Below are positions 1 to 64,000 of a DNA stretch of 64,000 nucleotides, piece by piece (the stretch's first letter is position 1; the number at the start of each line of letters is the position of its first letter). Below the pieces are notes generated by a model. The model was not told the DNA's origin. It saw only the letters and a program-made list of their open reading frames with translations, and searched no databases. The translations under genes were made by a program, and so were the position numbers. The stretch is from Nocardioides sp. L-11A (lineage in GTDB: Bacteria; Actinomycetota; Actinomycetes; Propionibacteriales; Nocardioidaceae), in NCBI GenBank assembly GCA_029961745.1, contig CP124680.1, positions 1,240,001 to 1,304,000 of the forward strand, in the 5' to 3' direction.

Positions 1-20
1 GGCCCCTCCTCGGAGGGGCC
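1..20 (-). terminator. Intrinsic terminator-like hairpin after the MMPL gene
   Basis: A perfect 9-bp inverted repeat (GGCCCCTCC / GGAGGGGCC) closes on a 2-base loop. It lies 28 bases beyond the stop codon of the MMPL gene on the minus strand. There is no clear T-run, as is common in high-GC actinobacteria. Confidence 0.7.
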
Positions 21-47
21 GGGCCGTCGGCGTTGCAGAGCAGTCGC

Positions 48-2165
48 CTAGGAAGCCAGAGGTGCTGGGCCGTCCGCGATCTCCGCCGGCGCAGCGTCCT
101 CCTCCGGCAGGAGTCGGTGCAGCCACCCCGGCAGCCACCAGTTCACGTCGCCCAGCAGCCTCATGGCGGCCGGCACGAGCACCAGGCGCACGACGGTCGC
201 GTCGAGGAGGATCGCCGTGGCCAGGCCCACGCCCATCATCTTCACCGCCGGGTCGCTGCCCAGGACGAATCCCGAGAAGACCGCCACCATGATCAGCGCG
301 GCCGCGGTGATCGTGCGACCGGTTCCGGCGATCCCCGCGATGACCGCGCGGGTGTTGTCGCCGTGACGGCGGTACTCCTCGCGCACCCGCGAGAGCAGGA
401 ACACCTCGTAGTCCATGGAGAGGCCGAACAGGATCGCGAACATGAACAGGGGGATGAACGACACGATCGGCACCGTCGACTCCACGCCGACCAGGCCGGC
501 CGCCCAGCCCCACTGGAAGATCATGACGAGCACGCCGTACGCCGCGCCGACGCTCAGCAGGTTCAGCACGACCGCCTTCAACGGCACCAGTACCGACCGG
601 AACATCACCGTGAGCAGGAGGAAGGACAGCAGCAGCACCGCCACCACGAAGCGCGGCATCCGTTCCTGCACCCGGTCGCCGAGGTCGGCGAAGGTGGCGG
701 TCTGACCGCCGACGTGAGCGGTCGCGCCGGTGCCGTCGAGCACCGTCGGGAAGACCTCGCCGCGGAGCCTCGCGACGGTCTCCTGGGTGGCGACGTCCTG
801 GGGCGATGTGGTCGGCTGCGCCATCAGGGTCGCCACGCCCGCGGTGGGATCGACGGCGGGGGTGGCGACCGAGGCGATGCCCGGGTCGGCTGCGACGGCC
901 GCGGCCAGCGGCGCCACCACGGACCTGTCCCGGGAGATGTCGACCGCGATCACCAGCGGCCCGTTGGCCCCGGGGCCGAACCCGTCGGCGATCAGGTCGT
1001 ACGCCCGGCGCTCGGTCGTCGACCCGGGCTTGGTCCCGTCGTCGGGGAAGCCCAGGTCGAGCGCGAGGACGGGTGCGGCCAGGGCGATCATGAGGACCGC
1101 TCCCGCGGTGAGGTACGCCGCGGCGTGGCGGGTCACGTGGGTGCCCCAGCGGGTCCAGCCGGAGCTCGGCCGGTGTGCCCCGTCACCGGCCCGTCGCCGG
1201 CGACCGTTGATCCGCTGGCCCGCCAGTCCGAGGAGCGCCGGCAGCAGGGTGACCGAGGCGAGCACCATCACCAGTACCGTCGCGGAGATGGCGACCCCGC
1301 CGCCGGTCACGAACGGGATCCCCGCGACGAGCAGTCCGAGGATCGCCACGACGACGGTGCCGCCGGCGACGATCACCGCCTGTCCCGCCGTCGCCAGAGC
1401 CCGGCCGGCCGCTTCGGCGACCGGCATTCCCAGGGCCAGGTTCTCGCGGTGCCGGGTGACCAGGAAGAGCGCGTAGTCGATGCCGACGCCGAGGCCGACC
1501 ATGGCCGCGAGCTGCGGCGCCCACATCGGGATGTCGATCAGGTAGGTCACCAGCTTCATCGAGGTGATGCCGATGACCAGGCCGAACAGCGCCATGCCGA
1601 TCGGCAGCCCCATCGCGACGAAGGAGCCGAAGGCGATCAGCAGGATGATCATCGCGACGACGATCCCGGCTACCTCGCCGAGACCGGTGGGTTCCTCGAA
1701 CGCGAAGAACAGGTCGCCTCCGGCCTCCAACGTCAGCGATGACTCCTCACGCAGGTCGGCGACGGCGTCCTTGAGGTGGTCCAGGTCGGAGGCATCGAGA
1801 TGCTCGAGCGCGGGGTACTGCACGCGCACGAGTGCGATGGTGCCGTCCGGCGAGATGCTGCTGGTCGTGCCGAGCACCCGCGGGAGTGACTGGAGCGTGG
1901 TCTCCACCGGGGTCAGCCGCGCGGCGGCATCCGGGGCCTCGAGGACGACATGGGCGGTGACCCCGCCCTCGTCGGCCTGCGCTCCCGCGAGCAGTTCCGC
2001 GGCCTGGGAGGAGTCGAGGCCGGGGGCGTCGAAGCCCTCCTCGAGGTCGCGCCCGAAGGCGACGGAGGAGGCGACGACGACGAGCGCGAGGACGACCCAG
2101 GCGCCGATGGCGGTCCAGGGGTGGGTCGCGGCGGACCGGCCGAGCCGGTGGAGGAGAGGGGACAT
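48..2165 (-). CDS. MMPL family (RND) transporter
   Basis: A 705-residue inner-membrane transporter of the MmpL/RND superfamily, which use the proton gradient to export lipids or drugs. One helix lies at about residues 15-35, then an extracytoplasmic domain, a helix bundle, a second extracytoplasmic domain and a second bundle. Each bundle carries the family's Asp-Tyr pair: GVGIDYALFL in the first half and GLSMDYEVFLL in the second. The start is the ATG at 2165, because the open frame upstream of it has no MMPL similarity. The gene is divergent from a histidine kinase/response regulator pair 132 bases away, an arrangement in which the regulator often controls the transporter. The substrate cannot be told from sequence. 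Confidence 0.93.
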   Translation of the reverse strand: MSPLLHRLGRSAATHPWTAIGAWVVLALVVVASSVAFGRDLEEGFDAPGLDSSQAAELLAGAQADEGGVTAHVVLEAPDAAARLTPVETTLQSLPRVLGTTSSISPDGTIALVRVQYPALEHLDASDLDHLKDAVADLREESSLTLEAGGDLFFAFEEPTGLGEVAGIVVAMIILLIAFGSFVAMGLPIGMALFGLVIGITSMKLVTYLIDIPMWAPQLAAMVGLGVGIDYALFLVTRHRENLALGMPVAEAAGRALATAGQAVIVAGGTVVVAILGLLVAGIPFVTGGGVAISATVLVMVLASVTLLPALLGLAGQRINGRRRRAGDGAHRPSSGWTRWGTHVTRHAAAYLTAGAVLMIALAAPVLALDLGFPDDGTKPGSTTERRAYDLIADGFGPGANGPLVIAVDISRDRSVVAPLAAAVAADPGIASVATPAVDPTAGVATLMAQPTTSPQDVATQETVARLRGEVFPTVLDGTGATAHVGGQTATFADLGDRVQERMPRFVVAVLLLSFLLLTVMFRSVLVPLKAVVLNLLSVGAAYGVLVMIFQWGWAAGLVGVESTVPIVSFIPLFMFAILFGLSMDYEVFLLSRVREEYRRHGDNTRAVIAGIAGTGRTITAAALIMVAVFSGFVLGSDPAVKMMGVGLATAILLDATVVRLVLVPAAMRLLGDVNWWLPGWLHRLLPEEDAAPAEIADGPAPLAS

Positions 2166-2219
2166 GCCTCCACGGTGGCCCGTCGGCGAGAGGCGTACAT
2201 CGGGCCAAGGAGTGGGAGT

Positions 2220-2237
2220 GTCCTCGGCCGAAAGGAC
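2220..2237. promoter_or_regulatory. Possible operator between MMPL and the two-component system
   Basis: GTCCT and AGGAC arms are separated by 8 bases in the 132-base divergent gap. The arms are only 5 bp, so this is a weak candidate for a site bound by the adjacent NarL-type regulator. Confidence 0.25.
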
Positions 2238-2297
2238 GAGGGGCGGCTCCTCCTTGTGCCCGCTACGACGAGCGCCGTCGCTCTCTAGGCTGAGGCG

Positions 2298-3446
2298 GTG
2301 CTCGCCGTCTTCGTCCGCTCGATCCTCGCCGAGCCCCGTGCCCCGGACCCGCCCGTGCGGGTGTGGTGGGACTGGGCCCTGGTCACCGCCCTGCTGGTCA
2401 CGGCCGTGGGCGAGGCGATCTTCCGCTCCGACGTACCGGCGCGACCGCTGGCCACCGCGGTCGCGCTCCTGGTGATCCCGGTCCTGCTCTGGCGACGTAC
2501 GCATCCGCTCCTGGCGACGGCGATCGGCTTCGGCGGCGCGATGGTGCTGAACCTCCCCCTGCTCCTCGACGACGTCGCGGACGTGGGTCTCCACGCCATG
2601 GCCTGCGTCCTGCTGTTGCCCTACGCCTTGTACCGCTGGGCGTCCGGCCCCGAGGCGCTGGTCGGCACGGCGATCGTCGCCGTCCCGGCCGGTTTGGCTC
2701 TCGCGTCGACCGAGACCCCCCTCGGGGACGTGATCGGCGGCACCACCGTGCTGGTCGCGGCGTTCGCCCTGGGGGCCGCGATGCGCTACCGCGCGGTCGC
2801 GCGCCAGCGCCAGGTGCAGCAGGTCCGGACGCTCGAGCGCGGTGCGCTCGCCCGCGAGCTGCACGACACCGTCGCGCACCACGTGTCGGCCATCGCACTC
2901 CAGGCCCAGGCGGGGCGGGCGGTGGCCGGCACCGACCCGGCCGCGGCGGTCGAGGCGCTGGCGGTGATCGAGGTGGAGGCCTCGCGGACCCTGCACGAGA
3001 TGCGCACGATGGTCCGGGTGCTCCGCGACGGCGGGGCCGCCGACGCCGAGCCGGTCGGCTATGGGCCGCAGCGCGGAATCGACGACCTGGACGAGCTGAC
3101 CCGGATGAGCCCGGTGGTGCGGGTGCGCATCACCGGGGACCTCGCCGGCCTGCCGCAGCCGGTGCAGGTGGCGGTCTACCGCATCTGTCAGGAGTCGGTC
3201 ACCAACGCGATCCGGCATGCGCGCAACGCCACGGCGGTCACGGTGGCCGTCACCGGCGACGTCGACGTCGTACGGTTGCGTGTGCACGACGACGGAGAGG
3301 CGGCCCGCCCCGCGACGACGGTGGGGTACGGCCTGCTCGGCATGGCGGAGCGGGCCAAGCTGCTCGGCGGGGCCTGCCAGGCCGGGCCGGACCCGCTCGG
3401 CGGCTGGACCGTCGAGGCGACGCTCCCACGGGAGGTGCCGCGATGA
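2298..3446 (+). CDS. Sensor histidine kinase, NarL-partner (HisKA_3) type
   Basis: A 382-residue membrane kinase expected to phosphorylate the response regulator encoded next to it. The first 165 residues are hydrophobic, with several helices and little extracellular sequence, so it probably senses within the membrane. The HisKA_3 dimerisation box (ELHDTVAHH) puts the phospho-accepting histidine at residue 189. The ATPase domain follows, with its N-box asparagine near 303 (ESVTNAIRHA) and a glycine-rich box near 343 (GYGLLGMAER). It starts at a GTG and overlaps the next gene by 4 bases (ATGA), so the pair is translationally coupled. Confidence 0.92.
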   Translation: MLAVFVRSILAEPRAPDPPVRVWWDWALVTALLVTAVGEAIFRSDVPARPLATAVALLVIPVLLWRRTHPLLATAIGFGGAMVLNLPLLLDDVADVGLHAMACVLLLPYALYRWASGPEALVGTAIVAVPAGLALASTETPLGDVIGGTTVLVAAFALGAAMRYRAVARQRQVQQVRTLERGALARELHDTVAHHVSAIALQAQAGRAVAGTDPAAAVEALAVIEVEASRTLHEMRTMVRVLRDGGAADAEPVGYGPQRGIDDLDELTRMSPVVRVRITGDLAGLPQPVQVAVYRICQESVTNAIRHARNATAVTVAVTGDVDVVRLRVHDDGEAARPATTVGYGLLGMAERAKLLGGACQAGPDPLGGWTVEATLPREVPR

Positions 3447-4099
3447 GCATCCGGGTGGTGGTCGCCGACGACCAGCTCCTGGTCCGTACCGGGCTCACCA
3501 TGATCCTCAACGCGCAGCCCGGCATCGAGGTCGTCGGCGAGGCGACCGACGGTCACGAGGCCGTGGCCGTGGCCCGCGAGCTGCGTCCCGACGTCTGCCT
3601 CTTCGACATCCAGATGCCCGGCATCGACGGCGTCGAGGCCACCCGCCGGCTCGCCGGCCCCGGGGTCGAGGATCCGCTCGCGATCGTGATCATCACGACC
3701 TTCGATCTCGACGAGTACATCCTCGGCGCCCTCAAGGCCGGCGCCCGCGGCTTCCTGCTCAAGGACGCCGGGCCCGAGCTGCTGGCCCAGGCGATCCACG
3801 CCGCCGCGAACGGGGATGCGCTCATCTCGCCCGACATCACCCGCCGCCTGCTCACCACACTGGCCGGACTGGAGCGATCCTCCCGCCCGGCCCAGCCGAT
3901 CGAGCCGCTCACCGAACGCGAGGAAGAGGTGCTCCTCACCGTCGCCCGCGGCCGGACCAATGCCGAGATCGCCGCCGAGCTGCACATCACCCTGAGCACG
4001 GTGAAGACCCATGTCGGCGCGCTGATGAACAAGCTCGGCGCCCGCAACCGGGTCGAGGTCGCGATGTGGGCGTACGAGACCGGGCGGGTCAGGGGATAG
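3443..4099 (+). CDS. NarL/FixJ-family response regulator
   Basis: A 218-residue DNA-binding response regulator. The receiver domain (about 1-120) has the acidic pocket (VVADD), phospho-acceptor Asp55 (CLFDIQMPG) and conserved Lys107 (FLLKDAG). A LuxR-type helix-turn-helix occupies about 154-200 (LTEREEEVL through STVKTHVGALMNKL). The ATG overlaps the kinase stop codon. The divergent MMPL transporter gene is a plausible target. Confidence 0.95.
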   Translation: MSIRVVVADDQLLVRTGLTMILNAQPGIEVVGEATDGHEAVAVARELRPDVCLFDIQMPGIDGVEATRRLAGPGVEDPLAIVIITTFDLDEYILGALKAGARGFLLKDAGPELLAQAIHAAANGDALISPDITRRLLTTLAGLERSSRPAQPIEPLTEREEEVLLTVARGRTNAEIAAELHITLSTVKTHVGALMNKLGARNRVEVAMWAYETGRVRG

Positions 4100-4326
4100 G
4101 GCAGCTGACATCCGTTCGTGTCGATGCGGTGCGCACGCGCCTCGTTGCGGCGGATCGACGCAGATCCGGGAGTCCCTGTCGATGTTTGGCGTCGAGGTCC
4201 AGCTCGGGCATTCCAAGGACATCGTCATGCTCGCCGTCCGTCGCAGCAGGGTCCGCATCCGGTCAACTCCTCGATCACGGGCCACGGCCGCGACCTCCTG
4301 GAGGAAATGCCCGGTGGCCGGCCCGG

Positions 4327-4728
4327 TCACACCTGCCGCGACCGGTCCGCGGCGACCAGCAGCTCGACCGCCGGTACGTCGGCCGGCGCCCACGGCAGGT
4401 CGAGGAGGTCGGACGCCGGGAGCCAGGCCACTGCGGCGTGCTCCGTCAGCACCGGCGTCCCGACGACCAGGTCGCACTGGAAGGTCGTCAGGGTCACGAT
4501 CCCGAAGCCGTAGGCGTGCGTCGTGGTCGTGAGCTCGGCACCGACGGCGATCTCGCAGTGCAGCTCCTCGCGGATCTCCCGTTCGAGGGCCTGTCGGGTG
4601 GTCTCGCCGGTCTCGACCTTGCCGCCGGGGAACTCCCACAGCCCGCCCGTCTCGCCGCCGGGCCGGCGCTGCGCGCACAGCACGCGGCCGTCCCGCACGA
4701 TGACGGCGCCGACGACCTCGATCTCCAT
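4327..4728 (-). CDS. NUDIX hydrolase, MutT-like
   Basis: A 133-residue protein of the MutT group, which hydrolyses oxidised or non-canonical nucleoside triphosphates. The N-terminus (VVGAVIVRDGRVLCAQR) and the FPGGKVETGE segment match MutT-type proteins. The NUDIX box is present (GGKVETGE...REIREEL), but its usual final Gly is His (EELHC). It is divergent from the CYTH gene with a 38-base gap. The 227 bases downstream (4100-4326) hold no gene I can recognise on either strand. MutT is the likeliest role, but other NUDIX substrates are possible. Confidence 0.87.
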   Translation of the reverse strand: MEIEVVGAVIVRDGRVLCAQRRPGGETGGLWEFPGGKVETGETTRQALEREIREELHCEIAVGAELTTTTHAYGFGIVTLTTFQCDLVVGTPVLTEHAAVAWLPASDLLDLPWAPADVPAVELLVAADRSRQV

Positions 4729-4766
4729 CCGCCGATGGTCGCAGGTCGATGCCCGAGAATGGATGC

Positions 4767-5243
4767 ATGGTGTCCCTCAAGTACGCGGTGGTGGAGCGCG
4801 AGCGGCGGTTCCTCGTGGCGGCGGTCCCGGCGGGCGTGAGCGAGGTGTGGGAGATCGAGGACCGGTACGTCGACGGCTCGCGCCTGCGCCTGCGGGAGGT
4901 GCGGGGGCCGGACGGCGTCGTGGTGCGCAAGCTCGGGCACAAGGTCCGGCTCGGTGAGGGGCCGGCGGCGGTCGCGTGCACCTCGCTCTACCTCGACGAC
5001 GCGGAGTGGGCGCTGCTGTGGGACCGGCTGCCGGGGGAGGTGCTGCGCAAGCGCAGGCACCACGTGCACCGCGACGACCTGCACGTCGTGGTCGACGAGC
5101 TCGAGGACGGCACCCTGCTGGCCGAGATCGACGACGGCGACGCCGCGCCGCGGGCGGTGCCCGACTGGCTGGAGGTCGTGGCCGACGTCAGTGCCGACGA
5201 GGGCTGGACCGGAGGAGCACAGGCCGGGCGGGTGGCGCGGTGA
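4767..5243 (+). CDS. CYTH-domain protein (class IV adenylate cyclase / triphosphatase fold)
   Basis: A 158-residue CYTH protein, a tunnel-shaped fold that binds triphosphates or polyphosphate. The N-terminal signature is the ERERRFLV stretch, a variant of ExExK. Later strands are rich in paired acidic and basic residues (YVDGSRLRLRE, RKRRHHVHRDD, LLAEIDDGD). In-frame starts exist at 4749, 4767 and 4770; 4767 was chosen because family members begin a few residues before the ExE motif. It overlaps the glycosylase gene by 4 bases (GTGA). Activity is unknown. Confidence 0.8.
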   Translation: MVSLKYAVVERERRFLVAAVPAGVSEVWEIEDRYVDGSRLRLREVRGPDGVVVRKLGHKVRLGEGPAAVACTSLYLDDAEWALLWDRLPGEVLRKRRHHVHRDDLHVVVDELEDGTLLAEIDDGDAAPRAVPDWLEVVADVSADEGWTGGAQAGRVAR

Positions 5244-5851
5244 CCCATCGTGCCGACGTCGTACGACGAGCGCGGGCGCTGCTGGGCCGGACCGTCGTCG
5301 GCCACGGGGTGAGCGTGCGGATCACCGAGGTGGAGGCGTACGGCGGATGCGAGGATCCGGCGTCCCACGCGTTCACGCGCACACCGCGCTCGGAGATCAT
5401 GTACGGCCCGTCGTACCGGCTCTATGTGTACCGCTCCTACGGCATCCACTTCTGCGCCAACGTGGTCACCGGGCCGACCGAGATCGGGGCCGCCGTGCTG
5501 CTGCGGGCCGGCGAGGTCGTCGACGGGCACGACCTGGCCCGGTTCCGCCGTGGTGCGGCCCCGCCGGAGCGCGACGTGCAGTTGGCGCGGGGGCCGGGCA
5601 ATCTCGCCCAGGCCCTGGGCATCACCCTCGATGATCTCGGCACCGACCTGCTCGCGGAGCGCGAGCGCGGTGACGACGGGGAGTTCACCGGCGTCCGCCT
5701 CGGTCCGGAGCGCCGCGGCCGGGCGCGGATCGCCAGCGGCCCCCGGGTGGGCGTGTCGAAGGCCGCGGACGTGCCGTGGCGGTTCTGGTTGGAGGGCGAC
5801 CCGACGGTATCGGCGTACCGCCGCAGCCCGCGCGCCCCGGCGCCCGGCTGA
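5240..5851 (+). CDS. mpg: 3-methyladenine DNA glycosylase (Mpg/AAG family)
   Basis: A 203-residue base-excision repair enzyme that removes alkylated purines from DNA. Family features: the early segment LLGRTVVGH, the active-site strand ITEVEAYGGCEDPASHA with the catalytic Glu, the substrate-pocket segment YGPSYRLYVYRSYGIHFCANVV, and the late ARGPGNLAQALGI and GPRVGVSKAADVPWRFW segments. It starts at GTG 5240, which overlaps the CYTH stop codon. It meets the TetR gene tail to tail with 5 bases between them. Confidence 0.93.
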   Translation: MTHRADVVRRARALLGRTVVGHGVSVRITEVEAYGGCEDPASHAFTRTPRSEIMYGPSYRLYVYRSYGIHFCANVVTGPTEIGAAVLLRAGEVVDGHDLARFRRGAAPPERDVQLARGPGNLAQALGITLDDLGTDLLAERERGDDGEFTGVRLGPERRGRARIASGPRVGVSKAADVPWRFWLEGDPTVSAYRRSPRAPAPG

Positions 5852-5856
5852 CCCAC

Positions 5857-6438
5857 TCAGCGAGCGGGGACGATCCGCTCCACGAGCCCGGACACCAGCG
5901 TGTCGAGCCCCTCGGGGCCGTCGGTGTGGAGGCCGGGAAGGGTGAGGTGCTCGAAGAGCAGGCCGGTCATCGCGAGGTAGAGCGCCCGTGCGGCCTCGGG
6001 GCCGCCGGGGAAGCCGCCCTCGACGTGGTCGGCGGTGATCGCCTCGAGGTTGGCACGGAACCGGGCGGTGAACACCTCGCGCAGCGCCGGCTGGCGCGAG
6101 GCCTCCATCCGCAGCTCGAACAGGGCGAGGTGACCGGCCCGGTCCGCGTCGGCGCGCTCGACGAGGTCGCGCATGAGCGTGGCCTCGAGCTCGCGGGTGC
6201 GCGGAGCGTCGAGCCGGTCGGCGACATGGGCCGGGTCCGGAGTGAGGCGGGCGAAGACGTGGTCGCAGAGCTCGCGCAGCAGCTCGTCGCGGGAGCGGAA
6301 GTAGTTGGACGTCGTCCCGGTCGGCGCTCCCGCCTGCTCGTCGACCCCGCGGAAGGTCAGGCCGCGCGCGCCGACGGCGGCGAGCAGGTCGGTGGCGGCA
6401 TCGAGGAGCTCGGCGCGACGTGCGGGGTTGCGGGCCAT
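5857..6438 (-). CDS. TetR/AcrR-family transcriptional regulator
   Basis: A 193-residue repressor-type protein. Residues 1-55 form the TetR helix-turn-helix (LLDAATDLLAAVGARGLTFRGVDE, then TTSNYFRSRDELL). The rest is a helical ligand-binding domain. It is divergent from the reductase gene at 6516 with a 77-base gap, so that gene and its own promoter are the likely targets. The effector is unknown. Confidence 0.9.
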   Translation of the reverse strand: MARNPARRAELLDAATDLLAAVGARGLTFRGVDEQAGAPTGTTSNYFRSRDELLRELCDHVFARLTPDPAHVADRLDAPRTRELEATLMRDLVERADADRAGHLALFELRMEASRQPALREVFTARFRANLEAITADHVEGGFPGGPEAARALYLAMTGLLFEHLTLPGLHTDGPEGLDTLVSGLVERIVPAR

Positions 6439-6469
6439 GGTCGCATCCTGCCGGAGACGGCCGTCGAAA

Positions 6470-6506
6470 ACAACTACGCTTGACGTACTCCGAATGTAGT
6501 GGTTGA
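6470..6506. promoter_or_regulatory. Divergent promoter/operator region of the TetR-reductase pair
   Basis: This stretch is AT-richer than its surroundings. It holds imperfect inverted repeats (CAACTAC...GTAGTGGTTG, and TACG-cttga-CGTA nested inside). It fits a TetR operator, but the symmetry is imperfect. Confidence 0.3.
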
Positions 6507-6515
6507 GTCTCGGTC

Positions 6516-7088
6516 ATGCCCCAGTTGACCTACTACATCGGCGTCACCCTCGACGGTTTCATCGCCGGTCCGCGCGACGAGGTGGACTTCTTCGGGCTCT
6601 CCGACGACTTCCTGAGCTTCCTCGCCGACGAGCACGCCGACCTCCAGCCCGGCCACCTGCGGGCCGCCCTCGGAGTGGCCGACGCGCCGGTGAAGCGCCA
6701 CGACACCGTCGTGATGGGCCGGCGCACCTACGATCCCGCGCTCGACGCCGGCATCGCCGATCCCTACCCCCACCTGCGCACTGTCGTCCTCAGCGGCTCG
6801 CTGCCCGCCGCGGAGGCTCCGGTCGAGATCACCGCGGAGCCGCCCCTGGAGGTCGTCCGCCGGCTCAAGGCCACCGACTCGCCCTACGACGTCTATCTGG
6901 CCGGCGGTGGCCGGCTGGCCGGTGCGGTGAGCGCCGAGATCGACCGGCTCGTGGTGAAGAAGTACCCCGTCGTCGCGGGGAGCGGGATCCGGATGCTCGA
7001 GCGGCCGTTCGCGCCCGAGGCGTTCCGGCTCGAGGACGTGCGGACGTTCGAGAACGGCTGCGCGGTGCTGGAGTACGCGCGCCAGTAG
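6516..7088 (+). CDS. Dihydrofolate reductase-family protein (RibD C-terminal type)
   Basis: A 190-residue NADPH-dependent reductase fold of the RibD_C/DHFR group. The N-terminus ([17 protein letters not shown]) is typical, the middle carries [14 protein letters not shown], and the C-terminal half has [15 protein letters not shown] and [13 protein letters not shown]. The substrate of stand-alone family members is usually unknown. It is divergent from a TetR regulator that may control it, and 11 bases separate it from the ppnP gene. Confidence 0.9.
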
Positions 7089-7099
7089 GCTTCGCGCCC

Positions 7100-7432
7100 G
7101 TGACCACTGACTCCACCACGCCGTCGACGTACCAGAACGTCACCCTCGATCCGCAGGCCAATGTCTACTTCGACGGCGCCTGCGTGAGCCACACCTTCCA
7201 CCTCGCCGACGGCACCCGGAAGTCCGCCGGCGTCATCTTCCCGGCGAGCCTCACCTTCGCCACCGCGGCGCCCGAGGTGATGGAGCTGAACGCCGGGGCG
7301 TGCCGGATCCGGCTCGCCGGCACCGAGGAGTGGCGGGAGTACGGCGCGGGCGAGTCCTTCAGCGTGCCCGGCGACTCGTCCTTCGACATCGAGGTCGTCG
7401 AGACACTCGGGTACGTCTGCCACTACGGCTGA
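7100..7432 (+). CDS. ppnP: Pyrimidine/purine nucleoside phosphorylase (PpnP, DUF1255)
   Basis: A 110-residue single-domain cupin. E. coli PpnP cleaves several nucleosides with phosphate to give ribose-1-phosphate and a base. Family features: the early [11 protein letters not shown] strand, [12 protein letters not shown], the turn [15 protein letters not shown] and the C-terminal GYVCHYG. It starts at GTG 7100, which removes unrelated upstream frame. A sigma-factor gene begins 51 bases downstream with its own likely promoter. Confidence 0.9.
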
Positions 7433-7447
7433 TCCGCCCGCGGGGGA

Positions 7448-7478
7448 TGCAACCCCGGGACGCCCGCCGCACGTGTAG
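7448..7478 (+). promoter_or_regulatory. Candidate ECF promoter for the sigma-factor gene
   Basis: A TGCAACC element at 7448-7454 and a CGTGTAG element at 7472-7478 are 17 bases apart, ending 5 bases before the ATG. The AAC core of the -35 fits ECF promoters and suggests auto-regulation with a very short leader. Only one example was used. Confidence 0.35.
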
Positions 7479-7483
7479 GGAGC

Positions 7484-8029
7484 ATGAGACCGAAGGCCCG
7501 CGACGCCGAGTTCGAGGATTTCGTACGCCGCCGCCGCTCCCACCTGCTCGGCACCGCCGTGGTGCTGACCGCCGGTGACCACCATCTCGCCGAGGACCTG
7601 GTCCAGGGCGTGCTGGTGCGGCTGTACCTCGCTTGGGGTCGGGCCACCCGACGCGGCGGCGTCGACGCGTATGCCCGCCGGGCGCTCGTCAACGCCTTCA
7701 TCGACCACCGCCGGCGTCCGTCGGTGGCCCGGGAGACCGTGACCGCCGAGCTCCCGGACCGTCCGGCGGGGCCGGTGTCGCTCCCGCTCGGCGAGGACGC
7801 GGTGGACGCCGACCTCCTCGCGGCCCTGCGGGCGCTGCCTGCCCGGATGCGGGCGGCCGTGGTGCTGCGCCACGTCGCCGACCTCAGCGTCGAGGACGCC
7901 GCGGATGCGCTCGGCTGCAGCCCGGGCACGGTCAAGAGCCAGACGGCTCGCGGTCTCGCCAAGCTGCGGGAGCTCCTCCCGCAGGCCGCCCCTATTCCGG
8001 CAACCCCCTACCCAGGAGACCCGTCATGA
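7484..8029 (+). CDS. SigE-family ECF RNA polymerase sigma factor
   Basis: A 181-residue group-4 sigma factor. Region 2 (about 10-75) has FEDFVRRRRSHLLGTAVVLT and HHLAEDLVQGVLVRLYLAW; region 4 (about 115-165) has the helix-turn-helix LSVEDAADALGCSPGTVKSQTARGL. It overlaps the next gene by 4 bases (ATGA), so the two are coupled. A second gene pair of the same layout lies at 52522-53687. Confidence 0.93.
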   Translation: MRPKARDAEFEDFVRRRRSHLLGTAVVLTAGDHHLAEDLVQGVLVRLYLAWGRATRRGGVDAYARRALVNAFIDHRRRPSVARETVTAELPDRPAGPVSLPLGEDAVDADLLAALRALPARMRAAVVLRHVADLSVEDAADALGCSPGTVKSQTARGLAKLRELLPQAAPIPATPYPGDPS

Positions 8030-8691
8030 CCGACGCCCCCGACCTCATCGACCGGCTGCACCGCCTCGGCGGCACCGAGCCCCGCACGCCCGACGAGACC
8101 GTCCGCCGCGACCTCGCCCGAGGGCGCGGCGCCTCCCGGCGCCGTGCCCTGCGGGTCGCCACCGCCGGCCTCACCCTGGCCGCCGTCGCGGGCGTGGGGG
8201 TCGCGGTCGCCGTGAACGCCGACCGGACGCCGGCTTCGGCTCCCTCGATCGCCGCGCCCGGCGCGGAGACCGGCGCGGGGACCGGCGTCACGACCGGCGT
8301 CGAGCTCGTCGCCTACACCGGGGCGCAGCAGCCCGGATTCGTCGTGGCGAAGGTGCCGGCGGGCTTCGTGCTGGAGGGCGCGACGGCGTACAACCTCAAC
8401 GTCGCCCGGGCCGCGGACCACAGCGGGCTCGACGTGTTCGAGGACAAGCTCGTCGTGATGCTCGAGTCGTCCTCGGTCACCGGTGAGCCGGAGGGGGCGC
8501 CCGTCGCGGTCGGCGGCCACGACGGCTGGCTGCGGACGTCGGAGGACGGCGCGCAGATCCTGACCTACGACGACGGCGAGCACCGGGTCGTCGTCCAGGC
8601 GTGGGAGACGCTGGGCCTCAGCGACCAGCAGGTCGTCGAGTTCGCCGAAGGGGTCACCGTGACCGCCGAGGCCCAGGCCGGAGTCGGCTGA
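8026..8691 (+). CDS. Membrane-anchored anti-sigma-like partner protein
   Basis: A 221-residue single-pass protein. It has a cytoplasmic N-terminus (about 1-42, with an RGRGASRRRALR basic stretch), one helix at about 43-65 (TAGLTLAAVAGVGVAVAV), then an extracytoplasmic domain after an Ala/Gly/Thr linker. Coupling to the sigma gene and this topology suggest it restrains the sigma factor, but no zinc-binding anti-sigma motif is visible, so the role is inferred. A 94-base nested palindrome follows 7 bases after the stop. Confidence 0.75.
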   Translation: MTDAPDLIDRLHRLGGTEPRTPDETVRRDLARGRGASRRRALRVATAGLTLAAVAGVGVAVAVNADRTPASAPSIAAPGAETGAGTGVTTGVELVAYTGAQQPGFVVAKVPAGFVLEGATAYNLNVARAADHSGLDVFEDKLVVMLESSSVTGEPEGAPVAVGGHDGWLRTSEDGAQILTYDDGEHRVVVQAWETLGLSDQQVVEFAEGVTVTAEAQAGVG

Positions 8692-8698
8692 GGCGGTT

Positions 8699-8792
8699 GC
8701 GGATTCATCACGGTATGTAGCCGCCCAGTCGCTTCTGTAGCGGAGCTCCGCTATAGAAGCGGAGATTCACCTACATACCGTGGTGAAGCCGC
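8699..8792. repeat. 94-bp nested palindrome
   Basis: The outer arms, 22 bp each (8699-8720 and 8771-8792), match at 20 of 22 positions. The inner arms, 14 bp each (8730-8743 and 8748-8761), match at 13 of 14, around a central AGCT. Outer and inner parts share one exact centre (8745.5), and the 9-base segments between them are unpaired. The RNA could act as a terminator, but the size and double layer are more like a mobile palindromic element. Confidence 0.8.
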
Positions 8793-8870
8793 ACCCCGCG
8801 AGCCCCGAGCAGCCCGAGGCCCCTGTGGAGAGCGCCGACGCCGGACTCCGATCTGACGCAGGCTCGGGGG

Positions 8871-9317
8871 ATGACCGACGACGACATCCCGCCCCTCCTC
8901 CCGCCGGATCAGATGCCGCCCATCAGCGACCAGGCCGCCCTGCACCACCTGTGGCGGGCGTTGATGGGCCGGCTCGGGTTCGCCCAGCCGCAGTTGTGGA
9001 CGCTGTTCCTCGACGGCGACCGGCCGCTGCACCTGACGGAGGTCGTCGGCGTCCCGCTCGAACCGGTGCCCGACGACATCGACAACCTGCGGGTGCTGAC
9101 CCGCCACGCCCTGGAGCACGACCTCGCGTGCGCCTTCCTCTATGCGCGGCCGGGCCCGATGACCCGGACGCCGGGCGACCTCGCCTGGGCGCGCGGGCTG
9201 GCCACGCTCGACGGTCGTTGGCCGGTGCACCTGGCCAATGACGTCGAGGTGCGGGTGGTCTCGCCCGACGACCTCTGCGGCGGGTCCGGGCCGCCGGCCC
9301 GGGGTGCACTCTCCTGA
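8871..9317 (+). CDS. Conserved hypothetical protein
   Basis: A 148-residue acidic soluble protein that I do not recognise. It has no signal peptide or membrane helix. A regular mix of strands and helices (LWTLFLDGDRPLHLTEVVGVPLEPVP, then LRVLTRHALEHDLACAFLYARPG) suggests a compact folded domain. Codon use matches its neighbours. It stands alone between the 94-bp palindrome and a convergent DUF2237 gene. Confidence 0.7.
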   Translation: MTDDDIPPLLPPDQMPPISDQAALHHLWRALMGRLGFAQPQLWTLFLDGDRPLHLTEVVGVPLEPVPDDIDNLRVLTRHALEHDLACAFLYARPGPMTRTPGDLAWARGLATLDGRWPVHLANDVEVRVVSPDDLCGGSGPPARGALS

Positions 9318-9343
9318 CGTGGTGGGGCAACCGTCGCCGGGCG

Positions 9344-9754
9344 TCAGCCCAGCCCGCTCAGATCGTCCGGTACGTCGACCGAGTGCTCGCGCAGCACCTC
9401 GATCGGGATCAGCCGCAGCGCCCGCTCGTTGGTCGACGCGAGCACGACCGGGGCGGCCGCGCCGTCGGCGTACGCCTGCAGCCAGCGGGCGGCGACGACG
9501 CACCAGCGGTCGCCGGGACGCAGGCCCGGGAACCGCCACTCGGGGCGCGGCGTGGAGAGGTCGTTGCCGACGGCCTGCTGGTGGGCGAGGAAGTCCTCGG
9601 TCATCACGGCGCACACGGCGTGGATCCCGATGTCCTGCGGTCCGCAGGAGCAGTTGCCGTCGCGGAGGAAGCCGGTCATCGGGTCGGTCCCACAGGGCTG
9701 GAGCGCGCCGCCCAGCACGTTGCGCTCGCCGTCGCCGCCACTCGCCTCGGTCAC
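9344..9754 (-). CDS. DUF2237 family protein
   Basis: A 136-residue protein of the uncharacterised DUF2237 family. It matches by NVLGGALQPCGTDPMTGFLRDG, the cysteine pair CSCGPQDIGIHAVCA, TEDFLAHQ and GDRWCVVAARWLQA. The conserved cysteines suggest metal binding or redox chemistry, but no function is established. Its start lies 22 bases from the stop of the next minus-strand gene, so the two may be co-transcribed. Confidence 0.88.
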   Translation of the reverse strand: MTEASGGDGERNVLGGALQPCGTDPMTGFLRDGNCSCGPQDIGIHAVCAVMTEDFLAHQQAVGNDLSTPRPEWRFPGLRPGDRWCVVAARWLQAYADGAAAPVVLASTNERALRLIPIEVLREHSVDVPDDLSGLG

Positions 9755-9776
9755 GAGTCGAGTATCGCGGATCGGG

Positions 9777-10409
9777 TCAGCCGCAGTTGTCGCACACGCC
9801 CGTCGCCGGCAGCGCCATGAAGCAGGTGGGGCAGATCGCGACCACGGGCTCGGCGACCACCGGCTTGGCGGGCGGCTTGGGCTTGGTGGCCCGGGGGGCG
9901 CGGGCGGGCTTGGCGCCGGCGGCCGGCACCCGGCTCTCGCGGACCACGGGCACCGGAGGCGCCTCGACGACCGGGGGCGTCCAGCCCGGCGGGGGCGGGT
10001 CGGTGATCCCGAAACGGGCCAGGATCTCCCGGGCCGCCTCGGTCGGCTGGTGCTTGGGCCGGGTGACGATGTCGAACGGCGAGGAGGCGCCCTCGAGGAA
10101 GGTCTGCGCGTCGGGGCGCAGGGTGGCCGGCGGACGGCGGTGCCGCCAGCGCTGCGGGGTGACGCCCTTCTGGGTGATGGTCACCAGCTCCGGACGGTCC
10201 CAGGCCACGAGCGCCCAGTCGTCGTGGTGGCTGGTCGCCCAGACGGCGAGCGCGACGTCCCCGGCCTCGGCGGCGGCGCGCAGCGCGATCCGCTCCGGGT
10301 TCGAGAACCGGCCCTTGACGTGCAGGACGCCCGGCACCGGCTCGGTGACGTCGTACTCCTCGCCCTGCAGGTGGTCGATCAGCTTCGCGAGGTCAGGCGT
10401 GTTCTCCAT
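9777..10409 (-). CDS. Hypothetical protein with C-terminal zinc ribbon
   Basis: A 210-residue protein in two parts. Residues 1-115 are folded, with the segment GDVALAVWATSHHDDWALVAWD; residues 120-190 are a Pro/Ala/Lys-rich linker. The last 20 residues form a zinc ribbon (CPTC...CDNC). The start was placed at 10409 because the frame beyond it runs into the divergent gluconokinase region. Function unknown; the ribbon suggests nucleic-acid or protein contact. Confidence 0.75.
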   Translation of the reverse strand: MENTPDLAKLIDHLQGEEYDVTEPVPGVLHVKGRFSNPERIALRAAAEAGDVALAVWATSHHDDWALVAWDRPELVTITQKGVTPQRWRHRRPPATLRPDAQTFLEGASSPFDIVTRPKHQPTEAAREILARFGITDPPPPGWTPPVVEAPPVPVVRESRVPAAGAKPARAPRATKPKPPAKPVVAEPVVAICPTCFMALPATGVCDNCG

Positions 10410-10470
10410 CGCCCCCGAGCCTACTCCGAGGGCAGACTGGTCGGACGGGCACAGTCGGAAGGAGGGCGGC

Positions 10471-10992
10471 GTGGCCAGTTCCGGGACCGACGAGGGCGCG
10501 CCTGCGCTCCTCGTCGTGATGGGGGTGTCGGGCTCCGGCAAGACCACGGTCGGCGCCGCGGTCGCCCGACGGCTCGGTGTTCCCTACGCCGACGCCGACG
10601 ACCTCCACCCGGCGGCGAATATCGCCACGATGGCGACCGGGGTCCCTCTCGGCGAGCACGACCGCCGCCCGTGGCTGGAGCTCGTCGGCCGGTGGCTCGC
10701 GGACCACGATGAGTCCGGCGGCGTGATCAGCTGCTCGGCGTTGCGCCGTACTCATCGCGACCTGCTGCGTGCCGCCGCGCCGCGGGTCTCCTTCCTCCAC
10801 CTGCACGGGACCCGGACGGCGATCGCCCGCCGGCTCGCCGGCCGGACCGGCCACTTCATGCCGCCCGCGCTGCTCGACTCCCAGCTGGCCACCCTGGAGC
10901 CGCTGGGCGCCGACGAGGACGGCACGGTCCTCGACCTCGACCAGCCCGTCGACGTCCTGGTCGAGGCGGGCCTGCGCCGGCTCGGCGGCTGA
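10471..10992 (+). CDS. gntK: Gluconokinase
   Basis: A 173-residue P-loop kinase that phosphorylates gluconate to 6-phosphogluconate. Walker A is GVSGSGKTT near residue 19. It is followed by family segments YADADDLHPAANIATMATGVPL and RRPWLELVGRWL, the CSALRRTHRDLLR motif and the GHFMPPALLDSQLATLEPL motif. It starts at GTG 10471, preceded by GGAAGGAGG. No gluconate transporter is nearby. Confidence 0.93.
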   Translation: MASSGTDEGAPALLVVMGVSGSGKTTVGAAVARRLGVPYADADDLHPAANIATMATGVPLGEHDRRPWLELVGRWLADHDESGGVISCSALRRTHRDLLRAAAPRVSFLHLHGTRTAIARRLAGRTGHFMPPALLDSQLATLEPLGADEDGTVLDLDQPVDVLVEAGLRRLGG

Positions 10993-11040
10993 GCGGTCGC
11001 GCCCCTCGAACGATGCGGTGCGCGCTGCCAGACTGGCCGG

Positions 11041-12759
11041 GTGAACGCACCGGCACGCGAGATCGCGGCTCCGCCTGTCATCCTCCTGGTCTCCGGCGAC
11101 GAGATGGACGTCCTCGCCGAGCAGTTCCACCGCTACGAGCGCGAGTACGACGTCCGCGCGGCCCGCAGCGCCGCCGAGGCCAACACGGTCCTGAAGGAGG
11201 CGCGCCGGTCGGGGCAGCCGGTGGCGATGATCGTCACCGAGTCCCGGCTGCCCGACGAGCAGATGCTGATGGCGATGCACGACTGGCGCTCCCTCGTGCC
11301 GACCGCGCGGCGCCTCGTGGTGATCCCGATCAGCCGCTTCGGCGAGGAGAGCGCCGCGCTGCGGCCCTACCTGCAGAAGGGCAAGTTCGACACCTACCTC
11401 GTGCTCCCGCAGGGGCGGCGCGACGAGGAGTTCCACTACGCGATCACCGAGCTGCTCAGCGACTGGGGTGCGACTGTCGCGACCTCCGAGATCGACTCGG
11501 TCCGGATCGTCACGCCTGACGCCCGCCCGCTTGCCCTGGCCATCCGGGACTTCCTCGACCGGCAGGGGATGCCGCACCGCACCTACGCCCCCGACACCCC
11601 ACAGGGGCAGGAGACGCTGGCGCGGCTCGACGGGCCGCCGTCGTACCCGCTGGTGCACCTGACGTCCGGTGCCTTCGCCGACCAGCCGGTGCTCATGCCG
11701 ACCTCGACGCGGGAGCTCGGTGCGATGCTCTACGGCCGACCCTCCGACATCGAGGTCGACACGGTGGTCGATCTGGCTGTCGTCGGCGCCGGACCGGCGG
11801 GCCTCGCCGCCGCGGTGTACGGCGCGTCCGAGGGCCTGTCGACGGTCGTGATCGAGTCGGAGGTGATCGGTGGGCAGGCCGGCACCAGCTCGATGATCCG
11901 CAACTACCTCGGCTTCCCGCGCGGCATCTCGGGCCAGCGGCTCGGCCAGCGGGCGCGCACCCAGGCGATCCGCTTCGGGGCGCGCTTCTTCACCGGCTGG
12001 CCGGTCGTCGAGCTGCGGCCCGGCGCCACCGGCGAGCCGCACACGCTGGTGACCGACGGCGGCGAGGTCCGCGCCCGGTCCGTGCTGGTCGCCTCCGGCG
12101 TCGCCTACCGCCGCCTCGGCGTCGCGCCGCTCGAGGACCTGGTGGGCGCGGGCGTCCACTACGGCGCCGCGATGACGGCCGCCCGGGAGATGGAGGACCG
12201 CGACGTGTACGTCGTCGGCGGCGGCAACTCCGCCGGGCAGGCGGCGGTCCACCTCGCCCGGTTCGCCCGGTCGGTCACGATCCTGATCCGGCGCGAGGAC
12301 CTGGCGGCGACCATGTCGACGTACCTCATCGAGGAGATCGCGTGGAACCCGCGGATCGACGTGCGGCCGTGCACGGAGATCATCGACGGTGGCGCCGACG
12401 ACAGCGGGCAGCTGGGCTGGCTGCAGCTGTGCGACGTCCGCACCCGCGTGGAGGAGCGGGTCGCGGCCGGCGGGCTGTTCCTGCTGATCGGCGCGGCTCC
12501 GCACTGCGACTGGCTGCCGCCCGACGTACGCCGCGACGAGCACGGGTTCGTGCTCACCGGTCGCGACGTCCCGGGCGAGTGCTGGATCGACGGGCTCCCA
12601 CCCGAGAACCTCGGCACCTGCGTGCCCGGCATCTTCGCCGCCGGCGACATCCGGTCGGGGTCGATGAAGCGCGTCGCCTCGGCCAGCGGAGAGGGCGCCT
12701 CGGCAGTCTCGCTCGTGCACGGATATCTGGAGGGGCTGCGGGTACCACCCGCGCCATGA
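11041..12759 (+). CDS. Fused receiver-like domain / thioredoxin reductase-like flavoprotein
   Basis: A 572-residue two-part protein. Residues 1-125 resemble a response-regulator receiver (PPVILLVSGDEMDVLAEQF, TESRLPDEQMLMAM). A linker domain to about 240 resembles a thioredoxin-like fold. From about 245 a pyridine nucleotide-disulfide reductase module carries the FAD motif GAGPAG, the NADPH motif GGGNSAGQAA near 394 and the C-terminal GIFAAGDIR. The redox CxxC of thioredoxin reductase is missing: where CATCDG is expected the sequence reads GAAMTA. It overlaps the hemerythrin gene by 4 bases. It is likely a redox or oxygen-linked reductase; disulfide chemistry is unlikely. Confidence 0.88.
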   Translation: MNAPAREIAAPPVILLVSGDEMDVLAEQFHRYEREYDVRAARSAAEANTVLKEARRSGQPVAMIVTESRLPDEQMLMAMHDWRSLVPTARRLVVIPISRFGEESAALRPYLQKGKFDTYLVLPQGRRDEEFHYAITELLSDWGATVATSEIDSVRIVTPDARPLALAIRDFLDRQGMPHRTYAPDTPQGQETLARLDGPPSYPLVHLTSGAFADQPVLMPTSTRELGAMLYGRPSDIEVDTVVDLAVVGAGPAGLAAAVYGASEGLSTVVIESEVIGGQAGTSSMIRNYLGFPRGISGQRLGQRARTQAIRFGARFFTGWPVVELRPGATGEPHTLVTDGGEVRARSVLVASGVAYRRLGVAPLEDLVGAGVHYGAAMTAAREMEDRDVYVVGGGNSAGQAAVHLARFARSVTILIRREDLAATMSTYLIEEIAWNPRIDVRPCTEIIDGGADDSGQLGWLQLCDVRTRVEERVAAGGLFLLIGAAPHCDWLPPDVRRDEHGFVLTGRDVPGECWIDGLPPENLGTCVPGIFAAGDIRSGSMKRVASASGEGASAVSLVHGYLEGLRVPPAP

Positions 12760-13304
12760 CCAGCGGAATCGACCTGGGTCGCCCCACGTCGGGCGATGTC
12801 ATCGACCTGATCACCGACGATCACCGCCGCTTCGAGCTGCTGTTGTCCCAGCTGCGGCTCGGCACCGCCGACCGCGACAGTCTCCGCCGCGCGTTCGCCG
12901 ACGTCCTGGTGGCCCACGGCGACGCCGAGGAGGAGATCGTCTACCCGGTGCTGCGCACGACCGCCTTCGACGTGGGCGAGCACGACGTCGAGCACGGCCG
13001 GGAGGAGCACGCCGAAGGCAATGACGCCCTGCTGGTGCTCCTCGAGCTCACGGGCACCGACACCCAGGCGTTCGCCGATGCCGTGGAGGAGCTGAGCAAC
13101 CTCGTGGCGCACCACGTCGCGGAGGAGGAGCTGAGCATCCTCGAGCCGGCCCGCACCGAGGTCTCGACCAAGGTCCGCTGGGACCTCGGCGGCAAGTGGG
13201 CCGCGCGCCGCAACCAACTCATCGACGAGGGCTGCGGCACCGTCGAGAACGTACGCCGCAAGGTCGCCGCCGCCCAGCGGGAGGGCCTGCTGCAGGACGT
13301 GTGA
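12756..13304 (+). CDS. Hemerythrin HHE-domain protein
   Basis: A 182-residue protein with a four-helix hemerythrin-like core that binds a di-iron centre and senses or carries oxygen or NO. Likely ligands are in DDHRRFE, AHGDAEEEIVYP, HDVEHGREEH and LVAHHVAEEE. The C-terminal 40 residues (TKVRWDLGGKWAARRNQL) are basic and outside the core. Its ATG overlaps the stop of the flavoprotein gene, so the two probably work together. A strong hairpin follows immediately. Confidence 0.88.
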   Translation: MTSGIDLGRPTSGDVIDLITDDHRRFELLLSQLRLGTADRDSLRRAFADVLVAHGDAEEEIVYPVLRTTAFDVGEHDVEHGREEHAEGNDALLVLLELTGTDTQAFADAVEELSNLVAHHVAEEELSILEPARTEVSTKVRWDLGGKWAARRNQLIDEGCGTVENVRRKVAAAQREGLLQDV

Positions 13305-13339
13305 GCGGGCCCCGAGGCGCAGGAAGCCTCGGGACCCGC
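13305..13339 (+). terminator. Hairpin terminator after the hemerythrin gene
   Basis: A 14-bp stem (GCGGGCCCCGAGGC / GCCTCGGGACCCGC, one mismatch) around a 7-base loop begins directly after the stop codon. Confidence 0.75.
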
Positions 13340-13609
13340 GGGTGGACGACTGCTTCCGCAGGCGGCACGTCCAGGTCCTCAGGGCACACTCCCACATGTG
13401 TTCCTGAGGGTCTGGTCCGGCGGGAGGGCCGGAATGGCGGAACGTCGTCCGGGATCAATTCAGCCACACCGACGGTCCCTGTAACGCGCTGTGACGCCAA
13501 CGCGCTGAGATCGGGCCCGAAGTTGCGATGCAGGTGACAACTGTCGGTGTGACGGCGGCGGTGACGGTGCCCTTTTCTCGCCTGTGAGTGAGGTCGTGGT
13601 GCCCTCGGC
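13340..13609. other. Gene-free convergent gap with inverted repeats
   Basis: No coding frame here is convincing. A small hairpin spans 13377-13409 (CCTCAGG...CCTGAGG). A 12-bp inverted repeat with one mismatch has arms at 13465-13476 and 13540-13551, and the direct repeat ACGCGCTG occurs twice between them. A site resembling the PucR-region operators lies at 13523-13540. A small RNA is possible but unproven. Confidence 0.5.
13523..13540. promoter_or_regulatory. Operator-like repeat, TTGCGA-N6-TGACAA
   Basis: One half-site matches TGACAA exactly; the other, TTGCGA, matches TTGTCA at 4 of 6 positions with the same 6-base spacing. Flanking bases extend the symmetry (CCGAAGTTG...CAACTGTCGG). Neither flanking gene starts here, which makes it puzzling. 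Confidence 0.35.
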
Positions 13610-13942
13610 TCAGCCCTCCCGGTCGAGCTGCTCCGCGAGCGCCCGGACGAGTCGGGCCGCGGACTCGCGGGTCAGTGTCAGGCGGGGCAGGCGGGTCTGG
13701 GCGGGCTCGACGGTGACCCAGTCGGTGGGGTCGTCGAGCCGGCGTCGGATGTGGATGATCAGTTCGAAGGCGTCGGCCGAGGCCGCCGCGAGGACGGTGT
13801 CCGCGGTCGCGCCGATCACCGGCAGGTAGGTGGCCTCGCTGGCGTGGTAGCGATCCTTGGGGTGGTCGTCCTCCTCGTGCTCCCGCGCACACCAGGGGGG
13901 ACACGGCTCCTGCAGCCAGGCCGGTCGTCCGTCGTCCACCAT
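13610..13942 (-). CDS. DUF6907-like protein, copy 1
   Basis: A 110-residue protein clearly related to the one at 37026 (shared WLxEPCPxWC, EHxEDDHPxDR, LDDPTDWVxxEPAxxRxPRLxLTR pattern). The N-terminal cluster C-P-P-W-C-x3-H-x4-H looks like a small metal site. The rest alternates strand and helix. The family name is from recollection and the function is unknown. ATG 13942 or GTG 13939 could be the start; a GGAGG lies just upstream. It is divergent from an XRE gene, the same layout as copy 2. Confidence 0.8.
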   Translation of the reverse strand: MVDDGRPAWLQEPCPPWCAREHEEDDHPKDRYHASEATYLPVIGATADTVLAAASADAFELIIHIRRRLDDPTDWVTVEPAQTRLPRLTLTRESAARLVRALAEQLDREG

Positions 13943-14045
13943 GTGCCTCCGATCTCGGGTGAGGTGTCGCCAGGGAAGAGGACTGTAGGAAGGAGTGCCG
14001 ACAGGAAGGGCGCCGGCGAGGCAGTTGTCCACAGGTGCGCGAGAC

Positions 14046-14070
14046 ATACCCGTATTCCCATACCAGTATG
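14046..14070. promoter_or_regulatory. Double ATAC-NN-GTAT operator of XRE/DUF6907 cassette 1
   Basis: Two palindromic sites lie in the divergent gap: ATACCCGTAT at 14046-14055 and CATACCAGTATG at 14059-14070. The second is the exact reverse complement of the site between XRE and DUF6907 in copy 2. Position and duplication argue for the adjacent XRE protein as the binder. Confidence 0.65.
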
Positions 14071-14107
14071 GTCGGCGTACGGACCGGGAGCAGCCAAGGT
14101 GAGGGGC

Positions 14108-14389
14108 GTGCCTCGACGTGTTCCTCCTGCCGAGTGGGCGGCCTATGCGCGCGAGGTGGGCCACAACCTGAAGCGGGCTCGCGCCGCGCTCGGGTTGAGC
14201 CAGGACGACATCGCCTTCCGCGCGGGCATAGCGCCGAACACCTACCAGAAGTTCGAGAAGGGCGAGTCCAAGCCCGGCACGCCTCTCAACCCGGAGCTGC
14301 TGACCATGGTCGCGCTCAGCCAGGCGCTCGAGGTCGAGGTCGGCGACCTGCTGCCGCCCGGCGCGCCGGATCTCACCCAGGGTCTCTGA
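14108..14389 (+). CDS. XRE-family helix-turn-helix regulator, copy 1
   Basis: A 93-residue single-domain DNA-binding protein. The helix-turn-helix runs from VGHNLKRARAALGLSQDDIA through AGIAPNTYQKFEKGESKPG. It ends with PGAPDLTQGL, closely matching PTWAPDLTHGA of copy 2 at 36577. It starts at GTG 14108 after AAGGTGAGG; GTG 14099 is also in frame. It probably binds the ATAC-NN-GTAT repeats just upstream and so controls itself and the divergent DUF6907 gene. Confidence 0.88.
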   Translation: MPRRVPPAEWAAYAREVGHNLKRARAALGLSQDDIAFRAGIAPNTYQKFEKGESKPGTPLNPELLTMVALSQALEVEVGDLLPPGAPDLTQGL

Positions 14390-14494
14390 TCGGGCGGGCC
14401 GAGGTCTGTCCACAGGCGGCCGGGAGCCGGTGGCGAGCTGGTCCTCGGCCACCTAGGATTTCGGCAACGTCGCGGACCAGTGGAGGAGAGCGTG

Positions 14495-14788
14495 ATGTCC
14501 AGCCAGCCCGGTGAGATCGGCCGCAAGGTGGGCCAGCTCGGTGACGACGTCACGTTCATCTACGAGCAACTCGACAAGCTGGACAAGCGACAGGAGCGAT
14601 TCGAGCGCGAGGTGGCCAGACGTTTCGATGGTGTCGACCAGCGTTTCGATGGTGTCGACCAGCGTTTCGACGGTATTGACCAGCGTTTCGACGGTATTGA
14701 CCAGCGTTTCGACGGTATCGACCAGCGTTTCGATGGCATCGACGCGACCCTCGCCGAGCTGCTGCGCCGGATGCCGGATCGAAGCTGA
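14495..14788 (+). CDS. Coiled-coil protein with RFDG(V/I)DQ heptad repeats
   Basis: A 97-residue cytoplasmic protein. Residues 10-40 are helical and charged (GRKVGQLGDDVTFIYEQLDKL). Then come six consecutive 7-residue units, R-F-D-G-[VI]-D-[QA], a perfect heptad rhythm for a coiled coil, followed by ATLAELLRRMPDRS. The start was set at ATG 14495, 6 bases after GGAGGAG; GTG 14480 is less likely. The function is not known. It lies between the XRE gene and the convergent amine oxidase gene. Confidence 0.8.
   Translation: MSSQPGEIGRKVGQLGDDVTFIYEQLDKLDKRQERFEREVARRFDGVDQRFDGVDQRFDGIDQRFDGIDQRFDGIDQRFDGIDATLAELLRRMPDRS
14621..14746 (+). repeat. Six 21-bp tandem repeats inside the coiled-coil gene
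   Basis: Units begin at 14621, 14642, 14663, 14684, 14705 and 14726, each starting CGTTTCGA. Units 1 and 2 are identical, as are 3 and 4; most other differences are at third codon positions. This indicates recent expansion by slippage or unequal exchange. Confidence 0.92.
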
Positions 14789-14896
14789 GCCGGGAGTCTG
14801 GGGTCGCTCGACTCGTCGCTCGTCGCCCTGCGGCGGGTCAGGGACGACAGCGCATGGCCGGTGCGCCGTGGTCGGGGGTGAGACACGGCTGCGCCG

Positions 14897-16870
14897 CTAC
14901 CGGCGTACCCGGACCGTGGCGCTCGCGGGCAGGTAGCGCGGGTCGCCGGGGTAGGTCACGGTGACCCGGTAGCGCTTGCCCGGCCGCGGGAGGCGGACCA
15001 CGGCGCGGCCGTCGGTGAGCGCCGCGGTCACGATCTTCCCGCGCCGCTGGACGGTGACGACGCCGGCTCCGGCACCCTGGTCTCCCCGCACCACGACCCG
15101 CAGCCGCGGACGCCCCTTCTTGTCGCGCTTCTTCAGCACCTTCAGCTTGAGTTCGGGCGCCGTTCGCGTGGCTCCGGCGCTCGGCGGCGTCGGTAGGGGC
15201 GCGACGAAGGGCGCGGAGGTCGCGATGCCCGGTGTGACGCCAGTGGCCGAGGCGGTCACCCGCACCGTGATCTCGCGACCGAGGTCCGCGTCGGTGAGGC
15301 GATAGGTCTCACCGGTGGCGGCGGTCGAGAGACCGTCGTCGCCGGTGGTGAGGATCGGCTCGCCGTCGCGCAGCCACAGCCAGTGGTAGGCGAGATCCGC
15401 CCGCGCCCAGCGCCAGGTGCCGCTGTCGGCGGTGAGACGGGTGCCTGCTCTCGGAGCAGGGGCGTCGCCGGTGATCTTGGGCGGGGTGAGATTGATGGCG
15501 GCGCACGAACCGGTAGCCCCGACCGTGTACCCGTTGTCGCAGGCGCGGTCCGGGGGCGTCAGCGCCTGCTGGGCGAGCAAGTCCCGCGGCACCAGTGAGA
15601 AGCCCTGCCAGTGCACCGGCATGGGGGACTGGTCCTCATCGCGCGGGATGTGGTGGAAGCCGACGCTGACCCAGGCGACGGGGTCGGTGAGCGGTTCGGT
15701 CTCCGCGGCGACGTAGTCGAGAACCGACTGCCCAGGACAGCCTGAGTTGAGGTTGCCCGACGCGTACTCCTGGCACGCATGATCGTTCGTGAAGCTGACC
15801 GGTGGCCGGGTGACCGGCAGATAGGGATTCTGGATGGCGTCGTTGACGATCTCGTACGAGCGCGGGTGGCCATCCGCGTTGACCGATGCCGGGTTCAGCA
15901 CCCGCCACCAGGTGGTGGCGGGGGAGTCCTCGGCCGTGAACGCCTGGTATCGCACGGTGCCCTCACCGCGTACCAGGGTCGGACGCTCGGGGTCGACCTC
16001 GTAGTCCCACTGTTGGACCTGCTGATCGCCATTGTCGATGGCGAAGTCGACGCGGTAGATGGCGTTGTGCCAATGGGAGCCGGCGGAGCGGTCGGTCTGA
16101 GGGTTCCCGTCCGGGCCGATCGGCCAGCCAAGGGCGGGTTCGGTGGGGAAGAAGCCCTCGCCCGGAGCCAGGTCGCCGGCGGCCCCGAGACCGACGGTGA
16201 TGGCGCCCTGGTCCGTGAAGCTGATCTTCTGCTGGTACTCGTACCAGCCGGCCTTCGACAGGGAGGAGACCTCGAGTGCCCGTCCCTGCTGGGTGTAGCG
16301 GTCGCCGGAGTTGGCCCAACCCTCCTGCGAATGCCAGCCGAGTCCGGTCTCGGCCTCACGCAGGCAGATCCCGGGGATGGTTCGTTCGACGAGCTGACTG
16401 CCGCGGAGGAAGGACTGCTCGATGTCCATCGTGTCGCCGTCACAGGTGGCCGGCGTCTGCGGTAGTAGTTGGTCGTCACCGAAGCCGACCTCGGTGATGT
16501 CATCGAAGGCGGGCCCGCCGTTGTCGTAGGGCACGTGGAGACTGGCGAGGTAGAGCGAGCCGATGGCGCGGATCCAGCCGGCGTCCTCGTCGCGGCCTTG
16601 CCCAGCCTTGAACTGCACGTCCTCAAGCACGAGGCCTTTGAACGGATGGATCCGGACGCACATCCGCCAGGCGGATCCGGTGGAGAGTTCGCGCGTCACC
16701 AGAGCCGACCCACAGGCCGGCTCCTGAGCGCCGGGGGCGCGCGTGGCCGCGAGCGCGGGTCCGGTCATGCTCATGCCGGTCAGCAGCGCCGCGCCGAGCA
16801 GCGCAACCGAGCACGCCGATGCGACCAGTCGAGATGAGAGCCGGCGTCCGTCAGCCACGGCTCTGCGCAC
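14897..16870 (-). CDS. Secreted copper amine oxidase-like catalytic protein with Ig-like tail
   Basis: A 657-residue exported protein with a signal peptide ending near residue 41 (GPALAATRA). Residues about 50-450 resemble the catalytic domain of copper amine oxidases, which oxidise primary amines to aldehydes, ammonia and peroxide. Visible landmarks are a tyrosine in the cofactor position (AGWYEYQQ near 207, with Trp where the usual NYD motif has Asn), an HxH copper pair (SHWHNAIYRVDF near 267) and the third-His segment (GFHHIPRDED near 405), ending in FSLVPRDLL. The N2/N3 domains are absent here but resemble the preceding gene, which overlaps by 20 bases. Residues 470-657 are Ig-like repeats. 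Activity needs testing because NYD is altered. Confidence 0.72.
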   Translation of the reverse strand: MRRAVADGRRLSSRLVASACSVALLGAALLTGMSMTGPALAATRAPGAQEPACGSALVTRELSTGSAWRMCVRIHPFKGLVLEDVQFKAGQGRDEDAGWIRAIGSLYLASLHVPYDNGGPAFDDITEVGFGDDQLLPQTPATCDGDTMDIEQSFLRGSQLVERTIPGICLREAETGLGWHSQEGWANSGDRYTQQGRALEVSSLSKAGWYEYQQKISFTDQGAITVGLGAAGDLAPGEGFFPTEPALGWPIGPDGNPQTDRSAGSHWHNAIYRVDFAIDNGDQQVQQWDYEVDPERPTLVRGEGTVRYQAFTAEDSPATTWWRVLNPASVNADGHPRSYEIVNDAIQNPYLPVTRPPVSFTNDHACQEYASGNLNSGCPGQSVLDYVAAETEPLTDPVAWVSVGFHHIPRDEDQSPMPVHWQGFSLVPRDLLAQQALTPPDRACDNGYTVGATGSCAAINLTPPKITGDAPAPRAGTRLTADSGTWRWARADLAYHWLWLRDGEPILTTGDDGLSTAATGETYRLTDADLGREITVRVTASATGVTPGIATSAPFVAPLPTPPSAGATRTAPELKLKVLKKRDKKGRPRLRVVVRGDQGAGAGVVTVQRRGKIVTAALTDGRAVVRLPRPGKRYRVTVTYPGDPRYLPASATVRVRR

Positions 16871-17708
16871 CGGTCGGCAGAAGGGTGACTGTGCGCCGGC
16901 TGAGGTTCACCACGAGGTCCTCCGTGCTCAGATACTGGCCTGACGGCAGGGCCACCAGCAGTTGCACGCAGCGCTCGGTGCCGCACGCTCCGGCAGCACC
17001 CGAGCTGGGTGGATCCGGAGCGGTGCCGTCGTGACTGTGGGGCGTCCAGGCGCCGCCGATGACCCGCACCTCGTCGCCGGTGAGGAGCGGTAGGCCGGTC
17101 AGTTCGCGGAACTGGTCGACGAACGCGGGGGCTGGCATAGCCGTGAGCGCGAGGTCGAGCGCCACCTGTGTCTCGGCCACGGACGGTGGTGGCTGGATGC
17201 CGGTGAGCGACTCCTCGGCGATCACCGTGCCGGTCGGCAGGTCAACAAGGAACTGGTGCAATCGGTCGTCGCGGTAGTCATAGGCCGAGACCTGCGCCCG
17301 CCGGCGACCGTCGCGTTCAGAGGGCGCGGGCAGGTCGGTTGCGAGCACCTCGGCTCCGGGCTCGTCCAGCACATTACGCGTGGAGGAAGTCAGGGAGGTG
17401 AGTGCCAGGCTGATGGCGTAGCCGCGCTCGGCGGTGCTCAACGGAGCGCCGGGCTCGCGCAGCACGGGACGCCTCTCGGGGAGGGCGCCGTCGCCGGCCA
17501 CTGTGAACTCCCCAGTGCCAGCGCCGGAGCCGCTGCCCGGAGCGCCGGGCGAAGGTGACCACTGCAGGACCAGACCACCTGCGATCAGGGAGACTGCGGC
17601 GGCCGCGCTGATCAGAAGTCGACGAGGCATGGCCCAGCGTCGCCCGTCGTCGCGGGGCCGGTGGCCCGATCGCCGCGAGGCCTCGACATCCGGGCCCGAA
17701 CTGCTCAT
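16851..17708 (-). CDS. Membrane-anchored protein resembling copper amine oxidase N2/N3 domains
   Basis: A 285-residue protein with a basic N-terminus, one hydrophobic helix at about 30-47 and a Gly/Ser linker. The body resembles the small N-terminal domains of copper amine oxidases: AQVSAYDYRDDRLHQFLVDL, LPTGTVIAEESLTGIQPPP and QVALDLALTAMPAPAFVDQF match the N2 pattern, and a second strand-rich unit from about 205 looks like N3. It lies directly upstream of, and overlaps by 20 bases, the catalytic-domain gene. ATG 17630, just before the hydrophobic segment, is an alternative start, since an operator-like repeat overlaps ATG 17708. Confidence 0.62.
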   Translation of the reverse strand: MSSSGPDVEASRRSGHRPRDDGRRWAMPRRLLISAAAAVSLIAGGLVLQWSPSPGAPGSGSGAGTGEFTVAGDGALPERRPVLREPGAPLSTAERGYAISLALTSLTSSTRNVLDEPGAEVLATDLPAPSERDGRRRAQVSAYDYRDDRLHQFLVDLPTGTVIAEESLTGIQPPPSVAETQVALDLALTAMPAPAFVDQFRELTGLPLLTGDEVRVIGGAWTPHSHDGTAPDPPSSGAAGACGTERCVQLLVALPSGQYLSTEDLVVNLSRRTVTLLPTGAQSRG

Positions 17709-17719
17709 CTCGGTGACAA
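17702..17719. promoter_or_regulatory. Operator-like repeat TGCTCA-N6-TGACAA at the amine oxidase pair
   Basis: TGCTCA (17702-17707), TCTCGG, TGACAA (17714-17719). The spacing and halves equal those ahead of PucR-1 (19271) and RCC1-like gene 2 (22693). It overlaps the first ATG of the amine-oxidase pair, so either it blocks translation-proximal transcription or the true start is further in. Confidence 0.5.
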
Positions 17720-17805
17720 GTCTCGGCCCGGAGATTTCAGAGTGGCCGGCCGCTGCACGCCATCGCGCGCAGGTTCGGCAGTGGCTGACAGGTACCGGGA
17801 GACGC

Positions 17806-19086
17806 TCAGGTCAGTCGATAGGTGAGGTCGAAGTCGCACTGTTCGCCGGTCTTCCACAGTGCGACGCTGGACTTGAGCACCAGGGTCATCTGGAGCACGA
17901 TGTCGGGGTCGCGCAGGGAGTCGCCGAGGAGTTCGTTGATCCGCCTCCACCGGTAGCGGACGGTCTGGGGGTGGACGCCGAGCTCTGTCGCGAGCGCGCT
18001 CGCGCTGCCACGGGTCTCCGCCCAGGCCAGCAACGTCTCGGACAGGATGGTGCGCGACGTGGCCGGCTCGGTGAGGAGCGGCCGCAGCACCTGTTGACAC
18101 AGGTGGCGTCGCAGAGACGGTTCTGCGTGCAGCCAGAGTTGGGTCGCGTGATCAGCGCAATCGATCACCGGACGCGGCGCAATGACGCCGGCTCGGGTGA
18201 GGTCTAGGGCGCGTTGACACCAGCGCAGCGCCGAACCGGCCTCCGTCACCGCCACCGGCCAGCTCCGCGCGATGCGCGCACCGGAGTCCGAGCGACTGAT
18301 CTGCTCGACAACGGTTGCCTGGCTCTCCTCCGGGCAGAGGACGAGCACGCTGCGGGGTTGGACGTGGACCAGAACCTCTCGGCGGGTCGGTATGACCGGC
18401 GGGTCGCGACGGTGCGCGATGGCCAGTGCCACGACCCTCTCGGGAAGCGGCCAGCGGGCGAGCTCGGCCAGGTCCCGCAGTTCTCGGTCGTCGAGCCGTT
18501 GGTCCGGCCCGGGACGGGCTCGGGGCCGGGTGTCTCGCAGCAGCCGGAACAGTCGGACCCGCGCAGTGCCGGGGTCGCGCCCACGTGCCTCCTGCGCGAG
18601 ATCGAAACCCTCGCCGAGGAGGCGGTGCAGGTGTGCCAGGAAGTCGAAGAGGGTATCGGCCAGCTCCCGGAGAGCCGCGCCGGACAGGTCGTGATCGACG
18701 GCAAAGTCGGCGAGATACCGCCAGGAGCACTGGGTCGCGGTGTGCATCGCGGTATCGATCGACTCCCGGCTTCCGCCTCGACGCCCTTGGGCGTAGCCGA
18801 GGCCGCGGAAGATCTCGTCGACCTGATGGGCGCGCTCGGGCTGGCGGGATGCGCCGTCGAGGAAGACCTGAGCTGCGGCCCGCGATGCCGCGATGAGAAG
18901 TCGGTGCCGCCGCGTCCCGGCGCGGCCCGCATGTGCCGGTACGGCGTCTTGGACCTGGCGGACGATGGTGGAAGTGGCCCGGGTCATCTGTGGCCGCAGC
19001 GCATTCGCCATGGGCGGTGGCGACAACTGGCCCGTCGCACCGGCGACCGTTCCCGGTCCGGGCTTCCGTCTTCGATTGCTGTCCAT
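17806..19086 (-). CDS. PucR/CdaR-type transcriptional regulator 1
   Basis: A 426-residue regulator. The C-terminal 60 residues hold the PucR helix-turn-helix (LATELGVHPQTVRYRWRRINELLG). The long N-terminal and central part is the family's ligand/GGDEF-like region, with RELADTLFDFLAHLHRLLGEG and LPERVVALAIAHRR. A second gene of nearly equal length and similar sequence lies at 37465. Such regulators usually activate nearby catabolic or uptake genes. The start at ATG 19086 (MDSNRRRKPG) is a choice; later starts are possible. CRP-like and TGACAA-type repeats lie 110-200 bases upstream. It reads towards the amine-oxidase pair. Confidence 0.88.
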   Translation of the reverse strand: MDSNRRRKPGPGTVAGATGQLSPPPMANALRPQMTRATSTIVRQVQDAVPAHAGRAGTRRHRLLIAASRAAAQVFLDGASRQPERAHQVDEIFRGLGYAQGRRGGSRESIDTAMHTATQCSWRYLADFAVDHDLSGAALRELADTLFDFLAHLHRLLGEGFDLAQEARGRDPGTARVRLFRLLRDTRPRARPGPDQRLDDRELRDLAELARWPLPERVVALAIAHRRDPPVIPTRREVLVHVQPRSVLVLCPEESQATVVEQISRSDSGARIARSWPVAVTEAGSALRWCQRALDLTRAGVIAPRPVIDCADHATQLWLHAEPSLRRHLCQQVLRPLLTEPATSRTILSETLLAWAETRGSASALATELGVHPQTVRYRWRRINELLGDSLRDPDIVLQMTLVLKSSVALWKTGEQCDFDLTYRLT

Positions 19087-19198
19087 GTCCCGTAGTCGTC
19101 CCTCTGCCGTCCGGTGTCGGTGCCTTTCAGCGCAGTCCCACCGTGACCGGCCGCGAGCTCGTCCCTCTCTGAGGGTGCGCCGCATTGACGCTGAGTTG

Positions 19199-19214
19199 AG
19201 TGACCAGCGTCACA
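19199..19214. promoter_or_regulatory. CRP-like site AGTGA-CCAGCG-TCACA
   Basis: The half-sites match the TGTGA-N6-TCACA consensus at 9 of 10 positions. It lies 113 bases upstream of PucR-1. An actinobacterial CRP/GlxR-type protein is the likely binder, by established consensus. Confidence 0.5.
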
Positions 19215-19270
19215 TGTCCCGGGTCCGTGGAGCGGGTTAGCTACGCGGGCTGGTCGTCCGGATCGGGAAT

Positions 19271-19288
19271 TGCTCATCCAGTTGACAA
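19271..19288. promoter_or_regulatory. Operator-like repeat TGCTCA-N6-TGACAA ahead of PucR-1
   Basis: TGCTCA (19271-19276), TCCAGT, TGACAA (19283-19288), 185 bases upstream of PucR-1. It has the same halves and spacing as the sites at 17702 and 22693. Confidence 0.5.
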
Positions 19289-19338
19289 CGCCTGGGTCCA
19301 AAGGCCCGGTCGGACGCGGTTCGCTTTCACGGAAGCCG

Positions 19339-19381
19339 CCGCAGGGCCGGGAGCCGCGAAGCGCGGCTCCCGGCCCTGCGG
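19339..19381 (-). terminator. Strong hairpin terminator after RCC1-like gene 1
   Basis: A perfect 20-bp stem (left arm 19339-19358, right arm 19362-19381) with a 3-base loop, 53 bases past the stop codon. Confidence 0.9.
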
Positions 19382-19392
19382 GAAACGGAAGG

Positions 19393-19461
19393 TCAGACCT
19401 TGACCTAGACCTAGACCTAGATCTTGATCTTGGCCTAGACCTTGACCTTCACCTTGATCTT
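19393..19461 (-). repeat. Hexamer array spanning the stop codon, with AAG/TAG exchange
   Basis: Read on the minus strand, the end of RCC1-like gene 1 is alternating AAG and GTC/ATC/GTG codons (Lys-Val/Ile). The same six-base rhythm continues in frame for 13 codons after the TAG stop (19435-19437), up to an in-frame TGA at 19393-19395. Three further AAG positions have become TAG. Confidence 0.85.
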
Positions 19462-21249
19462 GCCGGCGTCCACCGTGGCGGAGCCGGAGTAGGTCCACGT
19501 AGCCTTGTACGTGCCTCGCTTGAGCTTCTTGAGCTTGACCTTGGCGACACCGTCAGCGCCGACGGTCACCGTGACCTTGTGTGCCTTCGAGCCCTTGGCC
19601 TTGAGCTTGAGCATCACGGTCCCGGCAGCAGAGGTGCCGGTGTCCGTGTCGACGTCGAGGTTGAGGACGGCCTTCTTCGCCATCGCCTTGGTCTTGCCCT
19701 TGACCTTCGTCTTGCCGGCCTTCAGCGTGCTGCCGGCCTTGCTGACCGCCACCGTCGTTGCCGTCGAGACAGACGGGTCGGTGGCGGAGTCTCCGGCGTA
19801 GCTCGCGCTCAGGCTGTGGGCGCCCACGCTCAGGTCAGCGGGAAGCTTCCAGGCGGCCTTGCCGCCGGAGAGGGCGGCGGTGGTGGTCTTGCCGTCGAGG
19901 GTGAAGGTTACCGAGCCGGTGGGTGTTCCGTCCGGGGCGGCGACGGTCGCCGTGGCGATCCGGGCGGCGCCGTAGCCGCCGGCGGCCGGAGCGACCGCCA
20001 GCGTGGTGGTCGACGCCACGGTCGCGGGCGTGACGGGGCCGACCTCGGTCGAGATCGACTCGACGTCGACCGAGCCGCGGGTGGCCGTCGTCCGGTAGCT
20101 GATCATCGAGCCGATCAGGTCCTCGTCCAGCTCCAGCGCGGTGTCGTCGGCGCCGGCGATCGGGTCCCCGTCGGCCAGCCACTGCCCGGTGGCCGGGCTG
20201 TCCGGCTCGAGCGACAGGACGGCGGGCGCGGCGGTCAGGGTCTGGCCAACCCTGGCGGTCCCGGTGACAACCGGAGGCGTCACCAGGTGAAAGTCGGTGA
20301 CCACGGCTGCGGCGTGGTACTGGGAGACGGACACGGCTGCGACCTGCTCGCCGTCGAGCGACGGCGGAATGTCCGTGATCGCAGCGGTCGGCCCCCACGC
20401 GTGGACCTCGCCGTCTTCTGTCACAGCGAGAGCGTTGCCGTCGACGTCGAGCGCGACGACCCGCTTGCCGGTCAACGCAGTGGCGACAGGCGCTGGGATC
20501 GGAGGGGTGAAGCCCCAGACCCTGATGGTGCCATCCTTGAGGATGGCGCCAGCAGATCCGGCTCCGCCCGTAGCGATCTGGGCGACGTTGCCCTGGATCT
20601 CCGGCGGCGTCGTGGCCAGGCCCAGGTCGACGAACGTGCCCCATTCGCTGATCTCGCCGTCAGCGTCCAGGGCCAGCGTGAGGGCGCCAGCTGCCGACAC
20701 GTCCACGAGGCCCGTGAGGCCGGCCGGGGGGGCGGGGTTGGTAGCCGGGTCGTGTGCTGTGCCCCAAGAGGACAGAGTTCCGTCGGTGGTCACGGCGTAC
20801 ACATTCTGTCCGCTGACGCTGACTGCCTGAGCGCTCAAGCCGCTGGGCACGGTCTTGAAAGCCGGATTCGCGCCCCAGGCCACAACGCTCCCATCGCGCT
20901 TGAGGACGGCACCGCCATTGCCGATCAACGAGACAGCGGCTGCCCCGGTGAGATCGTCTGGGGCCAACTGCACGTCGCCGCCGCTGTCGACTCCCCAGAC
21001 GTGTAGGGCACCGTCGTCGGTCACTGCGGCCGAGGCCTTGGTGCTTGTCGCGAGGTCCACGACTTGCTTGCCGTCCAGTGAGTCGGGGAGGTCGAGGGCA
21101 TCCGGGACAGTGCCGGCGTCTCCCCACGCCTCGAGGTAGCCGGTTCGGTCGGCAGGAAGCGGTGCCGGGTCGGCGTAGGACGGCAGGCTGGTCAGCCCAG
21201 CGAACAGAGCGCCGGTCGCGGTCGCGGCCAGCAGGGGTCGGATTCTCAT
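19435..21249 (-). CDS. Secreted RCC1-like seven-bladed propeller with Ig-like domains, 1
   Basis: A 604-residue exported protein. The signal peptide covers residues 1-26 (LPSYADP). Seven blade signatures follow, each ending in a WG turn (YLEAWGDAG, ALHVWGVDS, SVVAWGANP, TLSSWGTAH, EISEWGTFV, TIRVWGFTP, EVHAWGPTA), as in RCC1/BLIP-II propellers, which bind proteins. Residues 310-400 resemble an Ig/PKD-like unit (GQWLADGDPIAGADD), then two Ig-like domains (TPTGSVTFTLDGKTT) and a Lys/Val-rich end. A related protein lies at 22826 on the other strand. A surface or adhesive role is inferred. The C-terminus appears cut short by AAG-to-TAG changes. Confidence 0.83.
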   Translation of the reverse strand: MRIRPLLAATATGALFAGLTSLPSYADPAPLPADRTGYLEAWGDAGTVPDALDLPDSLDGKQVVDLATSTKASAAVTDDGALHVWGVDSGGDVQLAPDDLTGAAAVSLIGNGGAVLKRDGSVVAWGANPAFKTVPSGLSAQAVSVSGQNVYAVTTDGTLSSWGTAHDPATNPAPPAGLTGLVDVSAAGALTLALDADGEISEWGTFVDLGLATTPPEIQGNVAQIATGGAGSAGAILKDGTIRVWGFTPPIPAPVATALTGKRVVALDVDGNALAVTEDGEVHAWGPTAAITDIPPSLDGEQVAAVSVSQYHAAAVVTDFHLVTPPVVTGTARVGQTLTAAPAVLSLEPDSPATGQWLADGDPIAGADDTALELDEDLIGSMISYRTTATRGSVDVESISTEVGPVTPATVASTTTLAVAPAAGGYGAARIATATVAAPDGTPTGSVTFTLDGKTTTAALSGGKAAWKLPADLSVGAHSLSASYAGDSATDPSVSTATTVAVSKAGSTLKAGKTKVKGKTKAMAKKAVLNLDVDTDTGTSAAGTVMLKLKAKGSKAHKVTVTVGADGVAKVKLKKLKRGTYKATWTYSGSATVDAGKIKVKVKV

Positions 21250-21348
21250 GTACGTGTCTCCAGGTCTGCGATTGGTGACCTGATCGTGCTCATCGCGACC
21301 CGTGGGTTGGTGGGCTTCGGCTGAGGATCGACGACATAGGCCCGGAAG

Positions 21349-21366
21349 TTGTGATGGGCGTCATAA
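21349..21366. promoter_or_regulatory. Hybrid operator-like repeat TTGTGA-N6-TCATAA
   Basis: It reads as a CRP-like site (TGTGA-TGGGCG-TCATA, 9 of 10 matches) and also partly fits the TTGTCA-N6-TGACAA series. It lies 100 bases upstream of RCC1-like gene 1. Confidence 0.45.
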
Positions 21367-21650
21367 ACGGAGCCCCAACGGCCGAGGCCTGTCCGAGCAG
21401 GTGCCGCCCGCAAGTCCGTCTCTGGATTGAGAAGAGGCGCGATCGGGCGCACGTTCGACGGCTTTCGGAGGGTGGTCGACCTCCGCTTCTCAAAGGTCGG
21501 TCCTGTCAGAGGTGAGGTCTGGATGGGTGCGTCTTGACTGAGTCCATGTCGCGATGAGCTGTGTGACCGGCGATGCCCGCAGCGGGCTTCCTCGTCGTAG
21601 GTCCCTGGTCCGGGCGGATGGACAGGCCCGAGCCTGGTTCACCAGCGGCC

Positions 21651-21682
21651 GGAGGCCCGGCGGCAGGTGCCGCCGGGCCTCC
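21651..21682 (-). terminator. Hairpin terminator after the secreted 227-residue protein gene
   Basis: A perfect 15-bp stem (GGAGGCCCGGCGGCA and its complement) with a 2-base loop, 35 bases beyond the stop codon. Confidence 0.88.
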
Positions 21683-21717
21683 GGTTGTCACTGTGGTCTG
21701 TGTGAGGTCAGTCCTCC

Positions 21718-22401
21718 TCAGGGGATGAAGTTGATCGGACCGTTGGCGGACGTCACGTTGAAGGTCAGGTTGAAGTTGATCGACGCGTTGGGCGGAACCA
21801 TGCCGAAGCAACCCACCACGTTGTCGGCCGTGAGGCCGGGGCCGCTGATGACCAGATCCTGCACAGTGGTTGTGCCGGTGGTCGACTTGATGGCCTCCTT
21901 GAAGTCGGCGTCGACCGAGTTGTTGACAGTCAGGTCGCAGCCGGGACCATCCACCACGAGGCAGTTGTTGACGGCCAGGGTGCCGTCAACGGTGTCGGTG
22001 AACAGGTCGTCCACGGTCGGCAGAGCCCCGCCCACGAGGTCCCAGCTGACCACCAGGTCGCAGACCTGGTTGATCGCCACGCTGATGCCGAGCGGACCGG
22101 TGCAACCGGTGAAGGTGGTGCTGGTGATCACCAGGTAAGGGTTGGGGGCGCTCGTGTTGCTGGAGTTCACGTAGCCGCTGCCGGTGGCGCTGGTGCAGCC
22201 GGCCGGGATGCTGCCCATCGTGACGGTGATCGGGCCCTTGTTGGCCAGGGTCACCGGGTAGGCGCCGTCGGGCAGTGCGGGGTTGCCCACCGTGATGGCA
22301 CGGAGCGGGCCGGTGGCGGCCTGGGCGGCCGGCGAGAACGCCAGGACGGTGAGAACCGCCGCGGCGAGTGTCGTGAGTAGCTTGCGCAACATGGGATTCA
22401 T
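21718..22401 (-). CDS. Secreted protein of unknown function
   Basis: A 227-residue exported protein with a signal peptide ending near residue 28 (SPAAQAATG). The mature part is Thr/Val/Asn-rich, apparently all-strand, with six cysteines (AGCTS, FTGCTG, QVCDL, NNCLV, PGCDL, VGCFG) that could form three disulfides. I do not recognise the family. ATG 22401, 7 bases after GGAG, was chosen over an upstream in-frame ATG. A CRP-like site lies 54 bases upstream and a terminator follows. It sits between the two RCC1-like genes, so the three may act together at the surface. Confidence 0.8.
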   Translation of the reverse strand: MNPMLRKLLTTLAAAVLTVLAFSPAAQAATGPLRAITVGNPALPDGAYPVTLANKGPITVTMGSIPAGCTSATGSGYVNSSNTSAPNPYLVITSTTFTGCTGPLGISVAINQVCDLVVSWDLVGGALPTVDDLFTDTVDGTLAVNNCLVVDGPGCDLTVNNSVDADFKEAIKSTTGTTTVQDLVISGPGLTADNVVGCFGMVPPNASINFNLTFNVTSANGPINFIP

Positions 22402-22454
22402 TCCCTTTCTCCGGGGGTGCGGCACGGGTTGTGCCGGTGGGCAATAGTGGCCGG

Positions 22455-22470
22455 TGTGATCCGGGTCACG
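22455..22470. promoter_or_regulatory. CRP-like site TGTGA-TCCGGG-TCACG
   Basis: It matches TGTGA-N6-TCACA at 9 of 10 half-site positions and lies 54 bases upstream of the secreted-protein gene at 22401. Confidence 0.5.
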
Positions 22471-22692
22471 GCAAGGGGTCTTCGGAAATTGGTGGGGATA
22501 GTGCTGGCCGTTTGTCGTGCGGCTGATAAAGGCGTTTCGATTTCCGAATACCAGTCTGTGTTTCTTGTCGAAAGGTCCCGCGGGGGCGCCTCCATGGCGT
22601 ATCGCGCTCGCGCGCGGGCCGCGGGGCGGTGTTGGGTTCTCGGGTGCCCGCCGCGGGTCGCCGTCATCCAGCGTCGGTTCGTGGCCGGCCCC

Positions 22693-22710
22693 TGCTCACC
22701 GGGGTGACAA
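22693..22710. promoter_or_regulatory. Operator-like repeat TGCTCA-N6-TGACAA ahead of RCC1-like gene 2
   Basis: TGCTCA (22693-22698), CCGGGG, TGACAA (22705-22710), 115 bases before ATG 22826. The TTTCGGGG that follows resembles the flank of the amine-oxidase site. Confidence 0.5.
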
Positions 22711-22775
22711 CTTTCGGGGGTGGCTGGCGATCTCGCGGCGGATCGCTGACGTCGGTGCGCGGGGTCTGCCTAGGG

Positions 22776-22791
22776 TGTGGGACACGTCACG
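22776..22791. promoter_or_regulatory. Weak CRP-like site TGTGG-GACACG-TCACG
   Basis: 8 of 10 consensus positions, only 34 bases before the start codon of RCC1-like gene 2. It could repress if used. Confidence 0.3.
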
Positions 22792-22825
22792 CCACGGGGG
22801 TGTGCGGCGAACGAGGAGGAAGCTC

Positions 22826-24511
22826 ATGGCGTTGTGGGACATGCGGAGGCTCGATCGGCGGCCACGGCGGTGGCTGAGGTCGGTGACCGTGGCGTCCGCC
22901 GCCGGGGCTCTGGCTTTGGGGGTGCTCGCCGCCACTCCCACCGCCCCCGCCGACGCCGCCCCGTTGCCGGGCGTCACGGCGCGCGGCAACGCGGGCCTGA
23001 TGGCGCCGGTGGATCTGGAGTTCGCTGGAGAGTTCATGGGGTGGGGCCGTGGCAGCGAGGGTCAGACGACGCTGCCGGCCGCGCTGCAGGGCGTGGCACT
23101 GAGCAAAGTCGTTGCCGGGAGCAACATGACGCTGGCCTTGACCGCGGCCGGCCGCGTGGTTGGCTGGGGCGCCGACGTCGCCCGGCTCTGGGACGTGCCT
23201 GCCGACGTGCAGTCGCTGGACGTGGTGGACATCGCGACCGCAGGCGGATATGCGGGGGTGGTTACTCGCAGCGGTCACGTTCGCATCTGGGGTCAGCCCA
23301 GCGAGGTGGACCCGACGCCGCTCGACGTGCCAGACGGGCTGACCGGGGTCAAGCAGTTGGTGTTCCCGGGCGCTAGCGCCGCACTGGCGTTGCTGGAGGA
23401 TGGCTCCGTGGTGGGCTGGGGTTGGGGCCAAGAGGGGGTAACCACGCCACCGGCCGGGCTGAAAGCCAAGGCGATCACCGGTGTCAATCTGGCAGCCTAC
23501 GCGATCACCGAGGACGACACTGTTGTCGGCTGGGGCACAGCTGCCGGCCATTCGCTGCCCCCGGAGACCCAGGAAATCGGCAACGTAGTCGCTGTTTCCG
23601 CGGTCACAGCCCCCGGTGACCAGGCTCGTGGGATGGCCGAGTTGGCCGACGGTTCGCTCGTGACCTGGGGCATCGCTGGTCCAGAGTTGCCTGATGTCGG
23701 CCCAGATCAGGTCGTCGCATTTGCATCGTCCCAAGGATCGCTGGTGCTGACCGAGGATGGGGTCTTCCACCCGGGTGGCTCCACAGTTGGAAATCCACCT
23801 GTTCGGACCCTGCTGACCCCACCGGCCGAGGCCCAGGAGCAGGCGGTGGCTCAGTTCAGCGTGGGCAGCGCTCATGCTGCAATGATCGTCACCAAGATGC
23901 TGCGGGCTGTGGACCCGACGGTCGCCGGGTCTCCCGAGGTGGGGACGACGCTGACCGGCACGCCGGGCACATTCTCCGCGGATCCGGACCAGGTGACGAG
24001 TGTGTGGCTGGCCGATGGACAGCCGATTCCCGGTGCCGAGGGGGCCACGCTGACGCTCACGGACAACCTGGCCGGCAAGCGGCTCAGCTACCGCTCGACC
24101 GCCACCAAGGCCGGCGAGGAGTCGATCTCGTCGACCTCGCCCGCGACCGCACCGGTAACTATGCCGAAGCCCCTGACGCCGCCGAAGGTGAGCTCCACTA
24201 CGACCGTCGGCAAGGTCAAGGTCGCCAAGAGGGCTGTCAAGATCAAGCTCAAGGGCACGGTCAGCTCCGGTGCCAGCCTGGCCGGGCAGGCTGAGGTCAC
24301 TATTGCCAAGGGCAAGAAGACGATCGTGACGACGTCGGTCCCCGTCGCGGTCGATGGCACCTTCAAACTGACGGTGAAGAAGTTCGCCAAGCGTGTCGCC
24401 AAGAAGACGAAGAAGGCATATCCCGGCAAGTACCGGATTACGATCGCCTATCTCGGCAATGCCGGAGTGCTGCCAAGCAGTGGTAGCGCGACCGTCAAGG
24501 TCAAGCGGTAG
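22826..24511 (+). CDS. Secreted RCC1-like seven-bladed propeller with Ig-like domains, 2
   Basis: A 561-residue exported protein related to the one at 19435. The signal peptide ends near residue 45 (APADAAPLP). Propeller turns include EFMGWGRGS, RVVGWGADV, HVRIWGQPS, SVVGWGWGQ, TVVGWGTAA and SLVTWGIAG, with a degenerate seventh (VFHPGGS). An Ig-like unit (SVWLADGQPIPGAEG) and a Lys-rich Ig-like domain ending KVKR follow. ATG 22826 follows GAGGAGGA. It is shorter than its paralogue by about one Ig domain. The gene after it starts 6 bases on, so they probably form one transcript. Confidence 0.83.
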   Translation: MALWDMRRLDRRPRRWLRSVTVASAAGALALGVLAATPTAPADAAPLPGVTARGNAGLMAPVDLEFAGEFMGWGRGSEGQTTLPAALQGVALSKVVAGSNMTLALTAAGRVVGWGADVARLWDVPADVQSLDVVDIATAGGYAGVVTRSGHVRIWGQPSEVDPTPLDVPDGLTGVKQLVFPGASAALALLEDGSVVGWGWGQEGVTTPPAGLKAKAITGVNLAAYAITEDDTVVGWGTAAGHSLPPETQEIGNVVAVSAVTAPGDQARGMAELADGSLVTWGIAGPELPDVGPDQVVAFASSQGSLVLTEDGVFHPGGSTVGNPPVRTLLTPPAEAQEQAVAQFSVGSAHAAMIVTKMLRAVDPTVAGSPEVGTTLTGTPGTFSADPDQVTSVWLADGQPIPGAEGATLTLTDNLAGKRLSYRSTATKAGEESISSTSPATAPVTMPKPLTPPKVSSTTTVGKVKVAKRAVKIKLKGTVSSGASLAGQAEVTIAKGKKTIVTTSVPVAVDGTFKLTVKKFAKRVAKKTKKAYPGKYRITIAYLGNAGVLPSSGSATVKVKR

Positions 24512-24517
24512 GCGGGG

Positions 24518-25522
24518 ATGCGGAGAGAACACCGCCGACGGCGCCGACGCACTGCTTCCTTGGCCGCGGTGTTAGGGATCGTGCTGCTCGCCTGTCCGTG
24601 GGCGAGTCAGGCCGAGGTCTACAGCCCCTACCCAGGCCTGCCTGAACCGAGTTTCCCGTCGGGCTCCTGGGGCTACGTCGCGCAAGGAGGCATCGCCGAG
24701 ACGGCGAAGGCACGCCAGTGGGTTGCGGTGCCTCCCACGACGGTGGGCTACTGGTCAGGTCAAGTTCGACGGGACTACGCCCCCGAGCCAGGGGCTCTGT
24801 ACCGGGACACCATCCGCGGCGAGGCGTTCTTCGTTTCGCCGCCCGGCGCGGCGGAGCCTTATGGCTATCTGCCGCCGCTGCGGGTACGGACGGTCGGCTT
24901 CGGACTGCTGCCGGTGGAGGCGGTCGTACAGGTGCGACAGCGCCGGTCCGGTGGACGGCCACTGCCAGTCGTCGCCACCGTCGTGGGTACACGGTTCGAT
25001 GACGATCCCAGCGGGCCCAACGGCCCAAGCGGATCTATGCGCCTCGAGCCAGTCAGGATCGAGGACGCTTTCGAGGTCCGGGTCACCAAAGTGCTGGTGG
25101 ACGGCGTCGATATCGGCCTTACTGGTGCGTGCCGCACGGTCAGGCCCGCGCCGGTCGTGATGGTTGGCCCTGGTCACGTCATTCCGCCCGGGGTGGGGGA
25201 CCCGCAAGCGTACTTCCGAGCACTCGACCCGACGACCTTCTTCCATCCCCTCTACGGTGGCCAGCTCGCTGGCTCGCTCGACCTGCCGGCCTTCACCGGT
25301 TGCACCACCGAGAGCGGCGACGACCTGTCGCCGATGATCACGCTCAGCGTCTCCGGTCCAGGCAACCGTGCGGTGTTCAACGCGGGCTTCCCGTGCACGC
25401 GCATCGTGCAGGGCACACAGATGCCTCCTGCACCGGGGGAATGGAACACGCTCCCGGTCGATGAGACCTATCCCTGCACCACCCCAGACCCGATGGACTA
25501 CCCAGACCGTCCGGCCGACTGA
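24518..25522 (+). CDS. Secreted protein of unknown function
   Basis: A 334-residue exported protein. An Arg-rich N-terminus (MRREHRRRRRR) leads into a hydrophobic stretch ending WASQAEVYS near 33. The mature part is strand-rich, with aromatic and proline-rich turns (SGSWGYVAQGG, VRVTKVLVDGVDIGL, PLYGGQLAGSLDLPAF) and four cysteines (GACRT, TGCTT, FPCTR, YPCTT). I do not recognise the family. It follows RCC1-like gene 2 by 6 bases and precedes the mce operon by 215 bases, so it may link surface and uptake functions. Confidence 0.75.
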   Translation: MRREHRRRRRRTASLAAVLGIVLLACPWASQAEVYSPYPGLPEPSFPSGSWGYVAQGGIAETAKARQWVAVPPTTVGYWSGQVRRDYAPEPGALYRDTIRGEAFFVSPPGAAEPYGYLPPLRVRTVGFGLLPVEAVVQVRQRRSGGRPLPVVATVVGTRFDDDPSGPNGPSGSMRLEPVRIEDAFEVRVTKVLVDGVDIGLTGACRTVRPAPVVMVGPGHVIPPGVGDPQAYFRALDPTTFFHPLYGGQLAGSLDLPAFTGCTTESGDDLSPMITLSVSGPGNRAVFNAGFPCTRIVQGTQMPPAPGEWNTLPVDETYPCTTPDPMDYPDRPAD

Positions 25523-25554
25523 CCGCCCAGGCATAGCCCCCGGAGCCTGGGCTC

Positions 25555-25594
25555 GGCAACCGTTGTTGTCACCCCCCTGACAACAACGGTTGCC
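25555..25594. terminator. Long hairpin between the secreted-protein genes and the mce operon
   Basis: A perfect 17-bp stem (arms 25555-25571 and 25578-25594) around CCCCCC. It follows the stop codon by 32 bases and could end transcription. It also contains a perfect TTGTCA-N6-TGACAA repeat, so it may serve both purposes. Confidence 0.65.
25566..25583. promoter_or_regulatory. Operator-like repeat TTGTCA-CCCCCC-TGACAA ahead of mce
   Basis: Perfect half-sites 155 bases upstream of the first mce gene, with the same halves and spacing as the site before PucR-2. It is nested in the longer hairpin at 25555-25594. Confidence 0.5.
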
Positions 25595-25737
25595 GCCTGT
25601 CCGCATGCCCGCTTTCGGGCCCGCGTGACGGGGGACACACCTACGCTGCTGGGGACCGCCCCTTCGGTCACGGCAGCCCCACAGAGCAGCACGCGTATCC
25701 AGCACGTACGAGAACCGCACAGAATCCAGGAGGACCC

Positions 25738-27495
25738 GTGGGCGGATCGATCGAAGTCACCGGACTCAGCAAGACCTACGGCCGCCAGAACATCTGGCAC
25801 GACGTCACGCTGACCCTGCCGCCCGGCGAGATCACGGCGATGATGGGGCCCTCGGGCACCGGCAAGTCGGTCTTCCTCAAGTCGCTCATCGGGCTGGTGC
25901 AGCCCGAGGAGGGGCAGGTGCTGATCGACGGCGTCGACATGGTGTCGGTGCCGGAGTCGCACAAGCTCGAGCTGCGCAAGAAGTTCGGCATCCTGTTCCA
26001 GGACGGCGCGCTCTTCGGCTCGATGAACGTCTACGACAACGTCGCCTTCCCGCTGCGCGAGCACACCAAGCTCAAGGAGCCGCAGGTGCGCGACGTGGTG
26101 ATGGAGAAGCTCGACATGGTCGGGCTGGTCGGTCAGGAGCACAAGCTGCCGGGGGAGATCTCGGGCGGCATGAAGAAGCGGGCCGGCCTGGCCCGCTCCC
26201 TGGTCACCGACCCGGAGATCATCCTCATCGACGAGCCGGACTCCGGCCTCGACCCGGTGCGGACCTCCAACCTCGCGCAGCTGCTGATCGAGGTCAACGC
26301 CGCCACCGACGCCACCATGCTGGTCGTCACCCACAACATCGAGCTGGCGCGCACGCTGCCCGACAACATCGGCATGCTCTACCGCCGCGAGCTGGTGATG
26401 TTCGGGCCGCGCGAGGCCTTCCTGATCACCGACCACCCGGTCGTCTCCCAGTTCATGAGCGGCGACCCGGACGGCCCGATCGGCATGAGCGAGGAGACCG
26501 ACCACCGGCGCTCCGACCTGATCGACATCGGCGGCGGCTACCCCGGCGGCGGGATGATCCCCAGCGGCGCCCGCGCCATCGAGGTCGTGCCCCGTCAGCT
26601 CGCGCCCCGCTCGGGCGCGGCCCGGCCCAGTGCCGAGCGGCACCGGGCGCGGGTGGCGTCCGGGGGCGCGCCCCTGTACGTCGCCGACGACGAGGAGTCT
26701 GACCAGGCCCGCTCCATCGCGCGCCCCAGCCTCCCCGTCCGCTCGCTGACCGCGACAGGCAGCCTCTTCGCGCTGGCGCTGGACACGATGCGAGCGCTCT
26801 TCCGCCGCCCGTTCCGGGCGAGTGAGACGCTCGAGCAGTTCTGGTTCGTGGTCAGCGTGTCGTGGGTGCCCGCGATCCTGATCTCGATCCCGCTGGGTGC
26901 GGTCATCGCCCTCCAGCTGGGCACCCTGACCACCCAGCTCGGGGCGCAGTCCTTCACCGGCGCGGCCAGCGTGCTCGCCATCGTGCAACAGGCGGCCCCC
27001 ATGGTCACCACGCTGGTGATCGCCGGCGCCGGAGGTGCCGCCATCTGCGCGGAGCTCGGGTCGCGGACCATCCGCGACGAGATCGCCGCGATGCGCGTGA
27101 TGGGCCTCAACCCCGTGCACCGGCTCGTGGTGCCGCGGGTGCTGGCCTGTGTCGGCGCGGCGGTCCTGCTCAACGGCCTGGTCTCGGTGGTTGGCGTGCT
27201 CGGCGGCTACTTCTTCAACGTCATGCTCCAGGGCGGTACGCCGGGCGCGTACCTGTCCAGCTTCACCGCGCTGGCCCAGATCGCCGACCTGTGGATCGGT
27301 GAGATCAAGGCCGTGATCTTCGGCTTCATCGCCGCCGTCGTGGCCTGCTACCGCGGTCTCAACACCGCGCCCGGCCCGAAGGGCGTCGGCGACTCGGTGA
27401 ACCAGTCGGTCGTGGTCACCTTCCTGCTGCTCTTCTTCGTCAACTCCGTCCTCACCGCGCTCTACCTGACGCTGGTGCCCATGAAGGGGGCCTGA
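25738..27495 (+). CDS. Fused ABC ATPase (MceG/MlaF-like) and MlaE/YrbE permease
   Basis: A 585-residue fusion. Residues 1-255 form an ABC ATPase: Walker A GPSGTGKS near 38, signature ISGGMKKR near 141, Walker B IILIDEPDSGLD near 160, switch His in VVTHN. This matches MceG/MlaF, which power Mce lipid importers. Residues 256-335 are a charged linker. From about 340 a YrbE/MlaE permease follows with about five helices and the conserved GAGGAAICAELGSRTIRDEIAAMRVMG loop. In most actinobacteria the ATPase is a separate, often distant, gene. GTG 25738 follows AGGAGGACCC. It is the first gene of the mce operon, one base from the second permease. Confidence 0.9.
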   Translation: MGGSIEVTGLSKTYGRQNIWHDVTLTLPPGEITAMMGPSGTGKSVFLKSLIGLVQPEEGQVLIDGVDMVSVPESHKLELRKKFGILFQDGALFGSMNVYDNVAFPLREHTKLKEPQVRDVVMEKLDMVGLVGQEHKLPGEISGGMKKRAGLARSLVTDPEIILIDEPDSGLDPVRTSNLAQLLIEVNAATDATMLVVTHNIELARTLPDNIGMLYRRELVMFGPREAFLITDHPVVSQFMSGDPDGPIGMSEETDHRRSDLIDIGGGYPGGGMIPSGARAIEVVPRQLAPRSGAARPSAERHRARVASGGAPLYVADDEESDQARSIARPSLPVRSLTATGSLFALALDTMRALFRRPFRASETLEQFWFVVSVSWVPAILISIPLGAVIALQLGTLTTQLGAQSFTGAASVLAIVQQAAPMVTTLVIAGAGGAAICAELGSRTIRDEIAAMRVMGLNPVHRLVVPRVLACVGAAVLLNGLVSVVGVLGGYFFNVMLQGGTPGAYLSSFTALAQIADLWIGEIKAVIFGFIAAVVACYRGLNTAPGPKGVGDSVNQSVVVTFLLLFFVNSVLTALYLTLVPMKGA

Positions 27496-27496
27496 C

Positions 27497-28351
27497 ATGG
27501 CTGCCACCACACCGCAGCCCCGGTTCTCGCCGCCCAAACAGGTGGCGATGCGGCCGGTCGACAAGCTGGCCCAGATCGGCGCCGACATGCGGTTCTACGG
27601 CGAGGTGCTGCGTCACGTCCCCGCGACGATCCGGCACTACCCGCGCGAGGTGATGCGCCTGCTGGCCGAGGTCAGCTTCGGCTCCGGCGCGCTGGCCGTC
27701 ATCGGCGGCACCGTCGGCGTGATGCTCGGCCTCACGCTCTCGGTGGGCCTCGTCGTCGGCATGCAGGGCTACGCCGCCCTCGACCAGATCGGCACGGCGA
27801 CCCTGACCGGCTTCATCTCGGCGTACTTCAACACCCGCGAGGTCGCCCCGATGGTCGCGGCGCTCGCGCTCTCGGCGACCGTCGGCTCCGGCTTCACCGC
27901 CCAGCTCGGCGCGATGCGGATCAACGAGGAGGTCGACGCGCTCACCGCGATGGCGGTCTCCAGCGTCCAGTTCCTCGTCACGACCCGGGTCATCGCCGGC
28001 TTCGTCGCGATCATCCCGCTCTACGTCATCGGCCTGCTGACGTCGTACGCCGGCTCCCGGCTGGTCACCGTCTACGTCTACGGCCAATCGGCCGGCACCT
28101 ATGACCATTACTTCGAGCTCTTCCTGCCACCCATCGACATCCTGCTGTCGTTCGTCAAGGTGCTCGTGTTCGCCGTGATGATCATCCTGGTGCACTGCCG
28201 GATGGGCTTCTCGGCCTCCGGCGGCCCGGCCGGCGTGGGCGTCGCGGTGGGCCGCGCGGTGCGCCGCAGCCTGGTCTCGGTGGCGCTGCTCGACCTGATC
28301 CTGTCCATGGCGCTGTGGGGCGCCACGACCACGGTGAGGATCGCGGGATGA
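27497..28351 (+). CDS. MlaE/YrbE-family permease (YrbEB position)
   Basis: A 284-residue inner-membrane permease, second permease of the Mce transporter. It shows the family pattern: helices flanking the loop AALALSATVGSGFTAQLGAMRINEEVDALTAMAV, which couples to the ATPase, and a C-terminal helix (SLVSVALLDLILSMALWG). ATG starts one base after the preceding stop; the end overlaps the MceA gene by 4 bases (ATGA). Confidence 0.92.
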   Translation: MAATTPQPRFSPPKQVAMRPVDKLAQIGADMRFYGEVLRHVPATIRHYPREVMRLLAEVSFGSGALAVIGGTVGVMLGLTLSVGLVVGMQGYAALDQIGTATLTGFISAYFNTREVAPMVAALALSATVGSGFTAQLGAMRINEEVDALTAMAVSSVQFLVTTRVIAGFVAIIPLYVIGLLTSYAGSRLVTVYVYGQSAGTYDHYFELFLPPIDILLSFVKVLVFAVMIILVHCRMGFSASGGPAGVGVAVGRAVRRSLVSVALLDLILSMALWGATTTVRIAG

Positions 28352-29751
28352 GTGCGACCAGTCCAGGACGGATCCGCGACGTGATCGTGGGAGCCTGCGC
28401 GCTCGGCATGACCGTCGCGCTGCTGACGGTGGCCTATCTCGCCTACCACCGGGTGCTCATCCCGAGCGAGACGGTCACCCTGCGCACCGATGTCGTCGGC
28501 AACGCCATGCAGAGCGGCTCCGACGTCAAGCTCAACGGCGTGCCGGTCGGCCACGTCGAGAAGATCCGGGCCACCGAGGACGGCGCCGCGCTGTCCCTGG
28601 CCCTCGACCCGAAGGTGCTGCGCCTGTTGCCCGACAACGTCGTCGCCCGCCTGCTGCCCAAGACCCTCTTCGGCGAGCGGTACGTCGCCCTGGTCGAGCC
28701 CGGCGCGCCCAGCAGCAGCCACCTACGCGGCGGCGACGTCATCCGTCAGGACGCGTCGGCCGAGGCCGCCGAGCTGCAGCAGGTCCTCGACGAGCTGTTG
28801 CCGGTGATGAAGGCGATCCAGCCCGACAAGCTCGCCGCGATGATGGGCGAGTTCGCCGAGATGCTGCGCGGCAACGGAGAGAAGATCGGCGACGCGATGT
28901 CGATCTGGCAGGGCTATCTCACCAAGCTCGAGCCGCTCGTGCCGCAGATGGCCGACGACCTGGCCCGGCTCGGCCGGGTCGCCGAGGAGTGGAACGTCGC
29001 GGCGCCCGACCTGGTCGACGCGCTCGCCACGATGACCACCAGCACCAAGCTGCTCGCCGACGAGCAGACCCAGCTGCGCGACGTCTACGCCAGCGTGATC
29101 GGCTCGGCCGACACCACCCGCGGCTGGGTGGCCGACAACCACAACACGATCACCGTGCTGTCCAAGGAGAGCCGCCGGGCGCTGCGGGCCACCTCGCCCT
29201 ACGCCTCGCAGTTCCCCTGCCTGTTCCGCGCCGTGCGCGGCTACATCCCCAAGATGAAGGCCGCCCTCGGCGAGGGCCAGGGCGAGCCCGGCCTGCACGC
29301 CGTACTCCAGGTCGTGCCGACGCGGAGCAAGTACCTCGCCGGCCGCGACAAGCTCACCTACACCAAGGGCAACCCCAAGCCCCGGTGCCCGTACATCACC
29401 GGTCAGGTCGGCACCCAGCCGGCTCCCCGGGCCACGCTGCCCGGTACGGCGGACCCGGCCGAGGCGGCCGACACCGGCTGGCCCGCCAGCGGCACCCCGA
29501 CCGGCGACGCCCCCGCCGACGGGTCCGGCGACTCCGGCGAGCCGCCCGCGATCGCCCCGCCGCCGGGCAACAGCGTGCAGTCCTACGAATACGCCATGAC
29601 CGGGCTGGGCGACGCCAACTCGCCCGCCGAGAACCAGCTGATCGCCGAGCTGGTCGCGCCCACCCAGGGCCTGGCCCCCGGCGACTACCCGACGTGGAGC
29701 AGCCTGCTCCTCGGGCCGACCCTGCGGAACACGAAGGTGGTGCTGCGATGA
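28348..29751 (+). CDS. mceA: Mce family protein, MceA position
   Basis: A 467-residue Mce protein. An N-terminal anchor helix (about 12-35) precedes the MCE/MlaD domain at about 40-125, including VTLRTDVVGNAMQSGSDVKLNGVPVGHVEKI and LFGERYVALV. A long helical region (130-330) forms the channel stalk. A Pro/Gly-rich tail contains a cysteine-bearing CPYITGQ segment. The letter is assigned by gene order. It overlaps both neighbours by 4 bases. Confidence 0.9.
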   Translation: MSATSPGRIRDVIVGACALGMTVALLTVAYLAYHRVLIPSETVTLRTDVVGNAMQSGSDVKLNGVPVGHVEKIRATEDGAALSLALDPKVLRLLPDNVVARLLPKTLFGERYVALVEPGAPSSSHLRGGDVIRQDASAEAAELQQVLDELLPVMKAIQPDKLAAMMGEFAEMLRGNGEKIGDAMSIWQGYLTKLEPLVPQMADDLARLGRVAEEWNVAAPDLVDALATMTTSTKLLADEQTQLRDVYASVIGSADTTRGWVADNHNTITVLSKESRRALRATSPYASQFPCLFRAVRGYIPKMKAALGEGQGEPGLHAVLQVVPTRSKYLAGRDKLTYTKGNPKPRCPYITGQVGTQPAPRATLPGTADPAEAADTGWPASGTPTGDAPADGSGDSGEPPAIAPPPGNSVQSYEYAMTGLGDANSPAENQLIAELVAPTQGLAPGDYPTWSSLLLGPTLRNTKVVLR

Positions 29752-30857
29752 GCGGCGCGTCCGACCGCCACCACCTGCGCTGGACGGCGGTGAAGGCCCT
29801 GGTGTTCACCGTGGCCACCGTCCTGGCCACCACGGTGCTCGCGCTGACGATCCGCAACAGCTCCGGCGGCGACGCCCAGGACTACGCGGCCGTGTTCACC
29901 GACGTCACGAGCGTGAGCCGCGGCGACGACGTCCGGGTGGCCGGGGTGAAGGTCGGCAGCGTCAAGGACGTGAAGATCACCGACACCCGGCTGGCCAAGG
30001 TGCGCTTCACCGTCCGCAAGGGCGTGCGCCTGCCGGACACCACGATCGTCCAGATCCGGTTCCGCAACCTGGTCGGCCAGCGCTACCTCGCGCTCGTGCA
30101 GCCGTCCGGGGTGACGAGCAGCCCGACGAACGCGCCGGCCGGCAGCGACATCGCGCCGGCGAGCAGCACCACCGGCTCGCCGGCCTCCGGCGGCACGATC
30201 AAGCCGGGGCACACCTTCGGCGTCGAGCAGACCCGGCCCGCGCTGGACCTCACCCTGCTCTTCAACGGCTTCCAGCCGCTGCTGCGGATGCTGGACCCCG
30301 ACGACGTGAACCGCCTCAGCGAGCAGATCATCGCCGTCTTCCAGGGCGAGGGCGCCACGGTCGAGGGGCTGCTGAAGAGCACAGCCTCCCTCACCACCAC
30401 CCTGGCCGAGAAGGACCAGGTGATCGGCGAGCTCATCTCCAGCCTCAGCAGCGTGCTCACCACCGTCAACGAGCGCTCCGGTCAGCTCGACACCACGCTG
30501 GTCACGATGCAGCAGCTGGTCTCCGGCCTCGCCGAGGACCGGGCCGCCATCGGCGGAGCGATCAGCGGCATGGGCGACCTGACGACCAGCATCGCCGACC
30601 TGCTGGGCCGGACCCGCCCGGCGGTGCGTCAGTCGATCCGCCACCTGGGCAAGCTCTCGCAGAACCTCGACGAGCACAGCGCCGAGGTGGAGTCCTTCCT
30701 CGAGCTGCTGCCCGTGAAGCTGGACCGGATCGGCCGGCTGAGCAGCTACGGATCGTGGCTCAACACCTATCTGTGCTCGATGGAGGGACGGATCCCCATG
30801 CCCCAGGGATATATGGGCGACCTCGGCGCCCTCCCGGTCGCGGAGAGGTGCCGGTGA
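29748..30857 (+). CDS. mceB: Mce family protein, MceB position
   Basis: A 369-residue Mce protein. The anchor helix is at about 13-35; the MlaD-type domain has YAAVFTDVTSVSRGDDVRVAGVKVGSVKDVKI and RNLVGQRYLALV. A Ser/Thr/Pro-rich insert near 125-150 separates it from the helical stalk (GVEQTRPALDLTLLFNGFQPLLRML through LLPVKLDRIGRLSSYG). It shares 1 base with the next start codon. Confidence 0.9.
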   Translation: MSGASDRHHLRWTAVKALVFTVATVLATTVLALTIRNSSGGDAQDYAAVFTDVTSVSRGDDVRVAGVKVGSVKDVKITDTRLAKVRFTVRKGVRLPDTTIVQIRFRNLVGQRYLALVQPSGVTSSPTNAPAGSDIAPASSTTGSPASGGTIKPGHTFGVEQTRPALDLTLLFNGFQPLLRMLDPDDVNRLSEQIIAVFQGEGATVEGLLKSTASLTTTLAEKDQVIGELISSLSSVLTTVNERSGQLDTTLVTMQQLVSGLAEDRAAIGGAISGMGDLTTSIADLLGRTRPAVRQSIRHLGKLSQNLDEHSAEVESFLELLPVKLDRIGRLSSYGSWLNTYLCSMEGRIPMPQGYMGDLGALPVAERCR

Positions 30858-31870
30858 TGACCCGCTACCGCCGCTCCTTCGCCGAGCGCAACCTGGTCGT
30901 GATCGCCGTGGTCGGGATGCTCGTCCTGGGCGTGTCCTTCACCGCGGCCCTGAAACTGTCGTCCCTGCCGTTCGTCGGCGACGGCAAGGTCCACGAGGCG
31001 GTGTTCGCCGAGGCCGGTGGGCTCAGCCCGGGCGACGAGGTCCGGGTGGCCGGCGTCCGCGTCGGCGAGGTCACCGAGATCGACCTCCGCGGACGCGACG
31101 TCGTCGTCCGGTTCCGCGCCAAGGGCGTCGACCTCCCCGACCAGACCACGGCCGCGATCAAGGTCAAGACCATGCTCGGCCAGAAGTTCCTGGCGATCGA
31201 CCCGCTCGGCTCCGGTGAGCTCAAGGGGGCGATCCCCCGCGAGCGCACCTCCGTGCCGTACGACGTCAACGCCGCCTTCTCCGACCTGAGCACCGCCGCC
31301 AGCGAGATCGACACGCCCCAGCTCGAGCAGAGCTTCCGGGCGATCTCCGACGCCTTCCGCGGCACCCCCGACTCGGTCCAGCAGATGGTCGAGGGCCTGA
31401 CCGCCCTGTCGCGCACGATCTCCACGCGCGACGACGACCTGGCCGAGCTGCTCAAGGCGACCACGCAGGTCAGCGGCACCCTCGCGGAGCGCCGTGAGCA
31501 GATCGCTGCCCTGATCAACGACGGGTCCGACCTGCTCGGCGAGCTCCAGCAGCGGCGCGACGCGGTCAACGCGATGCTGGTCGGCACCGCCGACCTCGGC
31601 GCCCAGGTCCGTGGCTTCGTGCAGGACAACCAGAAGGCACTCGCCCCGGCCCTGGCCAAGCTCGACAAGGTCTCCGCGATCCTCGAGCGCAACCAGGCCA
31701 ACCTCGACAAGGCGCTGCGCCAGCTCGGCCCGTACTACCGGGTGCTGGCCTCGGCCACGGGCAACGGTCCCTGGGCCGACTCCTACCTGTGCGGCCTGTT
31801 CGACGACGACCTCAACCCGATCCTCGAGAACGACGTGGTCCGCAACTGCCACCCCGGAGGTGCCCGATGA
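30857..31870 (+). CDS. mceC: Mce family protein, MceC position
   Basis: A 337-residue Mce protein with an anchor helix at about 12-32 (NLVVIAVVGMLVLGVSFTAAL), the MlaD-type domain (VFAEAGGLSPGDEVRVAGVRVGEVTEI, KTMLGQKFLAI), then a coiled helical stalk (LAELLKATTQVSGTLAERREQ) and a YYRVLASATGNGPWADSYLCG tail. ATG 30857 follows GGAGAGG; GTG 30854 is also in frame. Confidence 0.9.
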   Translation: MTRYRRSFAERNLVVIAVVGMLVLGVSFTAALKLSSLPFVGDGKVHEAVFAEAGGLSPGDEVRVAGVRVGEVTEIDLRGRDVVVRFRAKGVDLPDQTTAAIKVKTMLGQKFLAIDPLGSGELKGAIPRERTSVPYDVNAAFSDLSTAASEIDTPQLEQSFRAISDAFRGTPDSVQQMVEGLTALSRTISTRDDDLAELLKATTQVSGTLAERREQIAALINDGSDLLGELQQRRDAVNAMLVGTADLGAQVRGFVQDNQKALAPALAKLDKVSAILERNQANLDKALRQLGPYYRVLASATGNGPWADSYLCGLFDDDLNPILENDVVRNCHPGGAR

Positions 31871-32916
31871 GCTCCCTGCGTCAACGCCGGCTCGTGATCG
31901 GCCTGGTGGTGCTCCTCCTCGTCGCCGGCGGCTTCGGTCTCCGAGCGCTGCTGCGCGACGAGCCGGTGCGGTTCAGCGCGATGTTCGAGTCCACGGTCGG
32001 TCTCTACCCGGGCTCCGACGTCCAGGTGCTCGGCGTCCCGGTCGGCCGGGTGACCGCGGTCAAGCCGGTCGGCGAGCAGGTCCGGGTCTCCATGGAGCTC
32101 GAGCCGGGCCGCGACGTGGCCGCCGACACCGCGGCCGTCATCATCGCCCCGACCCTGGTCAGCGACCGGTTCGTCCAGCTCACCTCGCCCTGGGTGGCGG
32201 GGGAGGGCACCGCCAAGCTCCGCTCCGGCGCCGAGCTCGACATGGACCGGACCGCCGTGCCCGTCGAGATCGACGACCTGTACGACGGTCTCAAGAGCGT
32301 GTCCGACGCCCTCGGGCCCGAGGGGGCCAACCGGAACGGCGCGCTCAGCGACCTCCTCGAGGTCGCGGCCGACAACCTGGAGGGTCAGGGCGAGGGCCTC
32401 AACACCATGTTCCGCGAGTTCGGCGAGGCCAGCGCGACGCTGTCCGGTCTCGACGACGACTTCTTCGCCACGATCAGCAACTTCGAGAAGCTCAACGCGA
32501 TGCTGCTCGCCAACGACTCCGCCGTCGGCGAGGTCAACAAGCAGTTCGCGGACGTGGCGGGCTACCTCGCCGAGGACCGCGACGACATGGGCGCCGCGGC
32601 GAAGAACCTCGGCGAGGCGATGCAGGTGCTCGACGACTTCATCCGCGAGAACCGCGGCAAGCTGAAGGACAGCGTCGACAACCTGGTGCCCACCACCAAG
32701 GTGCTGCGCAAGCAGCGCGAGTCCCTGGAGGAGATGGTGCGGCTGGCACCGCTGCTGATGCAGAACCTCCTCGACCTCTACGACCCGGAGCACAACGTCC
32801 TCGTCGGCCGCGGCAACCTCAACGAGGCCACGATCTGGGCCGACGCGCTCACGGCGCGGACCTCCGAGGACGCGCCGCCGACGATGTTCGAGGGCGCCGG
32901 AAGGAGCCGACGATGA
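31867..32916 (+). CDS. mceD: Mce family protein, MceD position
   Basis: A 349-residue Mce protein. The anchor helix (LVIGLVVLLLVAGGFGL) is at about 8-25. The MlaD-type domain contains MFESTVGLYPGSDVQVLGVPVGRVTAV and LVSDRFVQLTS. The helical stalk extends to about 320 (GYLAEDRDDMGAAAKNLGEAM). It overlaps MceC and MceE by 4 bases each. Confidence 0.9.
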   Translation: MSSLRQRRLVIGLVVLLLVAGGFGLRALLRDEPVRFSAMFESTVGLYPGSDVQVLGVPVGRVTAVKPVGEQVRVSMELEPGRDVAADTAAVIIAPTLVSDRFVQLTSPWVAGEGTAKLRSGAELDMDRTAVPVEIDDLYDGLKSVSDALGPEGANRNGALSDLLEVAADNLEGQGEGLNTMFREFGEASATLSGLDDDFFATISNFEKLNAMLLANDSAVGEVNKQFADVAGYLAEDRDDMGAAAKNLGEAMQVLDDFIRENRGKLKDSVDNLVPTTKVLRKQRESLEEMVRLAPLLMQNLLDLYDPEHNVLVGRGNLNEATIWADALTARTSEDAPPTMFEGAGRSRR

Positions 32917-34262
32917 GCATCCGACGCACCACGCGACCGCGGCGTCGTCGTACCGGTCGCTGGGCCGCGGCCGGCGCGGCGCTGGCGTTCGTCCTGTCCG
33001 GATGCGGCCTCGGCGGCGGCATCTACGACGTGCCGCTGCCCGGCGGCGCCGACGTCGGCAGCGACCCGATGACCATCACCGTCGACTTCACCGACGTGGT
33101 CGACCTGGTGCCGCAGAGCAGCGTCAAGGTCTCCAATATCGCCGTCGGCCGGGTCTCGAAGATCGAGCTCAACCCCGACGGGCTCAGCGCCCGGGTCACC
33201 CTGGTGATCCGCAACGACCTGGATCTCCCCGAGAACACCGCCGCCCGACTGCAGCAGTCCTCGCTGCTGGGCGAGAAGTACGTCGCGCTGGTGCGGCCCG
33301 CCACGCCGGCCGGCGGGGACGAGCTGCGCACCGGCTCCCACATCGAGCTCGCCGCGACCAGTCAGGTCGCCGAGGTCGAGCAGGTCCTCGGCGCCGTCTC
33401 GACGGTGCTCAACGGCGGTGCGGTGGGCAAGTTCCAGGAGATCTCCCGCGAGCTGCAGAAGGTCGCCGACGGACGGCCCGAGCAGATCCGCGACTTCCTG
33501 CGCACCACCCGGGTCTTCGTGGAGAGCCTCGACGCGCGCAAGGACGCGATCGCCGACGCCCTCGAGTCGCTGGCGGACCTGTCCACGACGCTCGACGGCG
33601 ACCGGGACAAGATCGCCACCGCGCTCGAGGGGCTCAGTCCCGGCATGAAGGTCCTGGCCGAGCAGCGGCCGCAGCTGGTGGCGATGCTCGAGTCCCTCCA
33701 GCAGCTCAGCACCGTCACGATGCGCACCATGAACGCGGCGAAGGAGGACATGATCGAGGACTTCCGGCTGCTCGAGCCGATCCTCAAGAACCTCGCCGCC
33801 GCCGGTGACGCCCTGCCCGAGTCACTGCAGATCCTGCTCACCTATCCGTTCCCCGACGCCGTGCTCGGCGCGATCAAGGGCGACTACCTCAACGCCTTCG
33901 TGACGACCAACTACAGCTCGCTGCCCCCCGGCTGCGCGGCGATGGGCTGCCCGTGGGCCCAGCCCGGCTTCGACCTCGGCGCCATGGCGTCCGGGCGGCC
34001 GGCGCTGGCGCCGCGCGGCTCCGCTGAGGCGCCGCCGCCCACGACCGAGGGGAAGGCTCCGGCCACGGAGTCGCCGTCGGGCGCGCCGTCCTCGTCGCCG
34101 ACGGCGGGCTCCTCGCCGTCGCCGTCGCTGCTGCCGCCGACGGACTCCCCGGTGCCGGGCATCCCGACGCCGACGCTGCAGGTGCCCAAGCCCAGCGGCA
34201 CCGCGAGTCCGACCGGACCGACCGGCGCACCGTCGTCCACTCCGACCGCTACGGAGGACTGA
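32913..34262 (+). CDS. mceE: Mce family lipoprotein, MceE position
   Basis: A 449-residue Mce lipoprotein. The signal peptide ends in a lipobox (FVLSGCG) with the lipidated Cys near residue 30, the hallmark of the fifth Mce protein in each operon. The MlaD-type domain (VDFTDVVDLVPQSSVKVSNIAVGRVSKIEL, SLLGEKYVALV) and helical stalk follow. A Ser/Pro/Thr-rich disordered tail starts near 360. It shares one base with the MceF start. Confidence 0.93.
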   Translation: MSIRRTTRPRRRRTGRWAAAGAALAFVLSGCGLGGGIYDVPLPGGADVGSDPMTITVDFTDVVDLVPQSSVKVSNIAVGRVSKIELNPDGLSARVTLVIRNDLDLPENTAARLQQSSLLGEKYVALVRPATPAGGDELRTGSHIELAATSQVAEVEQVLGAVSTVLNGGAVGKFQEISRELQKVADGRPEQIRDFLRTTRVFVESLDARKDAIADALESLADLSTTLDGDRDKIATALEGLSPGMKVLAEQRPQLVAMLESLQQLSTVTMRTMNAAKEDMIEDFRLLEPILKNLAAAGDALPESLQILLTYPFPDAVLGAIKGDYLNAFVTTNYSSLPPGCAAMGCPWAQPGFDLGAMASGRPALAPRGSAEAPPPTTEGKAPATESPSGAPSSSPTAGSSPSPSLLPPTDSPVPGIPTPTLQVPKPSGTASPTGPTGAPSSTPTATED

Positions 34263-35419
34263 TGCTCAACATCACCGCCAAGGCCAAGCTGTTCGTCTTC
34301 ATGGCGCTCGCGATGGTGACCACCACCTTCCTCGCGGCCCAGTACGTCGGCCTGGACCGCTATGTCGGCGGCTACCGCGTCACCGTCGACCTCACCGAGG
34401 CCGGCGGCCTGTTCGACAACAGCGAGGTCACCTACCGCGGCGTCCCGGTCGGGCGGGTCGAGAGCCTGGTCGCCACCGGCGACGGCGCCCGCGCCGTGGT
34501 CCGGATCAAGCCCGGCTCGCCCGACATCCCGGCCGACGTGGAGGCGCGGGTCGTCAACCGCTCGGCGATCGGCGAGCAGTACCTCGACCTGCGCGGTGGG
34601 CCGCTCGGCGGCGACAAGTTGGGCGAGGGGGACCGGCTGAGCGTGCGCGCCGACGGCCTGCCGCCGTCGCTCGACGGACTGCTGCGCAGCGGGCGGGACT
34701 TCGTGGCGTCGGTGCCCTCCGAGGCGCTGACCACGGTCATCGACGAGACCTACGACTTCTCGCGCGGCAACGGCCAGCACATGGCCCGCCTGGTCGAGAC
34801 GTCCTCGGAGTTCGCCCGCACGGCGGACAAGAACTTCCTGGTCTCGGCCAGCCTGATCCGCAGCTCCGGCACGGTCCTGGCCACCCAGGAGGCGTCGGCG
34901 GAGAGCTTCCAGAGCTTCAGCGAGGACATGTCGCTGCTGGCCCATGCCCTCGCCGAGCAGGACGACTCGTGGCGCAAGCTGATCGAGCAGACTCCGGCTG
35001 CCGCGCGCGAGCTCGGCACCCTGTTCTCGACCGTCGGACAGCCGCTCGGTGACCTGATGGGCAACCTGGTCTCGACGGCGCAGGTCTTCGGCACCAATGC
35101 GGCGGGGGTCCGCGAGACCCTGATCAAGCTGCCCGAGGGCATCAGCATCACCTACGCCGTGATGACCGCCAAGGGCCTGCGGATGGGTGTCACGCCCACC
35201 TTCTTCAACCCGCTGCCGTGCGTGACCGGCTATGGTGCGACCGAGATGCGCCCAGGCCTGGACACCAGCCCCGGCAAGCCGTTCAACCTCGAGGCCGGCT
35301 GCACCGCCCCCGCCGCGGGCGGCAACGTCCGCGGGCCGAGCGCGGTGCCGAAGGGCAAGCGGCCGGTCGACGTGGACCTGACCGGCAGCCTGGAGGACCT
35401 GATGGGAGGGACGCCGTGA
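34262..35419 (+). CDS. mceF: Mce family protein, MceF position
   Basis: A 385-residue Mce protein, last of the six. The anchor helix is at about 8-28; the MlaD-type domain has VDLTEAGGLFDNSEVTYRGVPVGRVESL and SAIGEQYLDLRGG. The stalk runs to about 300, then YAVMTAKGLRMGVTPTFFNPLPC and a short disordered tail. It overlaps the next gene by 4 bases (GTGA). Confidence 0.9.
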   Translation: MLNITAKAKLFVFMALAMVTTTFLAAQYVGLDRYVGGYRVTVDLTEAGGLFDNSEVTYRGVPVGRVESLVATGDGARAVVRIKPGSPDIPADVEARVVNRSAIGEQYLDLRGGPLGGDKLGEGDRLSVRADGLPPSLDGLLRSGRDFVASVPSEALTTVIDETYDFSRGNGQHMARLVETSSEFARTADKNFLVSASLIRSSGTVLATQEASAESFQSFSEDMSLLAHALAEQDDSWRKLIEQTPAAARELGTLFSTVGQPLGDLMGNLVSTAQVFGTNAAGVRETLIKLPEGISITYAVMTAKGLRMGVTPTFFNPLPCVTGYGATEMRPGLDTSPGKPFNLEAGCTAPAAGGNVRGPSAVPKGKRPVDVDLTGSLEDLMGGTP

Positions 35420-36027
35420 CGGAGGGACGGAACGCACCCGCCGAGGCCGCGGAGGAGTCGGAGCCCGACGTACGCCCGTCGGTCGTGGTGCTGGGCGCGG
35501 ACGACGCCGTGGCCGCCTCGCGACGCCCCCGCCTGGGGAACTGGGCGTGGCTCGTGCTCGCCGCCGGCGTCGTCGCCCTGGTGGCGGCGTACCTGTCCTG
35601 GAGTGGGGCCGACGACGACCCCGCGCTGGCACGCGCGGAGCTGCGTGACCTGGCCGTCATCGAGGGCACGGCCGCGATCGAGACGATGAACTCGATGGAC
35701 TACCGCGACGTCGAGGCGGGCCTGGAGGCCTGGCGCTCGGTCACCACGGGTGTGCTGCGCGACCAGCTGGCCGCGATCGCCGCCGACGAGCGCGAGCTCC
35801 TGGCCGACCAGGGCAAGGTCGCCTCCGGCCGGGTCGTGGAGGCCGCGCTCACCGAGCTCACCGACCGCACCGCCACCATGATCGCGGCCGTGGAGGTCAC
35901 CGTCGCCGACAAGGACCCCGCCCAGGAGCCGACCGTGAAACGGAACCGCTACAGCGCCGACCTCGTCCTGGTCGACGGCCACTGGCTGCTCGAGAACCTC
36001 GCCCAGGTCCCGGTGACCACCTCATGA
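35416..36027 (+). CDS. Mce-associated membrane protein 1
   Basis: A 203-residue single-pass protein. The N-terminus is acidic and disordered; one helix lies at about 44-63 (WLVLAAGVVALVAAYL). The outside domain resembles Mce-associated (Mas) proteins with an NTF2-like fold, including AIETMNSMDYRDVEAGLEAW and SADLVLVDGHWLLENL. Mas proteins stabilise Mce complexes in mycobacteria; here the role is inferred from position. Confidence 0.83.
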   Translation: MTEGRNAPAEAAEESEPDVRPSVVVLGADDAVAASRRPRLGNWAWLVLAAGVVALVAAYLSWSGADDDPALARAELRDLAVIEGTAAIETMNSMDYRDVEAGLEAWRSVTTGVLRDQLAAIAADERELLADQGKVASGRVVEAALTELTDRTATMIAAVEVTVADKDPAQEPTVKRNRYSADLVLVDGHWLLENLAQVPVTTS

Positions 36028-36554
36028 CGGTCATGACGCGATCCGGCAACCGGACCCGGCTCGCCCAGGCGCTCGCGCTGGTGGTCGCCGTCGTCCTGAT
36101 CGGCGTCGCCGCGGTGCTCGCCGTACGGGCGCAGGCGCTGCGCGACGACCCAGCGCTGGCCAACCGCGCCCTGCTCGACGAGGCCGCCGCCCGGGGCGTG
36201 ACGACCGAGGTCTCCCGGGGGCTCGCCCAGGTGTTCAGCTACGACTGGTCGCAGCCCGGGATCACCGAGGCCGCGGCCGACGAGCTGCTCTCCGGCCAGG
36301 CGCGGAAGGAGTACGACACCCTCTTCGCCAGCCTCCAGGAGCGCGCTCCCGACCAGAAGCTCACCCTGAGCACCCAGGTCCAGGTGGCCGGCGTCCAGCG
36401 CCTCACCGAGACCGAGGCGACCCTGCTGGTCTTCCTCGACCAGTCCAGCAGCCGGGCCGAGGACGAGGAGTCCTCGGTGTCGGCCGCCCAGCTACGGGTG
36501 GACGCCGAGCGCAAGGGGCGCTCGTGGGTGATCACGGCCCTCGATCCGCTGTGA
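36024..36554 (+). CDS. Mce-associated membrane protein 2
   Basis: A 176-residue single-pass protein with an N-terminal helix at about 14-36 (AQALALVVAVVLIGVAAVLAV) and an outside domain similar in plan to the preceding protein (TTEVSRGLAQVFSYDWSQPG, LLVFLDQSSSR, GRSWVITALDPL). It overlaps the preceding gene by 4 bases and is the last gene of the mce operon. The convergent XRE gene ends 22 bases away. Confidence 0.83.
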   Translation: MTVMTRSGNRTRLAQALALVVAVVLIGVAAVLAVRAQALRDDPALANRALLDEAAARGVTTEVSRGLAQVFSYDWSQPGITEAAADELLSGQARKEYDTLFASLQERAPDQKLTLSTQVQVAGVQRLTETEATLLVFLDQSSSRAEDEESSVSAAQLRVDAERKGRSWVITALDPL

Positions 36555-36576
36555 CGGCCCGCCGCGGGGCCCGGGC

Positions 36577-36870
36577 TCAGGCGCCGTGCGTCAGATCGGG
36601 TGCCCAGGTGGGGAGCAGCGAGCTGAGCGAGACGCCCAGTGCCTGGCTCAGCGCCATCGTGTTGCGCAGGCTCATGTTGGCCGGCGACCCGGGCTTCGAC
36701 TCGCCCTTCTCGTACTGGCGATAGGTGTTGGCGGCGATCCCGGCACGTTGCGCGACGCGCTCCTGGCTCAGCCCGGAGTCGTGACGGGCCCGCTGGAGGT
36801 TGACGCCGATCTCGCGGACGTAGGCATCCCAGGAGTGGTCGGCGGACGAGGAGGACACGGGGTCAAGCAT
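36577..36870 (-). CDS. XRE-family helix-turn-helix regulator, copy 2
   Basis: A 97-residue single-domain regulator related to copy 1 at 14108. The helix-turn-helix covers REIGVNLQRARHDSGLSQERVA through GIAANTYRQYEKGESKPG, and it ends WAPDLTHGA. ATG 36870 was chosen because it gives a length like copy 1; GTG 36888 is also in frame. A 14-bp palindrome identical in core to a copy-1 site lies just upstream. It is divergent from the second DUF6907-like gene. Confidence 0.87.
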   Translation of the reverse strand: MLDPVSSSSADHSWDAYVREIGVNLQRARHDSGLSQERVAQRAGIAANTYRQYEKGESKPGSPANMSLRNTMALSQALGVSLSSLLPTWAPDLTHGA

Positions 36871-36894
36871 GCCGAGAATCACCGACACAGATGT

Positions 36895-36908
36895 ACATAC
36901 TGGTATGT
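36895..36908. promoter_or_regulatory. ACATAC-TG-GTATGT operator of XRE/DUF6907 cassette 2
   Basis: A 14-bp palindrome. Its 12-base core CATACTGGTATG is the exact reverse complement of 14059-14070 in cassette 1. It lies 25 bases from ATG 36870 and 118 from the DUF6907-like gene. Confidence 0.65.
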
Positions 36909-37025
36909 GGATATCTGGTGAGCGGAGCGCTCTGTGGACAACGTCCGGCCGACGGCGGCAGCTGTCGGGGCTGGTTCCTAGTCTTCAGAGACCGTCACCA
37001 TCCGCCCGGACTCCGGAGGCAGATC

Positions 37026-37397
37026 ATGGAGAGCTCGCGCCCCACCTGGCTCGATGAGCCGTGTCCGTCGTGGTGCCTCCGGGAGCACGACGAGGACGAC
37101 CACCCGGAGGACCGGGAGCACCGCGGCGAGCCGGTGGACCTCGCGGTGGTTGCCACGGGTGAGGATGCTGTACCCGTGACCGATGCCCTGGCCCCGCTCG
37201 ATCTCATCGTGCAGCTCCACCGTCGCGTCGGTGCGCCGGTGGAGTGGGTCAGCATCGAGCCGGCCGAGGCGCGTCAGCCCCGGCTGGCGCTCACGCGCGG
37301 CTCGGCCCGCGCCCTGGCGACCGCGCTGCGCCGGGTCGAGGGCCACCCGGGACCGGGGTCCCTGGTCGAGATCCCGGACGATTTGTCATCTGGATGA
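37026..37397 (+). CDS. DUF6907-like protein, copy 2
   Basis: A 123-residue protein related to the one at 13610. It shares the metal-site-like cluster EPCPSWCLREHDEDDHPED, the middle segment LDLIVQLHRRVGAPVEWVSIEPAEARQPRL and the Ser/Ala-rich helix that follows. It is 13 residues longer at the C-terminus. Function unknown. Its last codons overlap the TTGTCA-N6-TGACAA repeat that precedes PucR-2. Confidence 0.8.
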   Translation: MESSRPTWLDEPCPSWCLREHDEDDHPEDREHRGEPVDLAVVATGEDAVPVTDALAPLDLIVQLHRRVGAPVEWVSIEPAEARQPRLALTRGSARALATALRRVEGHPGPGSLVEIPDDLSSG

Positions 37398-37400
37398 CAA
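37383..37400. promoter_or_regulatory. Operator-like repeat TTGTCA-TCTGGA-TGACAA ahead of PucR-2
   Basis: The arms extend to 8 bp each (TTGTCATC / GATGACAA). It overlaps the stop codon of the DUF6907-like gene and lies 64 bases before PucR-2, a typical place for auto-regulation. Confidence 0.6.
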
Positions 37401-37464
37401 CTGAGGACAGGTGCCCGGAGCGCGTCGACCGCGCGTGAGCAACGATCAGGACAGGAGTGAGACT

Positions 37465-38742
37465 GTGACCGGTGACACAGAGCGTCCAGGGGGAGGCGGT
37501 GATCAGAGGGAGGGTGCCGTGCCGGATGCAGCGATGCAGATGGACTCCTCGGAGACCGCCCGGCTCGTCCTCCCCGCCGTCCGCCGCCGGCTGCCGCGCA
37601 TCGCCCAACAGGTCACCGAGGAGATCCGCTCCACCGTCCCGGGGTTCGCCGACAGCGACCACCGCCAACAGCTGGTCTCCACCGCCGTCAACAGCGCCGC
37701 GGCCTACTTCCTGGGCAGCGCCCTGGGCGAGCCGGTCTCCTCGATGGCCTCCGACGACCTGTTCCGCAAGATGGGCTTCCGGGAGGGCGGGCTGGGCGCG
37801 GACCTGTCCTCCCTGGACAGCGCGGTCCGGGTCGCCGCCGGCACCTACTGGGCCGAGATCCGGGTCGAGGCGGCGCGACTGGGCGTCTCGCCGTACGCGC
37901 TGGAGGACCTCCGCGACGCCCTCGACGGATACGTCGACCACCTGCTCGGCCAGGCGCGCCAGGGCCACGAGGCCGGCAGCACCGCGCGCGAGCAGGACAG
38001 CGGGCTCGCCCGCCGCCGGCTCGTCGACGGGCTGCTCGCCGGAGCGGACCCCGACGACCTCGAGGCGTACGCCGACGTGGCGCTCTGGCCGCTCCCGCCG
38101 CTGCTGGTCGTGGCGGCCGTCGAGCTTCCGGGGGGTGCGCGGCTCGACCCGAGTGTGCTTCCCTCCACTGTGCTGTGTCGGACCGCACCGGGGCGGGCCG
38201 CATTGATCACGAGCGAGGACGTCATGGCGGATGCCATCGCCACCGTCAGGAGCCAGTTGCCCGCGGCACGGTTCGCGGTCTGCTGGCCGGTCGAGCCGCG
38301 GGACGCATCCGCCGCCTACCGCTGGACCCAGCGTGCCCTGGCGCTGGCGAGCAAGGGCATCCTGCCGGCCCGCCCGGTCCTCGACTGCCGGGCCTACCGC
38401 ACCGAGATCTGGCTCCACGCCGAGCCGGTGATGCGCCGGCAGCTGGCCCAGGAGCTGCTGCAGCCGCTGCTCGAGGAGACCCCCAACTCCCGCGAGATCC
38501 TGTCCGAGACGCTGCTGGTCTGGCTGGAGACCCGCGACAGCGCCCCGGCGATCGCCGCCCGTCTGGGGGTCCACCCGCAGACGGTGCGCTACCGCTGGCG
38601 CCGCATCAACCAGCTCTTCGGCGAGGCGCTGCACGATCCGGAGTACGTCGTCCAGCTGACCCTCGTCCTCAAGGCCAGCATCGCGCTGTGGGTCGCGGGG
38701 GACCAGAGCGACTTCGAGCGCTACTCGGGACGCGTTCAGTGA
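37465..38742 (+). CDS. PucR/CdaR-type transcriptional regulator 2
   Basis: A 425-residue regulator matching PucR-1 in length and layout. The C-terminal helix-turn-helix is IAARLGVHPQTVRYRWRRINQLFG, and the preceding PLLEETPNSREILSETLLVWLETR also matches its partner. The middle (ALWPLPPLLVVAAVELPGG) is the GGDEF-like sensing part. GTG 37465 was chosen because AGGAG precedes it by 7 bases; GTG 37411 and 37435 are in frame but lack this. The TTGTCA-N6-TGACAA repeat lies 64 bases upstream. It overlaps the next gene by 4 bases. Confidence 0.9.
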   Translation: MTGDTERPGGGGDQREGAVPDAAMQMDSSETARLVLPAVRRRLPRIAQQVTEEIRSTVPGFADSDHRQQLVSTAVNSAAAYFLGSALGEPVSSMASDDLFRKMGFREGGLGADLSSLDSAVRVAAGTYWAEIRVEAARLGVSPYALEDLRDALDGYVDHLLGQARQGHEAGSTAREQDSGLARRRLVDGLLAGADPDDLEAYADVALWPLPPLLVVAAVELPGGARLDPSVLPSTVLCRTAPGRAALITSEDVMADAIATVRSQLPAARFAVCWPVEPRDASAAYRWTQRALALASKGILPARPVLDCRAYRTEIWLHAEPVMRRQLAQELLQPLLEETPNSREILSETLLVWLETRDSAPAIAARLGVHPQTVRYRWRRINQLFGEALHDPEYVVQLTLVLKASIALWVAGDQSDFERYSGRVQ

Positions 38743-39788
38743 AACCGCTCATCCTGCTCCTCGTCCTGCTCCCGGCGATGGTCGGCCTCCTGCTGCCACT
38801 GCCGGGATGGCTGGCCTTGCGCCGCTCGCGGCAGCAGGGCGTCGGGTTCCGCGACCTCTCCGCCCTGCAGGCGGCCCGGCGGGTCGACACCGTCCTCCTC
38901 GACCGCTGGGGCACGATCACCACCGGCGAGCTGGTGGTCAGCGACATCGACCCGATCGAGGAGGGCAACGAGCGCAACCTGCGGTGGTTCGCCGCCGCGC
39001 TCGAGCATGCCGCCGACGATCATCCGGTGGCGCGCGCGATCGCCCGCCTCGCCGGCCCGGGGCGCCTCACCGGGGTCGAGTCCTTCCCCGGGCGGGGCAT
39101 CAGCGGCGCCGTCGACCGGCACCCGGTCCGGGTGGGCACCCCCGGCTGGCTCGGCATGGAGGAGCGCGACGGTCTCGGGAAGACCATCGGCGTCGAGGTC
39201 GACCACCGCCCGTTCGGCTACCTCACCGTCACCGACCAGGTCCGGGCCGATGCCGCGCTTGCGGTCGCCCGGCTGCGGGCCGCCGGGATCCAGCCGATCC
39301 TCCTCTCCGACGGCACCCCCCACGACACCGAGCACCTGGCGCAGACCTGCGGCATCGACAAGTGGCTCCTCGGCAAGGACCCCGCCCACCGCGAGCAGCT
39401 GGTCCGCGACCAGCGCGGCGGTGGCCACACCGTCGCGCTCGTCGCGCGCGACGCCGGCAACGCCGCCGCCCTGGCGGCGGCCGACCTCGCCTTCACCGAC
39501 GTCCCCGACCCCGAGGCCGCGGCCGGCCCGGGCGAAGGCCTCGTCCCGGATGCGCGCCTCGAGGACCTGGACGCCCAACGGGTGGCCCGCGCCCTCGAGC
39601 TCGCCCGCGCCCTCCCGGGCGTGGTGGCCCGGACCCGGGCCGCCGGCGTGCTGCTCACCGGCGTCGGAGCCCTGCTCGCCGGCCTCGGCCAGCTGAGCCT
39701 TCCCGGCGCTCTGGGCTGCGCGGCGCTCGGCGCCCTCGTCGTGGCCCTGGTGGCGGTGTGGTCGCTGGAGCGCCGCCGGCTCAGATGA
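38739..39788 (+). CDS. Degenerate P-type ATPase-like membrane protein
   Basis: A 349-residue protein that looks like the cytoplasmic core and flanking helices of a P1B metal-transport ATPase. Helices lie at about 3-25, before AARRVDTVLLD, and at about 305-340. The phosphorylation motif DKTGT is DRWGT (Asp55 kept, Lys and Thr lost). The nucleotide-domain HP motif is present (DDHPVARAI), but the hinge GDGxND is replaced by ARDAGN. There is no upstream metal-binding or CPx helix. It starts at GTG 38739, overlapping PucR-2 by 4 bases. It cannot be a normal pump; a regulatory or sensing role is my inference. Confidence 0.8.
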   Translation: MKPLILLLVLLPAMVGLLLPLPGWLALRRSRQQGVGFRDLSALQAARRVDTVLLDRWGTITTGELVVSDIDPIEEGNERNLRWFAAALEHAADDHPVARAIARLAGPGRLTGVESFPGRGISGAVDRHPVRVGTPGWLGMEERDGLGKTIGVEVDHRPFGYLTVTDQVRADAALAVARLRAAGIQPILLSDGTPHDTEHLAQTCGIDKWLLGKDPAHREQLVRDQRGGGHTVALVARDAGNAAALAAADLAFTDVPDPEAAAGPGEGLVPDARLEDLDAQRVARALELARALPGVVARTRAAGVLLTGVGALLAGLGQLSLPGALGCAALGALVVALVAVWSLERRRLR

Positions 39789-40377
39789 CCCCGGCGGCCT
39801 CGGCGACCTCGCGGTAGGCGGCCGCCAGCGACGCGACCGTCTCGTGGGCGTTGAGACCGCTCGGGTTCGGCACGACCCACAGCTCGGCGCCCGCCCACAG
39901 GTCGTCGAGGGTCTCCGGCTGGCGGCCGGGCGTGGCCTTCGGCAGCCCGAAGGCGGTCCGGTACGCCGTGATGCCGGCGATCGCGACCACCCGCGGCCGG
40001 ACCCGCGCGACGAGCTCGGTCAACCGGACGCCGCCCTCCCGCAGCTCCTCGGCGCTCAGCTCCGAGGCCTTCGCCGTCGCGCGGTGCACCACATTGCTGA
40101 TCCCGATCCCGCGCTCGCGCATCATCGTGCGCTCGGCCTCGCCCATCCCGTCGGCGGGGTCGACCGGCTCGGTGATCACCCCGCCGAGCAGCAGCGCCGG
40201 GTAGAAGCGGTTGCCCGGGTGCGCGAAGTGGGTCTGCGTCGCGGCGGTCCACAGCCCCGGGTTGATGCCGACGAAGAGCAGCTTCAGCTGCTGGCCGGGA
40301 GCGTCGGGGAGCAGGTCGGGGACCTCGGCGTCGCGGAAGGACTCCAGCTCGGCTCGGGTGAAGGTGCGACGGGACAC
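39781..40377 (-). CDS. mug: Mismatch-specific DNA glycosylase (Mug family)
   Basis: A 198-residue uracil-DNA-glycosylase-superfamily enzyme that acts on G:U/T mismatches. The active-site segment LLFVGINPGLWTAATQTHFAHPGNRFYP and the late motif VVPNPSGLNAHET fit Mug. The middle RGIGISNVVHRATAKASEL is also typical. Its stop overlaps the convergent P-type ATPase-like gene by 8 bases. Confidence 0.92.
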   Translation of the reverse strand: MSRRTFTRAELESFRDAEVPDLLPDAPGQQLKLLFVGINPGLWTAATQTHFAHPGNRFYPALLLGGVITEPVDPADGMGEAERTMMRERGIGISNVVHRATAKASELSAEELREGGVRLTELVARVRPRVVAIAGITAYRTAFGLPKATPGRQPETLDDLWAGAELWVVPNPSGLNAHETVASLAAAYREVAEAAGVI

Positions 40378-40402
40378 GGGGCGAGCCTGTCACGATGTGC
40401 CG

Positions 40403-41602
40403 ATGGGCATCGAGCCGGCCTGGAACACGTTCATCGAGGGCGACAACCTCGACGTCCTCGCCACGCTGCCCGCCGCGTCCTGCGACCTGATCTACCTCGA
40501 CCCGCCGTACAACACCGGCAACGACTTCGCCTACCACGACGACTTCAAGGGCAAGCGGGGCGCGGGATCCGCCGGGCGGCACGCGACCTGGGTGGCCTAC
40601 CTGCGGCCCCGGATCGAGGCCGGGCACCGGGTGCTCGCCGACACCGGCGCGCTGTTCGTCAGCATCGACGACCACGAGGTGGCGCACCTGCGGCTGCTCC
40701 TCGACGAGGTGTACGGCGAGGCCAACTTCCTCGCCCAGGTCGTGGTCAATCTCAACCCGAAGGGACGGCAGCTGGGGAGGGGGTTCGCGACCTCGCACGA
40801 GTATCTCCTCGTCTACGCCAAGGACGCGTCACGCTGCGTGCTCGACGCGTCCTCGCCGCACACGGTCGTGGAGTCCGACTTCCCGCTGGAGGCGCCCGAC
40901 GGCCGGCGGTACCGGCGGCTGCCGCTGCGCAACACCAACAAGCGGTTCAACCCGCTCTCCACGCCGACCCTGCACTACGCGCTGTGGGGCGACCCCGGTA
41001 CCGGCCGGGTGGCGAGCACGCCGTTCGACGGCGCGGTCGAGATCAAGCCCGTCTTCGGCGACGGTACGCCGGCTGTGTGGCGCTGGTCCCGGCCGCGGAT
41101 CGACGAGCGCCCCGACGACCTCGAGTGCCGGGTGGTCCGCGGTGCGCGCGGCGAGCGGGTCGACATCTACCAGCGCGACTGGCGGCACCCGGTCGGCGGC
41201 CGCCGCAAGAAGCTGCCCACGATCTGGCTCGCCGAGGAGGTCGGCTCCACGGACACGGCGGTGGTCGAGCTCAAGGGTCTGGTGGGTCACGTCTTCGAGT
41301 CGCCCAAGCCGACCGGCCTGCTGCTGCGGGTGCTCGGCACCATGCCCGACGACGCCCGGGTGCTCGACTACTTCGCCGGCAGCGGCACCACCGGCCACGC
41401 CGTCGCCCTGGCCAACGCTGCCGACGGCGGGCGGCGTACCTGCCTGTCGGTGAACTCCGCCGAGCCCACCCGCGCCGGCTCCAACGCCGAGCGCGCCGGC
41501 TACGCCACGGTCTCAGCCATCACCCGGGCCCGACTGCAGGCCGTCGCGGACCGGGTCGGCGGCGGCTTCCTCACCGTTGAGTTGCCGCAAACTCACCGTT
41601 GA
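40403..41602 (+). CDS. Site-specific DNA methyltransferase (type III Mod-like, N6-adenine)
   Basis: A 399-residue beta-class amino-methyltransferase. Motif IV (DPPYNTGNDF) is at residue 33 and the S-adenosylmethionine motif (LDYFAGSGTTGHA) near 322, the order typical of type III Mod and related enzymes. The central region is the likely target-recognition part. No restriction subunit is nearby, so it is probably an orphan that marks DNA. The last ten codons lie inside a nested palindrome, so its C-terminus may have been altered by that element. Confidence 0.85.
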   Translation: MGIEPAWNTFIEGDNLDVLATLPAASCDLIYLDPPYNTGNDFAYHDDFKGKRGAGSAGRHATWVAYLRPRIEAGHRVLADTGALFVSIDDHEVAHLRLLLDEVYGEANFLAQVVVNLNPKGRQLGRGFATSHEYLLVYAKDASRCVLDASSPHTVVESDFPLEAPDGRRYRRLPLRNTNKRFNPLSTPTLHYALWGDPGTGRVASTPFDGAVEIKPVFGDGTPAVWRWSRPRIDERPDDLECRVVRGARGERVDIYQRDWRHPVGGRRKKLPTIWLAEEVGSTDTAVVELKGLVGHVFESPKPTGLLLRVLGTMPDDARVLDYFAGSGTTGHAVALANAADGGRRTCLSVNSAEPTRAGSNAERAGYATVSAITRARLQAVADRVGGGFLTVELPQTHR

Positions 41603-41628
41603 GTTTGTGGCAACTCGACGGTGAGGAA
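41567..41628. repeat. 62-bp nested palindrome across the methyltransferase stop codon
   Basis: 22-bp outer arms (41567-41588 and 41607-41628) match at 20 of 22 positions. The inner AAACTCA...TGAGTTT (41589-41606) shares the same centre. Four copies of a CAACTCAACGGTGAG-like word occur in alternating orientation, the last partial at 41632. It may end transcription from both sides. Confidence 0.8.
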
Positions 41629-41651
41629 GCGGCAACTCAACGAGAGCGGAC

Positions 41652-43124
41652 TCAGCTGACGCCGGCGGCCTTCTCGAGCGCGGCCAGCTCGTCGTCGAGG
41701 AAGGTCAGCAGCCGCTGCAGGTGCGGGACGGTGCGCCGGCAGCCGGTGAGACCGAAGCCCATGTTGCCGGCGTACGACGTGCAGGTGATGTTGAGCGCCA
41801 TGCCGTTGATCGGGATCGAGACCGGGTAGTTGCCGACCAGCTGCGCGCCGTTCCAGTAGTGCGGGACGCGTGGCCCGGGGACGTTGCTGATGATCAGGTT
41901 GTACGGCGGCCGGACGATGCCCTGCATCCGCAGCATCGGCACCACGATGGACGGCGCCATCCCGATCGCGCTCATCGCCACGATCTGGGTCGGCGTCATC
42001 GACGACAGCGCCTCCTTGCCGTCCTTCATCGACTGGCTGATCGTGCGCAGCCGGTCGGCCGGGTCGGCCTTGTCGGTGGCCAGGCGCACCATCACGGAGC
42101 CGATCGCGTTGCCGCCGTCGGCGGCGTTCGGGGGCGGCGTCCCGGCCTGGCGTCCCTTGAGCCCGACCGGGACCATCGACACCATCGACTGGTCGGGCAG
42201 GGCGTCGAGCTCGGTGAGATAGGTGCGCATCGCGCCGCTGCACATGGCGAGCACCACGTCGTTGATCGTGGTGCCGGTGGCCTTGCCGACGCCGCGGATC
42301 CGCTCCACCGGCCAGTCCTGGGCGGCGAACCGGCGGGCGCCGGTGATCGACTGGTTGAAGATGGTGCGCGGGGCGGCCAGCGAGACCGCGGAGGTCTCGT
42401 TGCGCAGTCCCTTGCGCAGGGTCTTGACCAGTGCGAGCGGCATCCCTGCCGCGTCCGCGCTGACGCTGAGCGCGGTGCGGACCACGTCGCCCGGCAGGTC
42501 CGCGAGGGTCCGCGCGGCGGTGCTCGCGGCGTCGACGGCCGCCGCGGGCAGCGAGTCGGGGGCCTCGGGCTCGGGGCGGCGCCGGCGGCCCGCTCCGTCG
42601 GCGAAGGGCGCCGGCATGGCGCGGCGCTCAGGGTCGGAGGACAGCACGCTCGCCATCAGCCGCATCGCGGAGATGCCGTCGACGAGCGCGTGGTGCAGCT
42701 TGGTGTACATGGCGACCCGGCCGTCGGCCAGCCCCTCGATCACGTGGGTCTCCCACAGCGGCCGTTCCCAGGCCAGCCGGGTGGAGTGCAGCCGGCCGAC
42801 CAGCTCGAGCAGCTCGCGGACCCGGCCGGGCTGGGGGAGGGCGCTGTGCCGCACATGGTGCTCGATGTCGAACTGCTCGTCCTCGCGCCAGACCAGGGTG
42901 CCGCCGGTCCGCACCGACCGGTGGGGATGCTTGAGGAAGAGCGGCGCGATCCGCTCGGTGTCCCGCATCGACTCGAACATCTCCCGGACGAAGTCGGGGC
43001 CCGCGTCCGCCGGCGGCTCGAAGAGCTGCAGGCCGCCGACGTGCATCGGCATGTTGCGGTTCTCGGCGAGGAGGAACGCGGTGGCGGTCGGGTCGATCAG
43101 CCGGTTGCCGGGAACGGAGACCAC
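41652..43124 (-). CDS. WS/DGAT-family acyltransferase
   Basis: A 490-residue wax ester synthase/diacylglycerol acyltransferase, which joins acyl-CoA to alcohols or diacylglycerol to store neutral lipid. The catalytic motif HHALVDG lies near residue 145. Family segments include LWETHVIEGLADGRVAMYTKLHH, INDVVLAMCSGAMRTYL and LIISNVPGP. GTG 43124 follows AAAGGGG by 7 bases. A CRP-like site lies 43 bases upstream. It fits the lipid theme of the mce operon. Confidence 0.93.
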   Translation of the reverse strand: MVSVPGNRLIDPTATAFLLAENRNMPMHVGGLQLFEPPADAGPDFVREMFESMRDTERIAPLFLKHPHRSVRTGGTLVWREDEQFDIEHHVRHSALPQPGRVRELLELVGRLHSTRLAWERPLWETHVIEGLADGRVAMYTKLHHALVDGISAMRLMASVLSSDPERRAMPAPFADGAGRRRRPEPEAPDSLPAAAVDAASTAARTLADLPGDVVRTALSVSADAAGMPLALVKTLRKGLRNETSAVSLAAPRTIFNQSITGARRFAAQDWPVERIRGVGKATGTTINDVVLAMCSGAMRTYLTELDALPDQSMVSMVPVGLKGRQAGTPPPNAADGGNAIGSVMVRLATDKADPADRLRTISQSMKDGKEALSSMTPTQIVAMSAIGMAPSIVVPMLRMQGIVRPPYNLIISNVPGPRVPHYWNGAQLVGNYPVSIPINGMALNITCTSYAGNMGFGLTGCRRTVPHLQRLLTFLDDELAALEKAAGVS

Positions 43125-43166
43125 GGAGCAGCCCCTTTCGTCGCAGGTGCCCCGATCCTTGCGCGT

Positions 43167-43182
43167 CGTGACGGGCGTCACA
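43167..43182. promoter_or_regulatory. CRP-like site CGTGA-CGGGCG-TCACA ahead of WS/DGAT
   Basis: 9 of 10 consensus half-site positions, 43 bases before the start codon. The spacer GGGCG also occurs in the site at 21350. Confidence 0.5.
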
Positions 43183-43268
43183 AGCGCAACCGCCGGACTC
43201 GCCCGCCCGTGGCCGGGAGGCGTGACCGGCCGCCCGCGGGGTAGGAGGGCCGCACGCGACGATGGGAA

Positions 43269-44789
43269 GTGGCCTTGAGCACGATCACCCCGCCCGGCTG
43301 GTACCCGGACGGCGACGGCTGGGAGCGGCGCTGGGACGGCGACGCCTGGACCGACGACCGCCGGCTGATGACGAGGTTCGCGCCGGCCGACGAGACGACC
43401 CGGGTCCGATCCGCGACGACCCCGCCCGCGACCCCGCCCGCGACCCCGCCCGCGACCCCGCCGGCCACGATGCCGGCCGGCCCGCAGCCGACGGCCTACG
43501 CCGTGCCGGTGCACCACGGTCAGGTCCCACCCCTCGGGTACGGCGCCCCGGTCACCCCGTTCGCCCCGCCGGCCGCCGTCCCGACCGCCCCCGCCCGCCG
43601 CGGCCGCCTCGGGCTGTGGATCGCGCTGTCCGTCGTCCTCCTCCTCCTGGCCGGCGCCGCGGGGACCCTCGCCGCGCTGCGTCCGTGGGAGGACGACTCG
43701 GCCACGGTGGCGGGCGACGGCCCGGGCGGCGCCGGTGAGCGCGACCGGCCGGTCGCGATCCAGGGCGACATCGACGGCGACGGGCACGGAGACGCGGTCT
43801 ACTACTTCTCCCCGGACTACGACAGCACCCGGCGGATCACCGCCTCCAGCAACGGCACGGTGTTCACCACGAGCGAGCTCGCGGTCGAGGAGTCGCGCGA
43901 GCCCGACGAGCTCTTCCTCGACTGGGATCGCGACGGCGTCAACGAGGTGCTCACCTGGTCCTTCGTCGACGACGCCCGGCAGCTGACCCTGTCGTCGTCC
44001 GACCGGGAGTTCCCCGGCGACCAGACCTTCCGGCTGCAGCTGTCCTCGCTCGAGGAGTACGGCCTCCGGATCCAGGTCCAGCCCGGCGACTTCGACGGCG
44101 ACGGCGCCGTCGACCTCGCGGTCGCCGGACCCAACGACCGGGGCGTCGACGTCCAGGTCCTCATCGGCGACGGGTCGGGCGGGTTCGCCGAGCCGGTCCG
44201 CTGGGCCGCGCTGACCAACGCGACCGCCGACTCGACCGAGATCCGGGCCGGCGACTTCGACCACGACGGCCGGACCGACCTGTGGACCCGGCTCCCGGCC
44301 GAGCGCCTGACCGACGAGGACTACTCCGGCTACTACTCGGGGGACCAGGGCTACGCGATGCTCACCTCGACCGGCTCCGACTTCGAGGTCGGGGCGGTCT
44401 ACGAGAACGACATCTACGCCGACGCCTACCTCATCGGCGACGTCACCGGCGACGGCACCACCAGCCTGGTCACCGTCGAGGCCAGCAGCTACGACGAGGC
44501 CGTCGCGATCAAGGTCTACGACCTGGCCTCGGGCCGGCCGCGGGAGGTGGCCGGCTTCACCGGCTCGTCCACGATCGGCCAGCGCGGCCTCCAGGGTGCC
44601 ACCCTCAGCGACGTCGACGGCGACGGCGACGGCGACATCGTGTTCGTGGTCAAGGCGCACCAGGAGTCCAAGTTCACCGGGGTCCAGGTGATGACGTCGA
44701 CCGGCACCTCCTTCGAGCGTGCGACCGTGTGGGCCGAGACGCCGCCGTGCGACGACGCGGACTGCCGGATCCGGTTCCTCGGCTCCTGA
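43269..44789 (+). CDS. DUF2510 / FG-GAP (VCBS)-repeat membrane protein
   Basis: A 506-residue protein. Residues 1-30 match DUF2510 (PPGWYPDGDGWERRWDGDAWT). A Pro/Ala/Thr linker contains four PPAT repeats. One helix is at about 120-140. The outside part carries calcium-loop repeats typical of FG-GAP propellers (GDIDGDGHGDAV, DWDRDGVNEVL, GDFDGDGAVDLAV, GDFDHDGRTDL, GDVTGDGTTSL, SDVDGDGDGDIV). It is probably a surface or periplasmic binding propeller; the ligand is unknown. It starts at GTG 43269, divergent from WS/DGAT. Confidence 0.85.
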   Translation: MALSTITPPGWYPDGDGWERRWDGDAWTDDRRLMTRFAPADETTRVRSATTPPATPPATPPATPPATMPAGPQPTAYAVPVHHGQVPPLGYGAPVTPFAPPAAVPTAPARRGRLGLWIALSVVLLLLAGAAGTLAALRPWEDDSATVAGDGPGGAGERDRPVAIQGDIDGDGHGDAVYYFSPDYDSTRRITASSNGTVFTTSELAVEESREPDELFLDWDRDGVNEVLTWSFVDDARQLTLSSSDREFPGDQTFRLQLSSLEEYGLRIQVQPGDFDGDGAVDLAVAGPNDRGVDVQVLIGDGSGGFAEPVRWAALTNATADSTEIRAGDFDHDGRTDLWTRLPAERLTDEDYSGYYSGDQGYAMLTSTGSDFEVGAVYENDIYADAYLIGDVTGDGTTSLVTVEASSYDEAVAIKVYDLASGRPREVAGFTGSSTIGQRGLQGATLSDVDGDGDGDIVFVVKAHQESKFTGVQVMTSTGTSFERATVWAETPPCDDADCRIRFLGS

Positions 44790-44799
44790 GCGGGGCCTC

Positions 44800-45927
44800 C
44801 TACAGGCCGGCCTTCAGCTCGGAGACCACCGAGTCGACCACGGCCACCAGGTCGCCGCCGGTGCGCTCGGCGACCGCCCGCTGCCGGGAGTACGACGGAC
44901 CGCGGGTCGCGATCTCCAGCACCGAGGCGAGCTCCGCCGTGCAGCCGAGCCGCTCGGCGACCGGCTCGAGGCGCGGCACCAGGTCGGCGAGATCCTCGGT
45001 GACCAGCCGCTCGTGGGACCGGTCGTCGAGGATCACGATCGCCTCGACGCCGTACCGGGCGGCGCGCCACTTGTTCTCCTGGACGTGCCACGGCGGCATC
45101 GTGGTCAGCGTCTCGCCGGCCGCGACCCGGTCGTCGAGCCACACCACCAGGCAGTGCATGAGCGCGACCAGCGCCTCCATGTCGGCGAGGGTGGAGACGC
45201 CGTCGCAGATGCGGTTCTCGAGCGTGCCGTGCTTGATCGCGGGACGCAGGTCCCAGCGGATCTCGCTGAGGTCGTCGATGACCCCGGTCGTGATCTGGTC
45301 GTCGGCGAAGCGCTCGAACTCGGCCCACGTCTCGAACTGGAACGGCAGGCCCGCGGTCGGCAGCTGCTGGAACATCAGCGCCCGGTTGGAGGCGTACCCC
45401 GTGTCGACGCCCATCCAGATCGGCGAGGACGCCGAGAGCGCCTGCAGGTGGGGATAGTAGGTGAGCAGGCCGGTGAGGACCTGCATCACACGGTCCCGCT
45501 CGGGCAGCCCGACGTGGACGTGCACGCCCCAGATGAGCATCTGCCGGCCCCACCACTGGGTGCGGTTGATCAGCTCGGCGTAGCGGTGGCCCTCGGTCAG
45601 CTGCTGCCCGGTCCAGTCCGCGAACGGGTGGGTGCCGGCGCCGTACAGGTCCAGGTCGAGGTCGTCGGCCGCGGTGGCGACGTACCGCAGGGTCTCGCGC
45701 AGGTCGGCCATCGCCTGCCCGACCGACCCGCAGACGCCGGTGACGACCTCGACGGTGTTCTTGAGCAGCTCCTTGTGCAGCTTGCCCGGTGTGGGCATCC
45801 GCGGCCGGGCCCGCGCGAAGAGGTGGGCGGCGTCGTTGCGGAGGTCGCGGGTGCGCCGGTCGACCAGCGCGAACTCCCACTCCACTCCCAGCGTCGGCTC
45901 GGGTGAGCCGTGGAAGTCGATGCGCAC
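44800..45927 (-). CDS. Carboxylate-amine ligase, GCS2/YbdK family
   Basis: A 375-residue ATP-grasp-like glutamate-cysteine ligase 2 family protein. Features are TLGVEWEFALVD at the N-terminus, HKELLKNTVEVVTGVC, the central WGVHVHVGL motif and RICDGVSTLADMEALVALM. E. coli YbdK shows weak glutamate-cysteine ligase activity; here the substrate is unknown. It starts at GTG 45927; the frame beyond it is antisense to the ThrE gene. It is divergent from the exporter at 45971. Confidence 0.88.
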   Translation of the reverse strand: MRIDFHGSPEPTLGVEWEFALVDRRTRDLRNDAAHLFARARPRMPTPGKLHKELLKNTVEVVTGVCGSVGQAMADLRETLRYVATAADDLDLDLYGAGTHPFADWTGQQLTEGHRYAELINRTQWWGRQMLIWGVHVHVGLPERDRVMQVLTGLLTYYPHLQALSASSPIWMGVDTGYASNRALMFQQLPTAGLPFQFETWAEFERFADDQITTGVIDDLSEIRWDLRPAIKHGTLENRICDGVSTLADMEALVALMHCLVVWLDDRVAAGETLTTMPPWHVQENKWRAARYGVEAIVILDDRSHERLVTEDLADLVPRLEPVAERLGCTAELASVLEIATRGPSYSRQRAVAERTGGDLVAVVDSVVSELKAGL

Positions 45928-45970
45928 GCCATCAGCGTAGAGCCGTGCGCGGACCTGACACCATGGCGAC

Positions 45971-47317
45971 ATGGACGATCTGCGGACCCTGCACCGCACG
46001 CTCGACCTGTGTCTCAAGGTGGGGGAGGTGCTGCTCTCCTCCGGCGCCGGCGCCCCCGACGTGGTGGCGACGATGCGGGCCCTGGCCCGGGCGCTCGGCG
46101 TCCGCCACACGCAGGTCGACGTGACCTTCACCTCGCTGGCGATGAGCGTCCAGCAGGGACCGGACGAGACGCCCGTCGTCCAGCTCCGCGCGGTGACCCA
46201 GCGCGAGATCGACTACGAGGACCTCACCCGGGTCGACCACCTCGTGCGCGAGGTCGTCGCCGGCCGCACCGACCTCGAAGGCGCCCGGACCGAGGTCGCG
46301 CGGATCGTGTCCTCCGGGCACGCCCGGCCGCGCTGGGCCGCGACCGTGGGCTGGGGGCTGATGTGCGCGGGCGTCGGGCTCCAGCTCGGCGGCAACCTGG
46401 TGGTCGTCCTCGTGGCGATGCTGGCGGCGGTGTGCATCGACCGGCTCCAGCTGCTGATGACCCGGCGCCGGCTCCCGGGGTTCTATCAGCAGGTCGCCGG
46501 GGGCGTGGTGGCCACCGTGCTCGCGGCCCTCGGCACCCGGCTCGCCGAGCCGTGGGTGCACCTCAACGCGTCCCTGGTCGTGACCGCCAACATCATCATG
46601 CTGCTCGCCGGGATCGGCTTCATGGGCGCGATCCAGGACGCGCTGTCGGGCTTCTTCGTCACCGGCGGCGCCCGGATCCTCGAGGCGGTGCTCGCCACCG
46701 CCGGCATCATCGCCGGCGTCAGCGGCGGGCTCTCGCTGTGTGCCGCGGTCGGCCTGGACATCCCGGAGCTCACCCTGCCTCGCTTCGACCTGGTCGGCGT
46801 GAGCGCGCTCGGCGTGGGCGGCGCGGTCGCGGCATCGGCCTTCGCGTTCGCGTCGTACGCGCCGTTGCGCACGCTGCTCCCCGTCGGCGTCCTCGGCGGT
46901 GTCGCGCTCGTGGTCACCCAGTTGGTGGTCGAGGCCGGGTTCGGGCGGACCTGGGCGGTCGGCCTCGCGGCCTTCCTGATCGGCCTGTTCGGCTACACCG
47001 TCGGCCGTACCTTCCGGGTGCCGCCGCTCGTGGTCGTCGTCTCCGCGGTCGTGCCGCTGCTGCCCGGCCTCTCGATCTACCGGGGCCTGTTCCTGCTCGG
47101 CGAGGAGGGCGGCCAGCAGGCGGCCCAGGGCCTGCTCGCGATGGTCACCGCCGCCTCGATCGCCATCGCGCTGGCCTCCGGGGTGATCCTCGGCGAGTAC
47201 GTCGCCCAGCCGGTCATGCGCGAGGCTCGTCGCGTGGAGGCCCGCCTGGCCGGCCCGCGCCTGGTCGGTGTCACCCGGGTCCGCCGTCGCCCGCGGTCCC
47301 GCGCACGAGGTCGATGA
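45971..47317 (+). CDS. ThrE-like threonine/serine exporter
   Basis: A 448-residue transporter of the ThrE family, which exports threonine and serine. The N-terminal soluble half (about 1-115, DDLRTLHRTLDLCLKVGEVLLSSGAGAPDV and TFTSLAMSV) is the DUF1212 domain. About ten hydrophobic helices follow, and the DUF3815-like C-terminal part includes LPGLSIYRGLFLL. ATG 45971 lies 43 bases from the divergent ligase gene. The C-terminus is Arg-rich and probably cytoplasmic. Confidence 0.9.
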   Translation: MDDLRTLHRTLDLCLKVGEVLLSSGAGAPDVVATMRALARALGVRHTQVDVTFTSLAMSVQQGPDETPVVQLRAVTQREIDYEDLTRVDHLVREVVAGRTDLEGARTEVARIVSSGHARPRWAATVGWGLMCAGVGLQLGGNLVVVLVAMLAAVCIDRLQLLMTRRRLPGFYQQVAGGVVATVLAALGTRLAEPWVHLNASLVVTANIIMLLAGIGFMGAIQDALSGFFVTGGARILEAVLATAGIIAGVSGGLSLCAAVGLDIPELTLPRFDLVGVSALGVGGAVAASAFAFASYAPLRTLLPVGVLGGVALVVTQLVVEAGFGRTWAVGLAAFLIGLFGYTVGRTFRVPPLVVVVSAVVPLLPGLSIYRGLFLLGEEGGQQAAQGLLAMVTAASIAIALASGVILGEYVAQPVMREARRVEARLAGPRLVGVTRVRRRPRSRARGR

Positions 47318-47461
47318 GCAGCGGCACGGGACACGGAGGTTTCACCGGACGTTTCCGTGGGAGGCTCCCCACGCTTCCCGGGGCGCGGTGCACTGCCGCG
47401 AGCATCCGGGATGCGCACCACGATCACCACGATCAATCCGCCTGACTACGGGAGACAACCC

Positions 47462-47740
47462 ATGAAGAAGACCACCCTCGGCCTCGGCAGCATCGTTCTC
47501 GCGGCCGCCTTCTCGCTCACCGCCTGCGGTGGCGCCGACGAGGGCAAGCTCGCCGAGGAGTACTGCGAGCTGGCCAAGGACGCTCAGGAGGCGGCCGAGT
47601 CGGGCGACACCGACAAGATGCAGAAGGCGTCCGACGCGCTCCTGAAGTGGGCCGAGAACAACAAGGACGAGAAGGGCGACGAGAAGGAGTTCACCGACGC
47701 CGTCAAGGACGAGTGCGGCGACGTGGCCAACCTGTCCTGA
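47462..47740 (+). CDS. Small lipoprotein
   Basis: A 92-residue exported lipoprotein with the lipobox FSLTACGG (Cys near 21). The mature part is short, highly charged and helical (EEYCELAKDAQEAAESGDTDKMQKA), with two further cysteines that may pair. I do not recognise the family. A hairpin follows 16 bases after the stop. Confidence 0.8.
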   Translation: MKKTTLGLGSIVLAAAFSLTACGGADEGKLAEEYCELAKDAQEAAESGDTDKMQKASDALLKWAENNKDEKGDEKEFTDAVKDECGDVANLS

Positions 47741-47756
47741 TCCGCATCGCGCCTCG

Positions 47757-47790
47757 CGAGCCGGGTTCCCCTGCGGGGGAGCCCGGCTCG
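47757..47790 (+). terminator. Hairpin terminator after the small lipoprotein gene
   Basis: A 14-bp stem (CGAGCCGGGTTCCC / GGGAGCCCGGCTCG, one mismatch), loop CTGCG, followed by CCTTTTG. It may serve the convergent TetR gene too. Confidence 0.82.
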
Positions 47791-47819
47791 TCGCCTTTTG
47801 CGGCGGCACCGACCGACGG

Positions 47820-48425
47820 TCAGGGCAGGGTGTCGATGATCGCGGGCAGGGACGCGGTGATCACCTGGAGCAGATCGTCGCGGGACAGGCCGGCCGGCGT
47901 GTCGCACCAGGTGAGGACGAGGTCCTCGACCATGGCCTGCCAGGCGTGGATGACCAGGCGGACGGCGGGGGTGTCGGGCAGCTCGAGGGTGCCGGTGTCG
48001 ACGGTGAAGAAACGGTCGGCCAGGGCAGCGAAGGTGGTCTCGTAGATCGCCCGGAGCGCGTCATTGCTCCCCGACGCGGCCTTCACCAGGGACCGGTAGC
48101 CGGCCTGGTTGGAGACCACATAGTCGACATAGCCGGTGAGCGAGCCGAGCAGTCGCTCGAGCGGCTCGCCCTCGGCCGGGGGAGCGGTGCGCGCGTAGAG
48201 GTCGTCGGCGGCGTGCTGGACGACGGCCTCGTAGAAGCCCTGCTTGGTGCCGAAGTAGTGGTACAGCAGGCCGCGCGAGATCCCGGCCTCCTCCGCGAGG
48301 ACGTCGATGGAGAGCTCGTCGAGCGACCGGGTGGCGAGCAGCCGGACGCCGATGTCGAGGAGCTGGGTACGCCGCTCGTCCGGCGCGAGCCGGGTGCGGG
48401 AGGTGGTCGCGGTCACGTGGCCCAT
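47820..48425 (-). CDS. TetR/AcrR-family regulator of the monooxygenase unit
   Basis: A 201-residue repressor-type protein. The helix-turn-helix is in RRTQLLDIGVRLLATRSLDELSIDVLAEEAGISRGLLYHYFGTKQGFYEAVV; the rest is a ligand domain (VDYVVSNQAGYRSLVKAASG). It is divergent from the monooxygenase with a palindrome in the gap. The start may instead be GTG 48416. Confidence 0.92.
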   Translation of the reverse strand: MGHVTATTSRTRLAPDERRTQLLDIGVRLLATRSLDELSIDVLAEEAGISRGLLYHYFGTKQGFYEAVVQHAADDLYARTAPPAEGEPLERLLGSLTGYVDYVVSNQAGYRSLVKAASGSNDALRAIYETTFAALADRFFTVDTGTLELPDTPAVRLVIHAWQAMVEDLVLTWCDTPAGLSRDDLLQVITASLPAIIDTLP

Positions 48426-48426
48426 C

Positions 48427-48447
48427 CTATTGACAGATGTTCAATAG
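48427..48447. promoter_or_regulatory. TetR operator candidate CTATTGA-N7-TCAATAG
   Basis: A perfect 7-bp inverted repeat centred at 48437, between the TetR start (48425) and the monooxygenase start (48467). Length and place fit a TetR operator controlling both. Confidence 0.7.
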
Positions 48448-48466
48448 CGCCAATAGCGTCCCTCCC

Positions 48467-49981
48467 ATGAGTGCTACTCCGGGTCGCAGGAACGTCGACC
48501 ACCTCATCGTCGGCGCCGGCTTCGCCGGGCTCGCCGCAGCGATCAAGCTCGACGAGGCCGCCGAGCGCGACTTCGTCGTGATCGAGAAGGACAGCGACGT
48601 CGGCGGCACCTGGCACATCAACACCTACCCCGGTGCCGAGTGCGACGTCCCGAGCCAGCTCTACTCCTACTCCTTCGCGCTCAACCCCGACTGGTCGAAG
48701 GTCTACTCGCCGCAGCGCGAGATCTGGGAGTACACCCGCAAGGTCGCCGAGGACTCCGGCACCCTCGACCGCTTCGTGTTCGACACCGCCGTCCTCGACG
48801 CGCGGTGGGACGACGCCGAGCAGCGCTGGATCGTGCGCACCGAAGGCCCCTCCGGCGTCGTGGAGTACGCCGCCCGCACGGTGATCTCCGGCTCCGGCGG
48901 CCTCTCCGAGCCGCGGCTCCCCGAGATCGAGGGCATCGACGACTTCCAGGGCGAGATCTTCCACTCGGCCCGCTGGGACCACGACGTCGACCTCGCCGGC
49001 AAGCGGATCGCGGTCATCGGCACGGGCGCCTCGGCGGTTCAGCTGGTGCCTGAGCTGCAGCGGATCGCCGGCCACGTCGACGTCTACCAGCGCACCCCCA
49101 ACTGGGTCATCCCGCGCAACGAGCGCTCCTTCAGCGCCTTCGAGAAGACCGTGTTCAAGCGTGTCCCCGGCGCCCAGCGCGCGCTCCGGGCCCTCGTCTA
49201 CGGCACCCTCGAGTCCCGGGTCCCGGCCTTCGCCCGCTTCCCCGTGCTGATGAAGGCGGTCGAGGTCCAGGGCCGCAAGAACATCGCCAAGGGCATCGAG
49301 GACCCCGAGCTCCGCAGGAAGGTCACCCCCGACTACCGCGCGGGCTGCAAGCGGATCCTGATCTCCAACAAGTGGTACCCCGCGCTCGACGCCGACAACG
49401 TCGACCTGGTGACCGACCCGATCGCCAAGGTCACCGGCGACGCGATCGTCACCGCCGACGGGGTCGAGCGGCCGATCGACGTGCTCGTCGTGGCCACCGG
49501 GTTCTACGTCACCGAGCCGCCGATCGCCCAGCACATCACCGGCCGCGACGGTCGCACGCTGGCCGACGTGTGGGACGGCGCCGGCATGGCGGCGTACAAG
49601 GGGACGACGATCCACGGCTTCCCCAACCTGTTCCAGATCGTCGGCCCCAACACCGCGCTCGGCCACTCCAGCATGATCTTCATCATCGAGTCGCAGGTCC
49701 GCTATGTCGTCGAGGCGGCCAAGGCGCTGCGCCGCGAGGGACTCGCCGCGGTCGAGCCGACGCAGGCCGCGCAGGACGCGTGGACCGCGCAGATCCGGCG
49801 CAAGATGAAGCCCACCGTGTGGCAGACCGGCGGCTGCGCGAGCTGGTACCTCGACAAGTTCGGCAACAACACCACCCTGTGGCCGGGACAGACGTTCACC
49901 TTCCGGCAGCACCTGAGCAAGTTCGACCTCGACGAGTACGACGTCGAGGTCTCCCACCAGCGAGAGGCAGTCCACGCGTGA
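48467..49981 (+). CDS. Baeyer-Villiger-type flavin monooxygenase
   Basis: A 504-residue FAD- and NADPH-dependent monooxygenase that would insert oxygen beside a ketone or oxidise a heteroatom. The FAD motif GAGFAG is near 17; the Baeyer-Villiger fingerprint FQGEIFHSARWDHD is near 160. The second nucleotide motif GTGASA is near 182, and the ATG motif (VVATGFY) near 345. ATG 48467 was chosen over 48437 because the operator covers the earlier one. It overlaps the SDR gene by 4 bases. Steroid or cyclic ketones are possible substrates but unproven. Confidence 0.9.
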   Translation: MSATPGRRNVDHLIVGAGFAGLAAAIKLDEAAERDFVVIEKDSDVGGTWHINTYPGAECDVPSQLYSYSFALNPDWSKVYSPQREIWEYTRKVAEDSGTLDRFVFDTAVLDARWDDAEQRWIVRTEGPSGVVEYAARTVISGSGGLSEPRLPEIEGIDDFQGEIFHSARWDHDVDLAGKRIAVIGTGASAVQLVPELQRIAGHVDVYQRTPNWVIPRNERSFSAFEKTVFKRVPGAQRALRALVYGTLESRVPAFARFPVLMKAVEVQGRKNIAKGIEDPELRRKVTPDYRAGCKRILISNKWYPALDADNVDLVTDPIAKVTGDAIVTADGVERPIDVLVVATGFYVTEPPIAQHITGRDGRTLADVWDGAGMAAYKGTTIHGFPNLFQIVGPNTALGHSSMIFIIESQVRYVVEAAKALRREGLAAVEPTQAAQDAWTAQIRRKMKPTVWQTGGCASWYLDKFGNNTTLWPGQTFTFRQHLSKFDLDEYDVEVSHQREAVHA

Positions 49982-50814
49982 AGAACCTCAGCAACAAGGT
50001 CGTCGTCATCACCGGTGCGGGTTCCGGCATCGGTCGCGCCCTCGCGGTGAACCTGGCCGGCAAGGGCGCCCGGCTGGCGCTCTCCGACGTCAACGACGCC
50101 GGCCTCAACGAGACCGCCGCGCTGGCCAAGGACGCCGGCGCCCCCGACGTCCACACCGCGCACCTCGACGTGGCCGACCGCGCCGCCTTCACGGCGTACG
50201 CCGCCGAGGTGGCCGATCACTTCGGCCAGGTCAATGTCATCGTCAACAACGCCGGCGTCGCGCTGGCCGGTGACGTGGTCGACCTCGACTACGACGACAT
50301 GGAGTGGATCGTCGGCATCAACTTCTGGGGCGTCGTGCACGGCACCAAGGAGTTCCTGCCGCACCTCATCGCCTCCGGTGAGGGTCACGTCGTCAACCTG
50401 TCGTCGCTGTTCGGCCTGCTCGCGATGCCCGGCCAGAGCGCGTACAACGCCACCAAGTTCGCGGTCCGCGGCTTCACCGAGGCGCTGCGCGAGGAGATGC
50501 TCATCGCCGGCCACAACGTCGGCGTGACCTCGGTCCACCCCGGCGGCATCAAGACCGCGATCGCGCGCAACGCCCGGGTCTCCGACAAGGAGGACAAGGC
50601 CGCCACGGCGAAGCTGTTCGACGAGAAGCTCGCCAAGATGACGCCCGAACGGGCCGCCGAGATCATCGTCAAGGGCATCGTGAAGAACCAGGCCCGGGTG
50701 CTGGTCGGCCTCGACGCCCACGCCCTGCACAACTTCCAGAAGTTCACCGGATCGCGCTACGAGGACGTCGTGGCGCTCGTCTCCAAGCGGGTGCTCCCGG
50801 CCAAGGCGGTCTGA
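49978..50814 (+). CDS. Short-chain dehydrogenase/reductase
   Basis: A 278-residue SDR using NAD(P)(H). The cofactor motif TGAGSGIG is near 12, NNAG near 91, the catalytic Ser in NLSSLFG and the pair YNATK near 155. A single operon with the monooxygenase (GTGA overlap) suggests it makes the ketone from an alcohol, or reduces the product. Confidence 0.93.
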   Translation: MKNLSNKVVVITGAGSGIGRALAVNLAGKGARLALSDVNDAGLNETAALAKDAGAPDVHTAHLDVADRAAFTAYAAEVADHFGQVNVIVNNAGVALAGDVVDLDYDDMEWIVGINFWGVVHGTKEFLPHLIASGEGHVVNLSSLFGLLAMPGQSAYNATKFAVRGFTEALREEMLIAGHNVGVTSVHPGGIKTAIARNARVSDKEDKAATAKLFDEKLAKMTPERAAEIIVKGIVKNQARVLVGLDAHALHNFQKFTGSRYEDVVALVSKRVLPAKAV

Positions 50815-50831
50815 CCTCTAGGGTCTCCCTT

Positions 50832-51938
50832 GTGGAGGCGCCGAACGATGGGGTCCTGGACCGGATGTGGTCGCGCAGCCGGCTGTCGCTGCGGGGCCGC
50901 GTCGACCGGTGGCGCGACAAGCTGTGGGTCGTCGCGCAGTGCTCGGCGGCCGCGGGGCTGGCCTGGTTCATCGCCCACGACCTGCTCGGTCACGACCTGC
51001 CGTTCTTCGCGCCGATCGCTGCGGTGCTGTGCCTCGGCACGTCCTACGGTCAGCGGCTGCGGCGGGTCATCGAGGTCATGCTCGGCGTCGCGATCGGCGT
51101 CTTCATGGCCGACGTCCTGGTCGCGGGCATCGGCTCGGGAGCCTGGCAGCTCGCACTGATCGTCTTCCTCTCGATGTCGATGGCGCTGCTGCTGGACGCC
51201 GGGATCATGTTCGTCTCCCAGGCGGCGGTGCAGTCCATCGTGGTCACCGTGCTGCTGCCGGGAGCCGGCGGCGCCTTCCTGCGCTGGACGGACGCGGTCG
51301 TCGGCGGGTGCGTCGCCCTGGTCGCGGCGATGGTCGTCCCGGCCGCCCCCCTGCGCCGTCCCCGCGAGCAGGCCGCCGCCGTCGCCCGCAAGATCGCGGA
51401 GCTGCTGCGCGCCGCCTCCGACGTGATGGTCGACGGCGAGGTCACGCCCGCGCTGGAGCTGCTCGCCGACGCCCGACGTACCGACCGGCTGATCCGGGAG
51501 CTGCAGGCCGCCGCGGAGGAGGGGATGTCGGTGGTGAACTCCTCGCCCTTCCGGGTCCGTCACCGAGAGCCGCTGCGCCGGATGGTCGAGCTGGTCGACC
51601 CGCTCGACCGCGCGCTGCGCAGCACCCGGGTCCTGGTCCGGCAGACCTCGATCACGGCGTACCGGCGGCTGCCGGTGCCGCCGTCCTACGCGCAGCTCGC
51701 GGCGGACCTCGCCGCGGCCGCCGACGCGGTCGCCGACGAGCTGAAGGCCAACCGGATCGCGACCGCCGCCCGCGACGACATCCTGGCCGTCGGTGCCGCG
51801 ACCGGGCAGGTCGAGCGCAGCGGCGTCCTCGCGGTCGAGGCGATCCTCTCCCAGCTGCGCGCGATCGTCGCGGACCTGCTGATGGTCACCGGCATGGGAC
51901 AGCTGGAGTCGACCGACGCGCTGCCGCCGCCACGCTGA
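50832..51938 (+). CDS. FUSC/aromatic acid exporter-like membrane protein
   Basis: A 368-residue protein. Residues 35-175 are a block of about six helices (AAAGLAWFIAHDLL, FFAPIAAVLCLGTSYGQRLRRVIEVMLG), the FUSC/ArAE pattern. The C-terminal half is helical and cytoplasmic. Relatives export aromatic acids. It starts at GTG 50832, 17 bases after the SDR stop, so it may be in the same transcript and export acidic products. Confidence 0.83.
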   Translation: MEAPNDGVLDRMWSRSRLSLRGRVDRWRDKLWVVAQCSAAAGLAWFIAHDLLGHDLPFFAPIAAVLCLGTSYGQRLRRVIEVMLGVAIGVFMADVLVAGIGSGAWQLALIVFLSMSMALLLDAGIMFVSQAAVQSIVVTVLLPGAGGAFLRWTDAVVGGCVALVAAMVVPAAPLRRPREQAAAVARKIAELLRAASDVMVDGEVTPALELLADARRTDRLIRELQAAAEEGMSVVNSSPFRVRHREPLRRMVELVDPLDRALRSTRVLVRQTSITAYRRLPVPPSYAQLAADLAAAADAVADELKANRIATAARDDILAVGAATGQVERSGVLAVEAILSQLRAIVADLLMVTGMGQLESTDALPPPR

Positions 51939-51986
51939 CTCCCCGGGGACGCGCGCGAACCTGCGACGGCGTGTCACACTTCCGCC

Positions 51987-52430
51987 GTGAGCCAGGTGGT
52001 GGAGCAGAGCGTCGAGATCGCGGCGCCGGTCGGCACGGTGTTCGCCTACGTCGACGACGTCACCACCACCAAGGACTGGATGTACGGCCTGAGCCGGATC
52101 GAGCCGGTCACCGAGCAGCTGCGCGGCGTCGGCGCCCAGTACGACGGCGTGATGAAGGTCGGCGTACCGCTCAAGGCGCGGATCGTGTGCACCGCCTGGG
52201 AGCAGGACCGCCTGCTCGAGCTCACGTCGGTCAAGGGCATCGAGACGACGCAGCGCTGGACCTTCACCGATCTCGGCGACGGTCGCACCCGGGTGGACGC
52301 CTGGATCAGCTTCACCCTGCCCGGCGGCCCGGCGGGCAAGGCGATCGCCGGTGCGGTCAGGCCGGTGGTCGGCGTCGCGGTCAAGCACTCCAGCGAGGCG
52401 CTGATCCGCAACGTCGAGAGCCTCGGCTGA
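51987..52430 (+). CDS. SRPBCC-family polyketide cyclase/START-like protein
   Basis: A 147-residue helix-grip protein that binds hydrophobic ligands in a cavity. Typical parts are VVEQSVEIAAPVGTVFAYVDDVTT, the strands LELTSVKGIETTQRWTFTDLGDGRTRVDA and the C-terminal helix AVKHSSEALIRNVESL. GTG 51987 is the first in-frame start. The ligand is unknown. Confidence 0.87.
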   Translation: MSQVVEQSVEIAAPVGTVFAYVDDVTTTKDWMYGLSRIEPVTEQLRGVGAQYDGVMKVGVPLKARIVCTAWEQDRLLELTSVKGIETTQRWTFTDLGDGRTRVDAWISFTLPGGPAGKAIAGAVRPVVGVAVKHSSEALIRNVESLG

Positions 52431-52521
52431 GGGGCGACGGGGAATCTGCCCGGGCCGCCGCCCAACCGATCCGTGATCCGTTCCGTCAACTAGGCAACAG
52501 TGCCGGACGGAGAGGAGCAGG

Positions 52522-53025
52522 GTGAGCAGCATGCGGGACGAGGAGTTCGCGGCCTACGTCGCCGAGCGGCGGTCACAGCTGTTCCGCGCGGCGTGGCTGC
52601 TGTGCGGTGACTCGCACCAGGCCGAGGACATCGTCCAGTCGGCCCTGACGCGGCTCTACGTCGCGTGGCCGCGGGTGCGCCGGGCGGACTCGGTGGACGC
52701 CTACGTACGACGGGCGGTCGTGAACGCCCATCTCGACGAGGGCCGCCGGCCGTGGCGGCGCGAGGCGTCCGCGGGTGAGGGACTACCCGAGGTCGCGGTG
52801 GCGGCGTCCGCGGTCGAGGAGCACGACGCGCTGTGGACGGCGCTGCGAGCCCTCCCGCCCGGGCAGCGCCGCGTCGTGGTGCTGCGCCACTGGTGGGGAC
52901 TCAGCGTCGAGGAGACCGCCGCCGACCTCGACGTCAGCACCGGAACCGTGAAGAGCCAGACCTCCGCGGCCCTCGCCGCCCTCCGGGTGGCATTGGCCGA
53001 CGACTTGACCAAGGAGACCTCATGA
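52522..53025 (+). CDS. SigE-family ECF RNA polymerase sigma factor, second pair
   Basis: A 167-residue sigma factor: region 2 (FAAYVAERRSQLFRAAWLLCGDSHQAEDIVQSALTRLYVAWP) and region 4 (LSVEETAADLDVSTGTVKSQTSAALAAL). GTG 52522 or ATG 52531 could be used; GGAGAGGAG lies just upstream. It overlaps the next gene by 4 bases (ATGA), as in the pair at 7484. Confidence 0.93.
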   Translation: MSSMRDEEFAAYVAERRSQLFRAAWLLCGDSHQAEDIVQSALTRLYVAWPRVRRADSVDAYVRRAVVNAHLDEGRRPWRREASAGEGLPEVAVAASAVEEHDALWTALRALPPGQRRVVVLRHWWGLSVEETAADLDVSTGTVKSQTSAALAALRVALADDLTKETS

Positions 53026-53687
53026 CCGACCTGATCGACACCGACCTGGCCGCGCGCCTCTACCACCTGACCGACAGCGCTCCCGTGCCCGTGGTCCCCA
53101 CCGCCGAGGACGTACGACGGGGGCGGGGCCGCCTGCGTCGCCGTCGCCTGGCGCGGGTGGGCGCCGGCAGCACCACGCTCGCGGCGGCGACCGTGACCGG
53201 ACTCGCGCTCGGCGTACCCGGGGGCCAGCAGGCCGCCGCGCCCGCTCCCGACCCCGTCGTCCAGGAGGCTCCGGCGGCCCAGGCCCCGCAGGCGGCCCCA
53301 CGCGACGCGGTGGCCGCGGAGGTCCAGGACCTGGCCCGGTCCGCGCCGGGCGGTGCCGGGGTGACCCTCGCCCAGATGCTCGCCATGACCGATGTGCTGG
53401 ACGACGATCTCGGCGGCGGCCGGACCATGCACCTGTCGATCGGGACCCCGGCCAGCTGGCAGGGCGCCGGCGCCGACCAGTGCGCGGCGGGCTGGGACTG
53501 CCGCGACGTGGACGTGGCCGACGCCTCCCGGGCCAAGGTCGCGGCCAAGGACGCCACGACCCAGGTGATCGCCGAGTTCCCGGACGGGATCGCGGTCCTG
53601 TCGTTCACGGGCGCGGACGAGTTCCCGGCGGACCTGGCGTTCCGCGACCCGAACCCCGACCCGGCCGGACTGCGCCTGCGCGACTGA
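53022..53687 (+). CDS. Membrane-anchored anti-sigma-like partner, second pair
   Basis: A 221-residue single-pass protein, the same length as the partner at 8026. The N-terminus is cytoplasmic (about 1-45), then a basic GRGRLRRRRLARV stretch, a helix (GSTTLAAATVTGLALGV) and an Ala/Pro linker. The outside domain contains two cysteines (DQCAAGWDC). Coupling to the sigma gene suggests anti-sigma activity. Confidence 0.75.
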   Translation: MTDLIDTDLAARLYHLTDSAPVPVVPTAEDVRRGRGRLRRRRLARVGAGSTTLAAATVTGLALGVPGGQQAAAPAPDPVVQEAPAAQAPQAAPRDAVAAEVQDLARSAPGGAGVTLAQMLAMTDVLDDDLGGGRTMHLSIGTPASWQGAGADQCAAGWDCRDVDVADASRAKVAAKDATTQVIAEFPDGIAVLSFTGADEFPADLAFRDPNPDPAGLRLRD

Positions 53688-53693
53688 CCGCCT

Positions 53694-53729
53694 CATCCCC
53701 GCCGAATCCCGGTCGATCCGGCGGGGATG
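53694..53729 (+). terminator. Hairpin terminator after the second sigma pair
   Basis: An 11-bp perfect stem (CATCCCCGCCG / CGGCGGGGATG) with a 14-base loop, 6 bases after the stop. Confidence 0.72.
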
Positions 53730-53751
53730 GTGATGGGACAATGGGCGCGCT

Positions 53752-56700
53752 GTGGACATCACCTACCCGCCCGACCTCCCGGTCAGCGCCCGACGCGACG
53801 ACATCGCCGCCGCGATCCGTGATCACCAGGTCGTGATCGTCGCGGGCGAGACCGGCTCCGGCAAGACCACCCAGCTGCCCAAGATCTGCCTCGAGCTGGG
53901 CCGCGGCGGCGCCGGCGAGGATGGCCGTCCCCGGATGATCGGGCACACCCAGCCGCGCCGGATCGCCGCGCGCTCGGTCGCCGAGCGGATCGCCTCCGAG
54001 CTCGGGACCGAGCTGGGCGACCTGGTCGGCTACCAGGTCCGGTTCACCGACAAGACGTCGAAGCAGAGCCGGATCAAGCTGATGACCGACGGCATCCTGC
54101 TCGCGGAGCTGCAGCGCGACCGGCTGCTGCGCCGCTACGACACGATCATCATCGACGAGGCGCACGAGCGCAGCCTCAACATCGACTTCCTGCTGGGCTA
54201 CCTCAAGCAGCTCCTGCCCCGACGGCCCGACCTCAAGCTGGTCATCACCTCCGCGACCATCGACACCGACCGCTTCGCCCGGCACTTCGACGACGCCCCG
54301 ATCATCGAGGTCTCCGGGCGCACCTACCCCGTCGAGGTCCGCTACCGCCCCCTGATGGAACAGCCCGACGAGGACTCCGAAGCAGAGCTGGTCACGCGCG
54401 ATCCGACCGAGGCGATCGTCGACGCGGTCAAGGAGCTCTCGGCCGAGGGGCCGGGCGACATCCTGGTGTTCCTGCCGGGCGAGCGCGAGATCCGCGACAC
54501 CGCCGAGGCGCTCGCGCCGTTGGCGGACGGGATCCGGGGCGTCGACGTGCTTCCCCTCTACTCCCGGCTCTCGGCGGCCGAGCAGCACCGGGTGTTCGCG
54601 CCGGCCACGGGCTCGCGCCGCCGCGTCGTCCTGGCGACCAACGTGGCCGAGACCTCGCTGACCGTGCCGGGGATCCGCTACGTCATCGACACCGGCGTCG
54701 CCCGGATCTCGCGCTACTCCGCGCGGACCAAGGTCCAGCGGCTGCCGATCGAGCCGATCAGCCAGGCCTCCGCCAACCAGCGCTCCGGGCGCTGCGGCCG
54801 CGTCGCCGCCGGCATCGCGATCCGGCTGTACGCCGAGGAGGACTTCGAGGCCCGCCCGGAGTTCACCGACCCCGAGATCCTGCGCACCAACCTGGCGTCG
54901 GTCATCCTCCAGATGACCTCGCTCGGGCTGGGCGACATCGCGGCCTTCCCGTTCGTCGAGCCGCCCGACCGCCGCAACGTCCAGGCCGGCACCCAGCTGC
55001 TCGAGGAGCTCGGCGCGGTCGCCACGGGCTCGTCCGGCGGCCGCGAGGGCCAGCTGACCAAGGTCGGCCGCCGCCTGGCCCGGCTGCCGATCGACCCGCG
55101 GCTGGGCCGGATGCTGCTGGAGGCCGAGCACCTGGGCTGCGTGCGCGACGTCCTGGTGATCGTCGCGGCGCTCTCGCTGCAGGACCCTCGCGAGCGCCCC
55201 GGCGCCGACCGCCCGGCCGAGCGGGCGCAGGCCGACCAGCTGCACGCGCGGTTCAAGGCCGAGGACTCCGACTTCCTCACCTGGCTCAACCTGTGGCGCC
55301 ACCTGCGCCAGCAGCAGAAGGAGCTGTCCGGCAGCGCGTTCCGGCGGATGTGCAAGAGGGAGTTCCTCAACTACCTGCGGGTGCGCGAGTGGCAGGAGTT
55401 CGTCGCCCAGCTGCGTCAGGTGACCAAGGAGATGGGGGTCCGGCTCGAGGCCGCCTCCGACACCCCCGATGCCGACGGCATCCACCAGGCATTGCTCTCG
55501 GGCCTGCTCTCGCACATCGGGCTGCTGGAGGAGCGGGAGAAGGCAGCCAAGTCGGGGCCGGGCGCCCGCAAGGACGGGCGTCGTCCCGGACCGCGCGAGT
55601 ACCTCGGTGCCCGCGGCACCCGGTTCGCGATCTTCCCCGGCAGCGGCCTGGCCCGGAAGAACCCCCCGTTCCTGATGGCGGGCGAGCTCGTCGAGACGGG
55701 GCGGCTCTGGGCCCGCCAGAACGCCGCCATCGACCCGCGCTGGGCCGAGCGGCTGGGCGCCCACCTCGTCAAGCGGACCTACTCCGAGCCGAGCTGGTCG
55801 CGCAAGCGCCAGTCCGTGATGGCCCGCGAACGGGTCACCCTGTACGGCGTCCCGCTGGCCGCCGACCGCGCCGTGGCCTACGGCAAGGTGGACCCCGAGC
55901 TGTCGCGCGAGCTGTTCATCCGGCACGCGCTCGTCTACGGCGAGTGGGACACCCGGCACCGCTTCTTCCAGCAGAACCGCCGGCTGCTCGCCGAGGCCGA
56001 GGAGCTCGAGCACCGGGCCCGGCGCCGCGACCTGGTCGTCGACGAGCACACCCTCTTCGACTTCTACGACGACCGCGTCCCCGAGGGCGTCGTCAGCGGC
56101 GCGCACTTCGACCGCTGGTGGAAGGACGCCCGGCGCGCCCAGCCCGACCTGCTGACCTTCGATCCCGCGATGCTCACCCACGACACCGCCGGGGAGGTCC
56201 GCGAGGCCGACTATCCGGAGCAGTGGTCGCTCAGCGGTGGGCTGACCTTCCCGATCAGCTACCACTTCGAGCCGGGCGCGAAGGACGACGGGCTGACCAT
56301 CGACATCCCCGTCGCCACCCTCAACCGGGTCGACGACGACGACTTCTCCTGGATCGTGCCCGGGCTGCGCGAGGAGCTGGTCACCGAGCTGATCCGCAGC
56401 CTCCCGAAGCAGCTGCGGGTCAGCTTCGTGCCGGCGCCGAACACGGCGCGGGAGTTCCTGGCCGCCGTACCCGCGGGGGAGGAGGCGCTGCTCACCGCGC
56501 TGGAGCGCTACCTGCGCTCCACGACCGGGGTGCACGTGCCCCGCGACGCCTGGGGGCTCGCGACGCTGCCCGAGCACCTCAAACCGACCTACCGGGTGGT
56601 CGACGAGCGGGGCCGGGTGGAGGGCCGCGGCAAATCGCTGGCCGAGCTGAAGGCGCCGCTGCAGCCGCAGTTCGACCGCGCGATCGCCGCGGTGGCCTCC

Positions 56701-57585
56701 GACTCGGGCGTGGCCCGCTCCGGCGAGACCGCCTGGGTCTTCGACGAGATCGCCGCCACCGCCACCTGGACCCGGGCCGGTCACGAGGTCGAGGCCTATC
56801 CCGGACTCGTCGACGAGGGCGCCACGGTCGGCCTACAGGTCTACGGCTCGGCCGACGAGCGCGACGCGCGGCACCGGCTCGGCGTCGTCCGGCTGGCGCT
56901 GCTGGCCCTCGGCTCCGCGCCGCTGGCCGGCGCCGTCGAGGGACTCGGCAACGCCGAGAAGCTCGGCCTCGCCGGGACGCCGTACGCCGGTGTGCCCGCG
57001 ATCCTCGACGACTGCCTGCGCGCGGTCGTGGTCGACGCCGTCGACGCACGACCTCCGGTGCGGACCCGCGCGGAGTACGACGCTCTGCTCGCCGCCCTCC
57101 GTCCGGCTGCCGCCGCAGGGGTCCGTGAGGTGCTGGCCGAGCTGCTCCGGGTGCTCACGACCTGGCGCGACGTGGACCGGCTGCTCAGCGGTCGTGCCGA
57201 CCTGCCGATGCTCCCGGCGCTCACCGACCTGCAGGCCCAGCTCGCCCGCCTCGTGCACGACGGCTTCGTCGGCGAGGCCGGCGCCGCCCGACTGCGTCGC
57301 TACCGGACCTGGCTCGCCGCGATGCGCGAGCGTCGGACCGCGCTGGAGACGGGCGGTCCCGCGGCGCTCGCCAAGGACCGTCAGCGGATGGACGTCCTCC
57401 AGCCGCTCCAGGAGGCCCATCTCGCCCGGCTCGCCGCCCTGCCCGACGGCCGTCCCGCCGGCTCCGGCCTGCGCGCGCTCCGCTGGATGCTGGAGGAGTA
57501 CCGGGTCTCGCTGTGGGCCCAGCAGCTCGGCACCGACGGCCCGGTCTCGGACGTGCGGATCCGCAAGGCCCTCGACGCGCTCTGA
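53752..57585 (+). CDS. hrpA: ATP-dependent RNA helicase HrpA
   Basis: A 1277-residue DEAH-box helicase, close to the roughly 1300 residues of E. coli HrpA, which rescues stalled ribosome or mRNA complexes. Motif I GETGSGKTT is at 32-40, motif II DEAH near 136, motif III SAT near 165 and motif VI QRSGRCGR near 343. The helicase-associated and OB regions follow, and a long DUF3418 C-terminal region ends the protein. It starts at GTG 53752, 22 bases after a terminator. No sign of frameshift. Confidence 0.95.
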   Translation: MDITYPPDLPVSARRDDIAAAIRDHQVVIVAGETGSGKTTQLPKICLELGRGGAGEDGRPRMIGHTQPRRIAARSVAERIASELGTELGDLVGYQVRFTDKTSKQSRIKLMTDGILLAELQRDRLLRRYDTIIIDEAHERSLNIDFLLGYLKQLLPRRPDLKLVITSATIDTDRFARHFDDAPIIEVSGRTYPVEVRYRPLMEQPDEDSEAELVTRDPTEAIVDAVKELSAEGPGDILVFLPGEREIRDTAEALAPLADGIRGVDVLPLYSRLSAAEQHRVFAPATGSRRRVVLATNVAETSLTVPGIRYVIDTGVARISRYSARTKVQRLPIEPISQASANQRSGRCGRVAAGIAIRLYAEEDFEARPEFTDPEILRTNLASVILQMTSLGLGDIAAFPFVEPPDRRNVQAGTQLLEELGAVATGSSGGREGQLTKVGRRLARLPIDPRLGRMLLEAEHLGCVRDVLVIVAALSLQDPRERPGADRPAERAQADQLHARFKAEDSDFLTWLNLWRHLRQQQKELSGSAFRRMCKREFLNYLRVREWQEFVAQLRQVTKEMGVRLEAASDTPDADGIHQALLSGLLSHIGLLEEREKAAKSGPGARKDGRRPGPREYLGARGTRFAIFPGSGLARKNPPFLMAGELVETGRLWARQNAAIDPRWAERLGAHLVKRTYSEPSWSRKRQSVMARERVTLYGVPLAADRAVAYGKVDPELSRELFIRHALVYGEWDTRHRFFQQNRRLLAEAEELEHRARRRDLVVDEHTLFDFYDDRVPEGVVSGAHFDRWWKDARRAQPDLLTFDPAMLTHDTAGEVREADYPEQWSLSGGLTFPISYHFEPGAKDDGLTIDIPVATLNRVDDDDFSWIVPGLREELVTELIRSLPKQLRVSFVPAPNTAREFLAAVPAGEEALLTALERYLRSTTGVHVPRDAWGLATLPEHLKPTYRVVDERGRVEGRGKSLAELKAPLQPQFDRAIAAVASDSGVARSGETAWVFDEIAATATWTRAGHEVEAYPGLVDEGATVGLQVYGSADERDARHRLGVVRLALLALGSAPLAGAVEGLGNAEKLGLAGTPYAGVPAILDDCLRAVVVDAVDARPPVRTRAEYDALLAALRPAAAAGVREVLAELLRVLTTWRDVDRLLSGRADLPMLPALTDLQAQLARLVHDGFVGEAGAARLRRYRTWLAAMRERRTALETGGPAALAKDRQRMDVLQPLQEAHLARLAALPDGRPAGSGLRALRWMLEEYRVSLWAQQLGTDGPVSDVRIRKALDAL

Positions 57586-57645
57586 GGGTCGCGACCTCCA
57601 GCCGGACTCAAGCCGGGCTCCAACGCGCCCGGACAGGGTGCCGAC

Positions 57646-59646
57646 GTGAGACAGCCCAAGGAAGCATCCAGGTCCGACGACCTCCGCCGAGTGCGGGGCG
57701 TACGGACACCGCGTGGTCGTATCGCACGACCCGGAGCCCGCGCAGCGCTGATCGCGACGCTGCTCGCGGGTCTGGCCGGCCTGCCCGCCGCCCTCGGCGT
57801 CGAGGGAGCGAACGCCGGCCCGCCGACCGTCGCGCCGGCCGCGCCGGCCTTCAGGGTCAGCGCGACGAAGGTGGCCGATCCCCGGTACGGCGACCCGCTG
57901 CTGCTCAACGTGCGAGCGTTCGGGGGCACGGGGGACCCGATCAACGCGACCGTGTCGATGAACGGCATCGACCTCGAGACCAAGGAACTCCCCGCTCAGT
58001 TCCAGATCCCGACCACAGGTCTGACGATCGGCACGTCGTACCGGGTCGATGTCGCGGCCGGCGACGGCACGGTGGGCGGCACCACCTACGAGCGGTTCGT
58101 GCCGCAGTTCATCCCGGGCACGGTGCGGCTGCCGAGCACGACGGTGCCGTACAGCGCCTTCATCCCGGTCGAGTTCGCAGCGGACGCGCCGACCGCGGTG
58201 CACCCGACCGCCGGCACCGAGGTCAGGCTGCACACGAGCGCGCGGCGCTCGGTCGGCACGGGCAGGATCGATGCGAACGGACGGACGCTGCTGGAGGCGG
58301 CCGACGATCACCTTCGGCCGGGTACCCACTTCGTGGAGGTCGAGTACGCCGGAGACGCCGCCTACGCGGCCACCGGTCCCGGCACGGGGAGCTTCGTGGG
58401 CGACCTGGTCGTCGAACGGATCCCGAACGCGGTCGACGCCACCTTCTCGGCGACCGTCCTGACGCGGGGTGAGCCTCTGGTCATGAACGCCGTCGTGCGG
58501 AACAACACTCCGTTCCTGCTGAGGGAGTCGCCGCACGGCGCGATCAGGGTCGTGGCGCAGCGCACCGACGGCGGCGATCCGGTGGTCATCGAGCCCGGAC
58601 GGCTCTACCCCGGCGGCTACCAGGCAGCGCGCTTCGACCTGAGCCCGTTCGCGGCGACCCACACCGGGAGCTGGGAGATCCAGGTCTCGAACACCGGTGA
58701 CGCGATCACCGCAGCGTCGCCTGTCGCGCGCACCACGATCCAGATCAAGGAGCCGGGCAGCACCGCGATCCCGACGACGACGTCGCTCCAGCTGGATCGG
58801 GGCACCGCCACGGTCGGAGGCGACGAGGTCCTTGCCACCGCAAGCGTCGCGGTCACGGGCGCAGCGGCTCGTCCGACGGGCCAGGTGGCCTTCTACGTGG
58901 ACGGCAACGAGATCGGCCGAACGTCGGTGGGCACCGACGCCAGCGCTCGTCTCTCCCTCGCACCCGGGACCGTCGGGCAGCGCTCGGTGACCGCGCGCTA
59001 TCTCGGGAGTGCGACCCACGACGGCTCGCTCAGTCCTGCGCGGATGCTCACGGTCGAGCAGGCGTCCTCGACGGTCTCGGTGACACCGGACACCGTCGTC
59101 GCCGGCACCCCGGCATCTGTCGACGTCGTCGCGTCCGGATCCAAGGTGACGCCGACCGGGTCCGTCACGGTGAGGGAGGGGGCCACGCTGCTGGACACGG
59201 TGACACTCGTCTCCGGCCACGCGACCATCGCATTGCCGGTCGGAACGCACGACCTGACCCTGGACTACTCCGGCGACGTGAACGTGCATGCGTCGCGGGC
59301 CACGCTCATGCTGACGGTGGTCCCCGGTCCGGCAGAGCCGTCCGACCCGGGCAGCTCCACCCCTCCGGCCGTGGCCGCGTCGAGCGTCAAGGCGAGCCTC
59401 AAGAGCGTGGCCAGGCATCGCGTGAAGGCGAGGATCGCGGTGTCGGCGGCGACGCCCGCCACGGGCACGGTCCAGATCAGGGCGGGCAGGCGCGTCGTCG
59501 CCACGGGCGTGCTGAGCGCGGGCTCGACGTCGATCACCCTGACGACGAAGCGGCTGAAGCCGGGCAAGCGCAGGCTGACGGTGCGCTACCTCGGCTCGCC
59601 GGGTGTGGCCGAGTCGAGCCGGACCTACCGGATGAGGGTGCGATGA
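57646..59646 (+). CDS. Large secreted protein with Ig-like domains
   Basis: A 666-residue exported protein. A basic N-terminus (1-30) leads to a hydrophobic stretch ending near 57 (ALGVEGANAGPP). The mature part is a chain of Ig-like units: one near 70-260, one near 265-375, then Ig-like repeats marked by PTGQVAFYVDGNEIGRTSVG and PTGSVTVREGATLLDTVTL, and a C-terminal Lys/Arg-rich unit ending RMRVR. Such tails occur in four other proteins of this window. It overlaps the following gene by 4 bases. Confidence 0.83.
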   Translation: MRQPKEASRSDDLRRVRGVRTPRGRIARPGARAALIATLLAGLAGLPAALGVEGANAGPPTVAPAAPAFRVSATKVADPRYGDPLLLNVRAFGGTGDPINATVSMNGIDLETKELPAQFQIPTTGLTIGTSYRVDVAAGDGTVGGTTYERFVPQFIPGTVRLPSTTVPYSAFIPVEFAADAPTAVHPTAGTEVRLHTSARRSVGTGRIDANGRTLLEAADDHLRPGTHFVEVEYAGDAAYAATGPGTGSFVGDLVVERIPNAVDATFSATVLTRGEPLVMNAVVRNNTPFLLRESPHGAIRVVAQRTDGGDPVVIEPGRLYPGGYQAARFDLSPFAATHTGSWEIQVSNTGDAITAASPVARTTIQIKEPGSTAIPTTTSLQLDRGTATVGGDEVLATASVAVTGAAARPTGQVAFYVDGNEIGRTSVGTDASARLSLAPGTVGQRSVTARYLGSATHDGSLSPARMLTVEQASSTVSVTPDTVVAGTPASVDVVASGSKVTPTGSVTVREGATLLDTVTLVSGHATIALPVGTHDLTLDYSGDVNVHASRATLMLTVVPGPAEPSDPGSSTPPAVAASSVKASLKSVARHRVKARIAVSAATPATGTVQIRAGRRVVATGVLSAGSTSITLTTKRLKPGKRRLTVRYLGSPGVAESSRTYRMRVR

Positions 59647-60401
59647 GCTGCCGATCCCGTCGTCGAGGCGTCGTGCTGGGTGGGACCGCCGCGTTGGCGG
59701 TGTCCCTGGCCGCGGCCCTGGTCGGCGTCTCCACGGCTGCACCGGCCCCAGCGGCGTACGCCGTCCCCCAGGTGAGGGCCGCGGCCTTCGAGACCGTGAC
59801 CGCCCTGGTCCTGAGCGGGTGGCGGACCTGGCCGCCCGGCTCGCCCAACGCCTATCCCATCGAGGCGATCGCGACGGTCGACGTCTACGAGAGCGTCCAC
59901 CCCGCCGACGGCACGGTGGCCTTCTACCTCGATGGCGCGCAGATCGGCGAGGAGGTCACCGTCGACGAGGAGGGCACGGCGCGGATGACCATGCCGACGG
60001 ACCAGGTCGGCACCTACCAGGTGTCCGCGCGCTACACCGGCACGGCGACTCAGGCGCCCTCCGTGAGCCGGACGCTCAGCTATGTCGTCGATCCCGCCAT
60101 CCGCGTACCGAGCCACCCCCAGGCAGCGGTGGGCTCGACCGTGAAGGTGGGCTCCGCAACGGTGTCGAAGCGGCGCGTTCGGGTCAAGGTCGTCGTCTCC
60201 GCGTCGCGTCCCGCGTCGGGGCAGGTCCAGATCCGCGACGGAAAGAAGGTGGTCGCGCAGGCGACGCTCCCCAACGGCGCGACGTCGGTGACCCTGACGA
60301 CCAAGAAGCTGACGAAGGGCAAGCACAAGCTGAAGATCCGCTTCCTCGGCTCCTCGACCGTGACCGCGTCGAGCTCCAGCTATCGCGTCGTCGTGCGCTA
60401 G
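59643..60401 (+). CDS. Secreted protein with two Ig-like domains
   Basis: A 252-residue exported protein with a signal peptide ending near 38 (APAPAAYAVP). It has two Ig-like units: SVHPADGTVAFYLDGAQIGEEVTV near 80-155, and a Lys/Arg-rich one (VKVGSATVSKRRVRVKVVVSA) ending YRVVVR. It is coupled to the larger Ig-like gene by ATGA overlap, so the two probably form one surface structure. Confidence 0.83.
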   Translation: MSCRSRRRGVVLGGTAALAVSLAAALVGVSTAAPAPAAYAVPQVRAAAFETVTALVLSGWRTWPPGSPNAYPIEAIATVDVYESVHPADGTVAFYLDGAQIGEEVTVDEEGTARMTMPTDQVGTYQVSARYTGTATQAPSVSRTLSYVVDPAIRVPSHPQAAVGSTVKVGSATVSKRRVRVKVVVSASRPASGQVQIRDGKKVVAQATLPNGATSVTLTTKKLTKGKHKLKIRFLGSSTVTASSSSYRVVVR

Positions 60402-60411
60402 GTGTTCGCGA

Positions 60412-60511
60412 GAGTCGAGCACACCGGACCGGGAGCGCCTCACGGCGCAGGGCCGCTCGTAGCGGCTTGATGTTGGGACCCGGGGCTGCCGCGACCCGGC
60501 GTGCTCGACTC
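60412..60511. terminator. Long inverted repeat between convergent genes
   Basis: Perfect 11-bp arms (GAGTCGAGCAC 60412-60422 / GTGCTCGACTC 60501-60511) enclose a small CCGCT-CGT-AGCGG hairpin near the centre. It probably ends transcription from both sides. Confidence 0.55.
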
Positions 60512-60542
60512 CCCAAGTCTACGGCCTCGGACGAGGAGGTGG

Positions 60543-61142
60543 TCACGCCAGGCGGTGGGCGAGCTCCAGGTGGCCGGCGGCCTCGAGCTGCTCGGCGAGG
60601 GCGAGCGTGCGGCGTACGTCGGTGTCGGGAACCTCCGGGAGGGTGGCCCGGCCGGCGGCCACGACCCGGGCGAAGGCGGCGGCGCGGAGGAGGACGTCGG
60701 CGAACTCGCCCTCCGCGATGCCGCGGAGCACCTCGTCGACCATCCGGCGCAGCTCGTCGGGCCCCGGCGGGTCGGCAACGCCGGCGACCACCCGGGCGAA
60801 CTCCGCCCGGCTGCGGCCGGCCTCGAACTGGCGCGCGACGCCGGCCGGGTCGGCGTACACCCAGGACCGGAGGAGGTACAGGCGCCACAGGCAGCCGGCG
60901 AGGGTGTCGGCGGCGGCGTGCGACCAGAGCTCGGCGATGGTCTCGATGCCCTCGGTCTCGGCGAGGTGGACGAGACGCTCGGAGACGCCGGCGTCGTCGC
61001 TGGCATGGGCATCGCGCACGAGCAGTACGGCGGCGCGCTCGGCGGCTTCGGTGAGCAGGGCGGGGTCGACCCCGTCGGCGTACTCGTCGAAGAAGGCGGC
61101 CTCCCGCGGTGCGGGACGGTGGTGACGCCGGTGCTCGGACAC
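60543..61142 (-). CDS. Conserved hypothetical helical protein
   Basis: A 199-residue soluble, almost fully helical protein (DPALLTEAAERAAVLLVRDAHA, DTLAGCLWRLYLLRSWVYADP, RRTLALAEQLEAAGHLELAHRLA). It has no signal peptide or known catalytic motif. It resembles small actinobacterial proteins of unknown role. It is divergent from the solute-binding gene with a 74-base gap. Confidence 0.75.
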   Translation of the reverse strand: MSEHRRHHRPAPREAAFFDEYADGVDPALLTEAAERAAVLLVRDAHASDDAGVSERLVHLAETEGIETIAELWSHAAADTLAGCLWRLYLLRSWVYADPAGVARQFEAGRSRAEFARVVAGVADPPGPDELRRMVDEVLRGIAEGEFADVLLRAAAFARVVAAGRATLPEVPDTDVRRTLALAEQLEAAGHLELAHRLA

Positions 61143-61216
61143 CCGATCAGCCTAGAACGGCCGCGCCGCAGCGGGCGATCGGAGCGGCGCTGTGACCGGC
61201 CGGTAGGGTTGCCGCC

Positions 61217-62635
61217 GTGGGTCGGTTCACGTGGCGGACGGGTGCGGTCGTGGTCGGGGTCGCCGTGGTGGTCCTCGTGGGCATGATCGCCCTGGCGAGC
61301 GGCACCGAGCAGAAGAAGCAGCCGCATCCCCCGAAGCCGCCGACGGCGACGAAGACCGACCTCGAGTTCGCGGCGTGGGGCAGTGAGCAGGAGATCGCGG
61401 CGTATCAGACCGTCGTCGACGCCTACAACGCCAGCAGCACCGACACCAGCGTGTCCGTCGTGTCCTGGCCCAACGCCGACGCGATGCTCGACGCCATCCG
61501 CAGCGGCGAGGCCACGCCCGACCTCTACCTGATCCCGCGCGGCGACCTGGCCGAGACGGTCGCGGAGAAGCGCAATGTCCCGCTGCTCGACCTGGTCCTC
61601 GAGCGGGAGATCCCGATCGGCGACGACTTCGCGCGCGACGCGGTCTCCGCGTTCTCGGTCGATGACGACCTGCAGTGCCTGCCGTACGCCGCCTCGCCGA
61701 TGGTCATCTACTACAACACCGACCTCGTCGACTTCGCCGCGATGGACGCCGAGGGCCTGCCCACGCCCAAGAGCGACCACAAGGGCTGGAACTTCGCGGA
61801 GTTCCGGGCGGCCGCGGAGTTCGCCAGCCGACCGCGCCGCAACACCCGCGGCATCCACATCGAGCCGACGCTGCGTGGCCTCGCGCCGTTCGTCTACTCC
61901 GGTGGCGGTCAGCTCTTCGACGACGAGGGCAAGCCGACCCGCCTCGCGCTCGGCGACGACGGCTCGACCGACGCGCTGCGCCAGACCCTCGAGCTGCTGC
62001 GCGACCCGCGGCTGACCCTCAGCGCCGCCCAGCTGGAGAAGCGCTCCGCGGTGGAGTGGTTCCAGCGCGGCAAGCTCGCGATGATCGCGGGCTACCGCGG
62101 CCTGACGCCCGAGCTGCGGGGCACCGAGGGGCTCAACTTCGACGTGATGCCGATGCCGTCGCTCGGCGCGGCGCACACCATCGCCGACCTCAACGGGCTC
62201 TGCCTGGCCCCGAACGGGCCGATGCGCACCGAGGCCGCGGCCAACGTGCTCAGCTACCTGGTGAGCGACGAGGCGCTGGCCCGGGTCGCCGAGACCGGCT
62301 ACGTGCAGCCCGCGAAGCTCACGGTCGCCTTCTCCGACGACTTCCTCCAGCCCGGCCAGGCCCCCGAGCACTCCGCGGTGTTCAACGCCGTGATGCGCTC
62401 GGTGGTGCTGTCGCCGCTGATGAGCCAGGGCCGTGAGCTGCGCGAGCTCGTCGACCCCGACATCGAGACGCTGCTGACCACGCCCGACATCGCCGACCTG
62501 CAGGAGGCGCTGCGCGCCATCGACGAGAAGTCGCGCAGTCTCCTCGACCCGGACTACGAGCCGTCCGACCCGCCGTCCGACCCGTCTTCCGAGCCAGCCT
62601 CGCCCTCTGACGACGGGTCCGACGACCGAGGCTGA
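61217..62635 (+). CDS. Extracellular solute-binding protein (sugar ABC-type)
   Basis: A 472-residue exported binding protein. A hydrophobic segment (about 9-28) has no lipobox Cys after it, so it may be anchored as a helix. The body matches family-1 solute-binding proteins: TDLEFAAWGSEQEIAAYQTVVDAYN, LPYAASPMVIYYNTDLVD, GYRGLTPELRG and VSDEALARVAETGYVQP. The tail is Ser/Asp/Pro-rich, and its codons overlap the convergent RNase D gene for 82 bases. No permease or ATPase gene is adjacent. Confidence 0.86.
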   Translation: MGRFTWRTGAVVVGVAVVVLVGMIALASGTEQKKQPHPPKPPTATKTDLEFAAWGSEQEIAAYQTVVDAYNASSTDTSVSVVSWPNADAMLDAIRSGEATPDLYLIPRGDLAETVAEKRNVPLLDLVLEREIPIGDDFARDAVSAFSVDDDLQCLPYAASPMVIYYNTDLVDFAAMDAEGLPTPKSDHKGWNFAEFRAAAEFASRPRRNTRGIHIEPTLRGLAPFVYSGGGQLFDDEGKPTRLALGDDGSTDALRQTLELLRDPRLTLSAAQLEKRSAVEWFQRGKLAMIAGYRGLTPELRGTEGLNFDVMPMPSLGAAHTIADLNGLCLAPNGPMRTEAAANVLSYLVSDEALARVAETGYVQPAKLTVAFSDDFLQPGQAPEHSAVFNAVMRSVVLSPLMSQGRELRELVDPDIETLLTTPDIADLQEALRAIDEKSRSLLDPDYEPSDPPSDPSSEPASPSDDGSDDRG

Positions 62636-63906
62636 CGCTTCCTCCGGGCCGCCGCCGGTGCCGCCTCGGCGTCCAGAACCGCGCGGCTCAGTGCCGACGC
62701 AGTGAGCCCGATCTGCCAGCTGCGCGCGCCCAGGCCGCGGAGCTGGTCGATGACCGCCTCGAGCAGGTCGACGGCGTCGCGGGTCGCGGGGGGCGACCAC
62801 ATGACGCGGCGCAGCGTGTCGGGGGTGAGCAGGTTCTCCAGGGGGACGGCGTGCTCCTCGGCCAGCGCGGAGACCGCCGCCCGGGCGAGCTCGAGGCGCC
62901 GCGCGGCGACCGGGTCCTTGTCGGCCCAGGTGCGCGGCGCGGGCGGGCCGTCCCCGTGGGTGACGCGCGTCGGCAGCTCGTTCTCGGGGAGCTCGGCCGC
63001 CTCCTGCAGTGCGGCGAGCCACTCGCGGGCGTGCCGCGCGGCACCGCGGCCGTGGAAGCCGGAGGTGCCGAGCAGGGCGCCGCGGCTGGTCGGCATGGCG
63101 GTCGCCGCGGCGATGATGGCGGCGTCGGGGATCAGCCGACCGGGCGTGACGTCGCGCTCGCGGGCGATCTGGTCGCGGGTCTCCCACAACGCCCGCACCG
63201 CGCCGAGGGTACGACGCCCGCGGACCTTGTGCAGTCCGGAGGTGCGCCGCCACGCGTCGACCCGGACGGCCGGCTCGAAGCCGCGGACGTGCTCGAACTC
63301 CTGCCGTGCCCAGTCGGCCTTCCCGGCCTCCTCGAGCTGGGTGGCCAGCAGGTCGCGCAGCTCCACGAGCACCTCGACGTCGAGGGCGGCGTACTCGAGC
63401 CACGGCTCGGGCAACGGTCGCGTCGACCAGTCGACGGCGGAGTGCTCCTTGCGCAGATGGCGCTCCAGCAGCGTCTCGACGAGGGTGGCCAGCCCGACCC
63501 GCGGGTAGTTCAGCAGCCGGCCGGCGAGCTCGGTGTCGAACAGTGCCACCGGCCGCAGCCCGACCTCGGCGAGGCAGGGGAGGTCCTGGGTGGCGGCGTG
63601 CAGGATCCACTCGGTGTCGCCGATCGCGTCCGCGAGCGGAGTCAGGTCGCCCAACGGGATCGGGTCGATCAGGCCGATCCCGGCACCGGTGCGCTTGACC
63701 TGGATCAGGTAGGCGCGGTTGGAGTAGCGGTAGCCGGAGGCGCGCTCGGCGTCGATGGCGACCGGACCGGACCCGGCGGCGAGCGCGGCGCAGTAGGCGG
63801 CGAGCGCCGCGGGGGTGTCGATGACCGGCGGCAGGCCGTCGGCGAGCGTCAGCAGCTCGACCGGCTGCTCCTCGGAGGTCGGCTGCTCGGTCGGCGAGTC
63901 GGTCAT
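62554..63906 (-). CDS. rnd: Ribonuclease D with HRDC domain
   Basis: A 450-residue 3'-5' exoribonuclease of the DEDDy group. The exonuclease part (about 20-205) shows Exo I VAIDAERA, Exo II HAATQDLPCL and Exo III YAALDVEVL. An HRDC helical domain follows (VRGRRTLGAVRALWETRDQIARERDVTPGRLIPD). The C-terminus is a Ser/Asp/Gly-rich disordered tail that lies antisense to the tail of the solute-binding protein. ATG 63906 shares one base with the stop of the upstream gene. Confidence 0.9.
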   Translation of the reverse strand: MTDSPTEQPTSEEQPVELLTLADGLPPVIDTPAALAAYCAALAAGSGPVAIDAERASGYRYSNRAYLIQVKRTGAGIGLIDPIPLGDLTPLADAIGDTEWILHAATQDLPCLAEVGLRPVALFDTELAGRLLNYPRVGLATLVETLLERHLRKEHSAVDWSTRPLPEPWLEYAALDVEVLVELRDLLATQLEEAGKADWARQEFEHVRGFEPAVRVDAWRRTSGLHKVRGRRTLGAVRALWETRDQIARERDVTPGRLIPDAAIIAAATAMPTSRGALLGTSGFHGRGAARHAREWLAALQEAAELPENELPTRVTHGDGPPAPRTWADKDPVAARRLELARAAVSALAEEHAVPLENLLTPDTLRRVMWSPPATRDAVDLLEAVIDQLRGLGARSWQIGLTASALSRAVLDAEAAPAAARRKRQPRSSDPSSEGEAGSEDGSDGGSDGS

Positions 63907-64000
63907 CAGCTCCCGCTGCCTCGCTGGCCACGCCGGGACGGCATGACCGCGATCCCGTCGGGCACCGGCTCGAGGCCGCCGGCGGTGCACATCAGCTCGC
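63906..64000 (-). CDS. Partial gene at window edge, C-terminus possibly of a DUF3000 protein
   Basis: Only the last 30 or so residues are present (LMCTAGGLEPVPDGIAVMPS then an Arg/Gly-rich end). The stop codon overlaps the RNase D start codon (TGATG), so the two are coupled. A DUF3000 gene commonly precedes RNase D in actinobacteria, and the segment fits what I recall of that family; the assignment rests on little sequence. Confidence 0.6.
   Translation of the reverse strand, partial: ELMCTAGGLEPVPDGIAVMPSRRGQRGSGS

Follow-up and report, generated by a model that had tools for sequence, protein, structure and literature searches.

An 18-bp palindrome with the consensus TTGTCAY-N4-RTGACAA recurs in Nocardioides sp. 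L-11A upstream of PucR-type regulator genes, an mce operon and genes of probably secreted proteins. It is conserved in related genomes, co-occurs with PucR and keeps set distances within mce promoters. PucR activators related to MabR are quite probably its readers: they would bind the motif, regulate their own genes and, in answer to a signal, drive the import of a presumed cargo by Mce proteins together with putatively secreted partners. A literature search turned up no description of a regulon with operator, PucR and mce; the data suggest a regulatory circuit of soil bacteria that seems not to have been described before.

Recurrence and conservation of the motif

The analysed DNA (the window) is a stretch of 64,000 nt from the 5.68-Mb genome (CP124680.1, positions 1,240,001-1,304,000, forward strand). 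An initial annotation had located five exact sites of the form TKSTCA-N6-TGACAA, all of which were found at their positions, and two weaker ones at 13523 and 21349. With up to two mismatches, 16 matches were counted in the window against 3.6 expected, a number reached in 0 of 100 shuffles. Non-random density across the genome had been set beforehand as a test of the motif, and it was observed: the whole genome holds six exact places, five of them inside the window, and the sixth (4632010) lies upstream of a remote, probably secreted protein. The ranking by a scoring matrix built exclusively from other loci agrees, the top eight places in the window being the seven annotated sites and a new one at 22512, while the ninth scores -5.5. 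The three weakest (19271, 21349 and 22512) score above the mean null maximum of -3.1 but below the highest of 60 null maxima, 11.3. The recurrence of the 18-bp motif is confirmed as real and in excess of chance. The sites are as follows.

13523..13540: operator-like site, no clear downstream gene; matrix 19.8
17702..17719: candidate operator TGCTCATCTCGGTGACAA, upstream of the amine-oxidase pair; exact, matrix 19.1
19271..19288: candidate operator TGCTCATCCAGTTGACAA, upstream of PucR-1; exact, matrix 6.0
21349..21366: weak candidate operator, upstream of RCC1-like gene 1; matrix 4.0
22512..22529: weak candidate operator, upstream of sec1 (21718-22392); 2 mismatches, matrix 2.0
22693..22710: candidate operator TGCTCACCGGGGTGACAA, upstream of RCC1-like gene 2; exact, matrix 11.4
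25566..25583: candidate operator TTGTCACCCCCCTGACAA, upstream of the mce operon; exact, matrix 30.2
37383..37400: candidate operator TTGTCATCTGGATGACAA, upstream of PucR-2 (GTG 37465), at the 3' end of a DUF6907 gene; exact, matrix 32.9

A second check concerned orthologous promoters, where the motif is kept in genomes G014, G207, G084 and G179. The 37383 site is exact in G014, G084 and G179 with one mismatch in G207, and the 25566 site is exact in G014, G207 and G084 with one mismatch in G179. Orthologous sites for 17702 were found in G014 and G084, and the TGCTCA half of 19271 is conserved in G084. The RCC1 genes of all four genomes have upstream sites comparable to 22693; in G179 a site lies 126 bp upstream of an RCC1 gene, comparable to 21349. 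Sites like 13523, with a TTGCGA or TTGAGA half, occur in G014, G084 and G179 too.

Genes of the locus

14897..16870, -: copper-amine-oxidase-like protein, PF01179 (E 1.3e-27)
16851..17708, -: partner of the amine-oxidase-like gene, no Pfam domain; the 17702 site overlaps the ATG of this ORF as listed, and the conserved start is probably 17632
17806..19086, -: PucR-1 regulator, PF13556 (E 1.8e-16), 41% to PucR-2
19435..21249, -: RCC1-like gene 1, RCC1_2 and Big_3_5 above cut-off, WD40_RLD below
21718..22392, -: sec1, probably secreted, no Pfam domain; family in 27/36 genomes of the fetched set
22826..24511, +: RCC1-like gene 2, RCC1_2 above cut-off, WD40_RLD below
24518..25522, +: SEC2, probably secreted, no Pfam domain; family in 28/36 genomes of the fetched set
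25738..36554, +: mce operon, with an ATPase-permease fusion, a second permease, Mce proteins and two associated proteins
37465..38742, +: PucR-2 regulator, PF13556 (E 1.4e-15); homologues in 36/215 genus genomes
38739..39788, +: HADx, haloacid-dehalogenase-like, PF00702, immediately 3' of PucR-2

Both regulators belong to the PucR family by their C-terminal PucR HTH (PF13556), which lies above the gathering score. The GGDEF-like middle domain PF17853 appeared below the cut-off in PucR-1 (E 0.049) and was not listed for PucR-2. Of the 42 class-A PucR genes in the core set, 31 have HADx as a neighbour. Three members of the mce operon were run against Pfam: 25738-27495 gave MlaE (1.6e-65) and ABC_tran (2.8e-30), 28348-29751 gave MlaD (3.3e-13) and Mce4_CUP1 (9.3e-49), and 36024-36554 gave nothing above cut-off. 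An MlaE permease, an ABC ATPase and MlaD/Mce proteins together in one operon identify an Mce lipid importer.

Function could not be assigned to SEC2 and sec1 from sequence, as Pfam gave no domain and names were just hypothetical or secreted protein. SEC2 has at least 50 homologues, and those few with a source name among the matches listed are called hypothetical; a search for a PDB relative of SEC2 found none. Hydrophobic N-terminal stretches were seen in 17/29 SEC2, 40/48 sec1 and 24/26 sec1b proteins by a crude count that used no signal-peptide predictor, and the three families are therefore probably secreted. Copper amine oxidases carry a motif with the TPQ-forming tyrosine, which served as criterion here. 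This tyrosine was not found: its expected place reads [GA]LGA[AT] in six of seven proteins, and the seventh, as called, is without the segment.

Distribution of the motif and PucR across genomes

TTGTCA-N6-TGACAA occurs in 35 of 215 genus genomes at 102 places, against 3 places for the reversed control. A PucR-2 homologue and the motif are both present in 33 genomes, PucR alone in 3, the motif alone in 2 and neither in 177; these genomes are relatives, so that a Fisher P on the counts does not represent independent events. The three genomes with PucR alone carry near-consensus sites (scores 17.9-27.0). As for the motif alone, the site of G127 lies at a PucR gene end, and G220 gave no PucR match at 1e-30. 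The 52 genomes of other Nocardioidaceae genera were scanned with a stricter pattern that includes Y and R, instead of the looser one: 14 have both, 1 the motif alone and 32 neither, and five with PucR have no site of the stricter pattern.

The exact sites are intergenic in 73 of 76 cases, compared with 12% of bases. A PucR with the recognition helix H[PA]QT[VI]RYRW[KR]R[IL]N is encoded in 42 of the 44 genomes or family loci bearing the cluster. Many clusters encode a further PucR whose recognition helix differs, so that a given site may be served by either PucR. The helix count covered PucR proteins of at least 280 residues, a limit that affects the interrupted frames of G043. The site of G392 has no PucR within the 20 kb fetched. 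The sites precede PucR genes, an mce operon and several families of uncharacterised proteins that are probably secreted; the gene order of the clusters varies. Neighbourhoods were counted with the window entered as 12000-42000 only and without loci L049 and L053. The initial annotation had proposed that one or both PucR proteins control an amine oxidase, secreted propellers and Mce import as one regulon. This interpretation is supported, with PucR binding remaining putative; as to the gene set, PucR and mce are recurrent, accompanied by HADx, SEC2 and sec1/sec1b, and the amine-oxidase and RCC1 genes occur in a subset only.

Outside the Nocardioidaceae, 6 of 26 sites directly precede a distant PucR gene by at most 400 bp, and the stretches fetched around these six contain neither mce nor SEC2 genes. 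For the other 20, no PucR follows within 400 bp; two of them, in stretches of 45-47% GC, are likely due to chance. One of the 26 places (G663 contig 8) is the same locus as L186.

Promoter geometry and alternative explanations

Measured from the operator centre, 22 of 24 mce promoters have a -10-like TAnnnT at a distance of 67-70 or 79-80 bp, and none was found elsewhere at 40-130 bp; the two distances differ by about one helical turn. The element in the window is:

25642..25647, +: TACGCT, predicted -10 element in the mce promoter; distance to the operator centre 67 bp

These distances give an activator-like geometry, which points to activation. A common TAnnnT distance was also looked for in PucR promoters and none was found: 36 bp occurs in five, 114-116 bp in four, and most have no such element. 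Neighbouring operators lie 23-193 bp apart. Spacings of 32, 84, 94-96 and 105 agree with whole turns, and 23, 48, 77, 90, 117, 123-124, 145, 175-177 and 193 fit less well or not; no helical phasing between operators is claimed, because the spacings are mixed and many are orthologous.

Known mce repressors are TetR- and GntR-type proteins. PucR itself might act as a repressor released by its signal, and both the autoregulatory sites upstream of PucR genes and the 23-193 bp between neighbouring sites would suit a looping repressor. This is unlikely, given that in those 22 mce promoters the operator precedes the -10-like element by some 70-80 bp and does not cover the core promoter. The characterised PucR proteins that PMC7652997 names are activators, except B. 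subtilis PucR, which has both roles.

The motif could also belong to another DNA-binding protein, an XRE protein beside DUF6907 or a regulator elsewhere, with PucR merely co-travelling; two XRE-DUF6907 pairs flank the region, and shared location does not equal binding. This reading is improbable: PucR-less genomes are almost all without the motif, and the six outside-family sites stand upstream of PucR genes without mce or SEC2 in the fetched stretch. XRE in particular is disfavoured because its genes were seen in at least 10 of the 36 fetched genomes, from which stretches of 12-40 kb were covered, compared with 35 for PucR. Least credible of all is the view that the sites terminate transcription or are palindromes that arose by chance. 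The 25566 site taken alone could be a terminator, since it sits in a very stable, perfect hairpin with 18-bp arms (-41.8 kcal/mol, z -7.8) shortly after the SEC2 stop codon. A hairpin-only reading was rejected because in orthologous mce promoters, which lack the long hairpin, TTGTCA/TGACAA and the distance to the -10 element are retained. The TGCTCA sites are moreover asymmetric, the sites lie upstream of genes in phase with the -10-like element, and the reversed pattern is found at 3 places against 102.

Proposed mechanism and comparison with known systems

Assignment of PucR as the operator reader relies on co-occurrence, intergenic sites, helix presence, outside-family sites upstream of PucR genes, phased mce promoters and the profile match to MabR. 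TTGTCAY-N4-RTGACAA would be the operator of MabR-related PucR regulators, PucR-2 foremost, with PucR-1 as a paralogue of nearly identical recognition helix. A dimer may occupy the 18-bp palindrome, each half-site being read in its own major groove and the two lying about one turn apart. In front of the mce operon PucR would bind near -81.5 or -92.5 as a class I activator on one helix face, and it would also be bound upstream of its own gene and of secreted-protein genes. Besides the Mce lipid importer, the regulon would include partners outside the cell: SEC2, sec1 and, in this genome, RCC1-like and amine-oxidase-like proteins. A lipid or acyl-CoA is the likely signal.

MabR (Rv2242), the PucR-type regulator of the fas-II operon, shares the C-terminal PucR HTH. 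MabR-type PucR architecture consists of an N-terminal non-haem globin fold, a GGDEF-like domain and an HTH, with acyl-CoA or another effector. The PucR profile matched MabR 9f80 (E 6e-9), and profile A1 aligned with MabR over positions 168-377. Lipid genes are targets of MabR as well, and TTGT...ACAA is found in both sites; the MabR test oligonucleotide GTTTTGTTGGTTATATACAAAAA has TTGT-N9-ACAA, whereas TTGT-N10-ACAA with CA/TG inside is seen here, and MabR targets lipid synthesis instead of import and secreted proteins. According to PMC11617747, the recognition helices of MabR are one turn apart, compatible with a palindrome. GabR of Corynebacterium glutamicum is likewise a PucR-family activator; its inverted repeats lie in the interval separating the gabR gene from the operon under its control, and the same promoter has a GlxR site (PMC7652997). 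It differs by its 21-bp repeats, its role in GABA catabolism and the lack of a GGDEF-like domain.

Regulated mce operons are also represented by mce4 of steroid degraders, controlled by KstR, which is of the TetR and not the PucR family. Mce1R, Mce2R and Mce3R of mycobacteria are local mce operon regulators too, but GntR- or TetR-type repressors and not PucR; a PucR activator would follow a different logic. In PMC7593942, the Nocardioides simplex mce operon KR76_12195-12230 is induced by cholesterol and lithocholate and listed under KstR. A link to cholesterol through these RNA-seq data was rejected, as that operon is assigned to KstR and may be other than the PucR-linked one.

Few PucR proteins have been studied so far, according to PMC7652997, and a concrete DNA motif would allow direct effector and binding tests. 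If true, the proposal defines the operator, the regulator and the member genes of an Mce system outside mycolate-bearing bacteria, and links uncharacterised protein families to Mce by shared control. More tentatively, and perhaps doubtfully, the motif might mark a wide group of MabR-related PucR proteins that govern envelope-lipid traffic across Actinomycetes under a lipid switch. In the mycolate-free Nocardioidaceae this group would control Mce import, with SEC2, sec1 and sec1b possibly carrying lipids or forming conduits across the wall; in other families it would control loci for acyl-AMP ligase, MMPL and polyketide synthase.

Putative co-regulation by a CRP/GlxR-type protein

The CRP/GlxR consensus is GTGA-N6-TCAC. 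Two such boxes were read from the sequence:

19199..19214: CRP/GlxR-like box in the PucR-1 promoter, conserved in G084
22455..22470: CRP/GlxR-like box in the sec1 promoter

The box is present in 34 of 169 operator-bearing 250-bp upstream regions compared with 17 of 750 others, suggesting co-regulation by a putative CRP/GlxR-type protein. It is also enriched in sec1 promoters (13/19 versus 6/48).

Operator sites in the window and the genome

The 18-bp operator TTGTCA/TGCTCA-N6-TGACAA and its regulon are real and conserved. The initial annotation had placed five exact copies at 17702, 19271, 22693, 25566 and 37383, and all five are present. In the whole genome, a single contig of 5,684,321 bases in which the window spans 1240001-1304000, the exact pattern occurs at six places, five of them within the window, which confirms that the motif is not spread at random. 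The sixth (genome position 4632010) precedes by 113 bp the listed ATG of a gene whose product matches C39-like peptidases weakly, below cut-off. This protein (L006:1631-2809) has a hydrophobic N-terminus and is likely a distant member of the regulon. Allowing one mismatch added 10 further places; the backward control pattern, with up to one mismatch, occurred at 4 and 1 places on the two strands.

The sites used for a symmetrised matrix, 94 distinct exact copies of TTGTCA-N6-TGACAA with 10 bp on either side, came from fetched loci outside the window, near relatives with orthologous sites being included. The matrix revealed a constrained spacer, where the left half is followed mostly by C or T and then by C or G, and a preference for A two bases outside the left half. 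The best scores in 60 Markov sequences, each of 64 kb, averaged -3.1, with a highest value of 11.3. The sites at 19271, 21349 and 22512 therefore exceed the mean null maximum, but not the highest single one.

Matrix scores of the best-ranked places in the window
37383, before PucR-2 (37465-38742, + strand): 32.9
25566, before the mce operon: 30.2
13523, operator-like site: 19.8
17702, before the amine-oxidase pair: 19.1
22693, before RCC1-like gene 2: 11.4
19271, before PucR-1 (17806-19086, - strand): 6.0
21349, before RCC1-like gene 1: 4.0
22512, before sec1 (probably secreted protein): 2.0
12796, ninth-ranked place: -5.5

The high-scoring site at 13523-13540 lies between the ends of converging genes, and no gene clearly follows it; G014, G084 and G179 have sites like it.

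Co-occurrence of the palindrome with PucR

Among 215 Nocardioides genomes, the exact palindrome was found in 35 (102 places in total; 3 for the reversed control pattern) and a PucR-2 homologue (E <= 1e-30) in 36. Both were present in 33 genomes and neither in 177 (Fisher P 5e-33, related genomes being treated as independent). In the three genomes with PucR and no exact motif (G096, G111 and G119), near-consensus sites score 23.7, 27.0 and 17.9. The motif occurred without a homologue at this threshold in G127 and G220; in G127 a PucR gene with 28-30% identity carries the site at its 3' end. The stricter palindrome TTGTCAY-N4-RTGACAA was detected in 33 of 391 genomes of the order, every one in Nocardioidaceae: 18 of 120 in Nocardioides, 15 of 52 in other genera of the family and 0 of 219 outside it, where the control pattern occurred once. 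In those 52 genomes PucR (E <= 1e-60) was found in 19; 14 had both, five PucR only and one (G392) the motif only. As far as sequence can tell, the regulator acting on the operator is very probably PucR.

PucR-1 and PucR-2 are 41% identical and both contain PF13556. Both belong to class A, the PucR proteins sharing one type of recognition helix (consensus HPQTVRYRWKRINELFG); elsewhere the second PucR often has a different helix. Of the 44 genomes or family loci with the cluster, 42 have a class-A PucR, the exceptions being family locus L206 and G043 (interrupted frames). In the latter, a draft genome, the interrupted PucR genes lie at L117:12073-16154. A PucR profile search of the PDB matched MabR, which is described as composed of globin-like, GGDEF-like and HTH modules, forming dimers and tetramers, with recognition helices one turn apart (PMC11617747). 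This arrangement suits an 18-bp palindrome. The few PucR proteins studied are reported to be activators, except B. subtilis PucR, which both activates and represses (PMC7652997). No description of the operator or of a PucR-controlled mce operon was found in the titles, abstract openings and passages of the open-licence papers listed.

Gene neighbourhood of the operators

About 860 kb around sites and genes were fetched from 36 Nocardioides genomes, window included, and genes were called with a simple codon-usage caller. As the stretches are limited, the counts are lower bounds.

Gene families in the fetched stretches (genomes out of 36)
PucR: at least 35
HADx (haloacid-dehalogenase-like, usually adjoining PucR): at least 35
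MlaF/YrbE: at least 29
SEC2 (probably secreted): at least 28
sec1 (probably secreted): at least 27
Mce: at least 24
sec1b (probably secreted): at least 23
c7 (transglycosylase match, weak or clear, in two members run): at least 15
RCC1: at least 13
XRE: at least 10
DUF6907: at least 8
Amine oxidase: at least 7
Amine-oxidase partner: at least 7

No sec1b was found in the window's own region. Gene order is highly variable among clusters, and the operators remain before the same families. The same cluster was mapped in four named Aeromicrobium loci. Exact sites are intergenic in 73 of 76 cases, versus 12% of bases. With starts up to 500 bp away considered and divergent sites counted twice, they face PucR 44, mlaF 17, SEC2 16, sec1 13, c7 10, unlabelled genes 4, sec1b 3 and RCC1 2 times, and XRE, DUF6907 and the amine-oxidase partner once each. 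Sufficient sequence upstream was available for 35 first mce genes, from 28 or so Nocardioides genomes and from family loci. An exact site lies within 300 bp upstream of 23 of them, and another three have only a one-mismatch site. Eight of the remaining nine operons are preceded by c7, SEC2 or PucR-c7 in the same direction, with the site, in one case carrying one mismatch, before that gene; the G119 mce operon has no site within one mismatch.

In the window, the head of the mce operon (25738-27495) encodes an ABC ATPase-MlaE permease fusion in one protein, and paralogous divergent XRE-DUF6907 pairs lie one on each side of the region (13610-14390 and 36580-37397).

Promoter conservation and geometry

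Comparison of the same gaps in related Nocardioides, which the initial annotation had proposed, showed the operator as a conserved island upstream of mce and PucR-2 (five genomes each), the amine-oxidase partner (three) and PucR-1 (two). Blocks further downstream are also conserved, as expected of core promoters. The TGCTCA half-site is retained in G084 before PucR-1 and the amine-oxidase partner, with differing spacers.

In 24 non-duplicate mce promoters with an exact site, TAnnnT was found 67-70 bp from the operator centre in 11 and 79-80 bp in another 11; no promoter had it at any other distance from 40 to 130 bp. The promoters form 16 groups at 60% ungapped identity, the two lacking TAnnnT being single-member groups. 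With the first T of TAnnnT placed at -12, most operator centres fall near -81.5 and -92.5, positions such as those from which class I activators act. This geometry argues for activation from one helix face, and the regulator is likely an activator, judging from the promoter sequences. No common TAnnnT-operator distance was seen at PucR promoters.

Of 169 upstream regions with the operator, 34 contain the CRP/GlxR type element GTGA-N6-TCAC, versus 17 of 750 others (reversed control, 1 and 0). Upstream of sec1 the element occurs in 13 of 19 regions with the operator versus 6 of 48 others. It coincides with the operator in two of the hits.

Other genes of the window

HWH and HH motifs resembling the copper ligands are retained in the amine-oxidase-like protein (14897-16870) and in its homologues. 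Copper amine oxidases carry a TPQ tyrosine motif; [GA]LGA[AT] stands at the expected place of this tyrosine in 6 of 7 such proteins, so the product may not be an amine oxidase. A tandem repeat at 14620-14745 codes for RFDG[VI]DQ within a small protein. Degenerate CCTAGA/CCTTGA repeats lie at the end of RCC1-like gene 1 (19395-19450), and two genes at 57691-60401 are weakly similar to RCC1-like gene 2.

The palindrome beyond Nocardioidaceae

A scan of 393 genomes in the class found the stricter palindrome in 30, of which 20 belong to other families (26 places); the surroundings of all 26 were inspected. Speaking against a link to PucR or lipid genes there, 20 of the 26 sites have no PucR gene directly downstream, many have no recognised lipid gene nearby, a minority of neighbours having been run, and two lie in stretches of 45-47% GC. 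Of 56 loci that encode distant relatives of PucR, three contain an exact site somewhere and none has one within 400 bp upstream of the PucR gene. At the other six of the 26 sites (L212, L215, L216, L218, L222 and L224) a distant PucR gene begins within 400 bp downstream, and the fetched stretches contain neither mce nor SEC2 genes. In L218 a polyketide synthase gene adjoins this PucR gene. In L243 the site precedes a polyketide synthase gene by about 100 bp, and a PucR gene lies on the far side of that gene. The palindrome also precedes acyl-AMP-ligase and MMPL transporter genes in L219 and L221, an MMPL gene in L211 and an acyl-AMP-ligase gene in L214.
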